From NCBI RefSeq assembly GCF_000336575.1, contig NZ_AOPO01000016.1, positions 1 through 64,000 of the forward strand: 64,000 nucleotides of DNA. Reading direction: 5' to 3'. Shown in pieces: positions 1-64,000 of the stretch; position 1 is the stretch's first letter, and every line of letters begins with the position of its first letter. The position numbers and the translations under genes are program-made. Below the pieces are notes generated by a model. That model was not told where the DNA came from. It did no database searches and saw only the letters and a list, made by a program, of their open reading frames with translations. The stretch is from Vreelandella titanicae BH1 (GTDB lineage Bacteria; Pseudomonadota; Gammaproteobacteria; Pseudomonadales; Halomonadaceae).

Positions 1-198
1 TAAACGACGGTTTTCAGCTTGGAGATCATTGTCTTCTTGCCGTTGTTCTACCGGCTTATCGTAGCGCTTGATCCAGTGGTACAAGCTGTGGCCTGACACG
101 CCCAAACGCTCAGCGACCTCGGCAACTCGATGGCCACGCTCTACCACCTGTTTAACGGCTTCGATTTTGAATTCTTCAGTGTAACGGGGACGGCTCAT
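1..198 (-). CDS. IS3-family transposase OrfA (partial, N-terminal 66 residues)
   Basis: Translation from the ATG at 198 begins MSRPRYTEEFKIEAVKQVVE and continues with a helix-turn-helix (ERGHRVAEVAERLGVSGHSL) followed by YHWIKRY, the standard start of IS3-type OrfA (Tnp_1, HTH_Tnp). OrfA binds the element ends and is usually fused to the DDE catalytic OrfB by programmed -1 frameshifting. The reading frame is open to the window edge, so the protein is cut by the window and not visibly mutated. A GGAGGAT Shine-Dalgarno precedes the start. Confidence 0.85.
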   Translation of the reverse strand, partial: MSRPRYTEEFKIEAVKQVVERGHRVAEVAERLGVSGHSLYHWIKRYDKPVEQRQEDNDLQAENRRL

Positions 199-260
199 GG
201 ATCCTCCTAGGTACCTTTAGTATAAGGCCTAGAGGTGTCTACGAAACCCGGGGCGATTCA
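1..260 (-). mobile_element. IS3-family insertion sequence, one end
   Basis: Contains the 5' part of an IS3 OrfA gene and, outside it, a terminal inverted-repeat-like end at 236-260. Read outward to inward on the minus strand it begins TGAATCGCCCCGGGTTTCGT, typical of IS3-family ends. The other end is beyond position 1. The element stops only 16 bases from the stop codon of the copper ATPase gene, so that gene was left intact. The target duplication cannot be checked because only one end is present. Confidence 0.75.
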
Positions 261-276
261 TTGAGACCGTCATGTC

Positions 277-2589
277 TTACTTCATAGCAATCATCCTAAG
301 TCGTAAAGCATTGCCAATCACGCTCACTGAAGAGAGTGACATCGCCGCCGCCGCGATAATCGGTGATAACAGCATACCTGTGAAGGGGTACAAAATCCCT
401 GCGGCAATGGGGATGCCTGCCGCGTTGTAAGCAAAGGCAAAAAAGAGATTTTGGCGGATATTACGCATGGTGGCTTTAGAGAGTTTATGCGCCGTGGCAA
501 TACCGGTAAGATCTCCTCGCAGTAGGGTAACCCCAGCGCTTTCTATTGCTACGTCGGTACCGGTTCCCATGGCAATGCCGACATCCGCTGTAGCCAGCGC
601 AGGTGCATCGTTCACGCCGTCGCCGGCCATGACAACAATGCGCCCTTCATCACGGAGACGCTGAATCACTCGGCCCTTGTCTTCTGGAAGCACTTCAGCT
701 TCGACCTCATCAATGCTTAGCCGACGCGCCACAGCTTCTGCGGAGGTACGATTATCGCCTGTCAGCATCACCACTCGAATACCGTCAGCCTGGAGTGAAC
801 GAATGGCTTCTTCGGTGGTTTCCTTGATAGGATCAGCAATGGCGAGAAGCCCAGCCAAATTCCCGTCGATGCTCGCAAAGATGACTGTAGCACCGTCACT
901 GCGCAATTGATCGGCGCGTGTGTCTTGAGACTGGGTGTTAACGCCTTCGCTTTCCATCAAGAGCCGATTGCCCAGGGCAATACGCTTGCCATCTATCTGG
1001 CCTATAACGCCCATGCCGTTGGGAGCCTCGAAGTCCAACGCTTCTGTTAATTTTACCTCTGCCTCTTTAGCCTTTTCGACTATCGCATGGGCCAAGGGAT
1101 GCTCGCTGCCTCGCTCAAGACTAGCTGCCAAGCGCAAAAGCTCCGATTCAGCAATGCCTTCAGTGAGAATCAACTCGGTCACTCGTGGTTTGCCTTCGGT
1201 AAGCGTGCCGGTTTTGTCGACGACGACGGTGTCGACCTTCTCTAGACGTTCAAGAGCTTCGGCGTCGCGGATCAACACGCCTAACTGGGCACCGCGCCCT
1301 ACACCCACCATAATCGACATGGGGGTAGCGAGGCCTAGCGCGCACGGGCAGGCAATGATCAGAACACTAACCGCCGCAATCAGGCCAAACGCCATCGGCG
1401 GGGTAGGGCCCCACAATGACCAGGCGATGAAAGCCACAACGGCAATGAGAATAACGACGGGTACAAAGATGCTGGCGACTTTGTCGGCAAGCCCTTGAAT
1501 GGGTGCGCGGCTACGCTGGGCGCTGGCGACCATTTGCACAATTTGCGACAGCATCGTGTCTTGGCCAACCTTGTCAGCGCGCATGACGAATGATCCTTGC
1601 CCATTGATACTGCCGCCAATAACGCCATCGCCAACTTCTTTTTTTACCGCTAGCGGTTCGCCGGTAACCATGGATTCGTCAACGTTGGAACGACCTTCCA
1701 TCACTTCGCCGTCTAATGGCACCTTATCGCCGGGGCGCACCCGGAGACGATCCCCAACCTGAACCTGGTCAAGGGAGATATCTTCCTCATTGCCCTGATC
1801 ATCAAGGCGTCGAGCGGTAGCGGGTGCTAGGTCGAGCAGAGCACGAATAGCACCAGAGGTTTTTTCACGAGCGCGTAGCTCTAATACTTGCCCCAGTAAA
1901 ACTAAAACGACAATCACTGCTGCAGCTTCGAAATAAACGGCCACCGAGCCATCGGCTTGACGGAAGGTGTCGGGAAAGATGCCCGGTGTGAGGGTGGCCA
2001 GCAAACTGTAGATCAACGCGGTGCCGGTACCGATCGCGATTAGCGTGAACATATTAAGGCTGCGACGCACTAGCGAACGCCATCCGCGTACAAAGAATGG
2101 CCAACCTGCCCAGACGACGACTGGCGTTGCCAGCACCAGTTGAATCCAGTTAGAGGTTTGCTGGGAAATCAAATGCATAAGGCCAAACACATGCCCACCC
2201 ATTTCTAGGGCAAACACGGGTAGGGTTAGTACTAGGCCGATCCAGAAACGCCTGGTCATGTCCTTGAGTTCGTCCGAAGGGCCGGTGTCAGCAGAGACGG
2301 TCTCAGGTTCCAACGCCATGCCACAGATAGGGCAGTCGCCTGGGCCTTCTCGTCGAACTTCTGGGTGCATCGGGCAAGTATAAATAGATCCCGAGGGTAC
2401 TGACGCTTGTGACTGTTTGCTTGGCTCAAGATACGCGTCAGGCTTGGCAACAAACTTATCCTGACACTTTTCTGAGCAGAAGTACCACGTCTTACCCGCG
2501 TGATTGGCACGGTGGTGAGTAGCATGAGGATCTACGTCCATGCCACAAACAGGGTCTTTTACCTTTGTCTCGGCATGGTTTTCAGACAT
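277..2589 (-). CDS. copA: Copper-translocating P1B-type ATPase with YHS and heavy-metal-binding N-terminus
   Basis: A 770-aa ATP-driven pump of the inner membrane, expected to export Cu(I) (or Ag(I)). The N-terminus has a YHS domain (about residues 10-56, DPVCGMDV then YFCSEKC) and a short CPMHPEV...CPICGM metal-binding domain (about 70-95) instead of HMA domains. The transmembrane CPC motif is at about residue 414 ([11 protein letters not shown]), the phosphorylated Asp at about 458 (DKTGTLTEG), then MLTGDN and [10 protein letters not shown]. The YHS-type N-terminus with CPC resembles the SilP/CopA group. Its start overlaps the end of the upstream 152-aa gene by 8 bases, so translation is likely coupled. 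Metal choice is inferred from motifs. Confidence 0.93.
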
Positions 2590-3040
2590 CGTTCATTCTC
2601 CCTGTTTGGCGAACAAGGCGCATGGCTTCGTGCTCTTCAAGATCTAAAAGAGACTCTAGGAGCTCTTTAGCTTCTGGAATTTCCGCTTTGCCGACCAGGG
2701 TTCGATAAAGATTTATCGTTTGTTCATGGAAATCAAAAACCTCCCGGCAAATGTCGTCAACACTTAGCGTAGAGTAGGGAGCATCGCAGGTACGATGCGT
2801 ACGGATAGGTTTATGCTCCAAATAGTCATAAACGTAGGTTTTTAATGCTTTCGCGTCAGCAGTCTGTTCAAAGCGCGCCACAACGCGCTGCATTTCCGCT
2901 TCCTGTGCAGCTAAGTAATTGAGCAACATGCGAGCGCGCTCTTCTTCGTGTATATCGGCGCAATGAGCAAGGCAAGCTGCAAGATGCTCGTGTAACTGAC
3001 GGGTCCAATCGATCAATTCACCAAAGGTTCTAACGTCCAT
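2582..3040 (-). CDS. Conserved unknown protein, all-alpha, co-operonic with copper ATPase
   Basis: A 152-aa soluble, strongly helical protein with no signal peptide. It is rich in Glu, His and Leu ([20 protein letters not shown] near the N-terminus, [13 protein letters not shown] near residue 113) and looks like a ferritin-like or hemerythrin-like four-helix bundle, but no full metal-site motif could be confirmed. It sits between an APC permease and copA, 27 bases after the first and overlapping the second, so it is probably part of a three-gene operon. A fragment of a homologue survives at 31795-31910. Function is unknown. Confidence 0.8.
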
Positions 3041-3067
3041 TTGGTACCTCCTATAACGCTATTAACG

Positions 3068-4405
3068 TTAATGAGTGTGAGAGTGCTCGCTATCGTTTGA
3101 AGCGTCGCGTTTGGATAGGAAAATCCATTCGCCGAGTAAAAGAGTAGCCATTACTACGCCAGCAACGATGAGCACCATGGGGTCCGAGATGGCTTTTACC
3201 CATAAAAAGCCGATTAACACGACAGCATCTAGTAGTATGGCAATGCTAGGAATAACAGGATTAGCCCCCACTCTGTCCTTGAGATGACGAAGCACACCCC
3301 AGTGGATGGCCATATCCATGATCAGGTAGAAAATGATGCCTAATGCTGCGATGCGGCTCAGGTCAAAAAAAGCGGTGAGCACTAAGCCAAATACGATGGT
3401 GTACACCAGTGTATGCTTTTGTACACTGCCGGGCATGTGGAAATGGCGGTGAGGAACCAGCTTCATTTCTGTCAGCATGGCGAGCATGCGTGAAACGGCA
3501 AAGACGCTGGCGATGATACCGCCCGCCGTTGCCAACATGGCGAGAATGACGGTAAACGCAACTGCCGCTTCACCCAGTGCGGGACGGGCAGCGGCGGCCA
3601 GGGAGTAGTCTTGGGTTTCGATAATTTCAGGCAAAGATAGGTTGCTGGCAACGGCAAAACCGACAAGGGCATAGATCACCACGCATAGCGCAATCGAGAT
3701 CGTGATAGCTTTGCCAAGATTCCGCTTAGGATCTTTAAGCTCCGAACCACTATTGGTAATCGTCGTGAAGCCTTTAAATGCCAGTATGCCGAGCGCCGTA
3801 GCACCTAAAAAGTCCGTTATCGTAGGCGTAGGTGCATCGTTGCCAGCACCCATTTCGATGGAGTCGGCAATAAACACGCCGACAATACCAAACACTATAA
3901 TGCCACCTATTTTGATAAATCCGAGCACCGAGGCGACGGTCTCGATCAAGCGGTTGGCGGATAAATTGATCAAAAAGGCTATTAGCAGTAAACCAACCCC
4001 GAGTAGGGGCACAAATAGTGAACGATCCCCCAGGTCAAACAGCTCAAGCGTATAAGAGCCAAACGTTCTCGCCAAAAAACTCTGTGCGATCACCATGGAA
4101 AAATACATCAGGAGGGCATGAAAGGCGGTGGGAAGCGTCGGGCCATACGCTTCCTGTAAATACATGCCAATCCCACCTGCTGAAGGGAAGGTATTGGACA
4201 TTTTAACGTAAGAATAAGCGCTGAAAGAGACAATGACGGCAGCGGCCAGAAAGGCTAGAGGAAATAGCCGACCAGTCATTTCGGCCATTTGGCAGGTTAG
4301 CGCAAAAATACCGGCCCCAATCATCACGCCGGTGCCTAATGCAACGGCACCGACCAACGAAAGACTGTTTTCTTTATATTGTGGCGTTCTATCCAGCCCA
4401 ACCAT
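3068..4405 (-). CDS. APC-superfamily amino acid permease
   Basis: About 445 aa, inner-membrane secondary transporter with about 12 hydrophobic segments. The first segment has GTGVMIGAGIFALT, the hallmark unwound helix of the amino acid-polyamine-organocation superfamily. The C-terminus is His-rich (DSEHSHTH). I choose the ATG at 4405 because it has an AAGGAGT Shine-Dalgarno; a longer reading to 4432 lacks one. It is first in an apparent operon with the 152-aa gene and copA. Substrate is unknown; in this context it might carry an amino acid or polyamine that binds metal, which is speculation. Confidence 0.85.
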   Translation of the reverse strand: MVGLDRTPQYKENSLSLVGAVALGTGVMIGAGIFALTCQMAEMTGRLFPLAFLAAAVIVSFSAYSYVKMSNTFPSAGGIGMYLQEAYGPTLPTAFHALLMYFSMVIAQSFLARTFGSYTLELFDLGDRSLFVPLLGVGLLLIAFLINLSANRLIETVASVLGFIKIGGIIVFGIVGVFIADSIEMGAGNDAPTPTITDFLGATALGILAFKGFTTITNSGSELKDPKRNLGKAITISIALCVVIYALVGFAVASNLSLPEIIETQDYSLAAAARPALGEAAVAFTVILAMLATAGGIIASVFAVSRMLAMLTEMKLVPHRHFHMPGSVQKHTLVYTIVFGLVLTAFFDLSRIAALGIIFYLIMDMAIHWGVLRHLKDRVGANPVIPSIAILLDAVVLIGFLWVKAISDPMVLIVAGVVMATLLLGEWIFLSKRDASNDSEHSHTH

Positions 4406-4625
4406 GAAAACGACTCCTTGTATTAACGGCAACCACAGTAACGGTAACTGCCGAGGACTCCTGTGGGGTGTTTTTTGATGCTATAGAAATTAAATATAGA
4501 ACCTATGTGTAGCCACATGGCAAATGACTGACGGAAGGTCTGATTTTGCGAGGCTGCAGGCAAGCACCTCTTACTCTAAAACAGCCAGTCTTGCTCCTGG
4601 TTGTGTCATGTAGCTGTTATGACTA

Positions 4626-4970
4626 TTAATGACAGCTCCAAGGTTCCTGTTTAGCGTTGTCTTTAACGTTCTGATCGACGAAACGATAATACTCCTCCTT
4701 AAAGCGGTTCCACCGATCAGCGCTGACCTTTACTTCATGGAGCTTGAGAATTTTTTCAACGTCATCGATGCAGAGCCTCAGCGCATCGTAAGCAAGGCTG
4801 ATATTTCGGTTTTTCTCGTTGTAGACCACCTTATCCATTCCATAGAGTCGGTCGATATCTGACAGCGCTTCTTCAATGCGTTTGGGTTTACTGGGTTTGA
4901 TTTTTAAATTCCGAGTCACCAGTGTGTTTTTGGAAACACCCAAGCGGTGCTCTTGTTGTGTCGTTCTCAT
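4626..4970 (-). CDS. Small basic protein of unknown function
   Basis: About 114 aa, starting MRTTQQEHRLGVSKNTLVTR. The charge pattern is basic in the first 40 residues and mixed helical after that (DALRLCIDDVEKILKLHEVK), with no membrane segment or signal peptide. The ATG at 4970 has a GGGAGAAAG Shine-Dalgarno; an upstream ATG at 4994 lacks one. It lies alone between the DUF2933 gene and the APC permease in the same orientation. I do not recognise the family; a nucleic-acid-binding or regulatory role would be a guess. Confidence 0.6.
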   Translation of the reverse strand: MRTTQQEHRLGVSKNTLVTRNLKIKPSKPKRIEEALSDIDRLYGMDKVVYNEKNRNISLAYDALRLCIDDVEKILKLHEVKVSADRWNRFKEEYYRFVDQNVKDNAKQEPWSCH

Positions 4971-5010
4971 GGTCTTTCTCCCAGGCGCGTACATGTATAT
5001 ATAGAGTGGT

Positions 5011-5217
5011 TCAGTCCTTGTCTATTTTGTCCTTATGACCGCTGTGGTGTTTATGCATGAAAATATGCATCAGTGGGCATGCTGCCAAAAAGAGGAAAGG
5101 TAAGAACTGAAAGAGGTGGAGACGGTGCTCGGTTCCAATCAGGTATCCCGCCCAAATGACAAACCCAGCAAGTGGCACCCACAACATCAGCAAACGACTA
5201 CTTGTACTGTTACTCAT
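5011..5217 (-). CDS. DUF2933 small membrane protein
   Basis: A 68-aa protein, MSNSTSSRLLMLWVPLAGFV..., with two hydrophobic helices and a His-rich tail (HIFMHKHHSGHKDK). This matches the DUF2933 family, small inner-membrane proteins found in copper and heavy-metal gene clusters. The ATG at 5217 is fixed by a strong GGAGGTGATT Shine-Dalgarno; a longer frame running to 5406 is only open sequence and part of the decayed gene upstream. A TTCAG direct repeat lies about 110 bases upstream, suggesting copper control. The molecular role is unknown. Confidence 0.8.
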   Translation of the reverse strand: MSNSTSSRLLMLWVPLAGFVIWAGYLIGTEHRLHLFQFLPFLFLAACPLMHIFMHKHHSGHKDKIDKD

Positions 5218-5310
5218 AATCACCTCCGTAACCTGGAAGACTTCGCCCAAAGAGCCAACAGCAGTTAAGGCCGTTGGTTTGGGAAAAATCAAATAAGTAA
5301 CCCTAATAAC

Positions 5311-5342
5311 AGCATGGATGACTTGTCTGAACGCAACCTGAA
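5311..5342 (-). promoter_or_regulatory. Putative response-regulator promoter upstream of DUF2933
   Basis: On the minus strand TTCAG-GTTGCG-TTCAG (5327-5342) is a direct repeat with 11-base phasing. Ten bases further is CATGCT (5311-5316), a poor -10 box. The layout equals that of five other sites in the window, but this -10 is the weakest of the six. The next gene downstream is DUF2933. Confidence 0.5.
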
Positions 5343-5398
5343 CAGCGACGGATAGAAATATGATCCTGATCAAGCGCCTCGCAAAAAGTAGGCGATAA

Positions 5399-6077
5399 TT
5401 ACCCAAGCGGTATCCATAGCCTCATTCCCATCATCATTAGGTTTTCGGTGAGCGATACAAAGCTTAATGGGTATTACTGTTGCCGACACAGGCGCACTTG
5501 AGCTCACGTTTATCGAGGTATATCGCTTTAAAGACAGAACCTGTCACACGGTGCCAACGAATAGCGCCAGTGGCGCAGCCAGCCAGATAAGCGTATCAGC
5601 CAGCATTAGTAGCTTCGGAAGTATCTAGGCGTGAAGGTAAACGTAACTGAAGGGGACTTGGCGCTGGGCGTGCAGGTCATAGTTGAGAAACATGGCGCTA
5701 AAGCTCGCTACGCCCTGCAGCTTTTGCAGACCCGGGGGTATGATCGCTGTGGCTACGGCATACTCTAGCACGCGTGCAGTGAATATTATGCACTGAACCT
5801 CCCAACTGGCAGAAAAATCGATGAGTAACGCAGTGGCAAAAATTGCCAGCACAGGGCGATAGGTGGTCGCATTAGGGTCTGAAACGCTAACTCCCAGGTG
5901 CTCATGAAGCTCTTCATAGCCGCCAATGCGTTCATAGCCCAGATATCCCTGGGAAATCGTATCGACATGTTCCTGCTCTGTAAACGCGTCAATCTCTTAC
6001 CGCGAAGTCAGCAGGTTTACGTTCACCTAAGGCCCATGTGCACGAGCAGGTCAACGATCTACAAGCCAAACGGACAT
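5399..6077 (-). pseudogene. Decayed glutaredoxin-MauE/DoxX fusion membrane protein
   Basis: Piecing frames together on the minus strand recovers a recognisable protein: DLLVHMGL, VNVNLLTSR, (stop), EIDAFTEQEHVDTISQGYLG, YERIGGYEELHEHLG, DPNATTYRPVLAIFATALL, FLNYDLHAQRQVPFSYVYLH, (stop), LMLADTLIWLAAPLALFVGT, (stop and shift), VFKAIYLDKRELKCACVGNS, (stop), SLTENLMMMGMRLW. Order and content match glutaredoxin fused to a MauE/DoxX redox membrane domain. At least four stops and two frameshifts make it dead. The probable original start is the ATG near 6077 with an AGGAGAG site. The 296 bases beyond it to 6373 are AT-rich and hold no gene I can see. Confidence 0.75.
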
Positions 6078-6373
6078 ATGTACTCTCCTGTTTGCAACCA
6101 TAAGCGCGAGCGCTGGAGTGGGTCGTTGTCACCGTTATGAACCTCTTAGTTGTTTATTAACACTATATTGCTTACCTAACATAATAATCTAACTCCCTTC
6201 CACAGCCTTCAGATCAAATATGTGGCGCGACGAAAACTTTATTGTGAAGTGAGCCAGTCGATCTTACTAAGCCTGAAGGCGCCTCAGTCGTTAGGTAATA
6301 AGTTTATTTTATTATGAAATTTGTTAACTTCCATGTCTCAACATAAACATTTGAGATTCGCTAAAGTGTATAT

Positions 6374-6880
6374 TTATTCGCTGACAATGCGAAGTTGGTT
6401 TTCTAAGTAAGGGCTAGCATTCGCCGGGAGCAGGTTTGGAAAGGGGTTCTCAACACTTTCGTCTGCTTGGTGACGCCTTTGCTCTTGTGTCCATAATGTC
6501 TTGAGATAATTCACCACATCTCGTATCTCGCTGGGAGCCAAAACTTCCTGGTACGCTGGCATCGTTAGCCTATCGGTTTTATTCCAAGGGTCGCGCCAAC
6601 CCTCGGCAATAATTCTATAGAGCATGGCATCAGAGTGTTTCCAGGTATGTCCCTCTGGTCCATGTGGTGGAGCCGGCAACTCCCCTAGAGCGTTTTGCTC
6701 TTCCCAGTTGGGCATGCCCTCGCCTTGTGCACCGTGGCAACTGGCACAGTATTGTCGGTAAACTCTTTTTCCGTCCTCTAACTGAGACGTATCGCTGGAA
6801 GAAGGGCGGTCCTCAGCCATGGCGTGTCCCACAACCATTAGCGTCAGCCATGAGGCAGAGAAAAAATAGCGCTTACGCAT
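6374..6880 (-). CDS. Class I cytochrome c, periplasmic
   Basis: 168 aa with a signal peptide (cleavage probably after GHAMA) and one haem c motif YCASCHG near residue 47. A probable distal Met ligand lies in RLTMPAYQEVL, followed by the closing helix IRDVVNYLKTLW, the standard mono-haem cytochrome c fold. It would act as a periplasmic electron carrier. It overlaps the upstream beta-propeller gene by 8 bases, so the two are translationally linked. The neighbouring CcdA and TlpA-like genes supply the reductant that cytochrome c assembly needs. Its redox partner is not evident. Confidence 0.87.
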   Translation of the reverse strand: MRKRYFFSASWLTLMVVGHAMAEDRPSSSDTSQLEDGKRVYRQYCASCHGAQGEGMPNWEEQNALGELPAPPHGPEGHTWKHSDAMLYRIIAEGWRDPWNKTDRLTMPAYQEVLAPSEIRDVVNYLKTLWTQEQRRHQADESVENPFPNLLPANASPYLENQLRIVSE

Positions 6881-7739
6881 CGGGATAAGTCCAAGATCGG
6901 CCTTCGTTTTTACTGTGCAACAGTTCCCCTTTTTGGTTTAAACCATAGAGCGTGCCTTTCGCCGAGAGTGTGAGCGCAACGAGTTCTGTGCCATCACCAG
7001 CTACTTGCTGCCACTCTTGACCACCATTATCACTACGCCATAGGCCCTGCTGCGTAGCTACATAGACTCGCTTTGGGTTGTCAAGGCTATAAGCCACATC
7101 ATAGACGCTGCCAGCATCAAGTGCTCCGGTCGGTCTCCATCCGCAAAAGCAGTCCATCGATAGACGCACCGCATCGACCGATACCGCGTAGAGCCAGCCG
7201 GTCTGCATGCTGCCTTCCATGTCAGAGTGGATGAGTCGGTTAACCTTCTGTGAAGGGCCGCTGTCCATTTTCTTCCAGGTGTCGCCAGCATCCTCGCTTT
7301 GGTAGATGCCGTTATCGGCAATCACCGCATAAAGTGTTTCGTTCTGGCGGCGATGTACGGTTAGCGCAGTTACCTCACGGCTAGGTAAGTTAGCGTTGAG
7401 CTCTTGCCAGGTTTCCCCATCATCGGTGCTACGCTGCACCCCAATTGAGGTGCCTGCAATATAGAGCGTTTGCGGGTCATTGTAGGGTACCGATACCGCT
7501 AGCAACTGGCCTTCAGTCACGTCTTCGGGCAAGGGAATCGCATTCCAAGCCATGCCTTCATCGGTACGCTGGAATAGCTGGTTGGCCTCAATCTTAAACA
7601 GTCGTTTGCCTGTTACGTCATAATGCAGAGAAAGCAACCCTTCTTCGGTTGCCAAGGCCGTGCTGGCGATGCCAAAGCTGACTGCTGACAAACCTGCCAG
7701 CAAGAAGACACGTAAAAAACGACTCACGATGTTGCGCAT
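6873..7739 (-). CDS. Secreted BNR/YCF48-like beta-propeller protein
   Basis: 288 aa with a signal peptide (cleavage near ASTALA). It contains repeated sialidase-type blades: RSTDDGETWQELNA, QSEDAGDTWKKMDS, RSDNGGQEWQQVAG and HSKNEGRSWTYPDA, the Asp-box/BNR pattern SxDxGxTW. Sialidase catalytic residues are not apparent, so an assembly or binding role like YCF48 or F510_1955-type proteins is more likely than glycosidase activity. It is directly upstream of, and overlaps, the cytochrome c gene, and follows a CcdA gene by 23 bases. The function is inferred only from fold and neighbours. Confidence 0.8.
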   Translation of the reverse strand: MRNIVSRFLRVFLLAGLSAVSFGIASTALATEEGLLSLHYDVTGKRLFKIEANQLFQRTDEGMAWNAIPLPEDVTEGQLLAVSVPYNDPQTLYIAGTSIGVQRSTDDGETWQELNANLPSREVTALTVHRRQNETLYAVIADNGIYQSEDAGDTWKKMDSGPSQKVNRLIHSDMEGSMQTGWLYAVSVDAVRLSMDCFCGWRPTGALDAGSVYDVAYSLDNPKRVYVATQQGLWRSDNGGQEWQQVAGDGTELVALTLSAKGTLYGLNQKGELLHSKNEGRSWTYPDA

Positions 7740-7762
7740 TTCAATATTTCCTTAAATAACGA

Positions 7763-8506
7763 TTAGCCGATAGCCCCGAGGGCAGGGAAAGTGCGCAATA
7801 ACCAATATGACAGCTCGGATAGTTTGCCTGTGATCATTAAGCTACCCATCAGAATCATGATCAATCCAGCCACTATATGTATAAAACGCCCCCAGCGGCG
7901 CAAGAACTTCTGGTGCTTTATGAAGCGATCAAGTGAAAGGGCACTCAGCATGAAGGGCACGCCCAGACCCAAAGAATAAACACCGAGCAACGCCATGCCG
8001 ATCCAGGCGTTGGCCGTGGAAGCGCTGACGGTAAGAATGGCACCCAGAATCGGGCCAATGCAGGGGGTCCAGCCAAATGCAAACGCTAAACCAAGCAGAT
8101 AAGCCGCACTGCGGCTTCCACCGACGTCCTTCAGTCGACCCATAAACCGCCATTCTTGCTGAAACCAGCGCCATGGCATGAGCCCGATCATGAAGGCACC
8201 AAACAGGATAACGATAAGGCCACCGACTAGGTTTGCTTCTTGGCGATACACCAACAGCAGACGACCAATGGCGGTGGAGCTGGCTCCCAGCAACAAAAAA
8301 ATGGTTGAAAAACCGAGCACGAACCATATCGACTGGGTTAACACCCGGAGACGCTCTCGTCTATCCGCCTCCTGTAATTGTCCGAGCGAGCGGCCGGTTA
8401 TGAAAGAAAGATAGCCAGGCACAAGTGGCAAAACACAGGGCGAAATGAACGAGATCAGGCCTGCCAGAAAGGCAGTGACCAGTCCTATATTGGCTACTTC
8501 AAGCAT
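7763..8506 (-). CDS. ccdA: CcdA-family thiol-disulfide transmembrane transporter
   Basis: 247 aa, about six membrane helices. The paired cysteines of the family are present: FISPCVLPLVPGYLSF in helix 1 and GWTPCIGPILGAIL in helix 4. CcdA passes electrons from cytosolic thioredoxin to periplasmic thioredoxin-like proteins that reduce apocytochrome c or protein disulfides. Its likely partner here is the TlpA-like protein at 8918-9472, two genes upstream in the same operon. A second paralogue is at 19411-20133, so the island carries two such electron gates. Confidence 0.92.
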   Translation of the reverse strand: MLEVANIGLVTAFLAGLISFISPCVLPLVPGYLSFITGRSLGQLQEADRRERLRVLTQSIWFVLGFSTIFLLLGASSTAIGRLLLVYRQEANLVGGLIVILFGAFMIGLMPWRWFQQEWRFMGRLKDVGGSRSAAYLLGLAFAFGWTPCIGPILGAILTVSASTANAWIGMALLGVYSLGLGVPFMLSALSLDRFIKHQKFLRRWGRFIHIVAGLIMILMGSLMITGKLSELSYWLLRTFPALGAIG

Positions 8507-8521
8507 TACCCTTTACCCATG

Positions 8522-8905
8522 CTAGGCTTGGAATTTTGAAGAGGACTGCTTGATTGACTCGCTTTGATCTACTATTTGGCGAGTGGTGGGCGCTGTGCCG
8601 GCATTCACTTCTGAAGCGTCTTCTACCCGGGCCTGAACATTGGTTGCGTCGCTTTGCTCGGTCGCTTCACCTTTTTTGTCTTTGCACTTCATCATGCATA
8701 GGCCTAATCCGCACATAATGAGACATGGCAATAGGCTCAATAGAATAGGCGCGATGCCGAGCAAGACCAGGTTATCCCAGCCAAAAGCAAGGCCGCCAGC
8801 CACTGCCACGCCACCCAGCAACATCAGGCCGCGAGGCCCTGTCAACAGGCCTTGTAGCCCCGATTTTTGTTTGCTCTGTTGGGTTTTGTCGTCACAACAA
8901 CTCAT
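8522..8905 (-). CDS. Small membrane protein with Cys-rich N-terminus, unknown
   Basis: 127 aa starting MSCCDDKTQQ, then two adjacent hydrophobic segments (about residues 28-75) with a Cys/Met-rich second helix (LPCLIMCGLGLCMMKCKDKK), and a polar tail. There is no recognisable catalytic motif. The vicinal Cys pair and membrane Cys/Met residues would suit metal or thiol chemistry. It lies between ccdA (15 bases) and the TlpA-like gene (12 bases) and has a GAGGT Shine-Dalgarno, so it is a genuine operon member. The family is not recognised. Confidence 0.75.
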   Translation of the reverse strand: MSCCDDKTQQSKQKSGLQGLLTGPRGLMLLGGVAVAGGLAFGWDNLVLLGIAPILLSLLPCLIMCGLGLCMMKCKDKKGEATEQSDATNVQARVEDASEVNAGTAPTTRQIVDQSESIKQSSSKFQA

Positions 8906-8917
8906 GGTGCTACCTCA

Positions 8918-9472
8918 TTATCTGGTTGCAATCATTTCGGTAAGAAAGTCGATCATGTCTTGAGTGTTCCACTCGGCTTCCCCCACGAGGCGCCCAATTT
9001 CTTTGCCTTGGCGGTCAAGTAGAAGCGTCGTGGGAATACCTACAGCCCCAAGATCTGCACTAGCCATCCCGGTTTTATCTATATAGGGAGCCAGATGCTC
9101 AATGCCTATCTCTTGATAAAATTCATTAACAATCTCGATCCCCTTACGGTCGATCGATAAGGCGACCACTTCAAAATTATCGCTGCCAAGCTCAGCCTGG
9201 AGGGCATCTAAAGTGGGCATTTCCTCTCGACAAGGCCCACACCATGTTGCCCAGATGTTGAGTAAAATCAGTTTTCCTTCAAAGTCAGCCAACGTTAAAG
9301 GGGTGCCGCCGCTATCCTCGAAACTGATTTCCGATACGTCGTTGGGGGTGGCCCAGAGAAGAAACCCTTGTGGCCCTGAGCTTTCTGACGGGGCGGCCAT
9401 GGCAAGGGATGTGGCAGTCATCAGAAATACGGCTACGAGATATCCTGCCAGGATGGGTAGTTTCATCGCCAC
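8918..9472 (-). CDS. TlpA/ResA-like periplasmic thioredoxin
   Basis: 184 aa with a signal peptide (AMAAPSESS) and the thioredoxin-fold active site WATWCGPCREEMPTL near residue 74, with the cis-Pro region VGIPTTLLLDRQG near residue 148. Such proteins reduce periplasmic disulfides, for example in cytochrome c or copper-site assembly, and receive electrons from CcdA. It stands just upstream of the 127-aa membrane gene and ccdA and 8 bases downstream of a DUF411 gene. The substrate is not determined by the sequence. Confidence 0.9.
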   Translation of the reverse strand: MAMKLPILAGYLVAVFLMTATSLAMAAPSESSGPQGFLLWATPNDVSEISFEDSGGTPLTLADFEGKLILLNIWATWCGPCREEMPTLDALQAELGSDNFEVVALSIDRKGIEIVNEFYQEIGIEHLAPYIDKTGMASADLGAVGIPTTLLLDRQGKEIGRLVGEAEWNTQDMIDFLTEMIATR

Positions 9473-9480
9473 ACTATCCC

Positions 9481-9921
9481 TTAGTGAGTCGCGTAAATGT
9501 CGGGGCTATCGGTCGGTTGCGAGGCTATGGCATAGACCTCGAGCGGGCCGCGTTTTTCTCCCGACATGCCCGGTGAGCCAAGCGGCATTCCCGGCACACT
9601 CAGCCCTATGATAGAGGGTTTTTCATCAAGCACTTGGGTCACGCTCTCAACAGGCACATGCCCTTCGAAGAGATAGTCTCTTACGACCGTGGTATGGCAG
9701 CCATGCAGTTCTTCAGGGACGTTATACTCGGCTTTCATTTCAACGAGATCATGGGTGTCGATCGTCTCCACGTCGAAGCCGTTTTGTTCCAAATACTTGG
9801 CATATTCGGCACAACACCCGCAATTGGGATTTTTGTAGAGGGTCGCTGATATATCAGCCGCCAATCCCGATACGGGAAAAGCCAGCAAAGACGTAACAGC
9901 TAGCGCTTTCCAATGTTTCAT
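9481..9921 (-). CDS. DUF411 periplasmic metal-binding protein (CopG-like)
   Basis: 146 aa with a signal peptide (GLAADIS) and the DUF411 core: LYKNPNCGCCAEYAKYL, HGCHTTVV and FEGHVPVE, ending with SVPGMPLGSPGM. The CGCC motif plus later Cys, His and Met residues are the expected copper ligands. DUF411 proteins, called CopG in some copper operons, are thought to bind Cu and help redox cycling in the periplasm. A paralogue is at 32360-32797. It is the first gene of the run that continues with the TlpA-like, 127-aa and ccdA genes. Confidence 0.88.
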   Translation of the reverse strand: MKHWKALAVTSLLAFPVSGLAADISATLYKNPNCGCCAEYAKYLEQNGFDVETIDTHDLVEMKAEYNVPEELHGCHTTVVRDYLFEGHVPVESVTQVLDEKPSIIGLSVPGMPLGSPGMSGEKRGPLEVYAIASQPTDSPDIYATH

Positions 9922-10021
9922 ATATTGAGTGTCCGGTTAGTTAACAGGGCGGAAGGTCTCATTGACGCTACCCGGATAAGAAAAAGGTTGCTTGCGTACA
10001 AGCAACCCCATCCGAGTCGTT

Positions 10022-10258
10022 TCAAGCATCGTCGTTCTCATGCTGCATGTTTTCCATCATGGCGTTACATTTTTCCATCATGGACTTCATATCGCCCATC
10101 ATGTCGTGCATACCACCTTCTTGCATCATATTGCTATGCATGTCATTGCCCTCCATCGGCTCCTGCTGATTCTCTTCTTGGGCAAGAAGCGAGCCAGCTC
10201 CGAAGCTACTGGCAACGATAATGGCAGTAAACAGGATCGCAGTATTACGTTTACGCAT
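10022..10258 (-). CDS. Small secreted Met/His-rich protein
   Basis: 78 aa. A signal peptide (MRKRNTAILFTAIIVASSF...) is followed by a short mature part full of Met, His, Glu and Asp: MEGNDMHSNMMQ, HDMMGDMKSMMEKCNAM. This composition fits a periplasmic copper or silver sponge. The start has an AAGGAGAG Shine-Dalgarno. Its promoter (10350-10380) is of the MerR type with a perfect dyad, and a MerR gene is divergent at 10503, so induction by metal or redox stress is likely. No named family is recognised. Confidence 0.75.
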   Translation of the reverse strand: MRKRNTAILFTAIIVASSFGAGSLLAQEENQQEPMEGNDMHSNMMQEGGMHDMMGDMKSMMEKCNAMMENMQHENDDA

Positions 10259-10349
10259 GACACTCTCCTTTGTGTGTGAATCACTCTGCCAAACGAGCTG
10301 GTGGTAGGACTTGATTACGGTTTCTACCTTGTGGCAGAGGTGCTTTTGT

Positions 10350-10380
10350 AAGATATCCTTAAAGCAGACTTTAAGGTCAA
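10350..10380 (-). promoter_or_regulatory. MerR-type promoter with perfect 8+8 dyad
   Basis: Minus strand: -35 TTGACC (10375-10380), 19-base spacer, -10 TATCTT (10350-10355). The dyad CCTTAAAG-TCTG-CTTTAAGG is perfect and fills the spacer. A 19-base spacer is the signature of MerR-activated promoters. It drives the 78-aa Met-rich gene; the adjacent MerR gene at 10503 is the obvious candidate regulator. Confidence 0.8.
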
Positions 10381-10502
10381 GGCCTCATTTTAAATTTCGA
10401 TGTACAACCGAAAGGTTTGCCATAAGCGCCCGTTGAAGACTTGACCTTTGGGCAGCCTGGCGGTTGTAAGCTGGCTACGAGTAAACAAATGAGGGTAAGC
10501 CA

Positions 10503-10928
10503 ATGCGAGTCTCCGAGCTGGCTCAGACGGGAGAGGTAACGGCAGAAACGGTACGTCACTATACAAGGGAAGGGTTGTTGCAACCGCACCGCGACCCGCG
10601 CAACGGTTATCAACTCTACGATATAGAGTCCTTGGGGCGCCTACGTTTTATCGACTGCCTGCGTTCGCTGGGCGTTAGTCTTCCAGAGATCAAACAAATA
10701 TTATCTTGGGCGGATCAAGGCACCGTAGAGTTTAATGAACCAGTACCACTCGCCACTCAAAGGCGACGTCTTCACTTGCGGACCCAAGAACTCCAGGTGA
10801 TAGCGCGATGGTTAGATAACATGAACCAAGACAAGATGACTGAAAGCTTCAGTCTGAAGGAACTAATCGAATCGCTTGGGACAGGTAAATTAGTTTTCGA
10901 GGCTAATGATTCGCGAAGTAATCATTAG
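10503..10928 (+). CDS. MerR-family transcriptional regulator
   Basis: 141 aa. An N-terminal winged HTH (RVSELAQTGEVTAETVRHYT, then GLLQPHRDPRNGYQLYD) is followed by a dimerisation coiled coil. The C-terminal effector part lacks the CueR or ZntR cysteine loop; the only Cys seen is Cys56 in FIDCLRSLG, at the junction of DNA-binding and hinge regions. It may therefore sense something other than a soft metal through the usual loop, or respond via another MerR. It is divergent from the Met-rich gene and its dyad promoter. The 3' end overlaps the convergent gene by 4 bases. Confidence 0.87.
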   Translation: MRVSELAQTGEVTAETVRHYTREGLLQPHRDPRNGYQLYDIESLGRLRFIDCLRSLGVSLPEIKQILSWADQGTVEFNEPVPLATQRRRLHLRTQELQVIARWLDNMNQDKMTESFSLKELIESLGTGKLVFEANDSRSNH

Positions 10929-11659
10929 TGATGCGGCGAAGTCATGGCACTGTGCGTATCCACCATCCCTATCATGGATTGCAGATGCCAGAGTTGCCAG
11001 ACGGCAAACGTAATAATCAGCAGCGCTGCTAGCGTACGAGTCGCGGGGCTACGTATCCATATTGAGACACGGCGCGCTGCCACTCCGGTCGCTAGGACGG
11101 CAGGCAAGGTGCCGAGCCCAAAGGCCCCCATCATCGCGGCGGCACGCAATGGCTCGGCTACAGCAAGACTCCAGGCCAGCATCGAATAGATTAGCCCACA
11201 GGGCATCCAGCCCCATAGCGAGCCAAGTGCGAATGCTTGGGGTACTTTTACAACAGGCATCAAGCGACGGCCTATTGGTTCGATGCGGCGCCACAGGACG
11301 CGCCCCAGTGCCTCGATACGTAGCAAGCCCTTCCACCAGTTGGCGATATACAGTGCCATTAGTATCAACATGACCGCCGCCAGGATACGCAACACCAGGG
11401 CGAAGCTGTCCAGTGCATGGTTGAGCACGGAACCGAGCAGGGCCACCAAGGCACCAGCGATCATGTAGCTGCTGATACGACCTAAATTATAGCCGAGCAA
11501 CAGACCTGCTAAACGCCTCGGCTGTCGCATGCTGGGGGGCACAGCAAAGGTCAGGGCACTCATGATGCCGCCACACATGCCGATACAGTGCGCGCCTCCC
11601 AGCAAGCCGAAGACGAAGGCCGCCGCCAGCGGCGGCAGGCTCATGTCGGCGGGATTCAT
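10925..11659 (-). CDS. UreH/DsbD_2-family membrane protein (sulfite exporter TauE/SafE-like)
   Basis: 244 aa, about six membrane helices. The first contains GGAHCIGMCGGIMSAL and a later one GWMPCGLIYSML, the Cys-containing signature of the DsbD_2/UreH (TauE/SafE-annotated) family, distantly related to CcdA. Proteins of this group occur with cytochrome oxidase and copper delivery genes and are thought to move reducing power or metal. It ends with a His-rich SPHH tail. It sits immediately after the free DsbD alpha domain gene (no gap), so both probably act together. Confidence 0.82.
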   Translation of the reverse strand: MNPADMSLPPLAAAFVFGLLGGAHCIGMCGGIMSALTFAVPPSMRQPRRLAGLLLGYNLGRISSYMIAGALVALLGSVLNHALDSFALVLRILAAVMLILMALYIANWWKGLLRIEALGRVLWRRIEPIGRRLMPVVKVPQAFALGSLWGWMPCGLIYSMLAWSLAVAEPLRAAAMMGAFGLGTLPAVLATGVAARRVSIWIRSPATRTLAALLIITFAVWQLWHLQSMIGMVDTHSAMTSPHH

Positions 11660-12202
11660 TTAAGGGGCACCTTTGGAGCTACCCGCCGTATCACGGGAGG
11701 GGCTGATGGTGAAGGCCGCCGGAGGCGAACCGTACGGTGATACGAGTTCGACCTGTTCGGGTGGATAGCAGAGTCCTTGGTCGGAACAGCCCTGAAAGGT
11801 CACCATGATGGCCAGCGGCCCGGTAACGGTGTCGCTCGCCTCGATGGGCGCACTCACCAACACCTGATCGTAGAAAACGTTAATGTTCCCTAAAGACGCG
11901 TGCGACATTGGCTCGCCAGGAGGCAAAGCCAACTCACCGAAATTGACATCTTGAGAGAGACTCTCAATCGCGAACTGATGCCGGTGAAGGTAGTAATTTT
12001 CGGCGGCGGTGAAGCCGATATAAACTCGATCATCGTCTCGCCAGGCGGTGGTTCGGAAGGCTTCTTTAGCCGGTAGAAAGTCACGTTGGGGCGAACGGTT
12101 AAAGGGGGAACTTTTGTCACCAACCTCAAACATCTCTTCACGTGCCGCTACCGGGGTGACTATAAAGAGTGCCACCGTTAGAAAAGCGAAGACTTGTTTC
12201 AT
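11660..12202 (-). CDS. Stand-alone DsbD N-terminal (alpha) domain protein
   Basis: 180 aa with a signal peptide (FIVTPVAA) and an immunoglobulin-like DsbD alpha domain. The redox pair is in [15 protein letters not shown] near residue 140, matching the C103/C109 loop of E. coli DsbD. In DsbD this domain is fused to a CcdA-like beta domain and a thioredoxin gamma domain; here it is a separate protein. The partner membrane protein is likely the UreH-like product of the next gene. The gene overlaps lgt by 4 bases, so it is in the same operon. Confidence 0.88.
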
Positions 12203-13011
12203 GAGTTTAACGCCGCCTTTGGCTTATCCATTGGCTGACCTCTGGACCAAGCGACCAGAGCAAAGCCCGCGACGATCATTGGTAGTGTCAGTAGCTGCCC
12301 CATGGTTAACCAGCCAAAAGCGATGAATCCCAACTGAGGGTCGGGGAGGCGCACGAACTCTACGATGAAACGGAAGGCTCCATACAGAAGCAGGAACAGC
12401 CCAGAGATGAGGCCCCGCTGACGTGGTCGGCGCGATAGCCACCACAGCACGGCAAACAACACGACACCTTCAAGGGCAAACTCGTAGAGAGCCGAAGGAT
12501 GCCGTGGCTCTGGGCCCAGCTCCATCATGGATGGAAACACCATTGCCCAAGGTACATCACTAACTCTCCCCGGTAACTCGTGATTGATGAAGTTCCCGAG
12601 GCGACCCGCTCCCAGGCCGATGGGGACTAACGGAGCAATGAAGTCGGTCAGTTGAATAAAAGCCAGTTGATGTTTGCGAGCAAACAGCCAGGCAGCCACT
12701 AACACACCGGCAAGGCCGCCATGAAAGCTCATGCCTCCTTCCCAGATTTTTAGTAACCAAAGGGGGTTGGCTTGCAGTTGTTCGAGCCCGTAAAACAGTG
12801 CATAGCCAAGGCGGCCGCCAACGATGATGCCGATGGCGGCGTAGAAGATCAGGTCGCCTATATCATCGTGGCTTAGGCCGAGTCGGTGGGCGCGACGCCG
12901 ACCCAACCACCAAGCGGCCACTAGCCCGATTACATACATTAAGCCATACCAGTGAATCTGAAGAGGGCCTATGGCGATGGCGATCGGGTCGATTTGAGGG
13001 TATTGCAGCAT
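12199..13011 (-). CDS. lgt: Prolipoprotein diacylglyceryl transferase (accessory copy)
   Basis: 270 aa inner-membrane enzyme that transfers diacylglycerol from phosphatidylglycerol to the Cys of a lipobox, the first step of lipoprotein maturation. The family signatures are present: the conserved MSFHGGLAG, and [18 protein letters not shown] around residue 130-150. Length is normal for Lgt. A chromosomal copy must exist elsewhere since lgt is essential, so this is probably an island duplicate. It overlaps the DsbD alpha gene (ATGA) and is expressed with the redox genes. Confidence 0.93.
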
Positions 13012-13078
13012 ATATCTTCCTTAATCAATCGTTACTGTTGGAGTCATCAACAAAAATTATTGCGTCTTAAGAGCCGTT

Positions 13079-13606
13079 TTATCGTTTCCACTTCTCGACT
13101 TCCTGGATGACTCGCTCAACATCTTCAGAAGTTATGTAACCTGTATGTTTGTAACGAATAGTGCCCTCGGTATCGACCAGATAGCTTTCGGGTGCGCCAT
13201 AAACACCTAGCTCAAAACCTAGGTTACCCTCTGGATCAAAAATATTGACTTCAAAAGGATTCCCAAACTCGTCAAGAAACTCGAGTCCCTTTGCCTGGGT
13301 ATCCTTGTAGTTGATGCCAACCAAGCGGACGCCTCGCGCGGCTAAGTCCAATAACTGCGGCATTTCATGCTTGCAAGTGGGGCACCACTCTCCCCAAACA
13401 TTGACCAATGTCACCTTATCTTTAAAAAGAGATTCATCAACGACCCTTGAGGGGTCTTCCAGCGTCGTCAGGTTGAAGGCCGGAAACGGCTGAGCTAACA
13501 AGGGGGAATCTCTGGCGCTAGGATCCATTGATAAGCCCTGATAAAAGAAAAAGCTCAAACCAAAAAAGCCCAATAGGGGTAAAAATAGCAATGTCCGAAA
13601 TTTCAC
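13079..13606 (-). CDS. DsbE/CcmG-like periplasmic thioredoxin
   Basis: 175 aa with an N-terminal membrane anchor (LLFLPLLGFFGLSFFFYQG) and thioredoxin fold. The active site is NVWGEWCPTCKHEMPQL near residue 75 and the cis-Pro loop is YGAPESYLVD. WCPTC with the GVYGAPE segment is typical of CcmG/DsbE, which reduces apocytochrome c haem-binding cysteines. Starts with GTG at 13606. No other ccm genes are nearby, so it likely works with the island CcdA or DsbD-like parts. It lies 67 bases upstream of lgt. Confidence 0.9.
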   Translation of the reverse strand: MKFRTLLFLPLLGFFGLSFFFYQGLSMDPSARDSPLLAQPFPAFNLTTLEDPSRVVDESLFKDKVTLVNVWGEWCPTCKHEMPQLLDLAARGVRLVGINYKDTQAKGLEFLDEFGNPFEVNIFDPEGNLGFELGVYGAPESYLVDTEGTIRYKHTGYITSEDVERVIQEVEKWKR

Positions 13607-13695
13607 GTATACGTCTCACAGGTAGTAGCGGGTAAGTGCCTGCTGAGCATTGTTAGTGCTTACGGAAGTTGATTTGGAGCACTAGGTTGCATCGG

Positions 13696-14409
13696 TCATG
13701 GCTTTCGAGCCCATAGGCGTTTCGCCAGCAGCGGCAGCAATGTGATGCCACTGATGAGGACCAGCGCGATCATGAGACCACGGGAGTCGGCGGTAATTAG
13801 CACTTCGCCGAACTTGACGATCAGATACGCCGTGGGGATTACGCCGGCCAATGTGGCGATCAAAAAGCGCCAGAAGGACAGGGGCGTAATACCTGCCGCA
13901 TAGCTGATGGCATCAAACGAAATGAAGGGCACCAATCGGGATGCAAAAACGATGAGCATCAAGCCGGTTTGAGAGCGCTCCTTTCCCAGCCAATTGAGGA
14001 TAGGCCGTGTACGGGGCCAGCGTTGCATCACTTCATAGCCGAGAAAACGAGCAATGCAGAAAGCGAGCAGAGCACCGGCTTCGGCACCGATAACGACATA
14101 GGCCGTCCCCCAAGCTGGGCCGTAAAGCGCACCAGCCACCATCGCAATCGGACCACTGGGGATCGGGCTCATGACAATGGCAGCCATCATCATAAAGATG
14201 ATGGCCAATGGCCCCCAGACGCCCAGCCTATCAACCCACTCACGCAAGGCCTGCTTGTCGGTCAAGACCGACAAGGCGCCGGTTTCCATCAGGATCCAAT
14301 AGAGGGCCGCCAAGCCCATCAATAGAGTGAGCCCCAAAAAGAGCTTTTGCTTTACGCTAAGCTTGGTTGCCATGTTCATCTCAGTGGTGGGAGTGGGGAG
14401 ACACGTCAT
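13696..14409 (-). CDS. TVP38/TMEM64 (DedA-superfamily) membrane protein
   Basis: 237 aa at most, with about six membrane segments and the VTT/SNARE-associated domain core (MSPIPSGPIAMVAGALYGPA, then LGYEVMQRW and VPFISFDAISYAAGITPL). These proteins are thought to be scramblase-like lipid transporters. A start at 14373 (MATKLSV) is also plausible because it trims an unusual 12-residue N-terminus; neither start has a strong Shine-Dalgarno. TVP38 genes are frequent in bacterial mercury and copper islands, but their contribution to resistance is not settled. Confidence 0.83.
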   Translation of the reverse strand: MTCLPTPTTEMNMATKLSVKQKLFLGLTLLMGLAALYWILMETGALSVLTDKQALREWVDRLGVWGPLAIIFMMMAAIVMSPIPSGPIAMVAGALYGPAWGTAYVVIGAEAGALLAFCIARFLGYEVMQRWPRTRPILNWLGKERSQTGLMLIVFASRLVPFISFDAISYAAGITPLSFWRFLIATLAGVIPTAYLIVKFGEVLITADSRGLMIALVLISGITLLPLLAKRLWARKP

Positions 14410-14434
14410 CTCAGCCCTGTACCGTTATGGTGTA

Positions 14435-15265
14435 TCATTCAACACCTAAGATTTCGCGAAGCTGGTCGGTCGACACTGCACCACTGATACGCTGCACTTT
14501 CCCGGCTTCATCACGGTAGTAGCTGGTCGGCGTCCCCGTAGCGCCGGCCTCACGCATGATCTGGGCATGCTTTCTGAGAAGCGCTTGGCTCTCCTCCGAC
14601 GGCTCCACCGGCCTTATGCCGCCATTGCGAAATTCCAATTCATGAGTTTCGAGAGCGCTAACCGGATCGTGGAATTCAAGGATTGCAGCAGCTTTGCGAA
14701 GGCTGTCCTCTGATAGCACACCAACCAGCACGTGGCGAAGCTGTAGCACGCCTTGCTCGATTAGCGGACGTGAATTCTTCCAGAGTGCGTTGCAGTAAGG
14801 GCAGTTGGGGTCTGTTAGTGTGTACACAACATGTGATGCATCATCATTCCCCTCCGAGATAAAACGTGTGTTTTCAAACGCACTCCAGGTAGCTTCCCGC
14901 ATGGGTTCCAGCACCAGAGCCTGAAGCTGGCTTTCCATGACGGCATTACCCTGAGGGTCGATTAACGTACCAATGACGGCATAGTCGGAAGAGAAGGAGA
15001 TATAAGCCGCCATAGGCTCATTATCGTAAGACAAGGCATAGCCTTGGAGATCGTCAGGCGCTTCGAAGGTGCCATGGAATGTGAACCCTTGATCCACCAA
15101 TACGGTAATCGTCTCGGGCAAGGGAGGCCCAGTGTCGATGACGCTGCTGGCCTGATAACTCTCATTGGCATCGGTTCCTGCTTCCTGCGCCAACGCAGGC
15201 AACGCAATAAGACCTAACAGACCTGCAGCAGCTAGGTAATAAGTGAAATGTAGGATATGCCTCAT
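14435..15265 (-). CDS. dsbG: DsbC/DsbG-type periplasmic disulfide isomerase
   Basis: About 276 aa with a signal peptide (LIALPALAQE) and a C-terminal thioredoxin domain carrying TDPNCPYCNALWKN. The CPYC site is the one found in DsbG and the cis-Pro loop reads GATGTPTSYYRD. The N-terminal part is a dimerisation domain like that of DsbC/DsbG. Function would be to isomerise or protect protein cysteines oxidised by copper. The ATG at 15265 is preferred (AGAGAG upstream); the frame also opens from a TTG at 15283. DsbG rather than DsbC is a moderate-confidence choice. Confidence 0.88.
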   Translation of the reverse strand: MRHILHFTYYLAAAGLLGLIALPALAQEAGTDANESYQASSVIDTGPPLPETITVLVDQGFTFHGTFEAPDDLQGYALSYDNEPMAAYISFSSDYAVIGTLIDPQGNAVMESQLQALVLEPMREATWSAFENTRFISEGNDDASHVVYTLTDPNCPYCNALWKNSRPLIEQGVLQLRHVLVGVLSEDSLRKAAAILEFHDPVSALETHELEFRNGGIRPVEPSEESQALLRKHAQIMREAGATGTPTSYYRDEAGKVQRISGAVSTDQLREILGVE

Positions 15266-15325
15266 GGATGCTCTCTTTATCAATTACTGTTTTTTACAAG
15301 GGATTAGGTCGATCACATTTACTTG

Positions 15326-15460
15326 CTAGCCTTGGCGTTTCTTATTAAAAAACAGGTGCTTGATAAGCGCAGCAACACCAAGCCCCAGTGCAATAATCAA
15401 CAAGATAGCTATTAGGCCCATCCCCGCCATACCCCACATGCAGCTTTCACTTCCCATCAT
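15326..15460 (-). CDS. 44-residue Met-rich membrane peptide
   Basis: Starts MMGSESCMWGMAGMGLIAIL, continues as a single hydrophobic helix and ends with a basic tail (NKKRQG). An AGAGGAAT Shine-Dalgarno precedes the ATG. The Cys and four Met residues cluster just before and at the start of the helix, on what would be the periplasmic side, which suits Cu(I) binding. It lies between dsbG and the copper ATPase in the same orientation. A similar 49-residue peptide is at 32214-32363. The function is unknown. Confidence 0.65.
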   Translation of the reverse strand: MMGSESCMWGMAGMGLIAILLIIALGLGVAALIKHLFFNKKRQG

Positions 15461-15493
15461 TTTGAATTCCTCTTTAACACTACGGTGTTTGGT

Positions 15494-17968
15494 TTAGGCG
15501 CGATGAACAGCATCGTTTGGACGTGGTGTGGCATTGCCGGTATCTGGCGTGAAACGGCGTAGCCGCAACGAGTTAGTCAGCACAAAGACACTGGAAACGC
15601 TCATGGCCGCCGCCGCCAGCATGGGGCTGAGCAATACGCCGATGAACGGATAGAGCATGCCCGCCGCCACGGGGATTAGCGCTACGTTGTAGCCATAGGC
15701 CCAGACGAAATTGCTGATAATGGTCCGGTGGGTACGCTTGGAGAGCGCCGTGGCATTGACGATGCCTCGCAAATCGCCACTCATCAGCACCACATCGCCG
15801 GACTCGATGGCGATATCGGTGCCAGTACCGATCGCAATGCCCACGTCGGCCTGGGCCAAAGCGGGTGCATCGTTGATCCCGTCCCCCACAAAAGCGACAC
15901 GCTTGCCCTCCGCCTGGAGACGCCGGATCTCTGCCGCTTTCTGGTCGGGCAGCACCTCAGCGAGAACCTGCTGGATGCCAACCTGTCGGGCGATAGCATC
16001 GGCAGTGGCACGGTTATCGCCGGTGAGCATGGCCACCTCCAACCCTTGCGCTTTGAGTGCTGTGATAGCCTCGGCAGAGCCCTCCTTGAGGGGATCCGCC
16101 ACCGCGATGACTGCAGCAAGCTGACCGTCTACCGCGGCATAGAGCGGGCTCTTGGCGTTCTCGGCAAACACCTTGGCGCGTGTTTCTGCCTGGCCGAGCT
16201 CGATTTCCAGCCGATGCATGTAACGATCAGCTCCCACATGTACCAAGTGGCCGTCGACCTCGGCTTCAATGCCGTAGCCAGGCTCGGCACTAAAGCGACT
16301 GACCGAGGGTAATTCCAGCCCACGGGCCTTGGCGCCCTGTACAATAGCTTCGGCGATGGGGTGCTCGCTTTGAGCTTCCACTGCCGCGACCAGTCGCAGC
16401 ACGTCGTTTTCATGACCGTTAATTGCTTCGAAGTCGGTCAGTTCGGGGCGCCCCTGGGTCAAAGTGCCGGTCTTGTCCAGCACCACCGTATTCATCTTGG
16501 CCAGCGTCTCAAGCGCCGCCCCTTTGCGAAATAGCACTCCCATCTCGGCCCCTTTCCCGGTACTGACCATGATGGCCGTTGGGGTAGCCAGGCCCATCGC
16601 ACAGGGGCAGGCAATTAGCAGTACACTAACGGTAGTGACGAAGGCAAAGGACAAAGACGGCGACGGTCCGAAAGCGAACCAGAGTGCAAAGGTAATCGCG
16701 GCGATAGCGATGACCACGGGTACAAACACACCGGCAACCTTGTCGGCTAATTGCTGAATTGGGGGCTTCTCCGCCTGGGCCGTTTCCACCATCTTGACGA
16801 TCTGCGACAGCACGGTGTCGGCACCGACTCGCGTGGCCCGGAAGGTAAGTGCACCGTTCTTGTTGATGGTGCCACCGACGACTTCGGAATCCCTCTGTTT
16901 GACGACCGGCACTGGCTCACCGCTGATCATCGACTCATCAACGTAGGAGTGACCCTCCTCAACAATGCCATCGACTGGAACACGCTCCCCTGGGCGAACC
17001 AAAATACGATCGCCCGTGACGACGGCGTCGATAGGCAGCTCGACGGTTTCATCCTCACGGATGACGCGGGCAGTTTTCGCCTGTAATTGCAGAAGCTTCT
17101 TGATAGCTTCGGAGGTGCGGCCCTTGGCAATGTGTTCAAAATAGCGACCGAGCAGAATTAACGTCACGATCACCGCCGCCGCTTCGAAATAGCTCACGGC
17201 GGTTCCGACGGGAAAGAGTCCGGGCACCAGCAGGGCGGCGACCGAATAGAAATAGGCAGCGCTCGATCCGATCATAACGAGGCTGTTCATGCCCGGATTA
17301 AAATGCCGGAGTTCGGCGAAGCCGACGCGATAGAAGCGTGCACCAGCATAGAACTGCACCGGTGTGGCCAATAACCACTCGACGCCCATCCAGCCGCGAT
17401 GCGGCATTAGACTCGTCAAAAGCGTGTCAAAGGCGGGAATCATTTTCCCCATGGCGATGATAACTACCGGAATCGTAAATATTGCCGCGAGCACGACTCG
17501 GCGGCGAAGCTCGGCTCTCTCCCGGTCCTCGCTGTCCGTTGATGGCGGCGTATCGGTATCCTGTGGTTCATAGCCTGCTTCGCGGATGGCATGCTGAATA
17601 CGCGGTAACGAAACGGCTCCCGGCAGGAAACGAACGAAGGCTTTTTGGGTGGCGAGGTTAACACTTACTTCCACCATGCCGGGCAGCTTCGTTAGCGTTC
17701 GCTCTATCCGAGAGACACACGATCCGCAACTCATGCCGGTGATGGGAATGTCGAGACTTTCCACCACCGGCTGATAGCCCGCCGTTTCAATGGCGTTGAG
17801 TAGGCTAGTGGTCGCGGTACCTGCTTCGACCTGGATAGCCGCCTTCTGTGCGGCGAGGTTCACTTGAGCGTTGATCACGCCTGGCTGCTGGCTGAGTGCG
17901 CGCTCCACACGCCCAACACAGGAAGCACAGGACATACCACGAATCTCGATATCGACGTATTGCGCCAT
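15494..17968 (-). CDS. copA: Cu(I)-exporting P1B-1 ATPase with two HMA domains
   Basis: 824 aa. Two N-terminal HMA domains bind metal through GMSCASC (Cys14/Cys17) and GMSCGSC (Cys81/Cys84). The transmembrane metal site is CPC at about residue 454 (ACPCAMGLATP); the catalytic Asp is about residue 498 (DKTGTLTQG), followed by MLTGDN and GDGINDAPAL. The N-Y and M-x-x-S-S helices near the end (YNVALIPVAAG, MAAAAMSVSSV) mark the P1B-1 copper subgroup. It exports cytosolic Cu(I) to the periplasm. A MerR gene lies 80 bases upstream in the same direction, so both may be co-transcribed. Confidence 0.95.
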   Translation of the reverse strand: MAQYVDIEIRGMSCASCVGRVERALSQQPGVINAQVNLAAQKAAIQVEAGTATTSLLNAIETAGYQPVVESLDIPITGMSCGSCVSRIERTLTKLPGMVEVSVNLATQKAFVRFLPGAVSLPRIQHAIREAGYEPQDTDTPPSTDSEDRERAELRRRVVLAAIFTIPVVIIAMGKMIPAFDTLLTSLMPHRGWMGVEWLLATPVQFYAGARFYRVGFAELRHFNPGMNSLVMIGSSAAYFYSVAALLVPGLFPVGTAVSYFEAAAVIVTLILLGRYFEHIAKGRTSEAIKKLLQLQAKTARVIREDETVELPIDAVVTGDRILVRPGERVPVDGIVEEGHSYVDESMISGEPVPVVKQRDSEVVGGTINKNGALTFRATRVGADTVLSQIVKMVETAQAEKPPIQQLADKVAGVFVPVVIAIAAITFALWFAFGPSPSLSFAFVTTVSVLLIACPCAMGLATPTAIMVSTGKGAEMGVLFRKGAALETLAKMNTVVLDKTGTLTQGRPELTDFEAINGHENDVLRLVAAVEAQSEHPIAEAIVQGAKARGLELPSVSRFSAEPGYGIEAEVDGHLVHVGADRYMHRLEIELGQAETRAKVFAENAKSPLYAAVDGQLAAVIAVADPLKEGSAEAITALKAQGLEVAMLTGDNRATADAIARQVGIQQVLAEVLPDQKAAEIRRLQAEGKRVAFVGDGINDAPALAQADVGIAIGTGTDIAIESGDVVLMSGDLRGIVNATALSKRTHRTIISNFVWAYGYNVALIPVAAGMLYPFIGVLLSPMLAAAAMSVSSVFVLTNSLRLRRFTPDTGNATPRPNDAVHRA

Positions 17969-18048
17969 AATGACGATCTCCCTGTTAATTTATCGACGAC
18001 CCGGTAGGCAAACTTGATTCCCATGTTCGCTATCGAGAAAATGCCCGA

Positions 18049-18456
18049 TCATTCAGTCTGCTCAGCGATAGCTTCAACAATCGGGCAGCCTTCCTGCATA
18101 GGCCCTTCGCCTGCACACTCACTCAATGTTTTCGATAATACGGCTTCAATCCGCGTGAGATGTTTGATCTGCTCTCGCACCTTGTGCAGCTTCTCGCTGG
18201 CGATGCGTTTAGCTTGCGCCCGGTCGCCATTAGCATCCTGAAGCATTAACAGCTCCCGAATCTCTTGTAGCGTGAAGCCCCACTGCTTGGCATGGACGAT
18301 AAACTGCAACCGATCCACAGCTTCCAGTGGGTAACGCCGATAGTTGGCATCGGTCCTCCTCGGAGGAGGCATAAGTCTCTCTTTTTCGTAGAATCGAATC
18401 GCCTGGCTAGCGACCCCGCTTCGTTCGGCAAGCTCGCCGATACTTAGTGTTTGCAT
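18049..18456 (-). CDS. MerR-family metal-responsive regulator
   Basis: 135 aa. HTH: LSIGELAERSGVASQAIRFY then RLMPPPRRTDANYRRY; long dimer helix; C-terminal metal loop CAGEGPMQEGCPIVEAIAE. The loop has two cysteines nine residues apart. CueR has seven residues and a DCPII end, so this is CueR-like in its CPI tail but longer; zinc/cadmium-type regulators are also possible. It is just upstream of the copper ATPase copA in the same orientation, and close to the peroxiredoxin and ccdA promoters (19196-19312), which it may control. Confidence 0.88.
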   Translation of the reverse strand: MQTLSIGELAERSGVASQAIRFYEKERLMPPPRRTDANYRRYPLEAVDRLQFIVHAKQWGFTLQEIRELLMLQDANGDRAQAKRIASEKLHKVREQIKHLTRIEAVLSKTLSECAGEGPMQEGCPIVEAIAEQTE

Positions 18457-18527
18457 AGCGTTACCTCACGACATTATTAATCCAAGCTTCTGGCAGCCTG
18501 ACTCAACGAATCTACCGGTCGGGGCTC

Positions 18528-19163
18528 CTATTGCTCCGGTTGGCGCACGACCCTAAGGTAGGGCGTCTTGGTGTTCCAGCCTTCGGGAAAGTGTTGCCTA
18601 GCGTCATCATTCGATAGCGATGGCGAGATGATGACATCGTCACCATTTTGCCAGTCAACGGGGGTGGCCACTTTGTGCTTGTCAGTTAGCTGAAGCGAAT
18701 CGAGAACCCGCAGTATCTCGTCGACATTACGTCCTGTGCTGGGTGGATACGTCAAAGTGAGACGAATTTTCTTGTCAGAATCGATGATGAAGACCGTACG
18801 CACCGTCAGTTTGGGGTCGGCTTTGGGATGGATCATTCCATAAAGCTTCGCTACCACCTGATCTTCGTCAGCCAGCAAGGGGTAGTTCAGGGCCGTGCCC
18901 TGAGTCTGTTCAATATCCCCCGCCCAGTCGTGGTGAGAGCTGAGGGGATCCACCGAAACCCCAACCAGTTTGGCACCCCGCTGGGTGAATTCGTTCTTTC
19001 GCTTGGCAAACGCGCCCAGTTCTGTGGTGCATACTGGCGTAAAATCAGCGGGGTGCGAGAACAGCACCGCCCAGCTGTCGTCAAGCCATTGGTGAAAGTT
19101 GACCGTGCCTTGCGTGGATTCGATCGTGAAGTTTGGTGCTGTCTCGCCCAGTTGTAGCGCCAT
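18528..19163 (-). CDS. 1-Cys peroxiredoxin (Prx6 type)
   Basis: 211 aa cytosolic thiol peroxidase. The peroxidatic cysteine is Cys45 in HPADFTPVCTTELGAF; no second cysteine was seen, as expected for Prx6. The C-terminal extension DWQNGDDVIISPSLSNDDAR also matches Prx6. It reduces peroxides, relevant because copper generates them. It has its own MerR-type promoter (19196-19226) and is divergent from the second ccdA, whose promoter carries the same half-site; a shared regulator is likely. Confidence 0.93.
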   Translation of the reverse strand: MALQLGETAPNFTIESTQGTVNFHQWLDDSWAVLFSHPADFTPVCTTELGAFAKRKNEFTQRGAKLVGVSVDPLSSHHDWAGDIEQTQGTALNYPLLADEDQVVAKLYGMIHPKADPKLTVRTVFIIDSDKKIRLTLTYPPSTGRNVDEILRVLDSLQLTDKHKVATPVDWQNGDDVIISPSLSNDDARQHFPEGWNTKTPYLRVVRQPEQ

Positions 19164-19195
19164 GGAAATGTCCTCATGTCATTCATTGAGTAGCC

Positions 19196-19226
19196 ACCAT
19201 AACTTTGAAGTCAACTTTAAGGTCAA
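19196..19226 (-). promoter_or_regulatory. MerR-type promoter of the peroxiredoxin gene
   Basis: Minus strand: -35 TTGACC (19221-19226), 19-base spacer containing CCTTAAAG-TTGA-CTTCAAAG with the first arm, -10 TATGGT (19196-19201). The first half-site is identical to those at 10350-10380 and 19282-19312. Transcription would start about 30 bases before the peroxiredoxin ATG. Confidence 0.75.
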
Positions 19227-19281
19227 GCTTGATGTGTAATATTTGCAATTCGATAGGAGACAAATAATTTGTCAATAAAGG

Positions 19282-19312
19282 TTGACCTTAAAGCAGCTGT
19301 AAGCCTTAAAAT
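19282..19312 (+). promoter_or_regulatory. MerR-type promoter of the second ccdA
   Basis: Plus strand: -35 TTGACC (19282-19287), 19-base spacer, -10 TAAAAT (19307-19312). The first half-site CCTTAAAG equals that of the two sister promoters; the second half is degenerate. It is divergent from the peroxiredoxin promoter, 55 bases away. Confidence 0.7.
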
Positions 19313-19351
19313 TCTTACGGCGCTAAAATGGATATGATAGGAGGTAGCACC

Positions 19352-19396
19352 ATGGGATTGGTATCAATACCCTTGTTGGCCGTCTCCATAACTTAA
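19352..19396 (+). CDS. 14-codon leader peptide upstream of ccdA
   Basis: ATG at 19352 has the strongest Shine-Dalgarno of the region (ATAGGAGGTAGCACC) and encodes MGLVSIPLLAVSIT before a TAA. The ccdA frame starts 15 bases later at a TTG with no good Shine-Dalgarno. It could be a translational leader that delivers ribosomes to ccdA, or the remains of a lost ATG start caused by a frameshift. Confidence 0.4.
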   Translation: MGLVSIPLLAVSIT

Positions 19397-19410
19397 GTTG
19401 CGATAACACA

Positions 19411-20133
19411 TTGGAATCTCTCTCTTCCATCGGCTTGGTCGGCGCCTTTATCGGCGGATTGATCTCCTTCTTCTCGCCCTGCACGCTGCCCCTGTTACCG
19501 GCCTACCTGTCGGTGGTCACAGGCGGTAGTGCCGGTAAAGCCGACAGGCGGTTAGAGGCATTGACCCTCAGTGCCTTCTTCGTCTTCGGCTTCAGCATCG
19601 TGTTCATCCTACTCGGGCTCGGTGCCAGTAGTATCGGGCAACTGATGCGAGGGTATCGCCAAGAATTCAACTGGGTTGCCGGCGCGGCGGTGATCGTGCT
19701 GGGCCTCTTTATGACCGGCGTGTTCCGATTGCCGCTATTCCAGCGTACCTTTCAGTTCACACCCAACGTCCAGGGTGGCTCCCCGCTGTCGGCGACAGTG
19801 TTCGGGGTCTCTTTTGCCATCGGTTGGACCCCCTGTATCGGCCCTATACTGGGCGCCATTTTGATGGCCACGTCCAATGCTGCTAGTGCCCAGGCTGGAA
19901 TGATTTATCTCAGTGCCTACTCGGCAGGACTGGCGCTACCTTTTCTTGCCAGCACTTTACTGATTAACCGATTCGCTCTGCATCGGCAAAGCCTGGGAAG
20001 GTGGAGTGCCTATGCTCGCCCCGTGGCGGGCACGATTGTGATCCTGATGGGCATCGCCATCGTCTCGGGTACCATGACACGGCTTTCCAGTCTCATGGTC
20101 GACCTTTTCCCCTCCCTGGCGACCCTGGGGTAG
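19411..20133 (+). CDS. ccdA: CcdA-family thiol-disulfide transmembrane transporter, second copy
   Basis: 240 aa, about six membrane helices, with FFSPCTLPLLPAYLSV in helix 1 and GWTPCIGPILGAIL in helix 4. It should carry electrons from cytosolic thioredoxin to periplasmic partners. It resembles the copy at 7763-8506 but has TLP instead of VLP after the first Cys. The start is a TTG at 19411, chosen because the N-terminus then matches the family length; no ATG is in frame. Its promoter is MerR-type. Its stop codon lies about 10 bases from the edge of a copB relic, hinting at an insertion or deletion join. Confidence 0.87.
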   Translation: MESLSSIGLVGAFIGGLISFFSPCTLPLLPAYLSVVTGGSAGKADRRLEALTLSAFFVFGFSIVFILLGLGASSIGQLMRGYRQEFNWVAGAAVIVLGLFMTGVFRLPLFQRTFQFTPNVQGGSPLSATVFGVSFAIGWTPCIGPILGAILMATSNAASAQAGMIYLSAYSAGLALPFLASTLLINRFALHRQSLGRWSAYARPVAGTIVILMGIAIVSGTMTRLSSLMVDLFPSLATLG

Positions 20134-20143
20134 CCAGGCCGTC

Positions 20144-20184
20144 AGAGAAGTAGAGATTACTTTTCATACTGACTCCTTAAGAAG
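20144..20184 (-). pseudogene. Relic of the 5' end of a second copB
   Basis: On the minus strand TTCTTAAGGAG-CAGTATGAAAA matches the true copB start region (22346-22372) at all but one position, and the next codons read MKSNLYFS against MKTKLYFT. Similarity stops near 20144, just after the ccdA stop codon. It is about eight codons of a copB whose body is gone. It lies downstream of the copper-type promoter at 20356-20387. Confidence 0.6.
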
Positions 20185-20202
20185 CTTATTAGGCTGAGCT
20201 AG

Positions 20203-20226
20203 TCTCCTAAAAGGAGATTATTTTTA
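20203..20226 (+). terminator. Probable terminator after ccdA
   Basis: Six-base stem TCTCCT/AGGAGA with a three-base loop, followed by TTATTTTTAT. It would end the ccdA transcript. The stem is short, so strength is uncertain. Confidence 0.5.
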
Positions 20227-20355
20227 TAATGCTTAGAACTTAATTTCTTTCACTGTTAATTTAGTTCTTTCACCTAATTAATTTTAATTAGGATCTCGTG
20301 GCGAGGTAACTTACAAGCGCAGCGAACGTTTCAGTGTTTTTTTGACAAAAAATTT

Positions 20356-20387
20356 ATTATAGTAGGCCTTCCTGAATCCTAGCTGAA
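20356..20387 (-). promoter_or_regulatory. Orphan response-regulator promoter facing the copB relic
   Basis: Minus strand TTCAG-CTAGGA-TTCAG (20372-20387), ten bases, then a perfect TATAAT (20356-20361). The architecture equals that of the copper genes' promoters. It points left to the copB relic and the 3' end of ccdA, not to the csp gene. The rest of 20185-20554 is AT-rich with no gene seen. Confidence 0.65.
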
Positions 20388-20554
20388 TAATAAAAATTAC
20401 GGCAAGTAACGCACAGCTACCTGGTTTATTTTTATATTTTTTGATTAGTTACCAGGTTACCTTTCCTTGATTTATCTTTTAGGTTGTTCTAGCTTTATTA
20501 TGCCAAGCAAGAACTATGGTAAATAAAATTTGATTTAATAAATGGAGAACCGAG

Positions 20555-20884
20555 ATGGACTTCAAAAAATACGAAAACTGCATTGAAGCTTGTCACATAT
20601 GCGCTGCTTATTGCGACAAGTGTTCAACTGAGTGTCTAAAAGAAGACAACGTAAAAATGATGGCGGAATGTATTCGCCTTAACATGCAATGTGCTCAAAT
20701 TTGTCGGTTAGCTGCCTCATTTATGGCACAAGAAAGTGAGTTTGCACACGAGATCTGCCGTCTATGTGCCGACATTTGTAAGAAATGTGGTGATGAGTGT
20801 GCAAAACATGATGCACCTCACTGCCAAGAGTGTGCTCAAGCTTGTCATCGCTGCGCTGAAGAATGTGCCGCAATGGCCAGCTAA
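20555..20884 (+). CDS. Four-helix-bundle copper storage protein (Csp3-like, DUF326)
   Basis: 109 aa, no signal peptide, so cytosolic. It has 19 cysteines in helical CxxC/CxxxC spacing (CIEACHICAAYCDKCSTEC, CRLCADICKKCGDEC, CQECAQACHRCAEEC), the pattern of Csp copper-storage bundles in which Cys line the core and hold many Cu(I) ions. It would buffer cytosolic copper ahead of export by the two CopA pumps. The Shine-Dalgarno is GGAGAACCGAG. No convincing plus-strand metal promoter was found in the 370-base AT-rich gap upstream. Confidence 0.93.
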   Translation: MDFKKYENCIEACHICAAYCDKCSTECLKEDNVKMMAECIRLNMQCAQICRLAASFMAQESEFAHEICRLCADICKKCGDECAKHDAPHCQECAQACHRCAEECAAMAS

Positions 20885-20990
20885 GCTTCAAGCCAGCCGG
20901 GGCGAGCGCTTCGGCTGGGCGTCATTTTCTAGGGGGTTATATACATTAACTGAGGCTTTCAAATGTTGGTGTTTGCTTTTTTTAATATCT

Positions 20991-21018
20991 AAAAGGGGCT
21001 CGCTTGCGAACCCCTTTT
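20991..21018. terminator. Bidirectional terminator between csp and the 138-aa gene
   Basis: AAAAGGGG...CCCCTTTT: an eight-base arm on each side with an 11-base loop, A-tract on one side and T-tract on the other. It lies between convergent genes and can serve both. Confidence 0.75.
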
Positions 21019-21044
21019 GAATTAGCTATAATTACTAGTGTCGC

Positions 21045-21461
21045 TTAGTAAGCGACATGTAGTTCATAACTGTTATTGCTATTTTCCTTAGTGCCCCCCA
21101 TTGAGCTACCTGTCACCTCAAGCTGATAACTGCCCGGTTGCAGCTGACGAACAAGTTCAAAGTGACCCCGTGGACTGGACGCTTCTGCTACTTGTTTTCC
21201 AGTTTCGTCATAAAGCACAGCTGAAATGCGGTTGCCAGTGCTGGTAAAACCTGGGAAGTGCTCACTCGCTACTTTCAGTGTAGTCGCTTGTTCAATGTTA
21301 ATATTGAAACGCTTCGATTGCCCCTGAGCAAGCATCTGTGTAGAAGATACGCCTCTTTCTAGTAAGGGAAGATCCTGTGTTGTATTGCCTAAGCTCGCTA
21401 ATACAGGTGTAGAGAAGATACTTGCTACTACTGCACTAAAAACAATTGCTTTAATTTTCAT
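21045..21461 (-). CDS. Secreted 138-aa beta-sandwich-like protein, unknown
   Basis: A signal peptide (MKIKAIVFSAVVASIFSTPVLA) is followed by about 115 mature residues with alternating beta character: SKRFNINIEQATTLKV, RISAVLYDETGKQVAEA and LQPGSYQLEVTGSS. The pattern resembles bacterial pre-peptidase C-terminal (PPC) domains, which bind other proteins or surfaces. No Cys or metal motif is evident. The promoter at 21494-21525 matches the island's copper sites, so it is likely copper-induced. The specific function is unknown. Confidence 0.75.
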   Translation of the reverse strand: MKIKAIVFSAVVASIFSTPVLASLGNTTQDLPLLERGVSSTQMLAQGQSKRFNINIEQATTLKVASEHFPGFTSTGNRISAVLYDETGKQVAEASSPRGHFELVRQLQPGSYQLEVTGSSMGGTKENSNNSYELHVAY

Positions 21462-21493
21462 GGTGGTTTACTCCGTTGGTTATTTACAATTTA

Positions 21494-21525
21494 ATAATAA
21501 CCTTAGAGTATGAATTGAAGCTGAA
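21494..21525 (-). promoter_or_regulatory. Response-regulator promoter of the 138-aa gene
   Basis: Minus strand TTCAG-CTTCAA-TTCAT (21510-21525), ten bases, then TATTAT (21494-21499). One mismatch in the second repeat. About 33 bases separate the -10 box from the ATG at 21461. Confidence 0.65.
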
Positions 21526-21542
21526 TTTAGTGGTTTTTTAGC

Positions 21543-21568
21543 AAAAAAAACGCCACCTTCCGGTGGCG
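21543..21568 (-). terminator. Rho-independent terminator after copB
   Basis: Minus strand CGCCACC-GGAA-GGTGGCG followed by eight T. A strong hairpin 24 bases beyond the copB stop codon, closing the copA-copB transcript. Confidence 0.85.
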
Positions 21569-21591
21569 CAAGTTATAGAGTGCTTAACGAT

Positions 21592-22356
21592 TTAAAACAT
21601 TAACCTGACACCTGCCACCACGCCGGTATCTTCGGTATTATTCCCACCAGCACGAGATAGGTCAGCGGTATCGCCATACTCTTTTACCCAGTAAGCGCCC
21701 ACGTAAGGCGCAAAGCGTCTGGTCACTTCGTAGCCCAGGCGCATGCCGACACGCACTGAGTTAAGGCCCTCACCCACACCAAACTCCTCAACTTCGCTGA
21801 CAGCTACGGCAATTTCGGTGCGCGGCTGTAGGTAGAGCCGCTGTGTCAGGCGCAGATCGTACTCGCCCTCAAAACTAGCGGCCACCTCGCCATCTTCACT
21901 CACTTGCATAGCAACGTCGGTTTCAATGCCGTAGGGCATCACACCTTGTAGGCCGACAACCCCATAGGTGCGTTCGGCGTGATCATCGGAGAACACACCG
22001 CCTTGGTAACCGATACCCCCCTGTAACTCCCAAAAATCAGCCACTAGGCGACTATAGAGTAGTTCCAGGGATTCAAACTCAGCATCTTCACCGTCGCCTT
22101 GGACATTCTCGCCCTCTGACTTCAGGTAAACACGGTTGATATCACCGCCATACCAACCTTGAAAGTCCCACACGACGGCCTCATCGCCGTTATCGGGTAC
22201 GCTATATTCAAGACGATCAAAGAGCGCCATACCCATATTGTGTTCCATCGTGGGCGCTGGCCAATCCTTCGGCGCGTCGTAACCGTCTTCCGCATGGGCA
22301 GCGGTGGTCATGACAAACGCTAAGCTAATGCCAGTAAAATAAAGCTTAGTTTTCAT
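21592..22356 (-). CDS. copB: Outer-membrane copper resistance protein CopB
   Basis: 254 aa with a signal peptide (TTAAHA). The mature protein has the CopB/PcoB signature: DWPAPTMEHNMGMALFDRLEY, WDFQGWYGGDINRVYLKSEG, and a C-terminal run of beta strands ending in VRLMF, typical of an outer-membrane barrel. The Met-rich N-terminal extension of longer CopB proteins is reduced. CopB works with the multicopper oxidase CopA in the periplasm and outer membrane. It follows copA by 9 bases, with a TAAGGAGG Shine-Dalgarno that abuts the copA stop. Confidence 0.93.
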   Translation of the reverse strand: MKTKLYFTGISLAFVMTTAAHAEDGYDAPKDWPAPTMEHNMGMALFDRLEYSVPDNGDEAVVWDFQGWYGGDINRVYLKSEGENVQGDGEDAEFESLELLYSRLVADFWELQGGIGYQGGVFSDDHAERTYGVVGLQGVMPYGIETDVAMQVSEDGEVAASFEGEYDLRLTQRLYLQPRTEIAVAVSEVEEFGVGEGLNSVRVGMRLGYEVTRRFAPYVGAYWVKEYGDTADLSRAGGNNTEDTGVVAGVRLMF

Positions 22357-22365
22357 ACTGCCTCC

Positions 22366-24219
22366 TTAAGAAACCTGAACAACGCGGAACATTCCGGCAT
22401 CCATGTGATAAAGCAGGTGGCAATGGAACGCCCAACTGCCTTCAGCATCTGCCGTAATCAGCGCCGAAACCCGCTCGCCGGGCTTAACGTTCAGGGTGTG
22501 TTTGCGCGGAATTAGCTCGCCCTGACCGTTTTCCAGCTCCATCCACATACCGTGGAGGTGGATAGGATGCTCCATCATGGTGTCGTTGATCAGGATTAGG
22601 CGCAGCCGCTCATCTTTCACAAAATGGATTGGGCCGGTCACTTCGCTAAACTTCTTGCCGTCGAACGACCACATGTAACGTTCCATGTTGCCGGTCAGGT
22701 GCAGCTCAAGCTCACGGCCTGGTTCGCGGCGGTCAGGCCATGGCGTGAAGGCTTTAAGATCGCGGTAGACGAGTACTCGACGTTCGTTGGGGTCGATGCC
22801 TATGCCCGCCTGGTCGTAGCGAGAGCCGGGCTGGGCTTCACCGGCAATGAGAATGCCGTTTTCGCCGACTTTCGCCTGCTCGCCCGACATGCCGCCCATA
22901 TTAGAATGATCCATGCCCTCCATGTTGGAGTGATCCATCCCCTCCATATTAGAGTGATCCATGCCTTCCATACCAGCATCGTCACCGCTCATTCCCGGCA
23001 TATTGGAGTGATCCATACCTTCCATATTCGACATGCCTGAATGATCCATGCCTTCCATGTCACCCATGCCATGAGCGCCCATGGCTTCCATGCCGCGGTC
23101 GGCAATTTGGCGGCGCTTGGGAATCTCCGCCTGCATGCCTTCACGCGGGGCTAGCGTGGCGCGAGCGTAGCCACTCCGATCCATGGCTTCGGCGAAGATG
23201 GTATAGGCTCGATCATCTTCTGGTGAAACAAGCACATCGTACGTTTCCGCCACGCCAATACGGAACTCATCAACAGGCACGGGTTGCACTGGCTGGCCAT
23301 CGGCAGCAACGATGGTCATCTTCAAACCAGGTATACGTACATCAAAGTATGACATCGCCGACCCGTTAATCACGCGTAGTCGTACCCGCTCACCAGCCTT
23401 GAACAGCGCATTCCAGTTTTCTTGGGGGGAGTGACCGTTAAGCAGGTAGGTATAAGTACTGCCGGTCACATCGGCAATATCCCGAGAACTCATGCGCATT
23501 TTGGCCCACATACCGCGCATCTCGGCGGTTTGTGAGAAACCCTTTTCGCGAACATCGGCGAAAAAATCAGCAATCGTGCGCTCTTGGAAGTTGTAATAGC
23601 CTTCCATGGTTTTCAGATTACGAAATACCGACATGGGGTCTTCAAAGGTCCAGTCGGTGAGCAGTAGCACATGCTCACGGTCATAGCGGATGGGTTCGCG
23701 CTCGGCGGCGTCAATTATCAACGGCCCGGCGTGGCCGAGCTGTTCCTGCAAGCCGGAGTGGCTGTGGTACCAGTAGGTACCGTTCTGGCGGACAGGAAAA
23801 CGGTAGGTGAAGGTTTCACCAGGTGCTATGCCTGCAAAACTGACCCCAGGCACACCGTCCATCTCCGGTGGCAAGATGAGGCCATGCCAATGGATCGACG
23901 TGGACTCATCCAGCAGGTTGGTAACACGCAGTACGGCGTCTTGACCTTCTTTCAGACGAATCAGTGGGCCAGGGCTAGTACCGTTAATGCTAATAGGGTG
24001 GGCTTCTTGTCCGTCAATCGGAATGGATTCACGGCGGATAGCCAGTGATATCTCGGGCCCTTCTTCGACGCCCTGTGCATAGACATTCGTACGGCCCCAG
24101 GGGTTTGCCCAGGCGGGAGTTAGCCCCATTGCGGCAGCGGAACCTAACCCTAAGGCAGCACCGCCTTTTAGGACTTGCCGGCGAGAAAGCGGGTGAGAAA
24201 TAATGCTTGAGCGTGCCAT
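22366..24219 (-). CDS. copA: Periplasmic multicopper oxidase CopA/PcoA
   Basis: 617 aa. A twin-arginine signal (SRRQVLKGGAALGLGSAA) exports the folded enzyme. Three cupredoxin domains carry the copper ligands SIHWHGLILP, YWYHSHSG, HPIHLHGMWM and HCHLLYHMDAGMFRV. It oxidises Cu(I) to less toxic Cu(II). Between about residues 380 and 445 lies a Met/His-rich insert of repeated MDHSNMxGM units, which probably binds copper. It has a response-regulator promoter (24250-24281) and forms an operon with copB. The name collides with the ATPases also called copA. Confidence 0.95.
   Translation of the reverse strand: MARSSIISHPLSRRQVLKGGAALGLGSAAAMGLTPAWANPWGRTNVYAQGVEEGPEISLAIRRESIPIDGQEAHPISINGTSPGPLIRLKEGQDAVLRVTNLLDESTSIHWHGLILPPEMDGVPGVSFAGIAPGETFTYRFPVRQNGTYWYHSHSGLQEQLGHAGPLIIDAAEREPIRYDREHVLLLTDWTFEDPMSVFRNLKTMEGYYNFQERTIADFFADVREKGFSQTAEMRGMWAKMRMSSRDIADVTGSTYTYLLNGHSPQENWNALFKAGERVRLRVINGSAMSYFDVRIPGLKMTIVAADGQPVQPVPVDEFRIGVAETYDVLVSPEDDRAYTIFAEAMDRSGYARATLAPREGMQAEIPKRRQIADRGMEAMGAHGMGDMEGMDHSGMSNMEGMDHSNMPGMSGDDAGMEGMDHSNMEGMDHSNMEGMDHSNMGGMSGEQAKVGENGILIAGEAQPGSRYDQAGIGIDPNERRVLVYRDLKAFTPWPDRREPGRELELHLTGNMERYMWSFDGKKFSEVTGPIHFVKDERLRLILINDTMMEHPIHLHGMWMELENGQGELIPRKHTLNVKPGERVSALITADAEGSWAFHCHLLYHMDAGMFRVVQVS
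22889..23074 (-). repeat. In-frame Met/His repeat tract within the multicopper oxidase
   Basis: Tandem 24-base units encoding variants of GMDHSNME, with at least three near-identical copies at about 22900-22975 and looser ones to 23074. The units differ in synonymous and some non-synonymous positions. Such tracts can change copy number by slippage or recombination. Confidence 0.8.
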
Positions 24220-24249
24220 GTGTAACTCCCATCAATGATGAATGACACC

Positions 24250-24281
24250 ATCTTGATGGAAGAACCTGAAACAAAGCTGAA
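24250..24281 (-). promoter_or_regulatory. Response-regulator promoter of copAB
   Basis: Minus strand TTCAG-CTTTGT-TTCAG (24266-24281), ten bases, then CAAGAT (24250-24255). It lies between the sensor kinase stop codon and the multicopper oxidase start. Confidence 0.7.
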
Positions 24282-24287
24282 TAATGA

Positions 24288-25640
24288 TTAATTAGCTACT
24301 TCACCCGCTAGAGGCAGGATAATCGTAACGCGCAGTCCACCCAGTGGACTGCGCTCAAAATACGAGTGCCCTGAGTAGCGGGCAATTAGCTGCGCAAGAA
24401 TCGACAGGCCTAAGCCGTAGCCGGGACGGCGTTCATCCAGTCGTGTGCCACGCTCTCCCAAGCGCGAAAGATCCTCTTCTGCAACGCCGAGGCCGTCATC
24501 ATCAATGGTGAGCGTGAGTGTGGTTGCGGAGACGGCAATATCGCAATTAACGCACCTATTCGACCATTTGCCAGCGTTATCGAGCACGATGCCTAATATT
24601 TCAGAAAAGTCGTGAGCCTCAATAGGCACTTGGTCTTTCTCGCCTGCCGAGTGGGCGAGGTTGAACATACGCTCAGGATAGAGGCTACGGAACATCTCAA
24701 TCAGCCGTAAGCTATCACGAGTAACGTTGGCCATTCGTCCCGCATTAGGGCCTGCAATACGTGAACGACGCAGCTCCGCTTCCAACTGGGCGTTAATGTC
24801 TTCAATACGGCTGAGTAGTTTATGGCGCCGGTTGTCATCAATAGGCCGGTTGCCACGCAGTACTTGAGTAACGGCTGCCAGCGGTGTTTTTAATGCGTGT
24901 GATAGGTTGGCGACCGATTCTCGCGAGCGCTTCAGACGAAGATCAATGTCGTCCATGAACCAGTTCAACTGGTCGACTAATTCATCTAGCTCCGAAGGGG
25001 CTACTAATGACAAGCGATCACGTTTGCCTGATCGCAATGCTTCAAGTTGTTGGCGCAGTTGCCAGAGTGGTATGAGTCCACGGTTAACCGCTAGCATGTT
25101 GAGTATGATGAGCATCCCTAAAAGCACGGCGGCGATCCCACCGACCCACCAGTGTAAAGTTGCAAGCCCTGATTCTACTTGGGAAAAATCCTCGCCCACC
25201 AATAGCACACCCTGCGTGCCCTGCCACTCAAAATGGCGGCGATAGACGAGCATGTGCTGTGTTCCGCGATTCACATCTATTAGGGCATCGCCGCTCTCAT
25301 CTAGCAACGGAGCCAGCTGTTGCTGCCATTGCGGGTCAGAAGCGCTGACCGAGCCATTGAAACGGAGTACGTAGAGATGATGAAAGACTTGATAGCCTTG
25401 GCTAACCGAGTCGAGCGCAGTCGGTACAGCCGTTTGGTCTTGCTCTAGCTGCGCGACCGCGTGGTTTGCTTCACGTTGTAAGCGTTCACCTAAAAAATCC
25501 CTTGCCAGGCTCTGTAAAAAGATCCCGTGCAATAGCCACGTGGTGACCACCACCAGTAGCGCGACGCCGCCTAACCATGCGAGTAGCCGAATGCGTAAAC
25601 TGCGTCTATCAATGTGAAGCAAAGAAATACCCCTGACCAC
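24288..25640 (-). CDS. Sensor histidine kinase, CopS-like
   Basis: 450 aa inner-membrane kinase. Two membrane helices (about 17-35 and 163-183) flank a periplasmic sensor loop, followed by HAMP, the H-box SHALKTPLAAVTQVL with the phosphoacceptor His, and an ATPase domain with DNAGKWSN, DDDGLGV and GYGLGLSIL. It phosphorylates the response regulator encoded just upstream, overlapping by 32 bases. Start is GTG at 25640; a TTG at 25622 with an AGGGGT site is possible. PhoQ-like spacing of the H-box region makes copper sensing an inference from context. Confidence 0.9.
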   Translation of the reverse strand: MVRGISLLHIDRRSLRIRLLAWLGGVALLVVVTTWLLHGIFLQSLARDFLGERLQREANHAVAQLEQDQTAVPTALDSVSQGYQVFHHLYVLRFNGSVSASDPQWQQQLAPLLDESGDALIDVNRGTQHMLVYRRHFEWQGTQGVLLVGEDFSQVESGLATLHWWVGGIAAVLLGMLIILNMLAVNRGLIPLWQLRQQLEALRSGKRDRLSLVAPSELDELVDQLNWFMDDIDLRLKRSRESVANLSHALKTPLAAVTQVLRGNRPIDDNRRHKLLSRIEDINAQLEAELRRSRIAGPNAGRMANVTRDSLRLIEMFRSLYPERMFNLAHSAGEKDQVPIEAHDFSEILGIVLDNAGKWSNRCVNCDIAVSATTLTLTIDDDGLGVAEEDLSRLGERGTRLDERRPGYGLGLSILAQLIARYSGHSYFERSPLGGLRVTIILPLAGEVAN

Positions 25641-26274
25641 GTCGCGTTTGAATGACTGATTTACCGAGATAACGGCGCAGACGAGCGATGTAGACTTCCA
25701 CCAAGTTAGGTGCGGCAGCGTCCTGATCCAAGGCGTAGAGCTGCTCTAGTAGCTGATCTTTCGAGTGAATACGGTCTGGATGAAGCATTAAGTAGCGCAG
25801 TAATCGAAACTCCGTTGCTGTTAGCGAACGCCACGTTTCTCCTTCTAAGCACACGCGTTGACCCGCCTCATCCAACGAGACACCGTTAAGCGTAATCACA
25901 TGAGATAACTGACCAGACTGCCTACGCAACAAGGCCTTCAGGCGAGCCATAAGTTCGGCTTCGTGGAAAGGCTTGGTGAGATAGTCATCGGCTCCGGTTT
26001 CAAGTCCGATAACTTTATCTTCCCAGGTATCGCGCGCCGTCAAAATCAAAATAGGCGTACTGCGCTTCTGCTTGCGCCAATGAGCGAGAAGATCTAACCC
26101 CGACCCATCGGGCAAACCGACATCTAAAATAGCCAGCTCATAATCCTCGGTTGCCATCAGCGACTTGGCCGCTTTCAATGAAGCGGCCAAATCAACCAGG
26201 TAACCGTTGTCCTTGAGACTCTCTGCCAAGCTTTCTGCTAACAAATCATCATCTTCGAGTAGCAACAGTTTCAT
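25609..26274 (-). CDS. OmpR/PhoP-family response regulator, CopR-like
   Basis: 221 aa. The receiver has acidic EDDD at 7-10, phospho-acceptor Asp51 (AILDVGLPDGSG), Thr and Lys in LILTARD and DDYLTKPF. The C-terminal winged helix (SLTATEFRLLRYLML, VEVYIARLRRYLG) binds direct repeats as a dimer. The best candidate target is TTCAG-N6-TTCAG with 11-base spacing, seen in front of the island's copper genes. It lies 14 bases downstream of the cupredoxin gene, so the sensor pair is probably autoregulated through the promoter at 26826-26857. Confidence 0.92.
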   Translation of the reverse strand: MKLLLLEDDDLLAESLAESLKDNGYLVDLAASLKAAKSLMATEDYELAILDVGLPDGSGLDLLAHWRKQKRSTPILILTARDTWEDKVIGLETGADDYLTKPFHEAELMARLKALLRRQSGQLSHVITLNGVSLDEAGQRVCLEGETWRSLTATEFRLLRYLMLHPDRIHSKDQLLEQLYALDQDAAAPNLVEVYIARLRRYLGKSVIQTRRGQGYFFASH

Positions 26275-26288
26275 GGGTCTGCGTCAGA

Positions 26289-26789
26289 TTAGAGAGAAAA
26301 ATTACCGTACATGCCGGATTCATAATGACCAGGAATGTTACAGGCATACTCTAGCTCGTTAACATTGTCAGGGACACTCCATAATAAAGTCCCGGTTTCA
26401 CCAGGCGCAATGGTGACACCTGCCATGTCCATGCTGGCCATATCGTGACCGCCGCCGTGTGACATATTCGACATATCGTGGCCTCCGCCGTTGGCCATGT
26501 TTAGCATCATTTGACGATGTTCTTCTTGGGCTTCTTTGCTACCAATCACAAACTCATGTTCTAAATTGCCGGTGTTGGTGATTTCAAATTTAACAATTTC
26601 ACCCGCCGCCATTTCTAGCGTTTCAGGGTCGAACCACATATCGCCAGCATCAAGAGTGATCGTGCGGTCAACGTCAGCGTCGGTCAGGCCACTGTCACCG
26701 CCGCCATGGCCGGGCGCAGCCCATGCCGCGCTTGTTACTAGGCTTAGTGAAAGAGCAAGCAAAGGAGTTGTTAAAATGGTGTTGCGCAT
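26289..26789 (-). CDS. Periplasmic cupredoxin (plastocyanin/azurin-like)
   Basis: About 166 aa with a signal peptide (TSAAWAAPGHGGG). The cupredoxin ligands are visible: His in NLEHEFVIGS and the Cys-His-Met loop YACNIPGHYESGMYG, forming a type 1 copper site. A Met/His-rich insert (GGGHDMSNMSHGGGHDMASM) provides extra copper binding. The ATG at 26789 has a GAGGT site 8 bases upstream; the in-frame ATG at 26795 is too close to it. First gene of an operon with the response regulator and kinase. The 279 bases between this gene and copD hold no recognised gene. Confidence 0.9.
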   Translation of the reverse strand: MRNTILTTPLLALSLSLVTSAAWAAPGHGGGDSGLTDADVDRTITLDAGDMWFDPETLEMAAGEIVKFEITNTGNLEHEFVIGSKEAQEEHRQMMLNMANGGGHDMSNMSHGGGHDMASMDMAGVTIAPGETGTLLWSVPDNVNELEYACNIPGHYESGMYGNFSL

Positions 26790-26825
26790 GGTCATTTACC
26801 TCAAAAGGGTTGTTGTCACTGCTTA

Positions 26826-26857
26826 TTTATACGGTGTTAACCTGAAACGAGCCTGAA
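26826..26857 (-). promoter_or_regulatory. Response-regulator promoter of the cupredoxin-copRS operon
   Basis: Minus strand TTCAG-GCTCGT-TTCAG (26842-26857), ten bases, then TATAAA (26826-26831). It is one of the best matches and implies autoregulation of the two-component system. Confidence 0.75.
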
Positions 26858-27074
26858 CCTAAAGTAATAATATGACCTGCTGCACAAAAGCATTTCTAAC
26901 ATGATGATTGATCCTGCCCCCACTGATTAGTGTCAACGCTGCAGCAATGACTTTTCGTCTTTTTGGTGCAATGCCTATGGCAGCATCCGCCTAAACCTCA
27001 GTGTACGGCCCACAAGAAGGCGACCGTTAATGTTCGATCTCTGGATCGGCTCTACAAGGTGGTTGCCCTGTTGG

Positions 27075-27980
27075 TCACCCATTCGGTGATGTCACCCTTG
27101 TCAGCACCGCCGTAATCAGCAGGATAACCACGACCAGCACCACCTCCAGCGCAATACTGCGCTGCAAACGTCGTGGGGCTGTTGCGTCGCCGCTCTCAAA
27201 GGCAGGTACAAGCCGCCACTTGTTCGCGGCAGCAAATAACAGCAGCACCGCGACAATCAATACTTTGCCGATCAAGAACTGTCCATATGCCGTGGTGAGC
27301 AGGGGTGTGAGACCGCCTGTTAGCAGCGTGGCCAAAGTGACGCCCGCCAGTACCAACACGCCAACTCCGCCCATGGCGAGTTGCCCGAAACGGGTCAGAA
27401 TGCGGGCGGTATTGCCGTGGTTGTAATGTTGCCCCACTAAGTGGAACAGCGGCCACAGCGAGGCTACCCAGAACGCCGCCGCCATCAAGTGAATGATCAG
27501 CAAGCCAGCCAGAACGAGGCGTGGGGTGTTCACCGTATGTCCCACCTGCACGAACGCCAGCATCACCAGTAACACGCCCACTAGGCTCAAGCTATTGGCT
27601 GTTTTTGAGAGTGCTAAGTTATTGAGCTGAATCGCCTGGACCAACAGCAAGCCAGTTACCACCAGTATCAGCCGGGTCCCGGACGCACCCTCGAACACGA
27701 TCCCGAGTAGCATTGGGTTGGTTGCAGCCGCTATATTGCCGCCCCCAAGGTAACCAGCTTCTAAAGGCCACTGGAACAGAATCAGGATAATCCCGGCCCA
27801 GACAGCAAGGACACCCATGCGGGCGACGTGCCTCCGGTCATGTTCAGGGAGTTGGGGAAACGCTAGACGAAACAACACGGCTCCCGTCGCGACTAGGGCA
27901 CTGAGGTAAACCCCGGCCGCCACGAGAATCATCGCGACGGTCCAGACGTCGAGGCTATTTACGGAGAACCACCAAGCCAC
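27075..27980 (-). CDS. copD: Copper resistance protein CopD, inner membrane
   Basis: 301 aa, about eight membrane helices, with the CopD family core: LAGLLIIHLMAAAFWVASLWPL and RFGQLAMGGVGVLVLAGV, ending ITAVLTRVTSPNG. CopD works with CopC in moving copper across the inner membrane. It follows copC with 3 bases between stop and start, so the two form one unit. Its original promoter now appears to be separated from it by the ISL3 transposon. Confidence 0.93.
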   Translation of the reverse strand: MAWWFSVNSLDVWTVAMILVAAGVYLSALVATGAVLFRLAFPQLPEHDRRHVARMGVLAVWAGIILILFQWPLEAGYLGGGNIAAATNPMLLGIVFEGASGTRLILVVTGLLLVQAIQLNNLALSKTANSLSLVGVLLVMLAFVQVGHTVNTPRLVLAGLLIIHLMAAAFWVASLWPLFHLVGQHYNHGNTARILTRFGQLAMGGVGVLVLAGVTLATLLTGGLTPLLTTAYGQFLIGKVLIVAVLLLFAAANKWRLVPAFESGDATAPRRLQRSIALEVVLVVVILLITAVLTRVTSPNG

Positions 27981-27983
27981 GGG

Positions 27984-28355
27984 TCAGGGCTCGACCGAGA
28001 AGTTAAAACCGTCGGACATCATGTGTCCGTCATCCGATAGGCCGCGCCAGTGCACCTGGTAGCCCCCAGCCGAAAGAATTTCACCGGGCTTTACGACGTA
28101 GCGTTCGACCTGTTCACTGCCTGGCTGACCATCAAGAGGAACGGGGCCGTCTGGGCCTGTCACTTCAAACTGGGTGATGCGCATCATGCCACCAAACTCG
28201 ATGCCAATCTCTGCTGGGGAATCCTGAATGGTGACGCCATCCTTAGGCGAAGTGCTTGCGCCCCCTTCATGGGCCAGCACTGGGATTGCTAGCGACAGCA
28301 ACAGCGTTGCTAAGGTAGCGTGAATGATAGGGAGCGAACTCGTCTTTTTTTGCAT
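27984..28355 (-). CDS. copC: Periplasmic copper chaperone CopC
   Basis: 123 aa. The signal peptide ends at PVLAHEGG, so the mature chain starts with the His of the CopC Cu(II) site. The remaining beta-barrel features are GVTIQDSPAEIGIEFGGMM, KPGEILSAGGYQVHWRGL and DGHMMSDGFNFSV. The Met-rich Cu(I) loop of pseudomonad CopC is lacking, so it probably binds Cu(II) only. The ISL3 transposon begins 20 bases upstream of its start codon. Confidence 0.92.
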   Translation of the reverse strand: MQKKTSSLPIIHATLATLLLSLAIPVLAHEGGASTSPKDGVTIQDSPAEIGIEFGGMMRITQFEVTGPDGPVPLDGQPGSEQVERYVVKPGEILSAGGYQVHWRGLSDDGHMMSDGFNFSVEP

Positions 28356-28433
28356 ACCGTATCCTTATATATTTTGGGTATACGGATTTAATGGTTGATG
28401 GGGCACCTTCACCCCATCAATCTGATACCACCC

Positions 28434-29723
28434 TCAGATGGTTGATAGATCGACTCCGTAGTTGAGTTCCTCTGCGAAGTCCGGCAGTCCGTAACCGATG
28501 GTTTTCTTGTAGAAAGGAGAGACCTTCGCAGTCGGTGCCTTCTTCTTGTGCTTCGTGGTGTAGAGCATTCGTGCCCGCATCACCTCGAAGGAGTAACCGC
28601 GCCCTTCACGGTTCTTGTCCTTGGCCAGTCGGTTGATGGACTCCGTGTAAGCGTTGGTGACGGGCATGTCCGTCTCGAAGTAGGTCATGGTCTCTTCGCG
28701 CCAGTTTCCCACTGCCCTGACCAGATCGCTCCAGACTTCCTTTTGGCCCTTCGGGATGGTGGCTATCCACTCGTCCAGGGCGGCTTCTGCCTGGAGCCGT
28801 GTGGTGGCGTCCCAGATGCCGTAGAAGCGCTCCTTGTGCTCGTAGGCGGCCAGCAGTTGCGGGAACGCGCCTGTCCAGGTCTCCATGATGAGGCGCTCCC
28901 GGTCTGAGACTTCGTGAGCGCGTTTCAGCAGGATTTTCCGGTCTCCCTTGAGAGTCCGGCTCTGGGACGGTTTCAGCTCCTTTCTGAGGCCCTTGCGCAC
29001 TCTCTCTAGGGCATCGTTGGCCATGCGCACCACATGGAACTTATCGACCACGATACGGGCCTGGGGCAGCACAGCCTTGACCGCTGCCCGGTAGGGGTTC
29101 CACATGTCCATGCTGACGATCTCGACCTTCTGCCGGTCTTTCAGCTTCATCAGGTAGTTGGTCACCACGTCCTGGCGGCGGGTGGCCAGCAGGTCGAGCA
29201 GGGTTCGCTCCTCAATGTTGGTCAGAATGCAGCGGTAGCGCTTGTTCAGGTATAGCTCGTCAATGCCCAGGATGCGGGGCGTCTCGAAGCGGTGCCAGCG
29301 CCCCAGGAACTCGGCGCGGGCGTTGAAGATGTCGCGCACCGTCTTCTCGTCCAGGCCGGTCTGTGCCGCCACAAAGGTGTAGGGGTGGTTGAAGGATTCC
29401 TTCTCCACGTACTCATGCAGCCGCAGTGTCATACGGAATCCGTCCACCATCTCCGGTAGCTGGGGCCTGAATGTTGTCTTGCAGGCCCGGCAGGTGTATC
29501 GGCGGCGGACCACCCAGAGAGTGACCCGCTTGCCGTGGATGGGCAGATCACGATAGGGAACGTCACGCTTGCCGAACCGTACGAACTCACCCTGCACGCC
29601 GCATTCCTCGCAGGCGATGGGATCGGGCACGTCCACCTGGAAGTGCATTTCGTCGTCGGTTGATTTGCAGCCCAGTACTTGGTATTGCGGCAGGTGAAGG
29701 ATGTTGTCGGGAAGTTCGGTCAT
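28434..29723 (-). CDS. ISL3-family transposase
   Basis: 429 aa. An N-terminal zinc-finger pair (CEECGVQGEF, YTCRACKTTFRPQLPEM) is followed by a helix-turn-helix and the DDE catalytic domain: GIDELYLNKRYRCIL (first Asp), VSMDMWNPYRAAV then VVDKFHVVR (second Asp region) and NAYTESINRLAKDKNREGRG (Glu). These are the diagnostic ISL3 motifs. Length is normal and no frame break is seen, so it may be active. It lies inside the 28376-31747 transposon, 21 bases after lspA. Confidence 0.95.
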   Translation of the reverse strand: MTELPDNILHLPQYQVLGCKSTDDEMHFQVDVPDPIACEECGVQGEFVRFGKRDVPYRDLPIHGKRVTLWVVRRRYTCRACKTTFRPQLPEMVDGFRMTLRLHEYVEKESFNHPYTFVAAQTGLDEKTVRDIFNARAEFLGRWHRFETPRILGIDELYLNKRYRCILTNIEERTLLDLLATRRQDVVTNYLMKLKDRQKVEIVSMDMWNPYRAAVKAVLPQARIVVDKFHVVRMANDALERVRKGLRKELKPSQSRTLKGDRKILLKRAHEVSDRERLIMETWTGAFPQLLAAYEHKERFYGIWDATTRLQAEAALDEWIATIPKGQKEVWSDLVRAVGNWREETMTYFETDMPVTNAYTESINRLAKDKNREGRGYSFEVMRARMLYTTKHKKKAPTAKVSPFYKKTIGYGLPDFAEELNYGVDLSTI

Positions 29724-29744
29724 GGTGTTGTATAGGCGTAGGTG

Positions 29745-30257
29745 TCAGTCAGATCCATCCGGCTCGGCATTGGTGTTTGCTTTTTTACCCAACAAGCTGC
29801 TGGAAACGAAAAGTAAGGCACCGAGGACAATTGCAATATCAGCCAGGTTGAAGGCCGGCCAATGCCAGTCTCGCCAATAGAAATCAAAGGAATCCACAAC
29901 ATAGCCGCGAAAGACCCGGTCAATCAGGTTGCCCATGGCGCCACCGAGGATAAGACTGTAAGCGATGGCTTCTCCTTTATGACGATTTTCAAGGATCAGC
30001 TTGATCAGAAAAATCGAGACCACTACCGCGATTCCGATAAAAAAGTAGCGCTGCCAGCCTCCACCATTCGCAAAAAGACTGAATGCGGCACCGGTGTTCC
30101 ATAGGTGCACCCAGTTAAAGAACGGGGTCACCGAAACATACTCGCCATAGGCCATTGATTGCTGCACCAGCCACTTTACAGCCTGATCAGACGCTGCCAG
30201 CAGGCCCGATATGGACAATAGGGCATACGGCGAGAGCTTTTTGCCAATAATGAGCAT
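29745..30257 (-). CDS. lspA: Signal peptidase II (lipoprotein signal peptidase), transposon copy
   Basis: 170 aa, four membrane helices. Catalytic aspartates are in GAMGNLIDRVFRGYVVDSF and WPAFNLADIAIVLG. It cleaves the signal peptide of diacylated prolipoproteins. LspA copies next to lead or cadmium regulators and transporters are known from pbr-type loci (PbrC). Here it follows the CDF transporter by 3 bases. A second island copy is at 43889-44392, so this one is not the housekeeping enzyme. Confidence 0.95.
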   Translation of the reverse strand: MLIIGKKLSPYALLSISGLLAASDQAVKWLVQQSMAYGEYVSVTPFFNWVHLWNTGAAFSLFANGGGWQRYFFIGIAVVVSIFLIKLILENRHKGEAIAYSLILGGAMGNLIDRVFRGYVVDSFDFYWRDWHWPAFNLADIAIVLGALLFVSSSLLGKKANTNAEPDGSD

Positions 30258-30260
30258 TAT

Positions 30261-31157
30261 TTAACCTTTCAACGCCAAAATGCGTCTGGCACCGTTAAGT
30301 ACAATGCCCCCCGCGATGGTGCCGATAATCAGATCCGGATAATTGGAACCGGTCCACGCGACCAGGGCGCCGGCGGTGATGACCCCCAGGTTGATCACCA
30401 CGTCGTTGGCCGAGAATATCCAGCTTGCCTTCATGTGCGCCCCGCCTTCCCGATGTTTGGATATGAGCAGCAGACAACTGGTATTGGCAATCAATGCGAC
30501 GAATGCGATAGCCATCATCACCAGCGATTCAGGCTCACTACCGAATACAAAGCGTCTCACCACCTCTACGAGCACGCCCACAGCCAAGATCAGTTGCAGT
30601 ACACCAGCAAGATGCGCGGCACGTACCTGCATTTTCACGCTATGTCCAACCGCATAAAGGGCAAGCCCGTACACCGCCGCATCGGCAAAATTGTCCAGGG
30701 ATTCTCCAATCAGGCCGGTGGACTGGGCGATCAGACCGGCAGTCATTTCCACCACGAACAGAAGTGCATTGATGCCGAGCAACCAGCGCAGGGTCCCGGA
30801 TTCTTGCTTAGCAGAAGCTGCCGAAAACTCGGCGGCCTTGATGGTCTCCGGATTTGCAGCGACGGTTTCCTGAAGCGAGGCGCCTAGCCCCAAGGTCTTC
30901 AGTTTCGAGGTGACGGGCTCGACCTCGCCGTCATGCACGACCTTCAGCCGGCGGTTCGACAAGTCGAAGGACAGCGCCCGAATCTCCTCAAAGCCGTTCA
31001 GGGCTAGGCGAATCATTCGTTCTTCTGATGGACAGTCCATCTTCGGCACGGCATAAACACTGACCCATCTCCCTGGCGCCTCGGAGGAGGCCTGTATATC
31101 GGTATCCGCTGCGGACGTTGCATCACCGCCACAGGCGCCACCACAGGATTTGCTCAT
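30261..31157 (-). CDS. CDF-type heavy-metal cation transporter with N-terminal metal-binding region
   Basis: 298 aa. Starts MSKSCGGACGGDATSA, then an HMA-like segment (VYAVPKMDCPSEERMIRLAL) and five to six membrane helices with DNFADAAVYGLALY and SANDVVINLGVI. These Asp-rich helices match the CDF/CzcD superfamily core for divalent metal export (Zn, Cd, Pb). The ATG at 31157 is used because the MerR promoter leaves no room for the upstream TTG. It forms an operon with lspA and is controlled by the divergent cadR. Confidence 0.88.
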   Translation of the reverse strand: MSKSCGGACGGDATSAADTDIQASSEAPGRWVSVYAVPKMDCPSEERMIRLALNGFEEIRALSFDLSNRRLKVVHDGEVEPVTSKLKTLGLGASLQETVAANPETIKAAEFSAASAKQESGTLRWLLGINALLFVVEMTAGLIAQSTGLIGESLDNFADAAVYGLALYAVGHSVKMQVRAAHLAGVLQLILAVGVLVEVVRRFVFGSEPESLVMMAIAFVALIANTSCLLLISKHREGGAHMKASWIFSANDVVINLGVITAGALVAWTGSNYPDLIIGTIAGGIVLNGARRILALKG

Positions 31158-31190
31158 GATACGACTCCACTTGAACAATGTTGTGGTACC

Positions 31191-31221
31191 ATTTAAAACT
31201 ATAAAGCTACTATAAGGTCAA
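31191..31221 (-). promoter_or_regulatory. CadR/PbrR-type promoter
   Basis: Minus strand: -35 TTGACC (31216-31221), 19-base spacer with dyad CTTATAGTAGCTTTATAG, -10 TTAAAT (31191-31196). It matches known CadR/PbrR operators and drives the CDF-lspA transcript. Confidence 0.82.
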
Positions 31222-31252
31222 TAGAGTAAAGAATCCGTTGGGGAGGAGGCTG

Positions 31253-31660
31253 ATGCGCATTGGTCAGTTGGCGCAGTTGGTAGGGGTCGAAACACAGACG
31301 ATCCGCTTCTATGAACAGCAGGGCTTGTTGCCGCCGCCTGATCGGCAGGACAACGGTTACCGTGTCTATACCGAGAAGCATGGTGAGGGGCTGGCCTTCA
31401 TCCGTCGCTGCAGAATCCTGGGCCTGTCACTGGCTGAGATTCACGAACTACAGAGCTATCAGGACGACCCTCATCAGCCTTGTACCGCCGTCAACGCCTT
31501 GCTCGATGATCACATCTCTCATGTGCGGTCGCAGATAACCGCTCTGCAAGCGCTTGAGAAACAACTCGTTTCACTGAGAGCGAGTTGCAACGATGACCGG
31601 GAAGTTGAGGCGTGTGGGGTTCTTGCTGGAATTAGCGAAGGAAACATGCACCAGCAGTAG
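31253..31660 (+). CDS. cadR: MerR-family Cd/Pb-responsive regulator (CadR/PbrR-like)
   Basis: 135 aa. HTH MRIGQLAQLVGVETQTIRFY then GLLPPPDRQDNGYRVY; dimer helix; conserved HQPCTAVNALLDDHI (Cys of the Cd/Pb site) and a late cysteine pair region SLRASCNDDREVEACGVLAG. This Cys pattern (Cys77-type, Cys112, Cys119) is that of CadR/PbrR, sensing Cd(II), Pb(II) and Zn(II). ATG at 31253 has a GGGGAGGAGG site. It is divergent from the CDF-lspA operon and lies in the ISL3 transposon. Confidence 0.9.
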   Translation: MRIGQLAQLVGVETQTIRFYEQQGLLPPPDRQDNGYRVYTEKHGEGLAFIRRCRILGLSLAEIHELQSYQDDPHQPCTAVNALLDDHISHVRSQITALQALEKQLVSLRASCNDDREVEACGVLAGISEGNMHQQ

Positions 31661-31794
31661 GTGAAGCATCAACCAGATAATCCGATGAGATGCCGGTCTG
31701 TCTCACTCTCATGCAAAGGTAAGATCAACCATTTAATCCGCTTACCCTATATTTTTTTGGGTTGAATGGATGTTGTTACTTCATCGCGGAGGCG

Positions 31795-31910
31795 TTAATA
31801 ATAATTCGGTTGAGCCTTCAGGAATTCTTTGGCTTCAGGGGTTTTCGCTTTTTGGGCGGCGAGGTATTTGAGCAGCATTTGGACGCGCTTTTCGTCATGG
31901 AAGTGGGTAG
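31795..31910 (-). pseudogene. Fragment of a homologue of the 152-aa copper-operon protein
   Basis: Minus-strand translation gives HDEKRVQMLLKYLAAQKAK then TPEAKEFLKAQPNYY and a stop. The first part aligns with [19 protein letters not shown] of the 2582-3040 protein. The N-terminal half and proper start are missing, and the frame runs into the promoter at 31913. It is a recombined remnant. Confidence 0.55.
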
Positions 31911-31912
31911 CT

Positions 31913-31944
31913 GTTATAGCGTGCCAACCTGAAACAGAGCTGAA
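31913..31944 (-). promoter_or_regulatory. Response-regulator promoter, probably the original copCD promoter
   Basis: Minus strand TTCAG-CTCTGT-TTCAG (31929-31944), ten bases, then TATAAC (31913-31918). It points to the 152-aa homologue fragment and then the transposon. Without the 3,372-bp insertion and one target copy it would lie about 170 bases upstream of copC. Confidence 0.7.
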
Positions 31945-31974
31945 AATGGCGGAAAAAATGACCTGTGACAACAT

Positions 31975-32181
31975 TTAGTTATTGAGGTCAGTTTCTTCTT
32001 TACCTTTGGGCCACCTATAGGTTGTAGGCTTATAACAAAAGCTAACTCTGCCTTCTTCCATTTTTATCGGATAAGGCAATATCTCGATCAGAAGCATGTT
32101 GAGAGGAAATATCATGGTTAAGCACAAGATGATCTTTGCCATTGGTTGGGCTGAAAGCCACAGTGTCTTAAACAGCGCCAT
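31975..32181 (-). CDS. Short hypothetical membrane protein (doubtful)
   Basis: 68 aa, MALFKTLWLSAQPMAKIILC, with one hydrophobic segment then a basic tail. It has no good Shine-Dalgarno and no recognisable family. It sits between a promoter reading away and the Met-rich peptide gene on the other strand. It may be chance open frame. Confidence 0.25.
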   Translation of the reverse strand: MALFKTLWLSAQPMAKIILCLTMIFPLNMLLIEILPYPIKMEEGRVSFCYKPTTYRWPKGKEETDLNN

Positions 32182-32213
32182 CTTAACTCAAGCCATAAAC
32201 CAGGAGTGATGCC

Positions 32214-32363
32214 ATGATGAACGCAGATTGTTTTGCTTTCATGAGCTCGATGGGTTGGATTGCTTGGTTAATGCCGCTAACTTTTTTACTGTTGGTGGGG
32301 CTGGGGTTCGCCTCGCTGGCCAAATATTTGTTTAGTCACACACCTCAGGGAGACCGCTCATGA
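32214..32363 (+). CDS. 49-residue Met-rich membrane peptide upstream of DUF411
   Basis: MMNADCFAFMSSMGWIAWLM starts the peptide, which continues with a hydrophobic helix and a polar tail (SHTPQGDRS). It resembles the 44-residue peptide at 15326-15460: double Met, then Cys and spaced Met before one helix. An AGGAGTGAT Shine-Dalgarno precedes the ATG. Its stop overlaps the DUF411 start (ATGA), so the two are translated together, which argues that it is real. A role in copper handling is inferred from composition and neighbour. Confidence 0.65.
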   Translation: MMNADCFAFMSSMGWIAWLMPLTFLLLVGLGFASLAKYLFSHTPQGDRS

Positions 32364-32797
32364 AACGTTTTACCACTACGGTATTATCTAGCGTTTTGCT
32401 GTTAGGAGCCGCCTCGGCTCAGGCCGCGCTGCCTGACGAAGCCACGCTCTACAAAAATCCTCAGTGTGGCTGCTGTGACGAATATGCGCGTCACCTTGAA
32501 GAACTGGGCGTAGACGTCACCATTATTGATGACGTCGAGCTGGGTGATATCAAGCAGCAGGCAGGCGTGCCCTATGGTCTGGGATCGTGCCATACCATCG
32601 AAATCGGCGAGTATTGGATCGAGGGCCACGTTCCGATGGAAGCCGTACAGGCGCTGTTTGAGCAACAGCCTGATGTAGACGGCATTGGCCTAGCAGGTAT
32701 GCCCATCGGTACACCGGGTATGCCAGGGCCTCAGGAAGTGCCCTATGACGTGTATTCCTTTACTGATCAGGAAGACAAGGCGTTTATGACGCTATGA
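32360..32797 (+). CDS. DUF411 periplasmic metal-binding protein, second copy
   Basis: 145 aa with a signal peptide (ASAQAALPD) and the DUF411 motifs LYKNPQCGCCDEYARHL, GSCHTIEIGEYWIEGHV and GLAGMPIGTPGMPG. It is a clear paralogue of the protein at 9481-9921. The Cys, His and Met residues suit periplasmic copper binding as in CopG. It overlaps the Met-rich peptide gene and is followed by a methyltransferase gene 19 bases downstream. Confidence 0.88.
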   Translation: MKRFTTTVLSSVLLLGAASAQAALPDEATLYKNPQCGCCDEYARHLEELGVDVTIIDDVELGDIKQQAGVPYGLGSCHTIEIGEYWIEGHVPMEAVQALFEQQPDVDGIGLAGMPIGTPGMPGPQEVPYDVYSFTDQEDKAFMTL

Positions 32798-32816
32798 AAT
32801 AAGCCGGGTCGATACA

Positions 32817-33482
32817 ATGAATTCAAAGCACCACTGGGAGTCGGTATATCAACGCAATACTACTGACCAAGTGAGCTGGTTTCGGTCTCATTTAGAGGCC
32901 TCCCTTGATTATATCCAGGCAGCGACTCCAGACCCACATGCGGGGATTATTGATGTGGGTTGCGGTGAAGCAACGCTAGTAGATGATTTGCTGGCGCTTG
33001 GGTACGACGATATTACCGTTTTGGATATTTCGGAAAGCGCCATTGAAGCCGCAAAGCGCCGTTTAGGCAAAGCTTCCAGCCGCGTAACGTGGTGTGTTGG
33101 CGATATTACGCAAGTGATACTGAAGGCCCGTCGTTATGATCTTTGGCATGATCGCGCGGTTTTTCACTTTTTGCTGGACTCAAACCAGCGCGCAGCGTAC
33201 GTACGGCAGCTGTGCTATAGCCTTGTACCCGGTGGGCATGTGGTGATGGCAACCTTCGGGCCAGAGGGGCCGACACGATGCAGCGGTTTGGACGTGGTGC
33301 GCTACTCGGCTACGCAGCTTAGCGAGCAACTTGGCCCTTCGTTTGAATTATTGAGTGATCATCTTGAGGTACACGAGACGCCAACAGGCCATTCTCAGCA
33401 GTTTCTGTACACCCATTTTCGGCATAAAGATGGCATAGGGCGTTCACTGAGCGTTCATCGTCATGGCGATGATATATTTTAA
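32817..33482 (+). CDS. Class I SAM-dependent methyltransferase
   Basis: 221 aa. The SAM-binding Rossmann motif is AGIIDVGCGEATLVDDLL, then DITVLDISESAIEAA (motif II) and CVGDITQV (motif III). The later segment LWHDRAVFHFLLD resembles TehB-like and thiopurine or metalloid methyltransferases. Substrate cannot be assigned; in metal islands such enzymes sometimes methylate metalloids or small thiols. It lies 19 bases after DUF411 in the same direction, so probably co-transcribed. Confidence 0.82.
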   Translation: MNSKHHWESVYQRNTTDQVSWFRSHLEASLDYIQAATPDPHAGIIDVGCGEATLVDDLLALGYDDITVLDISESAIEAAKRRLGKASSRVTWCVGDITQVILKARRYDLWHDRAVFHFLLDSNQRAAYVRQLCYSLVPGGHVVMATFGPEGPTRCSGLDVVRYSATQLSEQLGPSFELLSDHLEVHETPTGHSQQFLYTHFRHKDGIGRSLSVHRHGDDIF

Positions 33483-33649
33483 ATGTAATGCGGTAACGAG
33501 TGGCACCATCAATAGCGACGGGACGTAAGGGCGGTAATCGTGCTTCTTTGCTTTTAATGTGTTGCATTTGTTTTGTTGTAAACGCTAAGCCCGAGACATT
33601 TAACCATTGCCAGCATTGGAGCGTTTGCTCGCGTTTTAGTGGTAATGAG

Positions 33650-34770
33650 ATGCCGGAAATGATTAGGCTGTCGTTAAGAGGACGGATGGCCCTTCTCTTT
33701 GTAATAGTCGTGACCGCTGTCCTCACGCTCGCGGCTGTCAGCTTCGACTACTTTTCTTGACTTCGTTTCGAAAGAAAGGACGCTCGAATGATTGAAGCCA
33801 GAGTCTCTGCCTTGAGAGCGATCATCACGAAGGGGGATGATTTCGACCTGAGGATGGCCTCGGATATCAAACGGTTGGTCGACAACTCGTTTGGCTTTAC
33901 GGACGCTATTATGGCAGGCGATCGGATTATGTACTCACGCTACAACCTGTCCGAGGATGTGGCCAGCTTGCTAAGCTCGAAGGGTGGGCGGGTAGAGAGA
34001 GAGGAACGATCCAACCGGCCATGATCACTGCACATTGTCTGGATACGCGTATCTCAGCTGCATCTGTGCCAGCCTTGTAGCACAAGCTCGTTGATAACTT
34101 CAATGCCATGCTCGTGCGACTGGATCAGTCCTTTTAAGGCTATCGAATTTTTCCGCTGATATCGCACACGAGCTGCGGAATCCTCGTAGAAGTGGCGTTA
34201 TTCTACCCTTGAAGAGCTACGCCGGATGTCAGACATGGTTGACGATATGCTTTTCCTGGCTAAAGCTGACAATGGCATGATTACTCCAGACTTCGACGTT
34301 CAAGATCTGGCCGAGATAGCTTCGAGCGTGCTGGAGTATTACGAATATGCCGCTGACGAGAAAGGCATCAGGCTTATCATGCGTCGCCACGGTGCAACAC
34401 GGGTGCGAGGCGACAATCTTATGCTGCACAGGGCGATTTCGAACATCATGTCCAACGCGGTTCGCTATGGCGACGCAGACACCACGATCGATGTTGAGCT
34501 ATCTCAGGTTGGCCAGTGGGTGCGTTTGAAGATAAGCAATCGTGGGCCCACGATCCCGCCCAAGCACATCGACAAATTGTTCGACCGTTTTTACCGTATT
34601 GATACGGCCAGACGAGAGGGCAACACATTAAATGTCGGCTTGGGGATGGCTATCACTCGCTCCATTGTCAATCTGCTGACGGTGTCACTACTTTCGGGAT
34701 GAAGTTACCCGTAGCGACCTGAGCTAGGTGCACTTCACCCTTCGTCTGCTTGAGTTCGGCACGACAGTCA
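33650..34770 (+). pseudogene. Broken heavy-metal sensor histidine kinase (CusS/IrlS-like)
   Basis: Pieces in several frames: MIRLSLRGRMALLFVIVVTA then a stop after the first membrane helix; MIEARVSALRAIITKGDDF; the H-box FSADIAHELRNP at about 34150 in another frame; MSDMVDDMLFLAKADNGMI; the N-box ISNIMSNAVRYGD; VGLGMAITRSIVNL; and a final HFTLRLL. Together they span a complete CusS-type kinase. At least three stops or shifts make it non-functional. No matching response regulator is adjacent. Confidence 0.8.
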
Positions 34771-34784
34771 CACAGGACATCAAT

Positions 34785-36052
34785 ATGCTCTCAGAAGAAT
34801 CCTCGACCCAAACGGAGACGAGACAGCGGAACCAGCATTGTGTCTGTACTACGCTTGATCGGTCAGCGCTGATGAAAAATCTCTCCAGTCAGTTGGGGGA
34901 GAGCGCGGAAGAAGTGCTGTCCAGCACAGCCTAGCACCAGATTTATTCGGATGCGGCTGTTTTCGTCCCTAGCGAAGCTTTGAATCAAATGTTGGGCATC
35001 GTCCGTACGCTTGAGACAACCATCGCTTTGCCGGGCTACCGTAGCAGGGTTCTTTCCCAAGCAATGCGGAGTGCCCAGATCAATCCGGGGCCTGTGGGTG
35101 CTTTTATGGGCTATGATTTTCACCTGGGCGAGGAGGGGCCGCGCCTGATCGAAGTCAATACCAACGCTGGTGGCGCGTTTCTGAACGCCGTGCTGGTTCG
35201 TGCTCAGCAGCGCTGTTGCAGCGGCACCCAGCGAGTACCCGGAGCATCGGACTTCGATGCGGCGGTGATCGCCCAGTTCAAGAGCGAATGGCGCTCCCAG
35301 CGTGACAGTGGCCGTCCACGAAGCATTGCGATCGTCGACGACCAGCCTGCCGGACAGTACCTGTATCCCGAGTTCAGGCTGGCCCAGCAGCTGTTTCAAA
35401 AAAATGGTATCGAAGCACTGATCGTCTCGCCTGCGGATCTCAGGTATGAGACAGGGGCGTTGTATGCCGAAGATAAACAAGTCGACATGGTATACAACCG
35501 CCTGGTGGATTTCGCGCTAGAGGCCCCGAGCACGCAGCCTTGCGTTCGGCCTGGCTGGATGGAGGCGCCGTTATAACTCCCAATCCCCTTGCCCACGCCC
35601 TCTACGCGGACAAGCGCAATTTGGCGGAATGGTCGGATGTTTCGAGGCTGGTATCATGGGGCTTGAGTGAGGAAAACGCCGCACTGCTGGAGACAGGTGT
35701 ACCACGAACCCTGCAGGTAACAGCGAACAATGCTGATGAACTGTGGCAAGAACGCCGACAGTGGTTTTTCAAACCGGTGGCCGGTTATGGCAGCAAGGGT
35801 GCTTACCGAGGCAGTAAACTCACTAAAGGCACCTTTGCCCAGATTCTGGAAAGCGACTATATCGCTCAGGCTTACGTGCCTCCATCCGAACGTCTGGTCT
35901 TGGTCGACGGTGAGCGGCGTAAGCTGAAAGTCGATGCGCGCCTCTATACCTATCGCGGTGATTTGCTGTTGGCCGCGGCAAGGTTATATCAGGGACAGAC
36001 CACGAATTTCCGTACACCCGGCGGTGGTTTTGCACCCATACTTGTTGATTAG
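34785..36052 (+). pseudogene. Broken ATP-grasp-type protein
   Basis: The frame starting at 34785 is interrupted by a TAG at 34932-34934, resumes in the same frame (HQIYSDAAVFVPSEALNQML) to about 35560, then a +1 type shift moves to the frame ending at 36052. Conserved ATP-grasp-like parts are LIEVNTNAGGAFLN, WFFKPVAGYGSKGAYRG and KVDARLYTYRGDLLLAAARL. Combined length is about 420 residues, a plausible full protein. Partner genes and substrate are unknown. The nonsense codon and the shift make function unlikely. Confidence 0.7.
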
Positions 36053-36088
36053 AATCGAACATATTCCAAACAAGTCTCATAGATTGAA

Positions 36089-36119
36089 CCCTGTCAGCCG
36101 GATAACCCGGCTGGCAGGG
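36089..36119. repeat. Strong 13-bp hairpin
   Basis: CCCTGTCAGCCGG pairs with CCGGCTGGCAGGG across a short loop, with one G-T pair. There is no clear T-tract on either side. It follows the ATP-grasp remnant and may be a weak terminator or an attachment-type palindrome. The rest of 36053-36369 holds no gene I can see. Confidence 0.55.
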
Positions 36120-36369
36120 ATAAATAAACCGCCTGCTGGTCAGGTACAACCGCTGAGACACGTAATTGACTGCGCTGAGCGGTACAGGAGCTCAGCACCG
36201 AATTGAGCAGCGATTCCCTAAGTCAGAAAATATAAAATTACTAATGTTCCAATCCCTTCGGCTCCCGCTGCTTCTGTCAACTCACTTCCCGTATATACAT
36301 GTGCGATGCCTGAATAATAACGTCTAATTATTTGGGTTATACCGCTCACCGCTACGCTACAAACCGATA

Positions 36370-37291
36370 TTACCAATATTTAGGATTTCTTCCCCGCGCG
36401 AGCATTTTCGCTGCAATAGGTGAAGTGATCATCTGGATTACAGTGAAAAAGGCAGCTGGGATAGCAATTTCTGATGGCAGGCCCGAGGCAGCTACAAACG
36501 CAGCGGCAATACTAAATTCCTTTTTGCTGACGGTGAAAAGATAGGTAATTATCTCTTTTCGGTCATCCGTTAATAAGCGTGAGCTCATGCCCACCAGGTA
36601 ACCTATCAAATTAAGACTCAAACAAACGCGTACCAACCATAGCCAAGAATGGTTTCTGCGTTAGGGCCTACAACAGCCAGCAGTATTAAGAGATAAAGGA
36701 TCGACCCCAGTCCTGCATAAGCTGAATCATGACGCGCAAATAATGCCGTAAAGCCTGTACGTAGACTTACCCCTAAGACAGTGGGTACAAACACAATCAA
36801 AACGAGCTCAAGAATGATTGCGCAGAGCGGAACGTCTAACTGAATACCTGTTAACCACAAAAACAGGAAGGGAACAATAAAAGGACATAACGCCGTATTG
36901 ACCGCGTTGAAGACGGCAGCTAACGCCACGTTACCACGGGCCATTAATACAAGAAGGGGTGAAGATACATCCGTGGGCAATGTGCCAAGTAAGTCTGGCC
37001 CGCGGCTAGCGGTCCACTCCCAAAAAACAGACGGCCAGTCAAAAAACCCGCAATCGACATCGGATCATAGACTAAGCCTAGAGCTAATAATTGACGGGAC
37101 GGCTTACGAAAAACGATGCGTACCGCATGCGCGTCAAACGTCAAGCTGATGATAAACATCAACAGCGCCAGTAGTGGGCCAATGGAGGATTCAAGAAACA
37201 TTTCGGATGACGGAAATAATAAGCCTAACCCTGCAACAAAGATGACAAACCAGACAAGATGTGCCTCGACAAAATAAAGAAATCTACTCAT
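36370..37291 (-). pseudogene. Broken bile acid:sodium symporter-family transporter
   Basis: Three minus-strand frames join into one BASS-like membrane protein: from 37291 (MSRFLYFVEAHLVWFVIFVA) to about 36985, then LPTDVSSPLLVLMARGNVAL and FVPTVLGVSLRTGF to about 36625, then LNLIGYLVGMSSRLL to 36370 with SIAAAFVAASGLP. The order matches the ten-helix BASS fold including the GNVALAAVFNAVNT segment. Two frameshifts break it. The substrate would have been an anion or bile-acid-like compound. Confidence 0.8.
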
Positions 37292-37558
37292 GTTGGGTTT
37301 CGAATTACCGGTTGAAGTGGGCCGAATACCGCACTAAAAAACGCCCTCACCTTGCTCCCAATAAGCACGATGCCCTTTCGTGGTCGTCGCTCATTTGAAT
37401 GTCATGCGGATAAGCCACGTCTCGCGGCACAATACATCATGAGCTATTCGCCTCATACCACCTTGTCGGGCATAAATTGACGACATTCAGGGGTTGAAGC
37501 TTTAGTAGCTAGAGGTTTTATAGTGGCTGAAATGAAAAAGTTCTAGCGAGGTTAACAT

Positions 37559-38473
37559 ATGGGACATCATCATGATCATCCCCACATTGATCCTGCCTCT
37601 GGTGACCGGCGTGTCAGCATTTCCATTTGGGCAAATGGCCTATTAACCGTCGTCCAAATCGTCGGTGGCATTATGGCGGGAAGCCTTTCGCTGATCGCTG
37701 ATGCGTTACATAATTTTTCTGATATGGCGGCGCTCGTTATTGCCTTTGCCGCCCGGAAAATCGCGAGACGACCCGCTGATGCACAAATGACCTTTGGCTA
37801 TGGTCGCATCGAGATAGTAGCCGCCCTCATTAACTACACCACACTCATTCTCGTTGGTGTCTACCTGATTTACGAAGGCGCCATGCGCATGATTGATCCC
37901 CCTGAGATACAGGGTTGGATAATCGTTATCATTGGTGGTGTCGCGCTTGTCGTTGATGCACTCACAGCATTGCTTACTTGGTCGATGCAAAAAGGCAGCG
38001 TTAATATACGTGCCCTCTTTTTACACAACCTTTCAGATGCGTTGGCGTCCGTCGCAGTGATTATCGGTGGTTCGTTGATTCTACTGTATGACATGCGGTG
38101 GATAGACCCCGCCATTACGATCGGTATTGCGGTTTATATTCTCTATCTCGCTTTCACGGAGATTGGTGGCCCCATCCGCACACTCATGCTGGGATCTCCC
38201 CCTGATATTGATGGTCAACGCGTCATTGAAGCAGTGCGTAGCATTGAGGGTGTCCAGGATATTCATCATGTACATCTATGGCAGATGCAAGAGAACATGG
38301 CCGCGCTTGACTGCCATGTGGTTATGACGGAGGCCGGCTGGCAGCGGCTGGAAGCGATTAAAACAGAGATCAAAGGCCAACTAAAAACGCGCTTCAACAT
38401 TGTCCATTCCAGCTTAGAGTTTGAGCATATTGACCACGCGCACCAGAATGCCAACCTTTACGGACATGAGTAA
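37559..38473 (+). CDS. CDF-family zinc/cadmium efflux transporter (CzcD/ZitB-like)
   Basis: 304 aa, six membrane helices and a cytosolic C-terminal domain. His-rich N-terminus MGHHHDHPHID. The zinc-site motifs are LIADALHNFSDMAALV (helix 2, HxxxD) and FLHNLSDALASVAV (helix 5, HxxxD). The C-terminal DIHHVHLWQMQENMAALDCH is the dimeric metal-sensing domain. Proton-driven export of Zn, Cd or Co from the cytosol is expected. A 270-base gap upstream separates it from the dead BASS gene, and no operator was recognised there. Confidence 0.94.
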   Translation: MGHHHDHPHIDPASGDRRVSISIWANGLLTVVQIVGGIMAGSLSLIADALHNFSDMAALVIAFAARKIARRPADAQMTFGYGRIEIVAALINYTTLILVGVYLIYEGAMRMIDPPEIQGWIIVIIGGVALVVDALTALLTWSMQKGSVNIRALFLHNLSDALASVAVIIGGSLILLYDMRWIDPAITIGIAVYILYLAFTEIGGPIRTLMLGSPPDIDGQRVIEAVRSIEGVQDIHHVHLWQMQENMAALDCHVVMTEAGWQRLEAIKTEIKGQLKTRFNIVHSSLEFEHIDHAHQNANLYGHE

Positions 38474-38571
38474 CAAGCCATGCATGCTCTTTTGGGCACT
38501 TTTTAGATCGGGCTTCATGCCAAAGAATCCTGATTTAATTTTCAATCACACATTTGAAATAGAGAGAAAAA

Positions 38572-39249
38572 ATGTTTAAAAAAACGACTTTTATGCTTGC
38601 GGGTACGTTGATGTTGACAGCCGCTATCATGGCGATATCAAAACCTGCACTACTCGATATGCAAGCTGAGGCGGCCAGTGAGAATAGTGCCCAAGCCGAG
38701 AGCACCTTGGTACGTTCACACTCACCGATCCTCGGGCCAGAAGAAGCGCCGGTAACGATTGTTGAGTTCTTCGATCCAGCTTGCGAAGCCTGCCGTGCCT
38801 TTTATCCACTTACCAAGAGTATTCTGGAAAACTATCCAGAAAAAGTGCAGTTAGTCGTGCGCTATACTCCCTTCCACGGCGACGTTTCTGATAAGGCCAT
38901 TCGCGTGCTGGAAGTCGCTCGTCGTCAGGGTGTATTCGAACCGGTGCTCGAAGCTCTACTCTCCCGTCAGGGGCAATGGGCCGCCCATGGTAGTTTCGAT
39001 GAATCGGCTATCATGGATATCGCCAGCGAAGCAGGCTTAGACCGGAATGCCGCTGAAGAACAGCTCAACTCGGCTGAGGTGCAGGCGGTGATTGACCAAG
39101 ACATGGCGGACGTCAAAGCTAACCAGATCCGTCAAACGCCGACCTTTTTCGTCAATGGAGAACCTCTAGACCCCTTTGGTATGCAGGAATTGATTGATGC
39201 GGTTGAAGACGAAATAGAAGAGGTTTCTGATGGAACGGGTCCTCAATGA
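38572..39249 (+). CDS. DsbA-family periplasmic thiol-disulfide protein
   Basis: 225 aa with an N-terminal signal or anchor (MFKKTTFMLAGTLMLTAAIM). The thioredoxin-fold active site is FFDPACEACRAFYPL (CEAC) near residue 68, with the cis-Pro loop IRQTPTFFVNGEPL. The helical insert is of DsbA/DsbG-thioredoxin_4 type. It overlaps the next M23 peptidase gene by 4 bases, so it may oxidise or protect that envelope protein or another exported partner. Confidence 0.88.
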   Translation: MFKKTTFMLAGTLMLTAAIMAISKPALLDMQAEAASENSAQAESTLVRSHSPILGPEEAPVTIVEFFDPACEACRAFYPLTKSILENYPEKVQLVVRYTPFHGDVSDKAIRVLEVARRQGVFEPVLEALLSRQGQWAAHGSFDESAIMDIASEAGLDRNAAEEQLNSAEVQAVIDQDMADVKANQIRQTPTFFVNGEPLDPFGMQELIDAVEDEIEEVSDGTGPQ

Positions 39250-40238
39250 TGCAGCGTTGGCTGATAATGGCATTATTGAGTGTGTATCCTGTGGTCGTAG
39301 AAGCCAACTGGCGAGAGAGCCTCTTTCTCTCGCCATCAGGTGCACCATTGGACAAGATACAAGCAGCTACCGAAAAAGGGCGCTTCATTACACAGCCCCG
39401 CCTTGACACTCTGACATTTGGTCGTGATATCACCATTGCTACTTCTCTATATGAGTCCTTGGCAGTAGAGGGAGTTCCCCCGCGTTTCGCTACCAAGTTG
39501 GAGGCGCTACTAGGCGAGTTCATGGAGGCGCCTGTTGAATTTTCAGGTAGTGAACGTATCCAGCTAGTGTGGGAAGAAGACAGACGTGAGGATGGCTCCC
39601 TTGTGGGGCCTCCACGGCTGAATTATGCGGGATTGCTCGACCAGGCAGCACGAATAGAGGTGGTATGGCCGGTAGACAAAAAAGGCATCGTCATGCTCTT
39701 CAAGAACGAAGAACTTTTAGATACTTTGCAGCTACCGGTCTTTGGTGCACGCCTGACGTCCCGCTTTGGTAATCGGCGGCATCCCGTGTACGGTGGAGTT
39801 CGTCCTCATAATGGCATAGACCTTGCTGCGCCTTATGGCACACCTGTCATAACCACCGCGCCTGGTCGAATTTCCTTCATCGGTCGTCAAGGCGGTTATG
39901 GGCGCGTGATGGAAGTAGAGCACGATACGGGGACTATCAGCCGCTATACGCACCTAAGCCAGTTTTCCCCACAGTTTTTGGTCGGCGATCTGGTCAACGC
40001 TGGGGAGATACTCGGGGAGGTAGGTACCTCAGGCGTCGCCACTGGCCCTAACCTGCATTATGAAGTGAGAGTGAATGACCGGCCTATTGACCCTATGGAG
40101 CAAGGTCGGCGCATTATCCTTGGGGAACAGCCTACTCGCCTGGAATCCCTAGCATCACTTTACGAGGCAAGGGGGCGTTTAGAGCAAGCGATGGGCATAT
40201 CCTCTATTTACGATCTGATTTCATTTAATGAACCATAA
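39246..40238 (+). CDS. M23 (LytM-type) metallopeptidase, secreted
   Basis: 330 aa with a signal peptide (VYPVVVEANW). The zinc peptidase domain lies at about residues 175-285: RPHNGIDLAAPYGTPV (HxxxD), ISRYTHLSQF and NLHYEVRVNDRPIDP (HxH region). It cleaves peptide bonds in peptidoglycan, or acts as activator if degenerate; the ligands look intact. The reading frame starts at an ATGATG overlapping the dsbA-like stop. Envelope remodelling is a theme shared with the L,D-transpeptidase at 45931. Confidence 0.9.
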   Translation: MMQRWLIMALLSVYPVVVEANWRESLFLSPSGAPLDKIQAATEKGRFITQPRLDTLTFGRDITIATSLYESLAVEGVPPRFATKLEALLGEFMEAPVEFSGSERIQLVWEEDRREDGSLVGPPRLNYAGLLDQAARIEVVWPVDKKGIVMLFKNEELLDTLQLPVFGARLTSRFGNRRHPVYGGVRPHNGIDLAAPYGTPVITTAPGRISFIGRQGGYGRVMEVEHDTGTISRYTHLSQFSPQFLVGDLVNAGEILGEVGTSGVATGPNLHYEVRVNDRPIDPMEQGRRIILGEQPTRLESLASLYEARGRLEQAMGISSIYDLISFNEP

Positions 40239-40348
40239 AATTTAATGCTGACCGGCTTTGTGTTGGTTGCGGCGTGAACGGCATCGGCTGGCTCTTAAAC
40301 AGTATTAAGCAGCTTGATGGGTAATCAATAATTATAAAAGCTACGTTT

Positions 40349-41131
40349 ATGGAAGGTACTTCGCTGGTCGCCTTAGGTTTTTTAGCAAGCCTTGCTGCGG
40401 GCTTGATGACCGCTATTGGCGCGCTTCCGGTATTATTCACCAAAAAAACCAATCGCGGTGTGCGTGATTTGGCACTGGGGTTTGCGGCGGGTGTCATGCT
40501 AGCCGCCTCTTTCTTCTCTCTGATTATACCTTCCTTGGATGCTTCCGAGTTGCGCTACGGTGGTAGCGTCGTGCCAGCCGCTATTGCCTGTGTGGCGATA
40601 CTGTTGGGTATTGGGATGGTCGCTCTGTTGAACGAGTTACTTCCCCATGAGCATTTCGAGCAGGGACGAGAAGGGCCGGAGGCAGCCTCGCTTCGTCGTA
40701 TCTGGCTATTTATCATCGCTATTACGATACACAACCTGCCGGAAGGCCTGGCCGTGGGCGTGGCATTTGGCGCTGGTGGTAGTGAGGGGGGGTTGCCGCT
40801 TGCCATTGGTATCGGCCTTCAGAATGCGCCAGAAGGTTTGGCCGTTGCGGTATCACTGCTCGGGGTGGGATATTCACGTTGGCGATCCTGGACGATTGCT
40901 GCCCTCACGGGGCTTGTCGAACCGTTGGGAGGTCTATTGGGTGCTGGTGTCGTCAGCATGTCACAGGCACTACTCCCCTGGGGATTAGCCTTTGCTGCCG
41001 GGGCGATGCTGTACGTCATTAGCCATGAGATTATTCCCGAGACTCATCGGAATGGTCATCAGAAAAAAGCCACATTTGGCCTCTCGATCGGGTTGGTATT
41101 CATGCTTTTTCTGGATGTCTCGCTAGGTTAA
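40349..41131 (+). CDS. ZIP-family metal transporter
   Basis: 260 aa, about eight membrane helices. The ZIP metal-site motifs are TIHNLPEGLAVGVAFG (helix 4) and GIGLQNAPEGLAVAV (helix 5). Most ZIPs import Zn or Fe; bacterial GufA-like members of this shape handle Zn, Fe, Mn or Co. It is followed by a convergent MerR gene. Its direction of transport is not evident from the sequence. Confidence 0.9.
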   Translation: MEGTSLVALGFLASLAAGLMTAIGALPVLFTKKTNRGVRDLALGFAAGVMLAASFFSLIIPSLDASELRYGGSVVPAAIACVAILLGIGMVALLNELLPHEHFEQGREGPEAASLRRIWLFIIAITIHNLPEGLAVGVAFGAGGSEGGLPLAIGIGLQNAPEGLAVAVSLLGVGYSRWRSWTIAALTGLVEPLGGLLGAGVVSMSQALLPWGLAFAAGAMLYVISHEIIPETHRNGHQKKATFGLSIGLVFMLFLDVSLG

Positions 41132-41160
41132 AGCGTTGGCAAGGGCCTACAGCGTTGTGG

Positions 41161-41619
41161 TTATCCCAAGTCGTGGGCCCCACCATGCGCCGTTTCACTG
41201 ATACAGTGCTGGTGGTCACTTATCACTTCAATTATTCGGCAGCTCCCTACTTTGCCACCGGCGCACTGGGTGACCATCCGCTGAAGTTCGTCTCGCAATA
41301 CAGAGAGTCGCTGAAGACGGGACTCCACTTTCTCCAAGTGATGCTTGGCAATGGCATCGACCTCCTGGCAGGGCATGTCGGGCTGGTCTGACATTGCCAA
41401 TAGCTCACGCACTGCGTCTACCGAGAAACCGAAATCTCGGGCATGGCGTATGAAGGTCAAGCGCCGGACGGCGTCTTCACCGTAGCGGCGCTGCCCCCCT
41501 TCGGTACGCGATGCATCGCGCAGTATCCCGATGCGCTCGTAATATCGCACCGTTTCTGGCTTGCAGTCTGTACGCCGTGCCAGCTCACCGATGCTGATGC
41601 TTTGGCTACTTCGGGCCAT
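41161..41619 (-). CDS. MerR-family metal regulator, divergent from cadA
   Basis: About 152 aa. HTH ISIGELARRTDCKPETVRYY then GILRDASRTEGGQRRY; dimer helix; metal residues Cys in DQPDMPCQEVDAIAKHHLE and Cys in VTQCAGGKVGSCRIIEVI. The MPC plus CAGGKVGSC pattern resembles ZntR/CadR-type Zn, Cd and Pb sensors. The His-rich tail (DHQHCISETAHGGAHD) is unusual. The ATG at 41619 is preferred; further upstream sequence overlaps the promoter of cadA. Confidence 0.87.
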   Translation of the reverse strand: MARSSQSISIGELARRTDCKPETVRYYERIGILRDASRTEGGQRRYGEDAVRRLTFIRHARDFGFSVDAVRELLAMSDQPDMPCQEVDAIAKHHLEKVESRLQRLSVLRDELQRMVTQCAGGKVGSCRIIEVISDHQHCISETAHGGAHDLG

Positions 41620-41641
41620 CGTAAAACTCCTTCCAAATGAC

Positions 41642-41672
41642 TTGAAGCTGTAGCTGCTACAAGGTTTAAACT
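41642..41672 (+). promoter_or_regulatory. MerR-type promoter of the cadA operon
   Basis: Plus strand: -35 TTGAAG (41642-41647), 19-base spacer with CTGTAGCTGCTACAAGG dyad, -10 TAAACT (41667-41672). It precedes cadA by 34 bases and is divergent from the MerR gene. Confidence 0.78.
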
Positions 41673-41705
41673 TCAAAACAATAACGTATTGGGAGGATAG
41701 GCACC

Positions 41706-43892
41706 ATGGAAAAGTCAACGCATACAGCCGCGCCCGCGGTATTGACGCTGCGGGTCGAAGGCATGGACTGCGGCGGTTGCGAGCGCAAGGCAGAGTCCGC
41801 GCTGGGACGCTTGGACGGCATTGAGGAGGTGACAGCAAGCTCGGTCACGGGGTCGGTGAAAATTCACTCCCAAGATCATGGGGCGCCGCCGCAAGAGACA
41901 ATTGAGCGAGTCCTGAATGAGCTGGGCTACCAAGTGGCCTCGCATGATGGCCAAAAAGGTCCTTCGTCCTCTTCAACCCCTTGGTGGCAAACCGCTAAAG
42001 GCCGCCTGGTCATTATTACGGGCAACCTGTTGGTAGTGGCCTTTGCACTACGTATGGTCTGGCCGTCCTTAGGTAATTTACCCTTCGTTATAGCTACGCT
42101 AGTGGGATTGGTACCCATCGTACAAAGTGCCTGGGGTGCGCTGAAGATGCGCAATCCCTTCACCATTGAAATGCTGATGTGCATCGCCGCTCTTGGCGCA
42201 TTGGCCATCAATGCCGCTGCTGAGGCAGCGATGGTGGTTTTTCTATTCGCTGTGGGGGAGCTACTGGAAGGTGTGGCGGCTTCACGAGCGCGTCGCAATA
42301 TCTCGGCCTTAGCAAACTTAACGCCGTCCATGGCAAGGCTTATGGAAAACGGCGATGTACGCGAAATCTCAGCGAATTCACTCAAGCCAGGTCAGCGAGT
42401 ACTGGTGCGCCCCGGCGACCGCGTTCCTTGTGATGGTCGTATATTGGCCGGGGAGTCAGATATTGATGAATCGCCCGTCAACGGTGAGTCCATACCGCGA
42501 TCGCGTGCGCCTGGTGATGATATCTTTGCCGGTACAGTGAACCTTGGTGCCGCCCTGGAGGTGGAGGTAACACGAGGCGCCGAGGACAACACCATTGCAC
42601 GGGTTATCCGTCTGGTCGAAGAGGCGCAGGCTGCCAAGGCACCGATAGCGCGCTTTATCGACCGATTTGCCTATTACTATATGCCCACGGTCGTTGTACT
42701 CGCGCTATTGATGGCAGTGGTGCCTCCGCTGGTCTCAACGATGGCGTGGTCAGAATCCATTTATCGTGCTCTGGCACTGCTATTAATTGCTTGCCCCTGC
42801 GCATTAGTCATCTCAACTCCCGCCGCGATTGCAGCTGGTCTATCGGTGGGCGCTCGTCGCGGTCTGCTGATCAAAGGTGGCGCCGTGCTTGAGCAGTTAG
42901 GCAAGCTCCGCCTGATCGCTTTGGATAAGACCGGCACACTCACTGCGGGCACGCCCAGGGTCACCGACGTGGAAGACTGGGCCACCGGACAGAACGAAAA
43001 CGAAGTATTGAGGCTGGCAGCCGCCATGGAACGTGATTCCAGTCACCCCATCGCCACAGCCATATTCTCTCATGCGCAGCAGTTGGGTCTTGTCATCCCC
43101 CAAGGCGTTGCCAACCGAGCGCTTCCAGGGCGAGGCGTCGCAGGTCAGGTAGAGGGGCGTGAACTGAGTTTGATTACGCCTCGTCACTTGGCGGAACAGA
43201 TCGTTCTTGATGAAGCGATTAGCGCACGATTATCTGAGTTGGAGGGCGCTGGCAAGAGCCTTGCCGTACTCGTTGAAGGTGATCGACCAATTGGCCTAAT
43301 CGCTGTACGCGATGAGCCGCGTGAGGATGCTATAGAGGGACTTGCCGCTCTGTCACGCTTGGGGGTCGAAGCCGTCATGCTCAGTGGCGACAATGCGCGC
43401 ACGGCCAGTGCCATTGGTGGGTCTTTGGGCATTGAAGCCTATGGCGAATTAATGCCTGAGGACAAGGCTCAACGCGTTCGTACCTGGCAAGCCGCTGGTC
43501 GTGGTCCCATAGGGAAAGTAGGAGATGGTATCAATGATGCCCCAGCACTGGCTGCAGCAGACGTAGGTATCGCTATGGGTTGCGGTACGGATGTGGCATT
43601 GGAAACGGCGGATGCAGCCCTGTTGAAGAACCGGGTTACCGGTATCGCCGAGATGATCGACCTATCTCGTGCCACGCTGCGCAATGTTAAGACCAATGTG
43701 GCTCTCGCCCTTGGTCTCAAGGCCATTTTCCTGGTCACCACGGCAATGGGTATCACCGGCATGTGGATCGCGGTGATGGCGGATACCGGTGCCACCGTAC
43801 TGGTCACCTTAAATGCCATGCGTCTATTGGGCTATCGCTTTTCGTCCAGTACTGCGATGACTGAAAAGCAACAAAGGGAAGTCACGTCATGA
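41706..43892 (+). CDS. cadA: Zn/Cd/Pb-exporting P1B-2 ATPase
   Basis: 728 aa. One HMA domain with GMDCGGC (Cys22/Cys25), transmembrane CPC at about residue 363 (ACPCALVISTPAAI), the catalytic Asp at about 407 (DKTGTLTAG), MLSGDN, GDGINDAPAL, and a late Lys/Asp helix (GLKAIFLVT, VMADTGATVLVTLNAMRLL). CPCALVISTP and the KxxF...DxG pair mark the Zn/Cd/Pb subgroup. It pumps these metals from the cytosol. The next gene, lspA, overlaps by 4 bases, so a multi-gene operon follows. Confidence 0.95.
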   Translation: MEKSTHTAAPAVLTLRVEGMDCGGCERKAESALGRLDGIEEVTASSVTGSVKIHSQDHGAPPQETIERVLNELGYQVASHDGQKGPSSSSTPWWQTAKGRLVIITGNLLVVAFALRMVWPSLGNLPFVIATLVGLVPIVQSAWGALKMRNPFTIEMLMCIAALGALAINAAAEAAMVVFLFAVGELLEGVAASRARRNISALANLTPSMARLMENGDVREISANSLKPGQRVLVRPGDRVPCDGRILAGESDIDESPVNGESIPRSRAPGDDIFAGTVNLGAALEVEVTRGAEDNTIARVIRLVEEAQAAKAPIARFIDRFAYYYMPTVVVLALLMAVVPPLVSTMAWSESIYRALALLLIACPCALVISTPAAIAAGLSVGARRGLLIKGGAVLEQLGKLRLIALDKTGTLTAGTPRVTDVEDWATGQNENEVLRLAAAMERDSSHPIATAIFSHAQQLGLVIPQGVANRALPGRGVAGQVEGRELSLITPRHLAEQIVLDEAISARLSELEGAGKSLAVLVEGDRPIGLIAVRDEPREDAIEGLAALSRLGVEAVMLSGDNARTASAIGGSLGIEAYGELMPEDKAQRVRTWQAAGRGPIGKVGDGINDAPALAAADVGIAMGCGTDVALETADAALLKNRVTGIAEMIDLSRATLRNVKTNVALALGLKAIFLVTTAMGITGMWIAVMADTGATVLVTLNAMRLLGYRFSSSTAMTEKQQREVTS

Positions 43893-44392
43893 GTGATGTA
43901 CAACTAGGCCGTCTTTCAAATTGCTGGCCTTGGTTTTCCCTAGCGATATTGGTGGCACTGGCCGATCAAATCATCAAAGAAGTTGTGCACGCCCTGATGC
44001 CCTTTGGCCAAGTTATTCCGTTAACGCTGTTCTTTAACTGGGTTTACACCGGTAACACAGGGGCCGCCTTTAGTCTTCTTGCTGATGCCGGTGGCTGGCA
44101 GCGCTATGTCTTTGTTGGTTTGGCTTTAATCGTCGCTGTAGTGTTGATGGTACAACTATGCAAACCCATAACCCGTCTGGAAGCGGTTGCATACAGTTTA
44201 ATATTGGGGGGAGCTATAGGTAATACGGTTGACCGTTTAGCGCGAGGCTATGTAGTGGACTACCTGGATGTCTACTGGGGGCAATGGCACTGGCCTGCGT
44301 TTAACTTGGCTGATATTGCGCTGTTTGTAGGTGTATTCATTTACGCATTGACGCTTTGGCGTGAGCGTTCCTCCTTCAAGCAATCTGAGTAA
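43889..44392 (+). CDS. lspA: Signal peptidase II, second island copy
   Basis: 167 aa. Four membrane helices and the catalytic pair GNTVDRLARGYVVDY and WPAFNLADIALFVG. Overlaps the cadA stop (ATGA), so it is expressed with the pump. It differs in many residues from the transposon copy at 29745-30257, so it is not a recent duplication. The CadA-LspA pairing recalls pbrB/pbrC of lead-resistance loci, where both are needed for full resistance. Confidence 0.95.
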   Translation: MSDVQLGRLSNCWPWFSLAILVALADQIIKEVVHALMPFGQVIPLTLFFNWVYTGNTGAAFSLLADAGGWQRYVFVGLALIVAVVLMVQLCKPITRLEAVAYSLILGGAIGNTVDRLARGYVVDYLDVYWGQWHWPAFNLADIALFVGVFIYALTLWRERSSFKQSE

Positions 44393-44396
44393 CCGC

Positions 44397-45926
44397 ATGG
44401 ATTCGGTCAAGCAAACAGAAACATACGCAATTTTTTCAGGGCGGGTCACACCGATACTCGGTTGTTTAGTAGCGCTAGCGGCGGGAGTGTTAACTACTTT
44501 AAGTGCCGCGCCCTTTTACCTATGGTGGCTTGGCCCGGTGGCTGTCGGGCTGGTCTATTGGAAGATACATGCGCTGACGCCTGCGATGGCTGCTCTGCGT
44601 GGGTGGTGCTATGGCGTGGGCTTGTTTGGCGCTGGCACTTCTTGGGTCTTCGTCGCTATCCACGATTACAGTGATACCGGAGCGCCGTTGGCGTTACTCC
44701 TCACTATTCTCTTCGTAGCCGTCCTCGCACTATTCTTTGCGGTTCCCTTTGGGCTCTATCGTCGCCTCACAGGGCCTCGGCTTGCATTTCTTAGCTTTGC
44801 TGGTGTGTGGGTCGTTAGCGAATGGCTTCGCACCTGGTTGTTCACTGGCTTTCCTTGGCTCTTGCTAGGTACTTCACAGATAGATTCTCCCTTGGCTCCG
44901 TGGGCGCCCATTGGTGGGGTATACCTGCTTTCGTTGATTACCGCGCTGACCGGCACATTGGGAGTAGAGTTATTACGCCGTCGCTGGTGGTTCTTAGTCC
45001 CTATCGCCGTCATGTGGCTTGTGCCGTTAGTCTTGCCTAATCAATGGACGACGCCTGCTGGTGAGCCCATCCACGTCGCGTTGTTACAAGGGAATCTTGA
45101 CCAGAACATTAAGTGGAGTGCTCAAGGCCAGCGCGAATCGATCAATATCTACACGTCGATGACACGGGAGCAGCCGAGCGATATCGATCTAATCGTTTGG
45201 CCCGAGGTGGCACTACCCCTCTTTGAGCAGGAAGCGCAGTTGACTCTTGAACGGGTAGCGTCTGATCTCAGCCCTGGCACTAATCTACTCACCGGCATCT
45301 TGCAACGCGACGGTGAGGGACTCTATTACAACAGCGTTATCGGCTTGGGTGACGTGCAAGGTCAGTATCGCAAAGCACACCTGGTACCCTTCGGCGAGTA
45401 CCTGCCACTGAAAAGTCTCCTCGCTGGCACCATTGCCTTTTTCGACCTGCCTACACCGAGCATGACCCCAGGGCCAGGCGAACAGCCCCCAATACACGTC
45501 GCGGGTACGTCCATTGGCAACGCCATCTGCTATGAGATCATTTTCGCTGACCGCCTGGCCCAGCAGGCGCGCCATGCCGAGCTGTTACTAACGGTTTCCA
45601 ACGATACTTGGTTTGGACGCTCCATAGGCCCGCACCAACATTTGCAAATGGCGCGCCTACGAGCCTTGGAAAATGGCCGTAGTTTAATCCGTGCCACGAG
45701 TAATGGCGTAACCGCCCTTATTGATTCCCAGGGCCGCATCACTGCTAGCGCCCCCCAGTTTGAAAAGACCAGTTTAACAGGCGAGGTAACCCCCATGCAG
45801 GGCCTCACTCCCTTTACCCGTACCGGTAGCGGGCCCGCCTGGTTATTAGCAGCTCTGCTGACATTACTCGGTTTACAACTGAACGTGTCTCGATCACAAG
45901 ACAACACATTAGACGAAAAGGAATAA
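44397..45926 (+). CDS. lnt: Apolipoprotein N-acyltransferase (accessory copy)
   Basis: About 509 aa. Eight membrane helices precede a nitrilase domain with the catalytic triad: VWPEVALPLF (Glu), YRKAHLVPFGEYLPL (Lys) and GNAICYEIIFAD (Cys). It adds the third acyl chain to lipoproteins, the final maturation step. The start is the ATG at 44397, 4 bases after lspA; an upstream GTG inside lspA lacks support. Combined with lgt and two lspA genes, the island carries every lipoprotein maturation enzyme. Confidence 0.93.
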   Translation: MDSVKQTETYAIFSGRVTPILGCLVALAAGVLTTLSAAPFYLWWLGPVAVGLVYWKIHALTPAMAALRGWCYGVGLFGAGTSWVFVAIHDYSDTGAPLALLLTILFVAVLALFFAVPFGLYRRLTGPRLAFLSFAGVWVVSEWLRTWLFTGFPWLLLGTSQIDSPLAPWAPIGGVYLLSLITALTGTLGVELLRRRWWFLVPIAVMWLVPLVLPNQWTTPAGEPIHVALLQGNLDQNIKWSAQGQRESINIYTSMTREQPSDIDLIVWPEVALPLFEQEAQLTLERVASDLSPGTNLLTGILQRDGEGLYYNSVIGLGDVQGQYRKAHLVPFGEYLPLKSLLAGTIAFFDLPTPSMTPGPGEQPPIHVAGTSIGNAICYEIIFADRLAQQARHAELLLTVSNDTWFGRSIGPHQHLQMARLRALENGRSLIRATSNGVTALIDSQGRITASAPQFEKTSLTGEVTPMQGLTPFTRTGSGPAWLLAALLTLLGLQLNVSRSQDNTLDEKE

Positions 45927-45930
45927 AGCG

Positions 45931-47010
45931 ATGCTCTTATCAATACGTAAATCAGTGGTACCCAAGAAAACATATCGATGGCCGCTACGGTTGAGTGCAT
46001 TGTTGAGTGTGATGGTAACTTGGCTGGCGATGTCCAGTGCCGTCTTAGCCGAGCAGAACTTGGCTGGGCAGAATGAGGAATGGCCCAAAGGGCACTATCC
46101 ATTACCTGATGAAGGCAATGTCATAGGCAAGGCTTACACTGTCACCGTGAAGGATGACGAGGATACGCTGATTGATATTGCTAGACGCCATAACCTTGGC
46201 TATCTGGAGATTGTACGTGCCAACCCGGATGTCAGCATTTGGGTTCCCGGAGTGGGTACTGAAGTAACCATTCCAGAACGCTTTATTCTGCCGAATGTCG
46301 AGCGTACCGGTGTGGTCATCAATATCGCAGAGCTGCGGCTTTACTACTACCCCGATGTCAGTAACGATGAGTCGCCCCGCGTTGAGACCTATCCTATCGG
46401 CATTGGCCGTGAGGGGTTTGATACACCTCTTGGTGTGACCAAAACGACCATGAACATTAAAAACCCCGCATGGTACCCGCCTGAGTCGGTGCAACGCGAA
46501 GCGGAAGAGCGCGGCGAGAAAGCGCCCAGTGTGGTGCCGCCTGGCCCCGACAATCCACTGGGGGATCACGCCATTATTTTAGGCTTCGATGGTTATTTGA
46601 TTCATGGCACCAACCAGCCCGATGGCATTGGCATGCGCGCAAGCCGTGGCTGTATACGCATGTTGCCTAACGATATTGAATCAATTTTTGATCGCATCCC
46701 GGCGGGCACCCAGGTCAACATCATCAACCAACCTATTAAAATCGGTTGGGACAACGGGCAGCCGCTGGTGCAGGCATTCCCTCCTTTAGGTGAGGAAGAT
46801 CACACTATGACCGCTCTATCAGACGCCATTACACGCCTTGAACAACGCAATGCTGATGGTGTTCGCTTCGATTACGAACAGCTTAGCGATTTACTGGCAT
46901 CATCCAACGGGCTCATCGAATCTCTGAATCCCAAGCCGGAACCGAGTAATAAAGAAGAAGACGACGATATCAACAGTGTTTATGAAGAACTGGCACTTCA
47001 TGCATCGTAA
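45931..47010 (+). CDS. L,D-transpeptidase with LysM-like domain (YbiS/ErfK family)
   Basis: 359 aa with a signal peptide (MSSAVLAEQ). A LysM-like segment (DDEDTLIDIARRHNLGYLEIVRAN) is followed by the YkuD catalytic domain with HGTNQPDGIGMRASRGCIRM, containing the active-site Cys and His. Such enzymes form 3-3 peptidoglycan cross-links or attach the Braun lipoprotein to the wall. It starts 4 bases after lnt and so closes the cadA-lspA-lnt operon. Attaching an Lpp-like lipoprotein would fit with the lipoprotein enzymes. Confidence 0.92.
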   Translation: MLLSIRKSVVPKKTYRWPLRLSALLSVMVTWLAMSSAVLAEQNLAGQNEEWPKGHYPLPDEGNVIGKAYTVTVKDDEDTLIDIARRHNLGYLEIVRANPDVSIWVPGVGTEVTIPERFILPNVERTGVVINIAELRLYYYPDVSNDESPRVETYPIGIGREGFDTPLGVTKTTMNIKNPAWYPPESVQREAEERGEKAPSVVPPGPDNPLGDHAIILGFDGYLIHGTNQPDGIGMRASRGCIRMLPNDIESIFDRIPAGTQVNIINQPIKIGWDNGQPLVQAFPPLGEEDHTMTALSDAITRLEQRNADGVRFDYEQLSDLLASSNGLIESLNPKPEPSNKEEDDDINSVYEELALHAS

Positions 47011-47231
47011 ATATTGATAAAGAAAGGGCAACGCGTTTTTCCAGCCTTTAGGAGAACAACGGCTAGGCTACCGTCAACCCCTTAATATTCGTCTTGTGTT
47101 GTTGGATTGAGTTTTTCCATCGCTAGCGTAGAAAGAGCTAATGCGATCATCACAACCTTGGTAGCAGCGACTTGCCGCATGGTGCAGTCGCTGTCTAAGC
47201 TGTCTCAATGTGCTTAATCTGAGGGAGAAGG

Positions 47232-47681
47232 GTGATTGACGTTGCGCTGAGCTACTTAAAGCCTTGGGAGTTCTCACTGACGTGGGCGACCGCCTGTGTG
47301 CTGGCTATCGTTCTCTACTTCCGTGGCCTCCGACAGCGCCAACAGCTTGGCGAGTCTACAAGCATAGCCCGTATACTCGCTTACCTGCTGGGGGTTGCGG
47401 CGATCTATGGCGTCACCCTGACCCATTACGACTATCTCGCTCAGTACATGTTCTTTGCCCATCGTGCCCAACATTTGGTACTGCATCACGCGGCCCCCTT
47501 CTTGATCGCTTTGGCAGCCCCCCTTCCAGTATTGATCGAAGGTTTGCCAATGCGAAGGTCAGTGTTACGGCTTAGTTCGATCAAAAATTCTCTGGCCTGG
47601 ATGACCGAACGCGTACGTTCACATGGCATGGTCATAAAATTCTCAAATGGGTCAGGTAAAACCGCCGCTCCAAGAAGCTGA
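47232..47681 (+). pseudogene. Truncated CtaG-like cytochrome oxidase assembly protein
   Basis: The first roughly 110 residues match the caa3-type CtaG family: hydrophobic helices, VTLTHYDYLAQYMFFAHRAQH and LVLHHAAPFLIALAAPLPVL. After about 47560 the sequence diverges into MRRSVLRLSSIKNSLAWMTE and an unrelated tail, and a normal CtaG is about 270 residues. It is therefore truncated at its 3' end, probably by a recombination join near the HD gene. I call it a pseudogene with moderate confidence; a GGAGAAGG site precedes the start. Confidence 0.6.
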
Positions 47682-47710
47682 CGGCTCTAGTTGAAAAGTA
47701 GAAGACTGCA

Positions 47711-48664
47711 TTAGTGAGATGCCGCGGCAGGTAGTTGAGGCTGCCAAAATAGGTTCTGTCCGAGTCGTCCAAACCCCTTGCTCGATTGACGGCGAAAAGC
47801 TCGCTGTTGGTTATCAGCCATCGCACTCTGTCCGTCCGCATCACGGATATAGCGGGCCAGCGTCATCGCCGCAGGTTGGCCATATCGTGCCCCAGGAGAA
47901 GCGCACGTCCACACATGGCGGAGGGTCATCGCTATATCGGGCTCATGTGCATCTAAGTAGGCAAGCCCATATGCACAAGCCTCTAGCGTAAACACGTCAT
48001 GACTGCAGAGCTTCCAGGCGGCATTAGGCTTACCTTTGGAGTCATAGGTGTATGTCTTGCCGATATCGTGCAATAGCCCGCCCACGAAACAGGCTTCTTG
48101 CATGAGACGAGGCATGGCCGGCTCATTCAGGCGCAGCATTGCCACTGAATGATTGGCAACCTCCAACGAATGTTGGAGCAAACCGCCTGGGTAGGCGTGA
48201 TGATAGTTACGGCTTCCCGGTGCATTAAGAAAGGCTTCCAATCGCTCTTGACGCTCCAATACTCGTGTCAAAAAGGTGCGCAGGTGATGAGACGTTAGCG
48301 ATTGTGCGGTCGCTACTAGCCGATCAAACGCCTCGGGTAATGGGCAGTAAACACGGGGTAGCGACTGCAGCGTGCCGAGTGCATCAATCTCTTCTGGGTT
48401 TGCTTTACGAAATGCATTAAGTAAAAACTGGCCAGACCAACACTTCACCCCGGTGGCGGTGACATGTTCCAGGTGGCCAATACGCTCCGGTGCGGGTGTT
48501 TTCTCCAAGTTGAGCATCGCAACGTGATCGCCCTCGCAGTCGCTGAGGCGAAGTTTCAAGAACGGCTTTTTCGCATCATCAAACACCACGACACGGCCGG
48601 TTAGGCGATAAGTCCCCGTGAAGGAGCGCGTCAGTTGACGAGAATAGTGATTAGACAGTTTCAT
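47711..48664 (-). CDS. HD-domain protein, island-encoded
   Basis: 317 aa. An N-terminal OB-fold-like part (TGTYRLTGRVVVFDDAKK, then GHLEHVTATGVKCWSGQFL) is followed by an HD domain: GGLLQHSLEVANHSVAML and CFVGGLLHDIGKTYTYD. The layout resembles YhaM-like 3'-5' exoribonucleases and TraI_2/MobH-type HD proteins. Substrate is unknown. Its start overlaps the integrase stop by 14 bases, so it is translated with the integrase. A longer N-terminus reading into the integrase gene is not supported; the start at 48664 is used. Confidence 0.78.
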   Translation of the reverse strand: MKLSNHYSRQLTRSFTGTYRLTGRVVVFDDAKKPFLKLRLSDCEGDHVAMLNLEKTPAPERIGHLEHVTATGVKCWSGQFLLNAFRKANPEEIDALGTLQSLPRVYCPLPEAFDRLVATAQSLTSHHLRTFLTRVLERQERLEAFLNAPGSRNYHHAYPGGLLQHSLEVANHSVAMLRLNEPAMPRLMQEACFVGGLLHDIGKTYTYDSKGKPNAAWKLCSHDVFTLEACAYGLAYLDAHEPDIAMTLRHVWTCASPGARYGQPAAMTLARYIRDADGQSAMADNQQRAFRRQSSKGFGRLGQNLFWQPQLPAAASH

Positions 48665-49871
48665 GGCGGCGCTCCTTCTGAACGTTAGCGGATGAGGTAT
48701 TGCCGAGCAGACGCTCAAAGGCAGAGCCATCCATACGGGTGGCGTTGGGGACATACCGCGAATAGACCTTGAACAGCATTTCCGTTGAGCTGTGCCCCAG
48801 CATCCTTGCCACCCACTCGGGGTTCTCACCTGAGGCTAGAAAAAGCGTCGCGGCGGTATGGCGCGTTTGATAAGGACGTCGCTTGGTCAGCCCAAGGGCT
48901 TTTAGTAAGGGGTACCACACGCGCTTGGTGACGTTATTATGATCAAGCGGCCCTCCCAGTTGATTACAGAACACGTATGCGCTTTTTTGTCCGGTGGCGG
49001 CATACTGAGTTTTTAACGCGTCATACACCTGCCCAAACATAGGGATTTCCCGTTGTGAGCCATCCGTCTTGGTGTACTCCGTTTCGCCATTGATCAACGT
49101 CTCGCGTACCAAAATTTCTCTTTTCGCAAAATCAACGTTCTTCCATTTCAACCCATCGACTTCGCCGGTGCGCATGCCGGTAAAGAAGCGCACCGTGTAG
49201 TAGTTGCGGTAGTCCGGGCGGACGCTGTCGATAATGCGCTGCACTTCCTGCAGCGAAAATGGCTCGATGTGGGTTTTCTGCAGTTTCAAAGGCTTGATGT
49301 TCTTATAGGGCGTTTCAAACTCGAATCGCTCGGCTGCCTCACCTAACACCATTCGCAAAATTGTCATGTGGCTATTGATTGTTTTGGGCGAAACGACCCC
49401 CGTGGCTCCGCGCCCCTTACGTTTGGACAACTTGGCACGGAACGCCATGATGTCCGCCTTACTGATTTCACCCATCGATTTTTTACCGAAAGCTGGCTTT
49501 AGCGAGCTATCAAGAATCGAACTTACATTGCGTACGTGGGAAGCACGCCACTGGATTTTGCTTTCCTCAAACCACTGGGTAGCGAAGTCATTAAACAGTG
49601 GTGTGTTTGAATTGCTGGCATTTTGAAGATCGGCTGTATTAATAAGCTGGTCAGTTTTCAGTTTTTGTAAATTGCTGCTATTAGGAAAGAACTCCGAATA
49701 ATTGAATTCACTGAGCAGCATTTTTGCTTCCATGCGCTGTAAAAGTTGTTCCAGCTGCTTACGATTTTTTGCGTTATCGTCCAGTAGTGTTTGTTCCCGA
49801 AATCGCTGGCCGTCATACCTGAAGTCGATGAAAAGCTTTTTGCTCTCTTTACGAGCGCGAACCTTACCCAT
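48651..49871 (-). CDS. Tyrosine-family site-specific integrase
   Basis: About 406 aa. The start MGKVRARKESKKLFIDFRYD is an arm-type DNA-binding domain (DUF3596-like), followed by a SAM-like core-binding domain and the catalytic domain: RFFTGMRTGEVDGLKW (Arg), TRHTAATLFLASGENPEW (His-Arg) and YSRYVPNA (Tyr). The ATG at 49871 has a GGAGGGGT site. It presumably recombines the island at the neighbouring initiator tRNA. It overlaps the excisionase-like gene by 8 bases and the HD gene by 14 bases. Confidence 0.92.
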   Translation of the reverse strand: MGKVRARKESKKLFIDFRYDGQRFREQTLLDDNAKNRKQLEQLLQRMEAKMLLSEFNYSEFFPNSSNLQKLKTDQLINTADLQNASNSNTPLFNDFATQWFEESKIQWRASHVRNVSSILDSSLKPAFGKKSMGEISKADIMAFRAKLSKRKGRGATGVVSPKTINSHMTILRMVLGEAAERFEFETPYKNIKPLKLQKTHIEPFSLQEVQRIIDSVRPDYRNYYTVRFFTGMRTGEVDGLKWKNVDFAKREILVRETLINGETEYTKTDGSQREIPMFGQVYDALKTQYAATGQKSAYVFCNQLGGPLDHNNVTKRVWYPLLKALGLTKRRPYQTRHTAATLFLASGENPEWVARMLGHSSTEMLFKVYSRYVPNATRMDGSAFERLLGNTSSANVQKERRHETV

Positions 49872-50103
49872 GGCATACCCCTCCATTAGCCATAGGGATG
49901 GCGATTGCTTGCTGACGAGGAGTCGCTTGCAGCATTTCTTCCTGGATAGCTTCCCAGATATAAAGAATTTTTCGACGCCCAAAGGGCCGGATGTAATGAG
50001 TGCCTTCAATTAGCACGCTGTCTTTGAGTTGCTGACGGATAGTGCGTGCATCATATTTGATCCGCGATGCGAGCTCTTCCGTTGTCAAAAAAGTGCAGTC
50101 CAT
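49864..50103 (-). CDS. Excisionase-like helix-turn-helix protein
   Basis: 79 aa, MDCTFLTTEELASRIKYDAR, then TIRQQLKDSVLIEGTHYIRP. The HTH followed by a wing (GRRKILYIWEAIQEEML) resembles small excisionase or DNA-binding factors that sit before DUF3596-type integrases. It overlaps the integrase start by 8 bases, so the ratio of the two products is set by translational coupling. Function in excision is inferred. Confidence 0.75.
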   Translation of the reverse strand: MDCTFLTTEELASRIKYDARTIRQQLKDSVLIEGTHYIRPFGRRKILYIWEAIQEEMLQATPRQQAIAIPMANGGVCHG

Positions 50104-50228
50104 GAGACTATCTCCTCATGTTGGTGATCATTTGATAATATTTTTAATCGCTCGAATGTAAATATATACGTTCAAATGATTATTTCAATACCTTTTTGAT
50201 AATTTTTATAATCATATTGGATGAAGAG

Positions 50229-50483
50229 ATGATTCGGTATCACTTAAAAGAGCTGATCGCTGAGAAGGAGTTTGCAGAACGTCGCAGAATTACGATCGGT
50301 GAGATAGCAAAAGAAACAGGGATTAATCGGATGACGTTATCGAAAATTATCAACCATGCAGGCCATAGCACAGTGACTGATAATCTTGACAAACTTTGCT
50401 ACTACTTTGATTGTGAAATCGATCAGTTGGTGACCCATATCAAGGAAGCAGAGGATGCGCTGCTGCCATCTGATTCACGTTGA
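50229..50483 (+). CDS. XRE-type transcriptional regulator
   Basis: About 84 aa. HTH: ITIGEIAKETGINRMTLSKI then INHAGHSTVTDNLDKLCYYF, ending with CEIDQLVTHIKEAEDALL. This Cro/C1-like small repressor is divergent from the excisionase-integrase operon and would control it. The ATG at 50229 is preferred; the frame also opens 12 bases earlier with a TTG. The 126-base divergent gap to 50103 is AT-rich and probably holds both promoters and the operator. Confidence 0.8.
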   Translation: MIRYHLKELIAEKEFAERRRITIGEIAKETGINRMTLSKIINHAGHSTVTDNLDKLCYYFDCEIDQLVTHIKEAEDALLPSDSR

Positions 50484-50613
50484 ATAGTGGGTAGACGAAG
50501 TTGCGTGTTAGGAGCCTGAAGGTCACCTTCATTTTGGAAGGCTAAGGGAAGAAATGAAGTTTGGGCACAGCGTGGGCACAATTTGGGCACAGAGGGATTC
50601 TGAAAGATAAGCA

Positions 50614-50651
50614 TAAAAAAAGGCAGACCAGTAAGTAACTGATCTGCCTTT
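50614..50651 (-). terminator. Terminator of the initiator tRNA gene
   Basis: AAGGCAGA-TC...TCTGCCTT hairpin with a run of seven T on the minus strand (50614-50620). It begins 9 bases after the tRNA 3' end. Because it lies on the island side of the tRNA it may have come with the element. Confidence 0.8.
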
Positions 50652-50659
50652 CAAAATAT

Positions 50660-50736
<77 letters not shown>

Positions 50737-51007
50737 TCAACGTGTGGCGTATTCTACAGAAGTTTTAGGTGAAGTCAATAGAGTGATTAACACGTTTGGC
50801 TTATAGCCGTTGATTATGACCTGCGGCAACATGGGGTAAGTGCAGCTATGCTTTATATAGCCATAACAAAAAGCTTACGTTGGTGCATTGTTCAAGAAAA
50901 TTATGCACTAGGGTAATACAGGCGCAGTCGCGCTTATTCACAATGGCTTGCGGCGCGATGTGCGTGCTTTGAGATCCAAGCCATTTGTCATTTCAGGGAG
51001 GTAGTCA

Positions 51008-51754
51008 ATGGCCAATCAAGCCCCCGTCGCCTGGGTAACTGGTGGAACTGGTGGTATCGGTACGGCAATTTGTCGTTCGTTGGCAGATGCGGGATATCTG
51101 GTCGTGGCGGGTTATCGCAACCCCGACAAGGCTAAGACCTGGCTAGAAACGCAGCACGCCGACGGCTATCGCAATATCGAATTGTCGGGTATCGACCTTT
51201 CTGACCACAACGCCTGCCTGGAAGGAGCCCGCCAAATCCACGACAAGTATGGCCCTATTAGTGTGTTGGTGAACTGTGCGGGGATCACCCGTGACGGCAC
51301 CATGAAAAAAATGTCTTACGAGCAGTGGTACGAAGTGCTCGATACCAATCTCAACAGCGTTTTTAACACCTGCCGAAGTGTCATTGAGATGATGCTTGAG
51401 AATGGCTATGGTCGAATTATTAATATTTCATCCATCAACGGTCGTAAAGGTCAGTTTGGCCAGGTCAACTACGCGGCGGCGAAAGCCGGTATGCATGGCT
51501 TGACCATGTCGCTGGCACAGGAAACAGCGACCAAAGGGATTACCGTCAATACCGTATCGCCTGGCTATATCGCCACCGATATGATCATGAATATTCCAGA
51601 AAAAGTGCGCGAAGCAATCCGGGAAACAATCCCGGTGAAGCGCTACGGCACGCCAGAGGAGATTGGTCGACTGGTTACCTTCTTAGCCGATAAGGAGTCA
51701 GGATTTATCACCGGTGCGAACATCGATATCAACGGTGGTCAGTTTATGGGCTAG
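51008..51754 (+). CDS. phaB: Acetoacetyl-CoA reductase (PHB synthesis)
   Basis: 248 aa short-chain dehydrogenase. NADPH-binding TGGTGGIGTAICRSLAD, catalytic residues in INISSINGRKGQFGQVNYAAAKAG (Ser, Tyr, Lys) and PhaB-like NCAGITRDGTMKKMSYEQW. It reduces acetoacetyl-CoA to 3-hydroxybutyryl-CoA in polyhydroxybutyrate synthesis in the cytosol. Start ATG 51008 has AGGGAGGTAG. It stands alone with a terminator 24 bases beyond the stop, and marks the start of core chromosome. The 271 bases between it and the tRNA hold no gene. Confidence 0.94.
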   Translation: MANQAPVAWVTGGTGGIGTAICRSLADAGYLVVAGYRNPDKAKTWLETQHADGYRNIELSGIDLSDHNACLEGARQIHDKYGPISVLVNCAGITRDGTMKKMSYEQWYEVLDTNLNSVFNTCRSVIEMMLENGYGRIINISSINGRKGQFGQVNYAAAKAGMHGLTMSLAQETATKGITVNTVSPGYIATDMIMNIPEKVREAIRETIPVKRYGTPEEIGRLVTFLADKESGFITGANIDINGGQFMG

Positions 51755-51777
51755 TGATTAGCCCAAGAGGAGAGCGC

Positions 51778-51805
51778 AAACGGGAGGCTATAAGCCTCCC
51801 GTTTT
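51778..51805. terminator. Bidirectional terminator between phaB and the DUF349 gene
   Basis: AAACGGGAGGCT-TA-AGCCTCCCGTTTTC-type perfect hairpin between two convergent genes, with A and T tracts at its edges. It serves both transcripts. Confidence 0.9.
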
Positions 51806-51816
51806 CTTGCTAACGC

Positions 51817-54633
51817 TTAAGGTAGCGGGACTCGCGCTAGTCGGCTAAGCAGGTTATCCAGCTCTTCTACTTCAGTGTCCCATAGCGTGGCTGGCATTGG
51901 CCCTAGCGCCAATAGCGCGACCAAGATGTTGATCACTTCTTGATCACGGCTGCGCTCTTGATTGAAGCCTTCATTCAAACGCTCTACCTGAATCGCCAAG
52001 CGCAGCGGCTCATCGCTCTGCCGCACGCTACCCACGGCCAGCATCGAGAGGTGCACTCTCAGTCTGGCGAGGGAGTCGGCGATGCGAGTGTGATCAGCGT
52101 CTGATAGCGGTACCGCTACGCTATGGCGCTGTTGATTGCGTGCGTTATGCGCCTCATTAAAGGCGGTAGGCAGTGAAGTGCCGAGAGCCGCTTGTGCGTC
52201 CACGTTGCTTGGGATCCCTTCGTCGAGGTAGCGCTGGTCGGCAGTCAAGTGAGCGCTCACTAATGGCATGATCGCATGCCACTGTTGAACTGTATCGGCA
52301 ACCGCCAGACGGTTTAAGCGTTCTCTGCGCGCACGCACGATGCCACTCATCCGCCGCTGCATGCCTTCGCTGCGCCGATTGCGTGGCAACGGCTCAAGTT
52401 GATTGGCTTGTTCGATAAAGCGCTCCAACGTGGCCGACTCACTCGCCTCAATCGGCTGCCAGCTATCCATTTCGTCGATGAGGGCTTGCATCTCATCAAG
52501 CTGCTGTTGCTGGCGCGCTGCCTGCTCAGTTTTATGCGCATCGCGCTGGGCAAAGAGTTGATCACATTCGTGGCGGAAGGTTTTCCACAGCGTTTGCTCT
52601 TCGCCTTTGGGTGCCCGGCCCAGGGCCCGCCACTGCTGCTGCAGCTGTTTGGTCAAGTGAATGCGCTGTGCAAGAGGTTGGCTTTCGTCGCTGCGCAGCG
52701 CGCTCACCTGGCTGATCAGATCCCGTTTTTGCGCGGCGATAGTTTCAGCGCGCTGATCGATCAACGCCTGTAGCTGATGGCGAATGACACCAAAGCGCCG
52801 CCCAACGGACTCGGAGCGTTCACGGGGAACGGGGCTGTAGTGTCGCCACTGGTGGCGCGCTTTGTCGCGGATTTGCCGTAGCACATCGGGGTCGGCGTCT
52901 TCGGCGGGCTGAGCCAGCAGGTTTTCCAACTGATCGCACAGCGCTTCGCGGGCTTGAAGGTTTGCCTCACGCTCTTCGCTGAGCTGGTCTCGCCAAGGGG
53001 CGAGACGTTCGTGGATGCGATCCGAGGCGCTGCGAAAACGAGCAGACTGTTCGCGGTTAGCCGCCGCATCTCCCAGTGATTTCCACTCTTTGACCAGTTG
53101 GCGATGGTGGCGGTCAAGTGCTTCTTCCGCCATATGGCGGTCATTCGAGAGGGTTTCGATGCTGTCACATAGCTGCTCGCGCTTTGGCCCGGCGACAAAC
53201 CCCCGCCAATCGCGTAATTCCGCGAGCCGGGCGGCTAAGTGCTTTAAGCGCGTTTTGAGCGGTTGAGCGGCTGGGCTTTCCAGCGCTTCAATGCGCGGCT
53301 TTAGCCGCTGATGCAGACGGCTGGCACTTTTAAAGGCGCCGCGCTCTAACAAGTGCTCAAAGGTGTCGAGTTCTGCGCCATGTGCTTTTAGGGAGGCGTT
53401 GTCTTCTGTCGGCTGCGAGGGCGTAGTGTTTTCAGCGTTGAGGGCCGCTTGGGCACGGCCGAGCAGCGCGGGCGGCGTTAAGGCATCCGGCCATTGGCAT
53501 TCGCTCATCAGCGTGGCGAGGGTAGCGTGGTCGCCGTTGGCCAATGCGGTTTCGATGGGGGCGCTTGCCGCGCACCAGCGCTGCCATGCCTCTAAGCACT
53601 GGTCGTAGTGATGAATCGCCAACGTGTAGCGCTGGCGCATGGTCTCACTGGGCGGATGGATATCAGAAAGCGCCTGCCAGCGTTGGCCTAATAGTTGGCG
53701 CTGGGCGCGCAGGCTGTCGATATCCTGCACGGTCATGGCTGAGGCGTGGCGCAGGCCATCAAGGGTTTCTTCGATGCCTTCAAGCAGCTGTTCGCGGGTG
53801 TTTTCGGCTTCTTCACGGCGCTCGTCGCTCTGCTGGCGCGCCTGCTCCTGGGTTTCGTGGTCGTGAAGCGTCTTGCGGCAATTGAGCACCGCTTGATGAA
53901 AGCGCTGCTCTTGCTCCACGCTTGGCGGCTGGTTCAACTGTTCCCACTGCCGTTCAAGGTGGCGAAAGCGGCCGCCATAGAGGGGTTCCCAAGGCGCACG
54001 GGCGTGCTGCTCTAATTGATTCAGGAGCGTTTCGCGTTGCTGCGCTTCTGCTTCTAGCCACTGGGCGTCGCTACGCAAGCGGTTGAGGCGTTCCCGTGCC
54101 AGACGCACCACTTGGCGGTCGCGGCGGGCCTCTTTTAACAACCGTTTTAGCCCCTCTTCGCCCTCAATGCGTTCGGCAGCCTGATGGCGAACGGCGGCCA
54201 CGCCGTTGTGGCAAGCTTGATGAATCAGATCATTTTCATCGCCCAGCTTGCTCAGTGCGGTCAAGCGTAGATTCAGGTTGTCACCCTGCAGGGCCACCGC
54301 GCTCAGTACCCGCGGCTCTTCGATCTGTTCCACCAAGGATTGGCGTTGGTGCAAGTCGGTATGGCCTTCACGCCCGCTGAGCCGTTGGCAAATAGCATTG
54401 AACCAGGCCTCATCCTGCTGGTGGTGCGAGTAAGCGTCGACCAGGCCTGCGCAGTCATCCAGGGCTAGCAGCGCGGCTAGGCGAATCTGGCTGTCGCTAT
54501 CTTGAGTGAGCGACTGCAGCGCTTGGCGCTGCTCTGCTTGCTCAGGGTTCAATCGCTGGAGGGCCTGACGGCGCACCTCGGGGTCAGGGTGCTGCCACCG
54601 AGGTGCGAACAGTCGTCTTAACAGTCCGTGCAT
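51817..54633 (-). CDS. DUF349 domain-containing large coiled-coil protein
   Basis: 938 aa, mostly charged alpha helix with repeated DUF349 modules (for example QQWRALGRAPKGEEQTLWKTF and KEWKSLGDAAANREQSARF, each a W-containing coiled repeat). The N-terminal part has HEAT-like repeats (DPEVRRQALQRLNPEQAEQR, then QIRLAALLALDDC). Function in bacteria is not defined; similar proteins occur across Gammaproteobacteria near cell-division genes. It is a single-gene unit with its own terminator; the start is at 54633. Confidence 0.85.
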   Translation of the reverse strand: MHGLLRRLFAPRWQHPDPEVRRQALQRLNPEQAEQRQALQSLTQDSDSQIRLAALLALDDCAGLVDAYSHHQQDEAWFNAICQRLSGREGHTDLHQRQSLVEQIEEPRVLSAVALQGDNLNLRLTALSKLGDENDLIHQACHNGVAAVRHQAAERIEGEEGLKRLLKEARRDRQVVRLARERLNRLRSDAQWLEAEAQQRETLLNQLEQHARAPWEPLYGGRFRHLERQWEQLNQPPSVEQEQRFHQAVLNCRKTLHDHETQEQARQQSDERREEAENTREQLLEGIEETLDGLRHASAMTVQDIDSLRAQRQLLGQRWQALSDIHPPSETMRQRYTLAIHHYDQCLEAWQRWCAASAPIETALANGDHATLATLMSECQWPDALTPPALLGRAQAALNAENTTPSQPTEDNASLKAHGAELDTFEHLLERGAFKSASRLHQRLKPRIEALESPAAQPLKTRLKHLAARLAELRDWRGFVAGPKREQLCDSIETLSNDRHMAEEALDRHHRQLVKEWKSLGDAAANREQSARFRSASDRIHERLAPWRDQLSEEREANLQAREALCDQLENLLAQPAEDADPDVLRQIRDKARHQWRHYSPVPRERSESVGRRFGVIRHQLQALIDQRAETIAAQKRDLISQVSALRSDESQPLAQRIHLTKQLQQQWRALGRAPKGEEQTLWKTFRHECDQLFAQRDAHKTEQAARQQQQLDEMQALIDEMDSWQPIEASESATLERFIEQANQLEPLPRNRRSEGMQRRMSGIVRARRERLNRLAVADTVQQWHAIMPLVSAHLTADQRYLDEGIPSNVDAQAALGTSLPTAFNEAHNARNQQRHSVAVPLSDADHTRIADSLARLRVHLSMLAVGSVRQSDEPLRLAIQVERLNEGFNQERSRDQEVINILVALLALGPMPATLWDTEVEELDNLLSRLARVPLP

Positions 54634-54859
54634 GAATCATCCTGCTAGTATGAAATGCGTAGCATGAAAAAAGCGGCTCAGTGGTTGCAGTCACCGGCGC
54701 TGTCGCTTAGCTTGGCCTTACTATGGTGTGATAAACGTCTATTTTCTAGGCCACACTGCTTCTAGACCACACTGTTTTTAGACTACAGTGTTTCTAGACG
54801 ACGAAATGCGTGATAGTACGCTACCTTTATCTTATCTGAACATGACGGGGAGTTCGGCC

Positions 54860-55606
54860 ATGAGCCTTAACGTGGATAGTGCCGTAGTGGCCTTTACCTT
54901 CAAAGGGGGCATGTTGCCGATGACCGTCATGGAGCTAAGTAGTGCTGATCCGGAGCAAATCCGGCAGCAGTTGGCTGGCAAATTCTCCCAGTCTCCTGCT
55001 TTCTTTCAGCATACACCGGTTGTGCTCAGCGTGGAAAAACTCGATGAACCCCACTTAGCCCTTGAACGCATTTGTGCTGTGTGCCGTGACCACAAGCTGT
55101 TGCCGGTGGCCGTACGCGGTGGCACCGAGCCGGTGCGCCAATCGTCCTGGGCGCTGGGGTTGGGGTGGTTTCCACCAGTGGCAGAGGGCCGTGCCCGGGG
55201 GCTTGAAAGTGTCAGTAATTCGCCAGTGCAAGAAGTCTCCCGTGAGGAGGCAGTAAGTGAGGCGGAAGCGCCAACGCTCGCTACGCGGCTTTATCGCGGT
55301 ACCGTGCGGTCGGGGCAGCAAGTAAGCGCCTCTGATGGAGATTTAGTGGTGATTGGGGCGGTGAATGCCGGTGCAGAAGTGCTGGCCGCTGGCAGTATTC
55401 ATGTTTATGGCGCGCTGCGTGGCCGTGCGTTGGCGGGTATTCATGGCAATATCCAAGCGGGTATTTACTGCCGCGAATTGGAGGCTGAACTGCTTTCAGT
55501 GGCAGGTAATTACAAACGCTCTGAAGATATTGATGCGCAGCTTCTGGGGCGGCCCGCAGAAGTTCACTTTACAAAAGAACAGCTTGAAATTAAGCCACTG
55601 GGCTAA
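54860..55606 (+). CDS. minC: Septum site-determining protein MinC
   Basis: 248 aa. The N-terminal MinC domain (FTFKGGMLPMTVMELSSAD) and C-terminal beta-helix MinC domain (VVIGAVNAGAEVLAAGSIHV, AGIHGNIQAGIYCRELEAEL) are both present. It inhibits FtsZ ring formation at the poles with MinD and MinE. The ATG at 54860 (GGGGAG upstream) is chosen over in-frame starts at 54788 and 54842 that have no ribosome site. First gene of the min cluster; the 157-base gap to minD holds no gene. Confidence 0.94.
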   Translation: MSLNVDSAVVAFTFKGGMLPMTVMELSSADPEQIRQQLAGKFSQSPAFFQHTPVVLSVEKLDEPHLALERICAVCRDHKLLPVAVRGGTEPVRQSSWALGLGWFPPVAEGRARGLESVSNSPVQEVSREEAVSEAEAPTLATRLYRGTVRSGQQVSASDGDLVVIGAVNAGAEVLAAGSIHVYGALRGRALAGIHGNIQAGIYCRELEAELLSVAGNYKRSEDIDAQLLGRPAEVHFTKEQLEIKPLG

Positions 55607-55763
55607 GGTATTTGTATGAGGCTGCGTTGGTGCTTCATGCCTAGCGACGCCGAAGACGCTATCCGTTACAGTATGGCATGTTGATGACATTGACGTTCCC
55701 GTTATGCGCAGAGCGCCAGCTGTCTCGCGCTCGCGACGAACGACTTCAAGAAGGAAGTGACTC

Positions 55764-56582
55764 TTGGCCAAGATAATTGTAGTGACCTCTGGTAAAGGAG
55801 GGGTCGGTAAAACCACTAGCGCGGCAGCCATCTCTACGGGGCTTGCGCTGCGCGGTAAAAAAACAGTCGTAATTGATTTTGATGTGGGCCTGCGGAATCT
55901 CGACCTGATCATGGGCTGCGAACGACGCGTGGTGTATGATTTAGTCAACGTGATTCAAGGCGAAGCGGGGCTTAACCAGGCGCTGATTCGTGATAAGCGC
56001 GTCGAGAATCTGTTTATTTTGCCAGCTTCTCAAACCCGTGATAAAGACGCCTTGACCCAAGAGGGGGTCGCGGAGATTCTGGAGAAATTGAAAGAAGATT
56101 TCGATTTCATTCTTTGCGATTCACCTGCCGGTATTGAGCGTGGTGCACAGTTGGCCATGTACTTTGCCGACGAGGCGATTGTGGTCACCAACCCGGAAGT
56201 GTCGTCAGTGCGCGACTCTGACCGTATTTTGGGGCTGCTGGCCTCTAAAACCCGACGTGCCGAACAGGGCGAAGACCCTATCAAAGAGCACCTGTTGGTG
56301 ACTCGCTATAATCCCGAGCGTGTGACCTCAGGCGATATGCTGACGCTCGATGATATCCGCGAAATTTTGGCGATTAACCTGCTGGGCTTGATTCCTGAGT
56401 CTGAGGCCGTGCTGCGTGCCTCTAATCAGGGCGTGCCCGTTACCCACGATATCTCCAGCGATGCGGGCCAAGCGTACAGCGATACGGTATCGCGCCTGCT
56501 CGGCGAAGACATGCCGCTGCGTTTCCATGAAATGCAACGCAAAGGCCTGCTGAGCCGTATGTTCGGGGGAGGTCGTCGATGA
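55764..56582 (+). CDS. minD: Septum site-determining ATPase MinD
   Basis: 272 aa ParA-like ATPase. Deviant Walker [15 protein letters not shown] at the start, switch region [14 protein letters not shown] and [19 protein letters not shown], and a C-terminal amphipathic membrane-targeting helix ([14 protein letters not shown]). It recruits MinC to the membrane. Starts with TTG at 55764 with AAGGAAG upstream. Overlaps minE by 4 bases, so they are translated together. Confidence 0.97.
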
Positions 56583-56830
56583 AACTGCTTGAGTTCTTGA
56601 AGCGTGAGCGCAGAAAATCCGCCTCGGTAGCCAAAGAACGTTTGCAAATTATTGTGGCGCATCAGCGTAGCCAGCGCGGGCAGCCCGACTATATGCCGAT
56701 GCTTGAGCGCGAGCTACTTGAGGTGATCCGTCGCTATGTCCATGTGGATGACGACGCCATTCAAATCTCCTTGGACAGCGAAGACAACTGCTCAGTGCTT
56801 GAACTGAACGTTACGCTCCCCAAAAGCTAA
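56579..56830 (+). CDS. minE: Cell division topological specificity factor MinE
   Basis: 83 aa. N-terminal MinD-stimulating helix ([20 protein letters not shown]) followed by the beta-rich dimerisation domain ([20 protein letters not shown]). It drives pole-to-pole oscillation of MinCD. Length and order are normal for the family. The ATG lies within the minD stop (ATGA). Confidence 0.97.
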
Positions 56831-56911
56831 CCCTAAGCGCTGAAGACGCGGCGAAAGGGGCGGCGGGTGTGCTAGGCTTGGGCTTTTAACTGCCCAGCGG
56901 AGTGATTGTTC

Positions 56912-58405
56912 ATGGCGCCACCCAATGCTGCCCCTGCCAGTTTTCTATGGCATGACTATGAAACCTTCGGGGCGGATCCGCGTCGCGATCGGCCCGCACA
57001 GTTCGCAGCCCTGCGCACTGATGCTGACCTGAACGAGATCGGCGAGCCGATCGAGCTCTACTGCAAGCCCGCCGATGATTACCTGCCTCATCCTGCCGCC
57101 TGTTTGATTACCGGTATTACGCCTCAAAAAGCCCAACGCCATGGTTTGCCCGAAGCAGAATTCGCGGGCGAGATTCAGCGCCATATGAGTGAGCCGGGCA
57201 CCTGCGTGGTGGGTTACAACAGCCTGCGTTTTGATGACGAAGTCTCCCGCCATCTGTTTTACCGCAATTTGCTCGACCCTTATTCCCGTGAGTGGCAAAA
57301 CGGCAATTCCCGTTGGGATTTAATCGATGTTGTGCGCGCCTTTTATGCGCTGCGTCCTGATGGCATTGAGTGGCCGCTGCGCGAAGACGGCGCACCCAGC
57401 TTCAAGCTTGAGCACTTAACTGCAGCTAACGGCATTGCCCATGAGGGTGCCCACGATGCGGTAGCCGATGTACGGGCCACGATCGCGTTGGCCCGCTTGC
57501 TCAAGGCGCGCAATGCGAAGCTGTTCGACTATTTACTCGGTTTGCGCGGTAAGCGCGCGGTGGCTAAGCAGCTTGACCTGCCCAACGCCAAACCGCTGCT
57601 GCATATCTCCCGTCGTTATCCCGCCAGCCGGGGCTGTAGTGCGTTAGTCATGCCGCTGGCCGAACACCCGACAAATCCTAATGGGGTGATCGTTTACGAT
57701 TTGAGCGTTGATCCTAGCGATATGCTGAGTATGTCGGCGGAGCAGGTTCGTGAGCGCGTGTTTGTCAGTCAGCAGGATCTAGCCGAAGGCGAGGCGCGGA
57801 TTCCGCTGAAGGTGATTCATATCAACCGTTGCCCGGTGGTGTTTCCCGCCAGTGCTTTGAAAGACGTTGAGGGGCCTCAACAGGGTGAGTATGGCACCAT
57901 CGTCGCGCGCTTAGGCTTGGATGTGGTGGCTTGTCGGCAGCACTGGAAAGCCCTGCGCGATGCCAGCGGTGTCGCCGCAAAAGTCGCAGAGGTATTTAGT
58001 GCTGGCTACGACGATGCGCCACAAGACCCTGATCTAATGCTCTACTCAGGCAGTTTCTTCTCGGCTGCCGACCGTCAGCAGATGGAGCGGGTGCGAGAGA
58101 TGGAGCCGTGGGATTTGGTAGGGCAGCGCTTTGCGTTTCAGGATCCGCGCTTGGAAGAGATGTTGTTTCGCTTTCGTGCACGCAGTTACCCCGACACGTT
58201 GGAAGGCGAAGAGCGCGAGCAGTGGGAAGCGTTTCGTTGGATGCGGATCAATGATCCGGCCCTGGCGGGCTTTACCCTCAAGGCGTTTGCGCGGGAAATC
58301 GCTCAGTACAATCAGCAAACCCTTACTGATCGCGAGCGGCAGATTTTGGAAGAGCTGGTGATGTTCGTGGAAGCCATGATGCCGGCTCAAGCATTTGACG
58401 CCTGA
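56912..58405 (+). CDS. sbcB: Exonuclease I
   Basis: About 497 aa 3'-5' single-strand DNA exonuclease. DEDDh motifs: WHDYETFGADPR (first Asp-Glu), GYNSLRFDDEV and HEGAHDAVADVRATIALA; then the SH3-like and helical C-terminal domains (DLVGQRFAFQDPRLEEMLF). It degrades ssDNA in recombination and mismatch repair. ATG 56912 has GCGGAG upstream; a TTG at 56906 is less likely. Gap to minE is 81 bases. Confidence 0.95.
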   Translation: MAPPNAAPASFLWHDYETFGADPRRDRPAQFAALRTDADLNEIGEPIELYCKPADDYLPHPAACLITGITPQKAQRHGLPEAEFAGEIQRHMSEPGTCVVGYNSLRFDDEVSRHLFYRNLLDPYSREWQNGNSRWDLIDVVRAFYALRPDGIEWPLREDGAPSFKLEHLTAANGIAHEGAHDAVADVRATIALARLLKARNAKLFDYLLGLRGKRAVAKQLDLPNAKPLLHISRRYPASRGCSALVMPLAEHPTNPNGVIVYDLSVDPSDMLSMSAEQVRERVFVSQQDLAEGEARIPLKVIHINRCPVVFPASALKDVEGPQQGEYGTIVARLGLDVVACRQHWKALRDASGVAAKVAEVFSAGYDDAPQDPDLMLYSGSFFSAADRQQMERVREMEPWDLVGQRFAFQDPRLEEMLFRFRARSYPDTLEGEEREQWEAFRWMRINDPALAGFTLKAFAREIAQYNQQTLTDRERQILEELVMFVEAMMPAQAFDA

Positions 58406-58444
58406 GCCGGTACCCGTTTAGGTCACTCCTGTAGGGAGTTCTCT

Positions 58445-61312
58445 TTACGCATTGTCATCACGCACTTTGGGCAGGGGTGAGCGCTCTTCACGATAATCGC
58501 TGACATCGCTGGGTTCGTCGCCCGGATTAAAGCGTATATCCAGGGTGTGCTCGCGCAACGATGGCCATAGGGCCTTAATATCCTCAAGGCTAACGTTCAG
58601 CACTAGTTCGGCCAGTTGGTCGCGGCGATCAAAGCGCACATCTTCCAACGCGGTGGCTTGCCAATAGCGGTTGGCCATGCCCGCAAGGCTGGTATCGCGC
58701 TGGCGTAACTGGTCGTGAACAGCCTGGCGATAAGGCGCTAAGTCAGCGTCGCTGAGTTGTTCAAGGCGCTGGTTAGCCTCATCAAGAAACACATCCATGC
58801 GTTCGGCGATGGTGCCGCTATCCACGTCGGGTGATTGCACCATAAGGGCAACCCCTGGCGCTTCGAGCAGCGGCGAATAGCCGGCGTTGACGATGTAGCC
58901 GAGCTGCTGCTCGGTGCGCAGTTGCTGGTAGAACGGTGTTTCCAGCCACTGGGCGATCACCGCGGTGGTGGCTTGTTCCTCTGGCGTCTGATCGCGGCCT
59001 TGCAGATAGCGCAGAACCAAGGACTCATCCCGAGAGCTGTGAGGGTGCAGCACGCTGTGCTCATCACTTGCTGCAAGCGGGGTGAGGTTAGCAATATCGT
59101 CGCGGTTTAACCGCGGTTTTAGCCTGGCACGCATCAGCTGTGTTTGTTCACGCGCCAGGTCAGCGTCCAGGTTGCCCACCGCCATGGCATCGACGTACAG
59201 GTTATCTAGAAAGCGCTGGCGAAAATCTTCCAGGTGACCACTGTCAAAGCGCTCGCTGGCGGCGAGAAGTTCAGCGGTAGACCATTGTGGTGTGAGTAGG
59301 GCTTCGCCCAGCGTGCGGCTAGCTTGACCGTAGAGCGATGCTTGGGGCGCATTGCGCCACTCGCGCTGCAGCTGATAACGCACCCGCTCGAAAGCGCTGT
59401 CGGTAATTTCTGCGTGCGCTAATTGCTCAAGCGCTTGTTCAATCAGCGGGGTTTGGCCATCACGCCAGCCTGAGAACGATAGTGTCATGCCCCTGGCGTG
59501 GGGATAAGCGCTAAACGACTGCCCTGCCAACCACGCTGGGTAGAGGGATTCATTCAAACTGTCGTTAAGCCAGCTGGCGAGTAGCCGAGTGAGCACTGCT
59601 TCATGGGCGGAGTAGCTGGCGGTGGGGCTTTGCAGACTGACCCGCCACTCAACTGTGGGAGTATTAAAGCGCTCATCCTGCATGTGCCAAGCGGTAAACG
59701 ATGGTGTTTCGACCAGCAGGCTGGGGCGCTCATCCTGGCCTTCCAACAGCGTCAGGTCACTGGCGATAAAGGGGTTGGGCCCCGGGAGTGCCAAACCGCT
59801 CAGGGGTTGGCCCGGCTGTTCGGGTACTTGCTCGTCCCATTGGGTATTGAACCAAGGGGAGACAGTGTCGCTTTCGATATCCGGTGCTGAGTAGAAGCGC
59901 AGCATGTTATCCGGCGTTAGCGCGTCAAGATAAACCTGCTGGCGCTCTGCATCGGGGCCATCCATACGGTAGGCCGCGTACTGCACGTCCTCTACCGGGT
60001 AGCGAGATAGGCTCATTGAAAGGCGAGTGGCTTCCTGCTGTGGGGCGCCATACTGCTGAAAGCGGAAGGCCTGCTCATTGAGTTTTGCCTGCTCTTCGTA
60101 GCGCCATTCGGCGAGGGCATCATTACGCAGTTGATCAATGGCGGCAAACAGGGTGGCTTCAATATCGTCCAAGCGTTCGGCGCCTGCGGGCGTCAGACTG
60201 ATGGAAATAGTGAATAGTGCTTCGTTGCCATCGCCGCGCCCCACACCGGCGGAAAGCCCATCGGCCAGTCCTGCATCGCGCAGTACCGCTAACAGGCTAC
60301 CTTCACCTTCATCGCCAAGCAGGTGGGCGATTACCTGGGTCGGCTTTGTACGGTAGTCCTCAGTGGGGTCGGGTACTGGGAAGTAGAAGCGTAATTGACG
60401 ACGATCCTGCAGCGACTGGCGCTCGATATAGCGGGGTAGCGTGTCTGAATCAACCAGCGGCGCGTCAATCGTCGGCACGCTTAAGTCGTTGTCGGGAATA
60501 TCGGCAAAGCGCTCGGCTACCCACTCCTCCAACTGATCCAACGGCTGTGGTGCCACAATCGCCAGGTTCATTACATTGGCGTCGTAATGCTGGTGATAGA
60601 AATCGATCACCCGCTCGCGTAGCGTTGCCTCGCCTTCAGGCGGGCTGGCTAAGGTTTCCCGGCTACCCACGGCAAATCCGGTGGTGGGGTTGTCAGGGTT
60701 GAGCAGTTGGTTGAGCACATCGTTTTCGCGACGGGACTCATCACGAATACGCGCCATGTACTCCGAGTGAACGATATTGCGTTCGCTCTCCAGGTGGTCG
60801 GCGTTAAACAGCGGCGAGAGGAAAAATTCGCTGAAACGGTCAAGCGCGCCCGGCAGCGCCGATGGCTCAATATCAAAGAAGTAATTGGTATCCTGCTGCG
60901 CGGTGAAGGCGTTGTGAGAGCCCGCGTTATTGGAAATATAGCGCTGGTAGGCATCAGATTCCGGGTAGGGCTCGGTGCCTAAAAACAGCATATGCTCTAG
61001 AAAGTGTGCTAACCCCTTAAGGTCATCAGGATCTTGGGCGCTGCCTACTCGCACATTCATCGACGCTGCCGCCTTGTCTGCCTCCGGGTCGCTGACCAGC
61101 AGCACATTGAGGCCGTTCTCGAGCGTCAAAACCCGGTAGTCGCGGCTGTCATAGGGGCTAATGATCGGGGTGACTGTGTCAGCAATGGCGTCGGCAACGG
61201 CGTCATCGGTGGCCGCGAAGGCCAGTGGTGTTAACGCGATGCTGGCGATAACGCCAATCACTGCGCACTGTGGGAAAACACGCCAGCGGGTTATGCAAGT
61301 GGATCGCAACAT
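58445..61312 (-). CDS. ptrA: Protease III / pitrilysin (M16 insulinase family)
   Basis: About 955 aa periplasmic zinc protease. A signal peptide (IALTPLAFAATDD) precedes the inverted zinc motif LAHFLEHMLFLGTEPYPES (HFLEH) and the downstream Glu in ERNIVHSEYMA, followed by two catalytically silent M16 domains. It degrades small misfolded peptides. The ATG at 61312 is used because it has AGGAGC upstream and is joined to the SRAP stop (TAATG); an upstream ATG at 61336 lacks a ribosome site. Confidence 0.94.
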   Translation of the reverse strand: MLRSTCITRWRVFPQCAVIGVIASIALTPLAFAATDDAVADAIADTVTPIISPYDSRDYRVLTLENGLNVLLVSDPEADKAAASMNVRVGSAQDPDDLKGLAHFLEHMLFLGTEPYPESDAYQRYISNNAGSHNAFTAQQDTNYFFDIEPSALPGALDRFSEFFLSPLFNADHLESERNIVHSEYMARIRDESRRENDVLNQLLNPDNPTTGFAVGSRETLASPPEGEATLRERVIDFYHQHYDANVMNLAIVAPQPLDQLEEWVAERFADIPDNDLSVPTIDAPLVDSDTLPRYIERQSLQDRRQLRFYFPVPDPTEDYRTKPTQVIAHLLGDEGEGSLLAVLRDAGLADGLSAGVGRGDGNEALFTISISLTPAGAERLDDIEATLFAAIDQLRNDALAEWRYEEQAKLNEQAFRFQQYGAPQQEATRLSMSLSRYPVEDVQYAAYRMDGPDAERQQVYLDALTPDNMLRFYSAPDIESDTVSPWFNTQWDEQVPEQPGQPLSGLALPGPNPFIASDLTLLEGQDERPSLLVETPSFTAWHMQDERFNTPTVEWRVSLQSPTASYSAHEAVLTRLLASWLNDSLNESLYPAWLAGQSFSAYPHARGMTLSFSGWRDGQTPLIEQALEQLAHAEITDSAFERVRYQLQREWRNAPQASLYGQASRTLGEALLTPQWSTAELLAASERFDSGHLEDFRQRFLDNLYVDAMAVGNLDADLAREQTQLMRARLKPRLNRDDIANLTPLAASDEHSVLHPHSSRDESLVLRYLQGRDQTPEEQATTAVIAQWLETPFYQQLRTEQQLGYIVNAGYSPLLEAPGVALMVQSPDVDSGTIAERMDVFLDEANQRLEQLSDADLAPYRQAVHDQLRQRDTSLAGMANRYWQATALEDVRFDRRDQLAELVLNVSLEDIKALWPSLREHTLDIRFNPGDEPSDVSDYREERSPLPKVRDDNA

Positions 61313-61998
61313 TACAGCTCCTGTGACACAGCCCAACGCAGCATCGACCCGGTAGGATGGGCACAGGCCGGTGACTGGTAGGCGGGATTATTGACATGTT
61401 TAGATACCGGAAAAGCGCCCAACAGTTCCAATGGTGCGGGTGCTAGCAGTGAATTAAGCGTTTCGGTATCGGTGTCTGGGTTGAGCCAGGCGGATAACGC
61501 ATGGCTGGGTATAGTGACCGGCAGGCGGTCGGTTAACGGCGATAACAACAGGTTGGCGGGCACGGTGATCAGTGCGGCAGAGTCGGTAAACGCCGTTAAC
61601 GTGGTGTGGTAGCGGCACCATAGTGCGCCCAATAGCAACGGCGCCCGGGATACCTGGGTCACTAAATAGGGTTGCTTGCTGCGGGGCTGGGTTTTCCATA
61701 CATAGAAACCGCTCACCGGGATAACGCAGCGGCGCGCGCTAAAGGCATCGCGAAACATCGCCCGTGATTCAAGGGTTTCTGCCCGTGCGCAGTGGGGGGC
61801 GTGATCCAGCACCTCCAGCCAGGGCGGCGTCAGGCCCCAGAAAAGTGACGAGAGCCGGTACTGCCCCTGCTCTATGCGAATAGCGGAAATTGGCCTACGA
61901 GGCGCTAGGTTAGGCGACTCAATCAACGGTTCAGGAGTGGCTAGCGTTGGCAATAAGCGGGTCAGCGGTAAATTTTGCACATGCAATCGCCCCGTCAT
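61312..61998 (-). CDS. SRAP-domain protein (YedK/HMCES family) lacking catalytic residues
   Basis: 228 aa. Clear SRAP framework: NLAPRRPISAIR, FWGLTPPWLEVLD, ARAETLESRAMFRDAF, ARRCVIPVSGFYVW, TDRLPVTIPSHALSAWLNPD. Active YedK/HMCES needs Cys at position 2; here the protein starts MTGRLHV, a start supported by an AAGGAG site. The Glu of GFYEW is Val, the His of HDRMP is Thr, and the Asn of NARAET is Cys. It therefore cannot form the usual DNA-protein crosslink and may be a regulatory or structural paralogue. It overlaps ptrA by one base. Confidence 0.85.
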   Translation of the reverse strand: MTGRLHVQNLPLTRLLPTLATPEPLIESPNLAPRRPISAIRIEQGQYRLSSLFWGLTPPWLEVLDHAPHCARAETLESRAMFRDAFSARRCVIPVSGFYVWKTQPRSKQPYLVTQVSRAPLLLGALWCRYHTTLTAFTDSAALITVPANLLLSPLTDRLPVTIPSHALSAWLNPDTDTETLNSLLAPAPLELLGAFPVSKHVNNPAYQSPACAHPTGSMLRWAVSQEL

Positions 61999-62190
61999 TA
62001 GCTATCTCCTTAAGCAGAATCGTCGTGGAAGTGTACCTGGATGGCGGGGGACTGCGCGCAATAAAGCACGAAATGTAGCGTTTTAGTGTCGAAAACAGTG
62101 TTCGATGTAAGGTATCCTATCTTATCCCTTGCTCCCGCTAAAGCGCAGTGAGGCTTCCTTCTTGTTTGCCGTTGACCTTAAGAGATTGCC

Positions 62191-62805
62191 ATGGCCCGTC
62201 CTAGACAGCATGCGCCCGATGCCCTCCATGCGCAGGTCATGCACGCTTGTGATGAGTGGTTGGCTGAGCAGCCAGTCCATGGTCTCTCACTGCGTGCCCT
62301 GGCCAGAGAGGTCGGCTGTGCCCCCAGCACCCTATTGAAGCTATATGGCAGCTTCAATAATTTATTGCAGCACGTCAATGTGGAAACCTTGGCGCGTTTA
62401 CAGCACACCATTACCAGCCTGATCGACGATGACCCTGAGCCATGGCTACGTTCGCTGGCGCGTGCCTACTGGCGGTTCGCCGAGCAGGATTGTTACCGCT
62501 GGCAACTGCTGTTTGATTACCCGCTGGCCCAAGAAGGCGAGCTTGATCAGCGTCAGAGCGATTTGATCGAAGCGCTGTTTACCCAAGTAGAAGCGTCGCT
62601 TAAATCCTACCAGCCAGCGCTGGATGATCTCGAAGCCCGCCGTTTGGGGCGCACGCTGTGGGGCAGCGTGCATGGTTTAGTTCAGCTAGGGCTTAATGAG
62701 CGATTGGGCTATTGGCAGGGTCAGCAATTAAAAGTAGATGAGCTGCTGGATCAACTGATGAGTACCATTCTGGCGGGCCTACGCCATCGTGAGGCGGCGA
62801 CGTGA
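62191..62805 (+). CDS. TetR-family transcriptional regulator
   Basis: 204 aa. N-terminal HTH: LSLRALAREVGCAPSTLLKL and YGSFNNLLQHVNVETLARL, with an all-helical C-terminal ligand domain (TetR_C_33-like: PWLRSLARAYWRFAEQDCYRW, GLVQLGLNERLGYW). The ligand is unknown. It overlaps the downstream acyltransferase gene by 4 bases, so it may act on its own operon or on membrane lipid genes. A TTGACC-like stretch 20 bases upstream appears to be chance. Confidence 0.88.
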   Translation: MARPRQHAPDALHAQVMHACDEWLAEQPVHGLSLRALAREVGCAPSTLLKLYGSFNNLLQHVNVETLARLQHTITSLIDDDPEPWLRSLARAYWRFAEQDCYRWQLLFDYPLAQEGELDQRQSDLIEALFTQVEASLKSYQPALDDLEARRLGRTLWGSVHGLVQLGLNERLGYWQGQQLKVDELLDQLMSTILAGLRHREAAT

Positions 62806-63467
62806 GTGGGTGGGTCAATGCGGCTCGTCAGGCGCTGCGCTGGCTGATCTTTGTCTCAATGCGCCTCTGCTACCGGCTGCAGGTGCATGGGCGTGAGCAT
62901 ATCCCTAAGCAGGGGGCCGCGCTGGTGGTGTGTAACCACGTCAGTTTTATGGATGCCTTGGTGTTAGGTGGTGCTAGCCCCCGACCGCTGCGCTTTGTGA
63001 TGGATCAACCGATTTTTGACTCGCCTTGGCTTAAATGGTGGTTTCAGCTGGTTGGCGCAATCCCTATTGAGTCTGAACGACGCAGCCCCGGCGCCCTGAG
63101 ACGCGCTCTGGATGACGTGAGCTCAGCGCTGCGCCAGGGGCAGGTCGTGATGGTCTTTCCTGAAGGGCGATTGACCCCTGATGGCGAAATTCACGCCTTT
63201 CGGCGTGGCCTAGAGGCTATTCTCGCCAGGGACGATGTGCCGGTGGTTCCGGCAGGGTTAGCAGGCTTGTGGGGGTCGTGGACATCTCACCATGATGGCA
63301 AGGCGCTAAAGAAGTGCCCTAAGCGTTTTCGGGCGCCGGTGAGCCTGCACTTTGGGCCCCCGCTCAACCGTCTGGACGCCGATGACATAGCGCTGCGGCG
63401 GTTTCTCGAAGCGCGGGTTAGGGCGCTAAAAGCGGCGGCTGACCAGGATCTGGCCAACCGCCATTAA
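62802..63467 (+). CDS. plsC: 1-acyl-sn-glycerol-3-phosphate acyltransferase (PlsC-like)
   Basis: 221 aa with an N-terminal membrane segment. The PlsC motifs are VVCNHVSFMDALVLGG (NHxxxxD, catalytic His-Asp) and MVFPEGRLTPDGEIHAFRRGLE (glycerol-phosphate binding). It makes phosphatidic acid or a related lipid. Starts with GTG at 62802 overlapping the tetR stop. Several PlsC paralogues occur per genome; which lipid this one makes is unknown. Confidence 0.9.
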   Translation: MSGWVNAARQALRWLIFVSMRLCYRLQVHGREHIPKQGAALVVCNHVSFMDALVLGGASPRPLRFVMDQPIFDSPWLKWWFQLVGAIPIESERRSPGALRRALDDVSSALRQGQVVMVFPEGRLTPDGEIHAFRRGLEAILARDDVPVVPAGLAGLWGSWTSHHDGKALKKCPKRFRAPVSLHFGPPLNRLDADDIALRRFLEARVRALKAAADQDLANRH

Positions 63468-63482
63468 CTCGCTTATCATTGA

Positions 63483-64000
63483 TTAGCGGCGTGGCGCCCG
63501 CAGCTTTTGCCAGCAGCGTGCTGAGGTAATGAGATTATCGCGGATCTCCAGAATCTCCATGCGCATATTGCCGATCTGTAGGCATGCTGGGCCTTCTGGG
63601 AAAGCTTCAAGGTGCTCAAGAATTAACCCGTTGAGCGTTTTGGGGCCATCGGTAGGCAGCTGCCAGCCGAGCATCTTGTTAATCTCACGAATATTGGCGG
63701 TGCCTTCAATCACATGGCTGCCATCGTCCTGCTGGTGAATCTCTTCATCTTCAGAGACATCGGTGGTGAACTCGCCCACGATCTCTTCTAGAATATCTTC
63801 CAGGGTGACCAAGCCCTCTACGTCGCCGTACTCATCCACCACAATGCCGATGCGCCGTTTCTGCTTTTGAAAGTTGAGCAGTTGGGTATGCAGCGGTGTG
63901 GACTCGGGAATAAAGTAGGGCTCCCGTGCTTCTTGAACAATCGATGCCTTGGTAACTTCGTCCCGGGAGAGAAAGCGTGCCGCGTTGCGCAGATGCAGCA
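63483..64000 (-). CDS. HlyC/CorC-family (CBS pair) transporter protein, C-terminal part
   Basis: The frame is open to the window edge. Visible parts are the second CBS motif (GIVVDEYGDVEGLVTLEDILEEIVGEF) and the CorC/HlyC C-terminal domain (ANIREINKMLGWQLPTDGPK, then MRMEILEIRDNLI). Such proteins are Mg/Co efflux components of the inner membrane (YfjD/CorC-like); the membrane domain lies beyond the window. The gene is convergent with plsC. Cut by the window, not broken. Confidence 0.87.
   Translation of the reverse strand, partial: LHLRNAARFLSRDEVTKASIVQEAREPYFIPESTPLHTQLLNFQKQKRRIGIVVDEYGDVEGLVTLEDILEEIVGEFTTDVSEDEEIHQQDDGSHVIEGTANIREINKMLGWQLPTDGPKTLNGLILEHLEAFPEGPACLQIGNMRMEILEIRDNLITSARCWQKLRAPRR

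Follow-up and report, generated by a model that had tools for sequence, protein, structure and literature searches.

The window analysed here, a 64,000-nucleotide stretch of the Vreelandella titanicae BH1 genome, contains a copper-resistance island with pairs of TTCAG elements, and the question raised by the locus is which protein, if any, reads them. The preliminary description interpreted six such pairs as likely promoters of a copper regulon, possibly read by the response regulator encoded at 25609–26274. The sites, their spacing, the position of the -10 hexamer, their conservation, and their linkage to the regulator are established at the level of the sequence. The best explanation, which we consider very probable, is that TTCAG-N6-TTCAG is the tandem operator of this PmrA/CarR-like regulator and would control its own operon, copAB, and other genes.

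Organization of the copper island

The OmpR-type, PmrA/CarR-like response regulator (25609–26274), the proposed reader of the operator, is encoded on the minus strand, as are all other genes for which coordinates are given. It aligns over its full length with models and structures of PmrA and PhoB, which shows a receiver and a winged-helix domain, and its recognition helix reads EVYIARLRR. The likely partner of the regulator is a sensor histidine kinase (24288–25640), for which the best NCBIfam model is PhoQ, with a score of 131 bits, against a cut-off of 497. The island also encodes a CopI-like cupredoxin (26289–26795; best model below its cut-off), the multicopper oxidase CopA (22366–24219; TIGR01480, 807.7 bits), CopB (21592–22356; PF05275), CopC (27984–28355; PF04234), a CopD-like protein (27075–27980; 103.9 bits, below the cut-off of 195), and a heavy-metal P-ATPase of the copper type that contains YHS and HMBD domains (277–2589). 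An ISL3-type transposon of 3372 bp (about 3.4 kb) occupies positions 28376–31747. Its cargo comprises a CadR/PbrR-type MerR regulator, a CDF-like transporter, lspA, and a transposase; its 24-bp ends match at 21 of 24 positions, and the 8-bp target duplication is AAAATATA. A second, paralogous copper island with three conserved sites is present in the same genome (C11).

All six sites were verified on the minus strand, with six bases between the repeats and ten bases from the second repeat to the -10 hexamer. The site at 26826–26857 (TTCAGGCTCGTTTCAG-N10-TATAAA) is the candidate operator and promoter of the operon encoding the CopI-like cupredoxin, the response regulator, and the kinase; a site of this type, located about 0.6 kb before the regulator gene, was counted by hand in 37 of 44 Halomonadaceae loci. 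The candidate operator and promoter of copAB (24250–24281; TTCAGCTTTGTTTCAG-N10-CAAGAT) recurs in other loci, where the -10 variants are mostly CANNAT. The site at 21494–21525 (TTCAGCTTCAATTCAT-N10-TATTAT), a candidate operator and promoter of the gene for a 138-residue protein, is the same in loci L076, L079, L081, and L112. The candidate site at 20356–20387 (TTCAGCTAGGATTCAG-N10-TATAAT), also found in L079, L169, and L170, is followed by a leader of about 200 nucleotides, a short open reading frame, and a convergent DsbD-like gene, with no intact gene adjoining it. The candidate site at 31913–31944 (TTCAGCTCTGTTTCAG-N10-TATAAC) stands before copC in L079, and is here separated from copCD by the ISL3-type transposon. 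The assertion that all six sites precede copper genes is incorrect for these last two. The candidate operator at 5311–5342 is followed by a run of genes encoding a DUF2933 protein, a 122-residue protein, an amino-acid-type permease, a 152-residue protein, and, as the last one, the P-ATPase. Its -10 hexamer, CATGCT at N10, is weak, as noted originally, yet weak hexamers recur at the same distance elsewhere: CATGCT in L075 and L076, and CACACT in C23 and L118. Both CAAGAT and CATGCT are poor -10 hexamers. A seventh exact match to TTCAK-N6-TTCAK in the window (2581–2596) is on the plus strand at a gene overlap.

Abundance and conservation of the repeats

The exact pattern TTCAK-N6-TTCAK occurs seven times in the window and 61 times in the whole genome of 5.34 Mb. 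The density of the other 54 matches predicts 0.66 matches in the window, and the probability of finding at least seven is about 6e-6. When one mismatch is allowed, the 21 matches in the window are unremarkable, with 7 of 100 shuffles reaching the same number. TTCAG-N6-TTCAG accounts for 23 of the 61 genome matches, against an average of about 18 at the other spacings (388 matches at 21 spacings in all). Because this abundance is only slightly above that of the other spacings, the bare pattern did not serve as a criterion on its own; the clustering and the fixed distance to the -10 hexamer are what stands out.

A genome scan with N10 had been suggested as a check. The pattern TTCAK-N6-TTCAK-N10-NANNNT has eight matches in the genome, of which four are in this island, one is in the C11 copper island, one is in C23, and two are elsewhere. 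The final T of NANNNT misses four further island sites with TATAAA or TATAAC hexamers (C16:26826, C16:31913, C11:86494, and C11:88250). The strict hexamer TANNNT, scanned over N4–N18 in the same genome, was found at N10 in two of twelve matches, both of them in the island. Ratios of forward to reversed patterns overstate the effect, because the reversed control is itself rarer in the genome (388 forward versus 80 reversed matches at any spacing from 0 to 20).

Around the regulator orthologs of Halomonadaceae, in 44 loci that are mutually related and were gathered by way of the regulator, TTCAG-N6-TTCAK was found 120 times, whereas any one of the other 20 spacings between 0 and 20 gave zero to nine occurrences. 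TTCAG is the commonest pentamer repeated at N6 in these loci (109 occurrences, present in all 44), versus two occurrences of TTAAG-N6-TTAAG, and N6 is the dominant spacer both here and in 26 loci from outside the family. In a set of 51 sites with less than 80% similarity to one another, the -10 hexamer, which is not part of the search pattern, emerges at N10, its first base being C or T in 50 and its second base A in 45 of the sites. The remaining informative columns, each conserved in 38 of the 51 sites, are T at position 3 of the spacer and a TT one base past the second repeat. The N10-spaced site is common to the non-homologous genes copI, copA, copC, and those of the 138-residue and DUF2933 proteins.

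Across 151 genomes of the family, a site with a -10 class chosen after inspection of the 44 loci (YANRAH) was present in 48 of the 78 genomes with the regulator and in 10 of the 73 without it (odds ratio 10, p 9e-10). Most of the complete sites (95 of 111) are no more than 10 kb from a regulator match, and 56 of 92 regulator matches have a site within 10 kb. The strict site is absent from 30 of the 78 regulator-positive genomes; of those fetched, some showed one-mismatch repeats or other -10 hexamers. These sequence comparisons argue for the proposed link of the sites to the regulator at 25609–26274, since the conserved operator class tracks the regulator across genomes. They also favor the OmpR/PhoP-type tandem geometry, in which paired direct half-sites, spaced by about 11 bp, keep a constant position upstream of the -10 hexamer. 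Random occurrence of the sites is rejected by the spacing and -10 counts and by their density in the window relative to the rest of the genome.

Proposed activation mechanism and alternative explanations

The membrane kinase would sense copper stress and phosphorylate the regulator, which, as a head-to-tail dimer, would then bind the pair of direct repeats, whose spacing of 11 bp corresponds to one helical turn. Copper sensing by the kinase is deduced solely from the neighboring genes. With the -10 hexamer at N10, the two repeats would cover roughly -38 to -34 and -27 to -23, at and immediately downstream of the -35 region; the dimer would thereby replace the missing -35 element and recruit sigma-70 polymerase. 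The predicted targets are the operon of copI, regulator, and kinase, copAB, the gene of the 138-residue protein, and the run from the DUF2933 gene to the P-ATPase. The copCD genes may also be controlled by the regulator where no transposon intervenes.

It is unlikely that the sites are bound by another regulator of the cell, PmrA-like or of the CusR/CopR type, with the island regulator as a mere neighbor. The PmrA model has 40 matches in the genome, many of them full-length and including the two island regulators, and cross-regulation between copper two-component systems was described in Pseudomonas (PMC11195947). However, the sites track the island-type regulator across the 151 genomes. Seven other PmrA-like regulators were fetched from this genome; six of them lack the Y at the helix position, and the remaining one is L177, a 34% relative. 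In none of their stretches is a TTCAG or TTAAG repeat, with at most one mismatch, followed by TANNNT at N10. None of the promoters coincides with the CopR consensus, apart from a single two-mismatch match at 26853 to CTGACA-N5-GTAAT, one form given for the copper-system operator (PMC11195947); this match overlaps the copI site. The consensus CusR/CopR operator TGACA-N4-TGTCA (PMC12428095) has no exact match in the 64-kb window and many matches with one or two mismatches, none of them at the six sites, in agreement with the earlier remark that the sites differ from the CusR/CopR box.

The two TTCAG elements might instead constitute the promoter of an alternative sigma factor and not an activator operator, given the fixed distance to the -10 hexamer and the lack of a -35 consensus on inspection of the sites. 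Nevertheless, two identical repeats 11 bp apart suit a dimer, the sites co-occur with a response regulator, and the -10 hexamer is sigma-70-like, which makes such a promoter very improbable. It is hardly credible that the sites are alike because they all descend from a single copper cassette that was duplicated, with functionless repeats: many of the loci are closely related and this genome contains the island twice, but the flanks and spacer bases vary while the -10 hexamer stays (the repeats being fixed by the search there), unrelated genes have the site, and the same site occurs beside regulators of about 50% identity elsewhere.

Operator recognition and comparison with known systems

The paired repeats had been presented as a copper code as such, which is unsupported, because the same operator lies close to many regulators of about 50% identity in diverse Gammaproteobacteria. 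In the tested cases outside the family, the operator is followed by genes of cytochrome b561 or PepSY. Judged by these gene neighborhoods, the TTCAG-N6-TTCAG code is not copper-specific. We tentatively suggest that a large undescribed gammaproteobacterial branch of PmrA/CarR-type regulators reads TTCAG-N6-TTCAG by means of a helix switch in which EVY replaces EVH, usually accompanied by an R three positions on, matching a change of the third half-site base from A to C. The commoner use outside Halomonadaceae would be the control of cytochrome b561/PepSY, and one clade, comprising Halomonadaceae and a Hydrocarboniclastica plasmid, may have turned the unchanged operator to copper resistance, partly on plasmids. 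This suggests an operator that is constant while the controlled genes change, redox elsewhere and copper here. The salt-loving family and some plasmids gain a readable candidate copper regulon with a regulator that scores below the standard CopR model.

The recognition helices of the TTCAG-type regulators are mostly EVYxxR, whereas CarR and PmrA have EVH, a difference that may act as a specificity switch, although exceptions exist. The fetched set contained only six EVH-type regulators; none had an exact TTCAG or TTAAG site, and one had a hybrid. Three YxxR loci have TTAAG-type repeats (exact in L192, TTAAG-TTAAT in L205 and L220), 9 hybrids of TTAAG and TTCAG are included in the 46 loci with YxxR that were scored as TTCAG, and exact TTCAG sites occur at the non-R helices of L202 (YxxH) and L178 (YxxK). 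Therefore, the R is not essential and tolerance of TTMAG is likely. In the tree, the EVY label requires three changes; the EVH rows L165, L166, and L193 are interspersed with the EVY rows from outside the family, and L177, which is remote, stands apart. These exceptions slightly lower the probability of the helix-switch reading.

A literature search with several spellings did not find the exact TTCAG-N6-TTCAG motif. Within the portions of the publications available, nothing relevant was found for TTCAG combined with copper and response regulator, for PmrA with copper and TTCAG, or for TTCAG, direct repeat, two-component, and cytochrome b561 in combination. The available part of PMC9045368 has TTCAG only in the -35 element of a ribosomal gene, that of PMC12442407 contains no TTC match, and the main text of PMC8041468 includes neither TTCAG nor PA2479.

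DsbRS of Pseudomonas aeruginosa, a copper-sensing two-component system outside CopRS that controls dsb genes (reviewed in PMC10141476), resembles the island system, by description only, in its link to copper outside CopRS and differs in its dsb targets. CopR/CusR systems share with the island the neighboring copABCD genes and two-component control; the island regulator reaches 148.7 bits with their model TIGR01387, below the cut-off of 279.2. PmrA/BasR recognizes tandem half-sites of the TTAA type with the helix EVHIHNLRE, compared with EVYIARLRR in the island regulator. PmrA is the best full-length solved relative of the island regulator and its best-scoring NCBIfam model (NF007928), yet the score of 206.1 bits is below the cut-off of 330. 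Among solved structures, the best match to the DNA-binding domain is CarR. The operator of this protein, also named BqsR, is the closest described: in P. aeruginosa, the activator binds TTAAG-N6-TTAAG, the downstream pentamer of which overlaps the -35 region (PMC4682146), and two direct pentamers with a 6-bp spacer are common to both systems. BqsR/CarR responds to Fe(II), whereas the island system adjoins copper genes. The window sites lack the TTAAG half-site of the BqsR/CarR class, as their repeats are TTCAG (one half-site is TTCAT), with C instead of A as the third base. This one-base contrast stands alongside that between the CarR helix EVHVNHLRR and the EVYIARLRR of the island regulator, and the two contrasts could make the DNA-recognition rules of a large class of response regulators directly testable.

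Sites and genes of the copper island

Re-reading of the window sequence placed the six minus-strand sites (31913–31944, 26826–26857, 24250–24281, 21494–21525, 20356–20387 and 5311–5342) at the positions, strand and spacings of the preliminary description. The window contains seven exact matches to TTCAK-N6-TTCAK; the one beyond the six sites (2581, plus strand) falls where two genes overlap. Across the 5.34-Mb genome of 48 contigs there are 61 matches versus 11 for the pattern read backwards, a weak control, since the backward pattern is the less frequent one whatever the spacing (388 forward versus 80 backward). The proposed enrichment withstood a whole-genome density check, as the other 54 matches predict 0.66 in the window, where 7 are present. 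Genome-wide, the TTCAG repeat on its own is hardly out of the ordinary; what stands out is its clustering and the −10 box at a fixed distance.

The island encodes a CopI-like cupredoxin, the response regulator and a kinase (26795–24288), CopA and CopB (24219–21592), CopC and a CopD-like protein (28355–27075), further copper-type genes, and a 138-residue protein matching nothing in NCBIfam or Pfam. The claim that all sites precede copper genes does not hold, as two of the six are displaced. The 31913 operator is split from copC by a complete-looking 3372-bp ISL3-type transposon (28376–31747), whose 24-bp inverted ends agree at 21 positions and which has an 8-bp target duplication, AAAATATA; at the related locus L079, copC comes after the 31913-type site. 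In addition to an ISL3 transposase gene and lspA, the transposon encodes a MerR regulator of the CadR/PbrR type and a CDF-like transporter (scoring below the cut-off), a gene set reminiscent of ISPpu12. The 20356–20387 operator has a perfect TATAAT and is followed by a leader of about 200 nt, a short ORF and a convergent DsbD-like gene (19411–20133, plus strand), into which the predicted transcript would run antisense; the arrangement is the same in loci L079, L169 and L170. The divergent gene upstream is Csp1-like, with a score below the model's cut-off. At 18049–19400, a MerR-type regulator lies beside a peroxiredoxin and a CopA-type ATPase; promoters of the long-spacer, MerR-like kind are discernible by eye around 19210–19340, and the region is possibly a second metal circuit of the same island.

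A second, related island on contig C11 has three conserved sites and, from copAB to the regulator, 77.9% identity over 4827 bp. On contig C23, the 5311-type site recurs as an identical 16-mer adjoining a 72%-identical stretch. Regulator orthologs of 100% identity occur in Vreelandella and Halomonas records, which places the contig in the Halomonadaceae.

Conservation and linkage in Halomonadaceae

The family set comprised 44 of 47 returned regulator loci (L075–L118, Halomonadaceae by record title); three remote loci (L119–L121) were left out. These 44 loci contain 120 TTCAG-N6-TTCAK repeats versus 0–9 at other spacings. The sites were collapsed to 51 with under 80% similarity to one another across 55 bases; since the search fixed the repeats, they carry no weight in this alignment, whereas the −10 was not part of the search. 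The −10 occupies one place, with C/T first (50/51), A second (45/51), and A (36) and T (28) as the last two bases. The alignment is also informative at the third base of the spacer (T) and, one base past the second repeat, at a TT (38/51 each). The −10 is mostly TATAAA, TATAAC or TACAAC in copI-type promoters, mostly CANNAT in copA-type promoters, and CATGCT or CACACT in 5311-type sites. The earlier judgement of a poor −10 at 5311 is therefore softened: A as second base is usual, as is the last T in copA-type and 5311-type sites. A further recurrent operator, TTCAGCTTTAATTCAG, is present at L079 10948, L076 8022 and L075 13284, but was not found in the window.

The strict family site, TTCAG-N6-TTCAG-N10-YANRAH, whose −10 class was picked after family loci had been viewed, occurs 111 times in 58 of 151 family genomes (reversed control 4). 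It is present in 48/78 regulator-positive versus 10/73 regulator-negative genomes (odds ratio 10; p 9e-10, indicative, as genomes are not independent). For 95 of the 111 sites a regulator hit is no more than 10 kb away (for 83, no more than 3 kb), and 56/92 regulator hits have a strict site within 10 kb.

Occurrence beyond the family and beyond copper

A class-wide survey of 369 genomes, 77 of them regulator-positive at E<=1e-55, found TTCAG-N6-TTCAG-N10-TANNNT 131 times in 90 genomes. Reversed controls sum to 19, a ratio of about 7 that is only somewhat above the own-genome background of about 5. The site occurs in 50/77 regulator-positive versus 40/292 regulator-negative genomes (odds ratio 11.7, p 3e-18). 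Only 39 of the 131 have a listed regulator hit no more than 5 kb away (32/79 hits have such a site); the rest would therefore stem from chance or from other regulators or targets. The 26 non-family loci contain 15 copies of TTCAG-N6-TTCAG, spread over 9 loci, and 0–3 repeats at each other spacing; in 12 of these 15 copies TANNNT stands exactly at N10. Seven downstream ORFs, chosen by look from those listed after TTCAG sites, comprise four cytochrome b561, two PepSY and one weak cupredoxin match (L162, from the family).

Six of 45 plasmid records were opened. The Hydrocarboniclastica marina plasmid carries copAB, a cupredoxin, a window-type regulator and two TTCAG repeats, of which one has CATCTT at N10 and the other no −10 there. 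Two Halomonas plasmids have several sites each, and the Marinobacter plasmid has no site. In Candidatus Thiodictyon the site precedes a TolC-RND cluster; in Cupriavidus metallidurans CH34 the repeat lacks a −10 at N10. At L235 18422 (Halomonas plasmid), TTCAGTTTGCATTCAG-N10-TACACT lies just before a gene annotated as NADH-quinone oxidoreductase subunit A.

Recognition helix and relation to known regulators

TTCAG-type regulators mostly have the helix E-V-Y-[IV]-x-R-L-R; that of CarR (BqsR) is EVHVNHLRR and that of PmrA EVHIHNLRE. The CarR operator is TTAAG-N6-TTAAG (PMC4682146). A literature search that excluded most subscription journals did not find the exact TTCAG-N6-TTCAG motif. Among 77 loci with YxxR regulators, nine from the family, a TTCAG site with TANNNT at N10 is exact in 29, exact or one-mismatch in 46 and missing in 31, versus 0/77 for each of ten control pentamers. 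TTAAG gave one exact match and 12 with one mismatch allowed; the 12 include nine TTAAG/TTCAG hybrids that are part of the 46 as well. Loci L111 and L089 have one TTAAG-N6-TTAAG repeat each. We offer the rule that EVY reads TTCAG and EVH reads TTAAG as a hypothesis, because the sample contains few EVH regulators, and TTAAG-type or hybrid repeats occur at some YxxR loci.

A tree whose bootstrap had not settled groups the window regulator with those of Halomonadaceae and of the Hydrocarboniclastica plasmid in a supported set (21 rows, 99/94), next to which most of the remaining gammaproteobacterial rows are found. The regulator (25609–26274, minus strand) does not reach the curated cut-off of the CopR-type model or that of the PmrA model, and these tests place it in neither named family. 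By analogy, the BqsR-like geometry supports activation in which a tandem dimer of the regulator on the two repeats would stand in for the −35 element. We propose that the window regulator acts in the manner of BqsR/PmrA, with copper genes as its targets.
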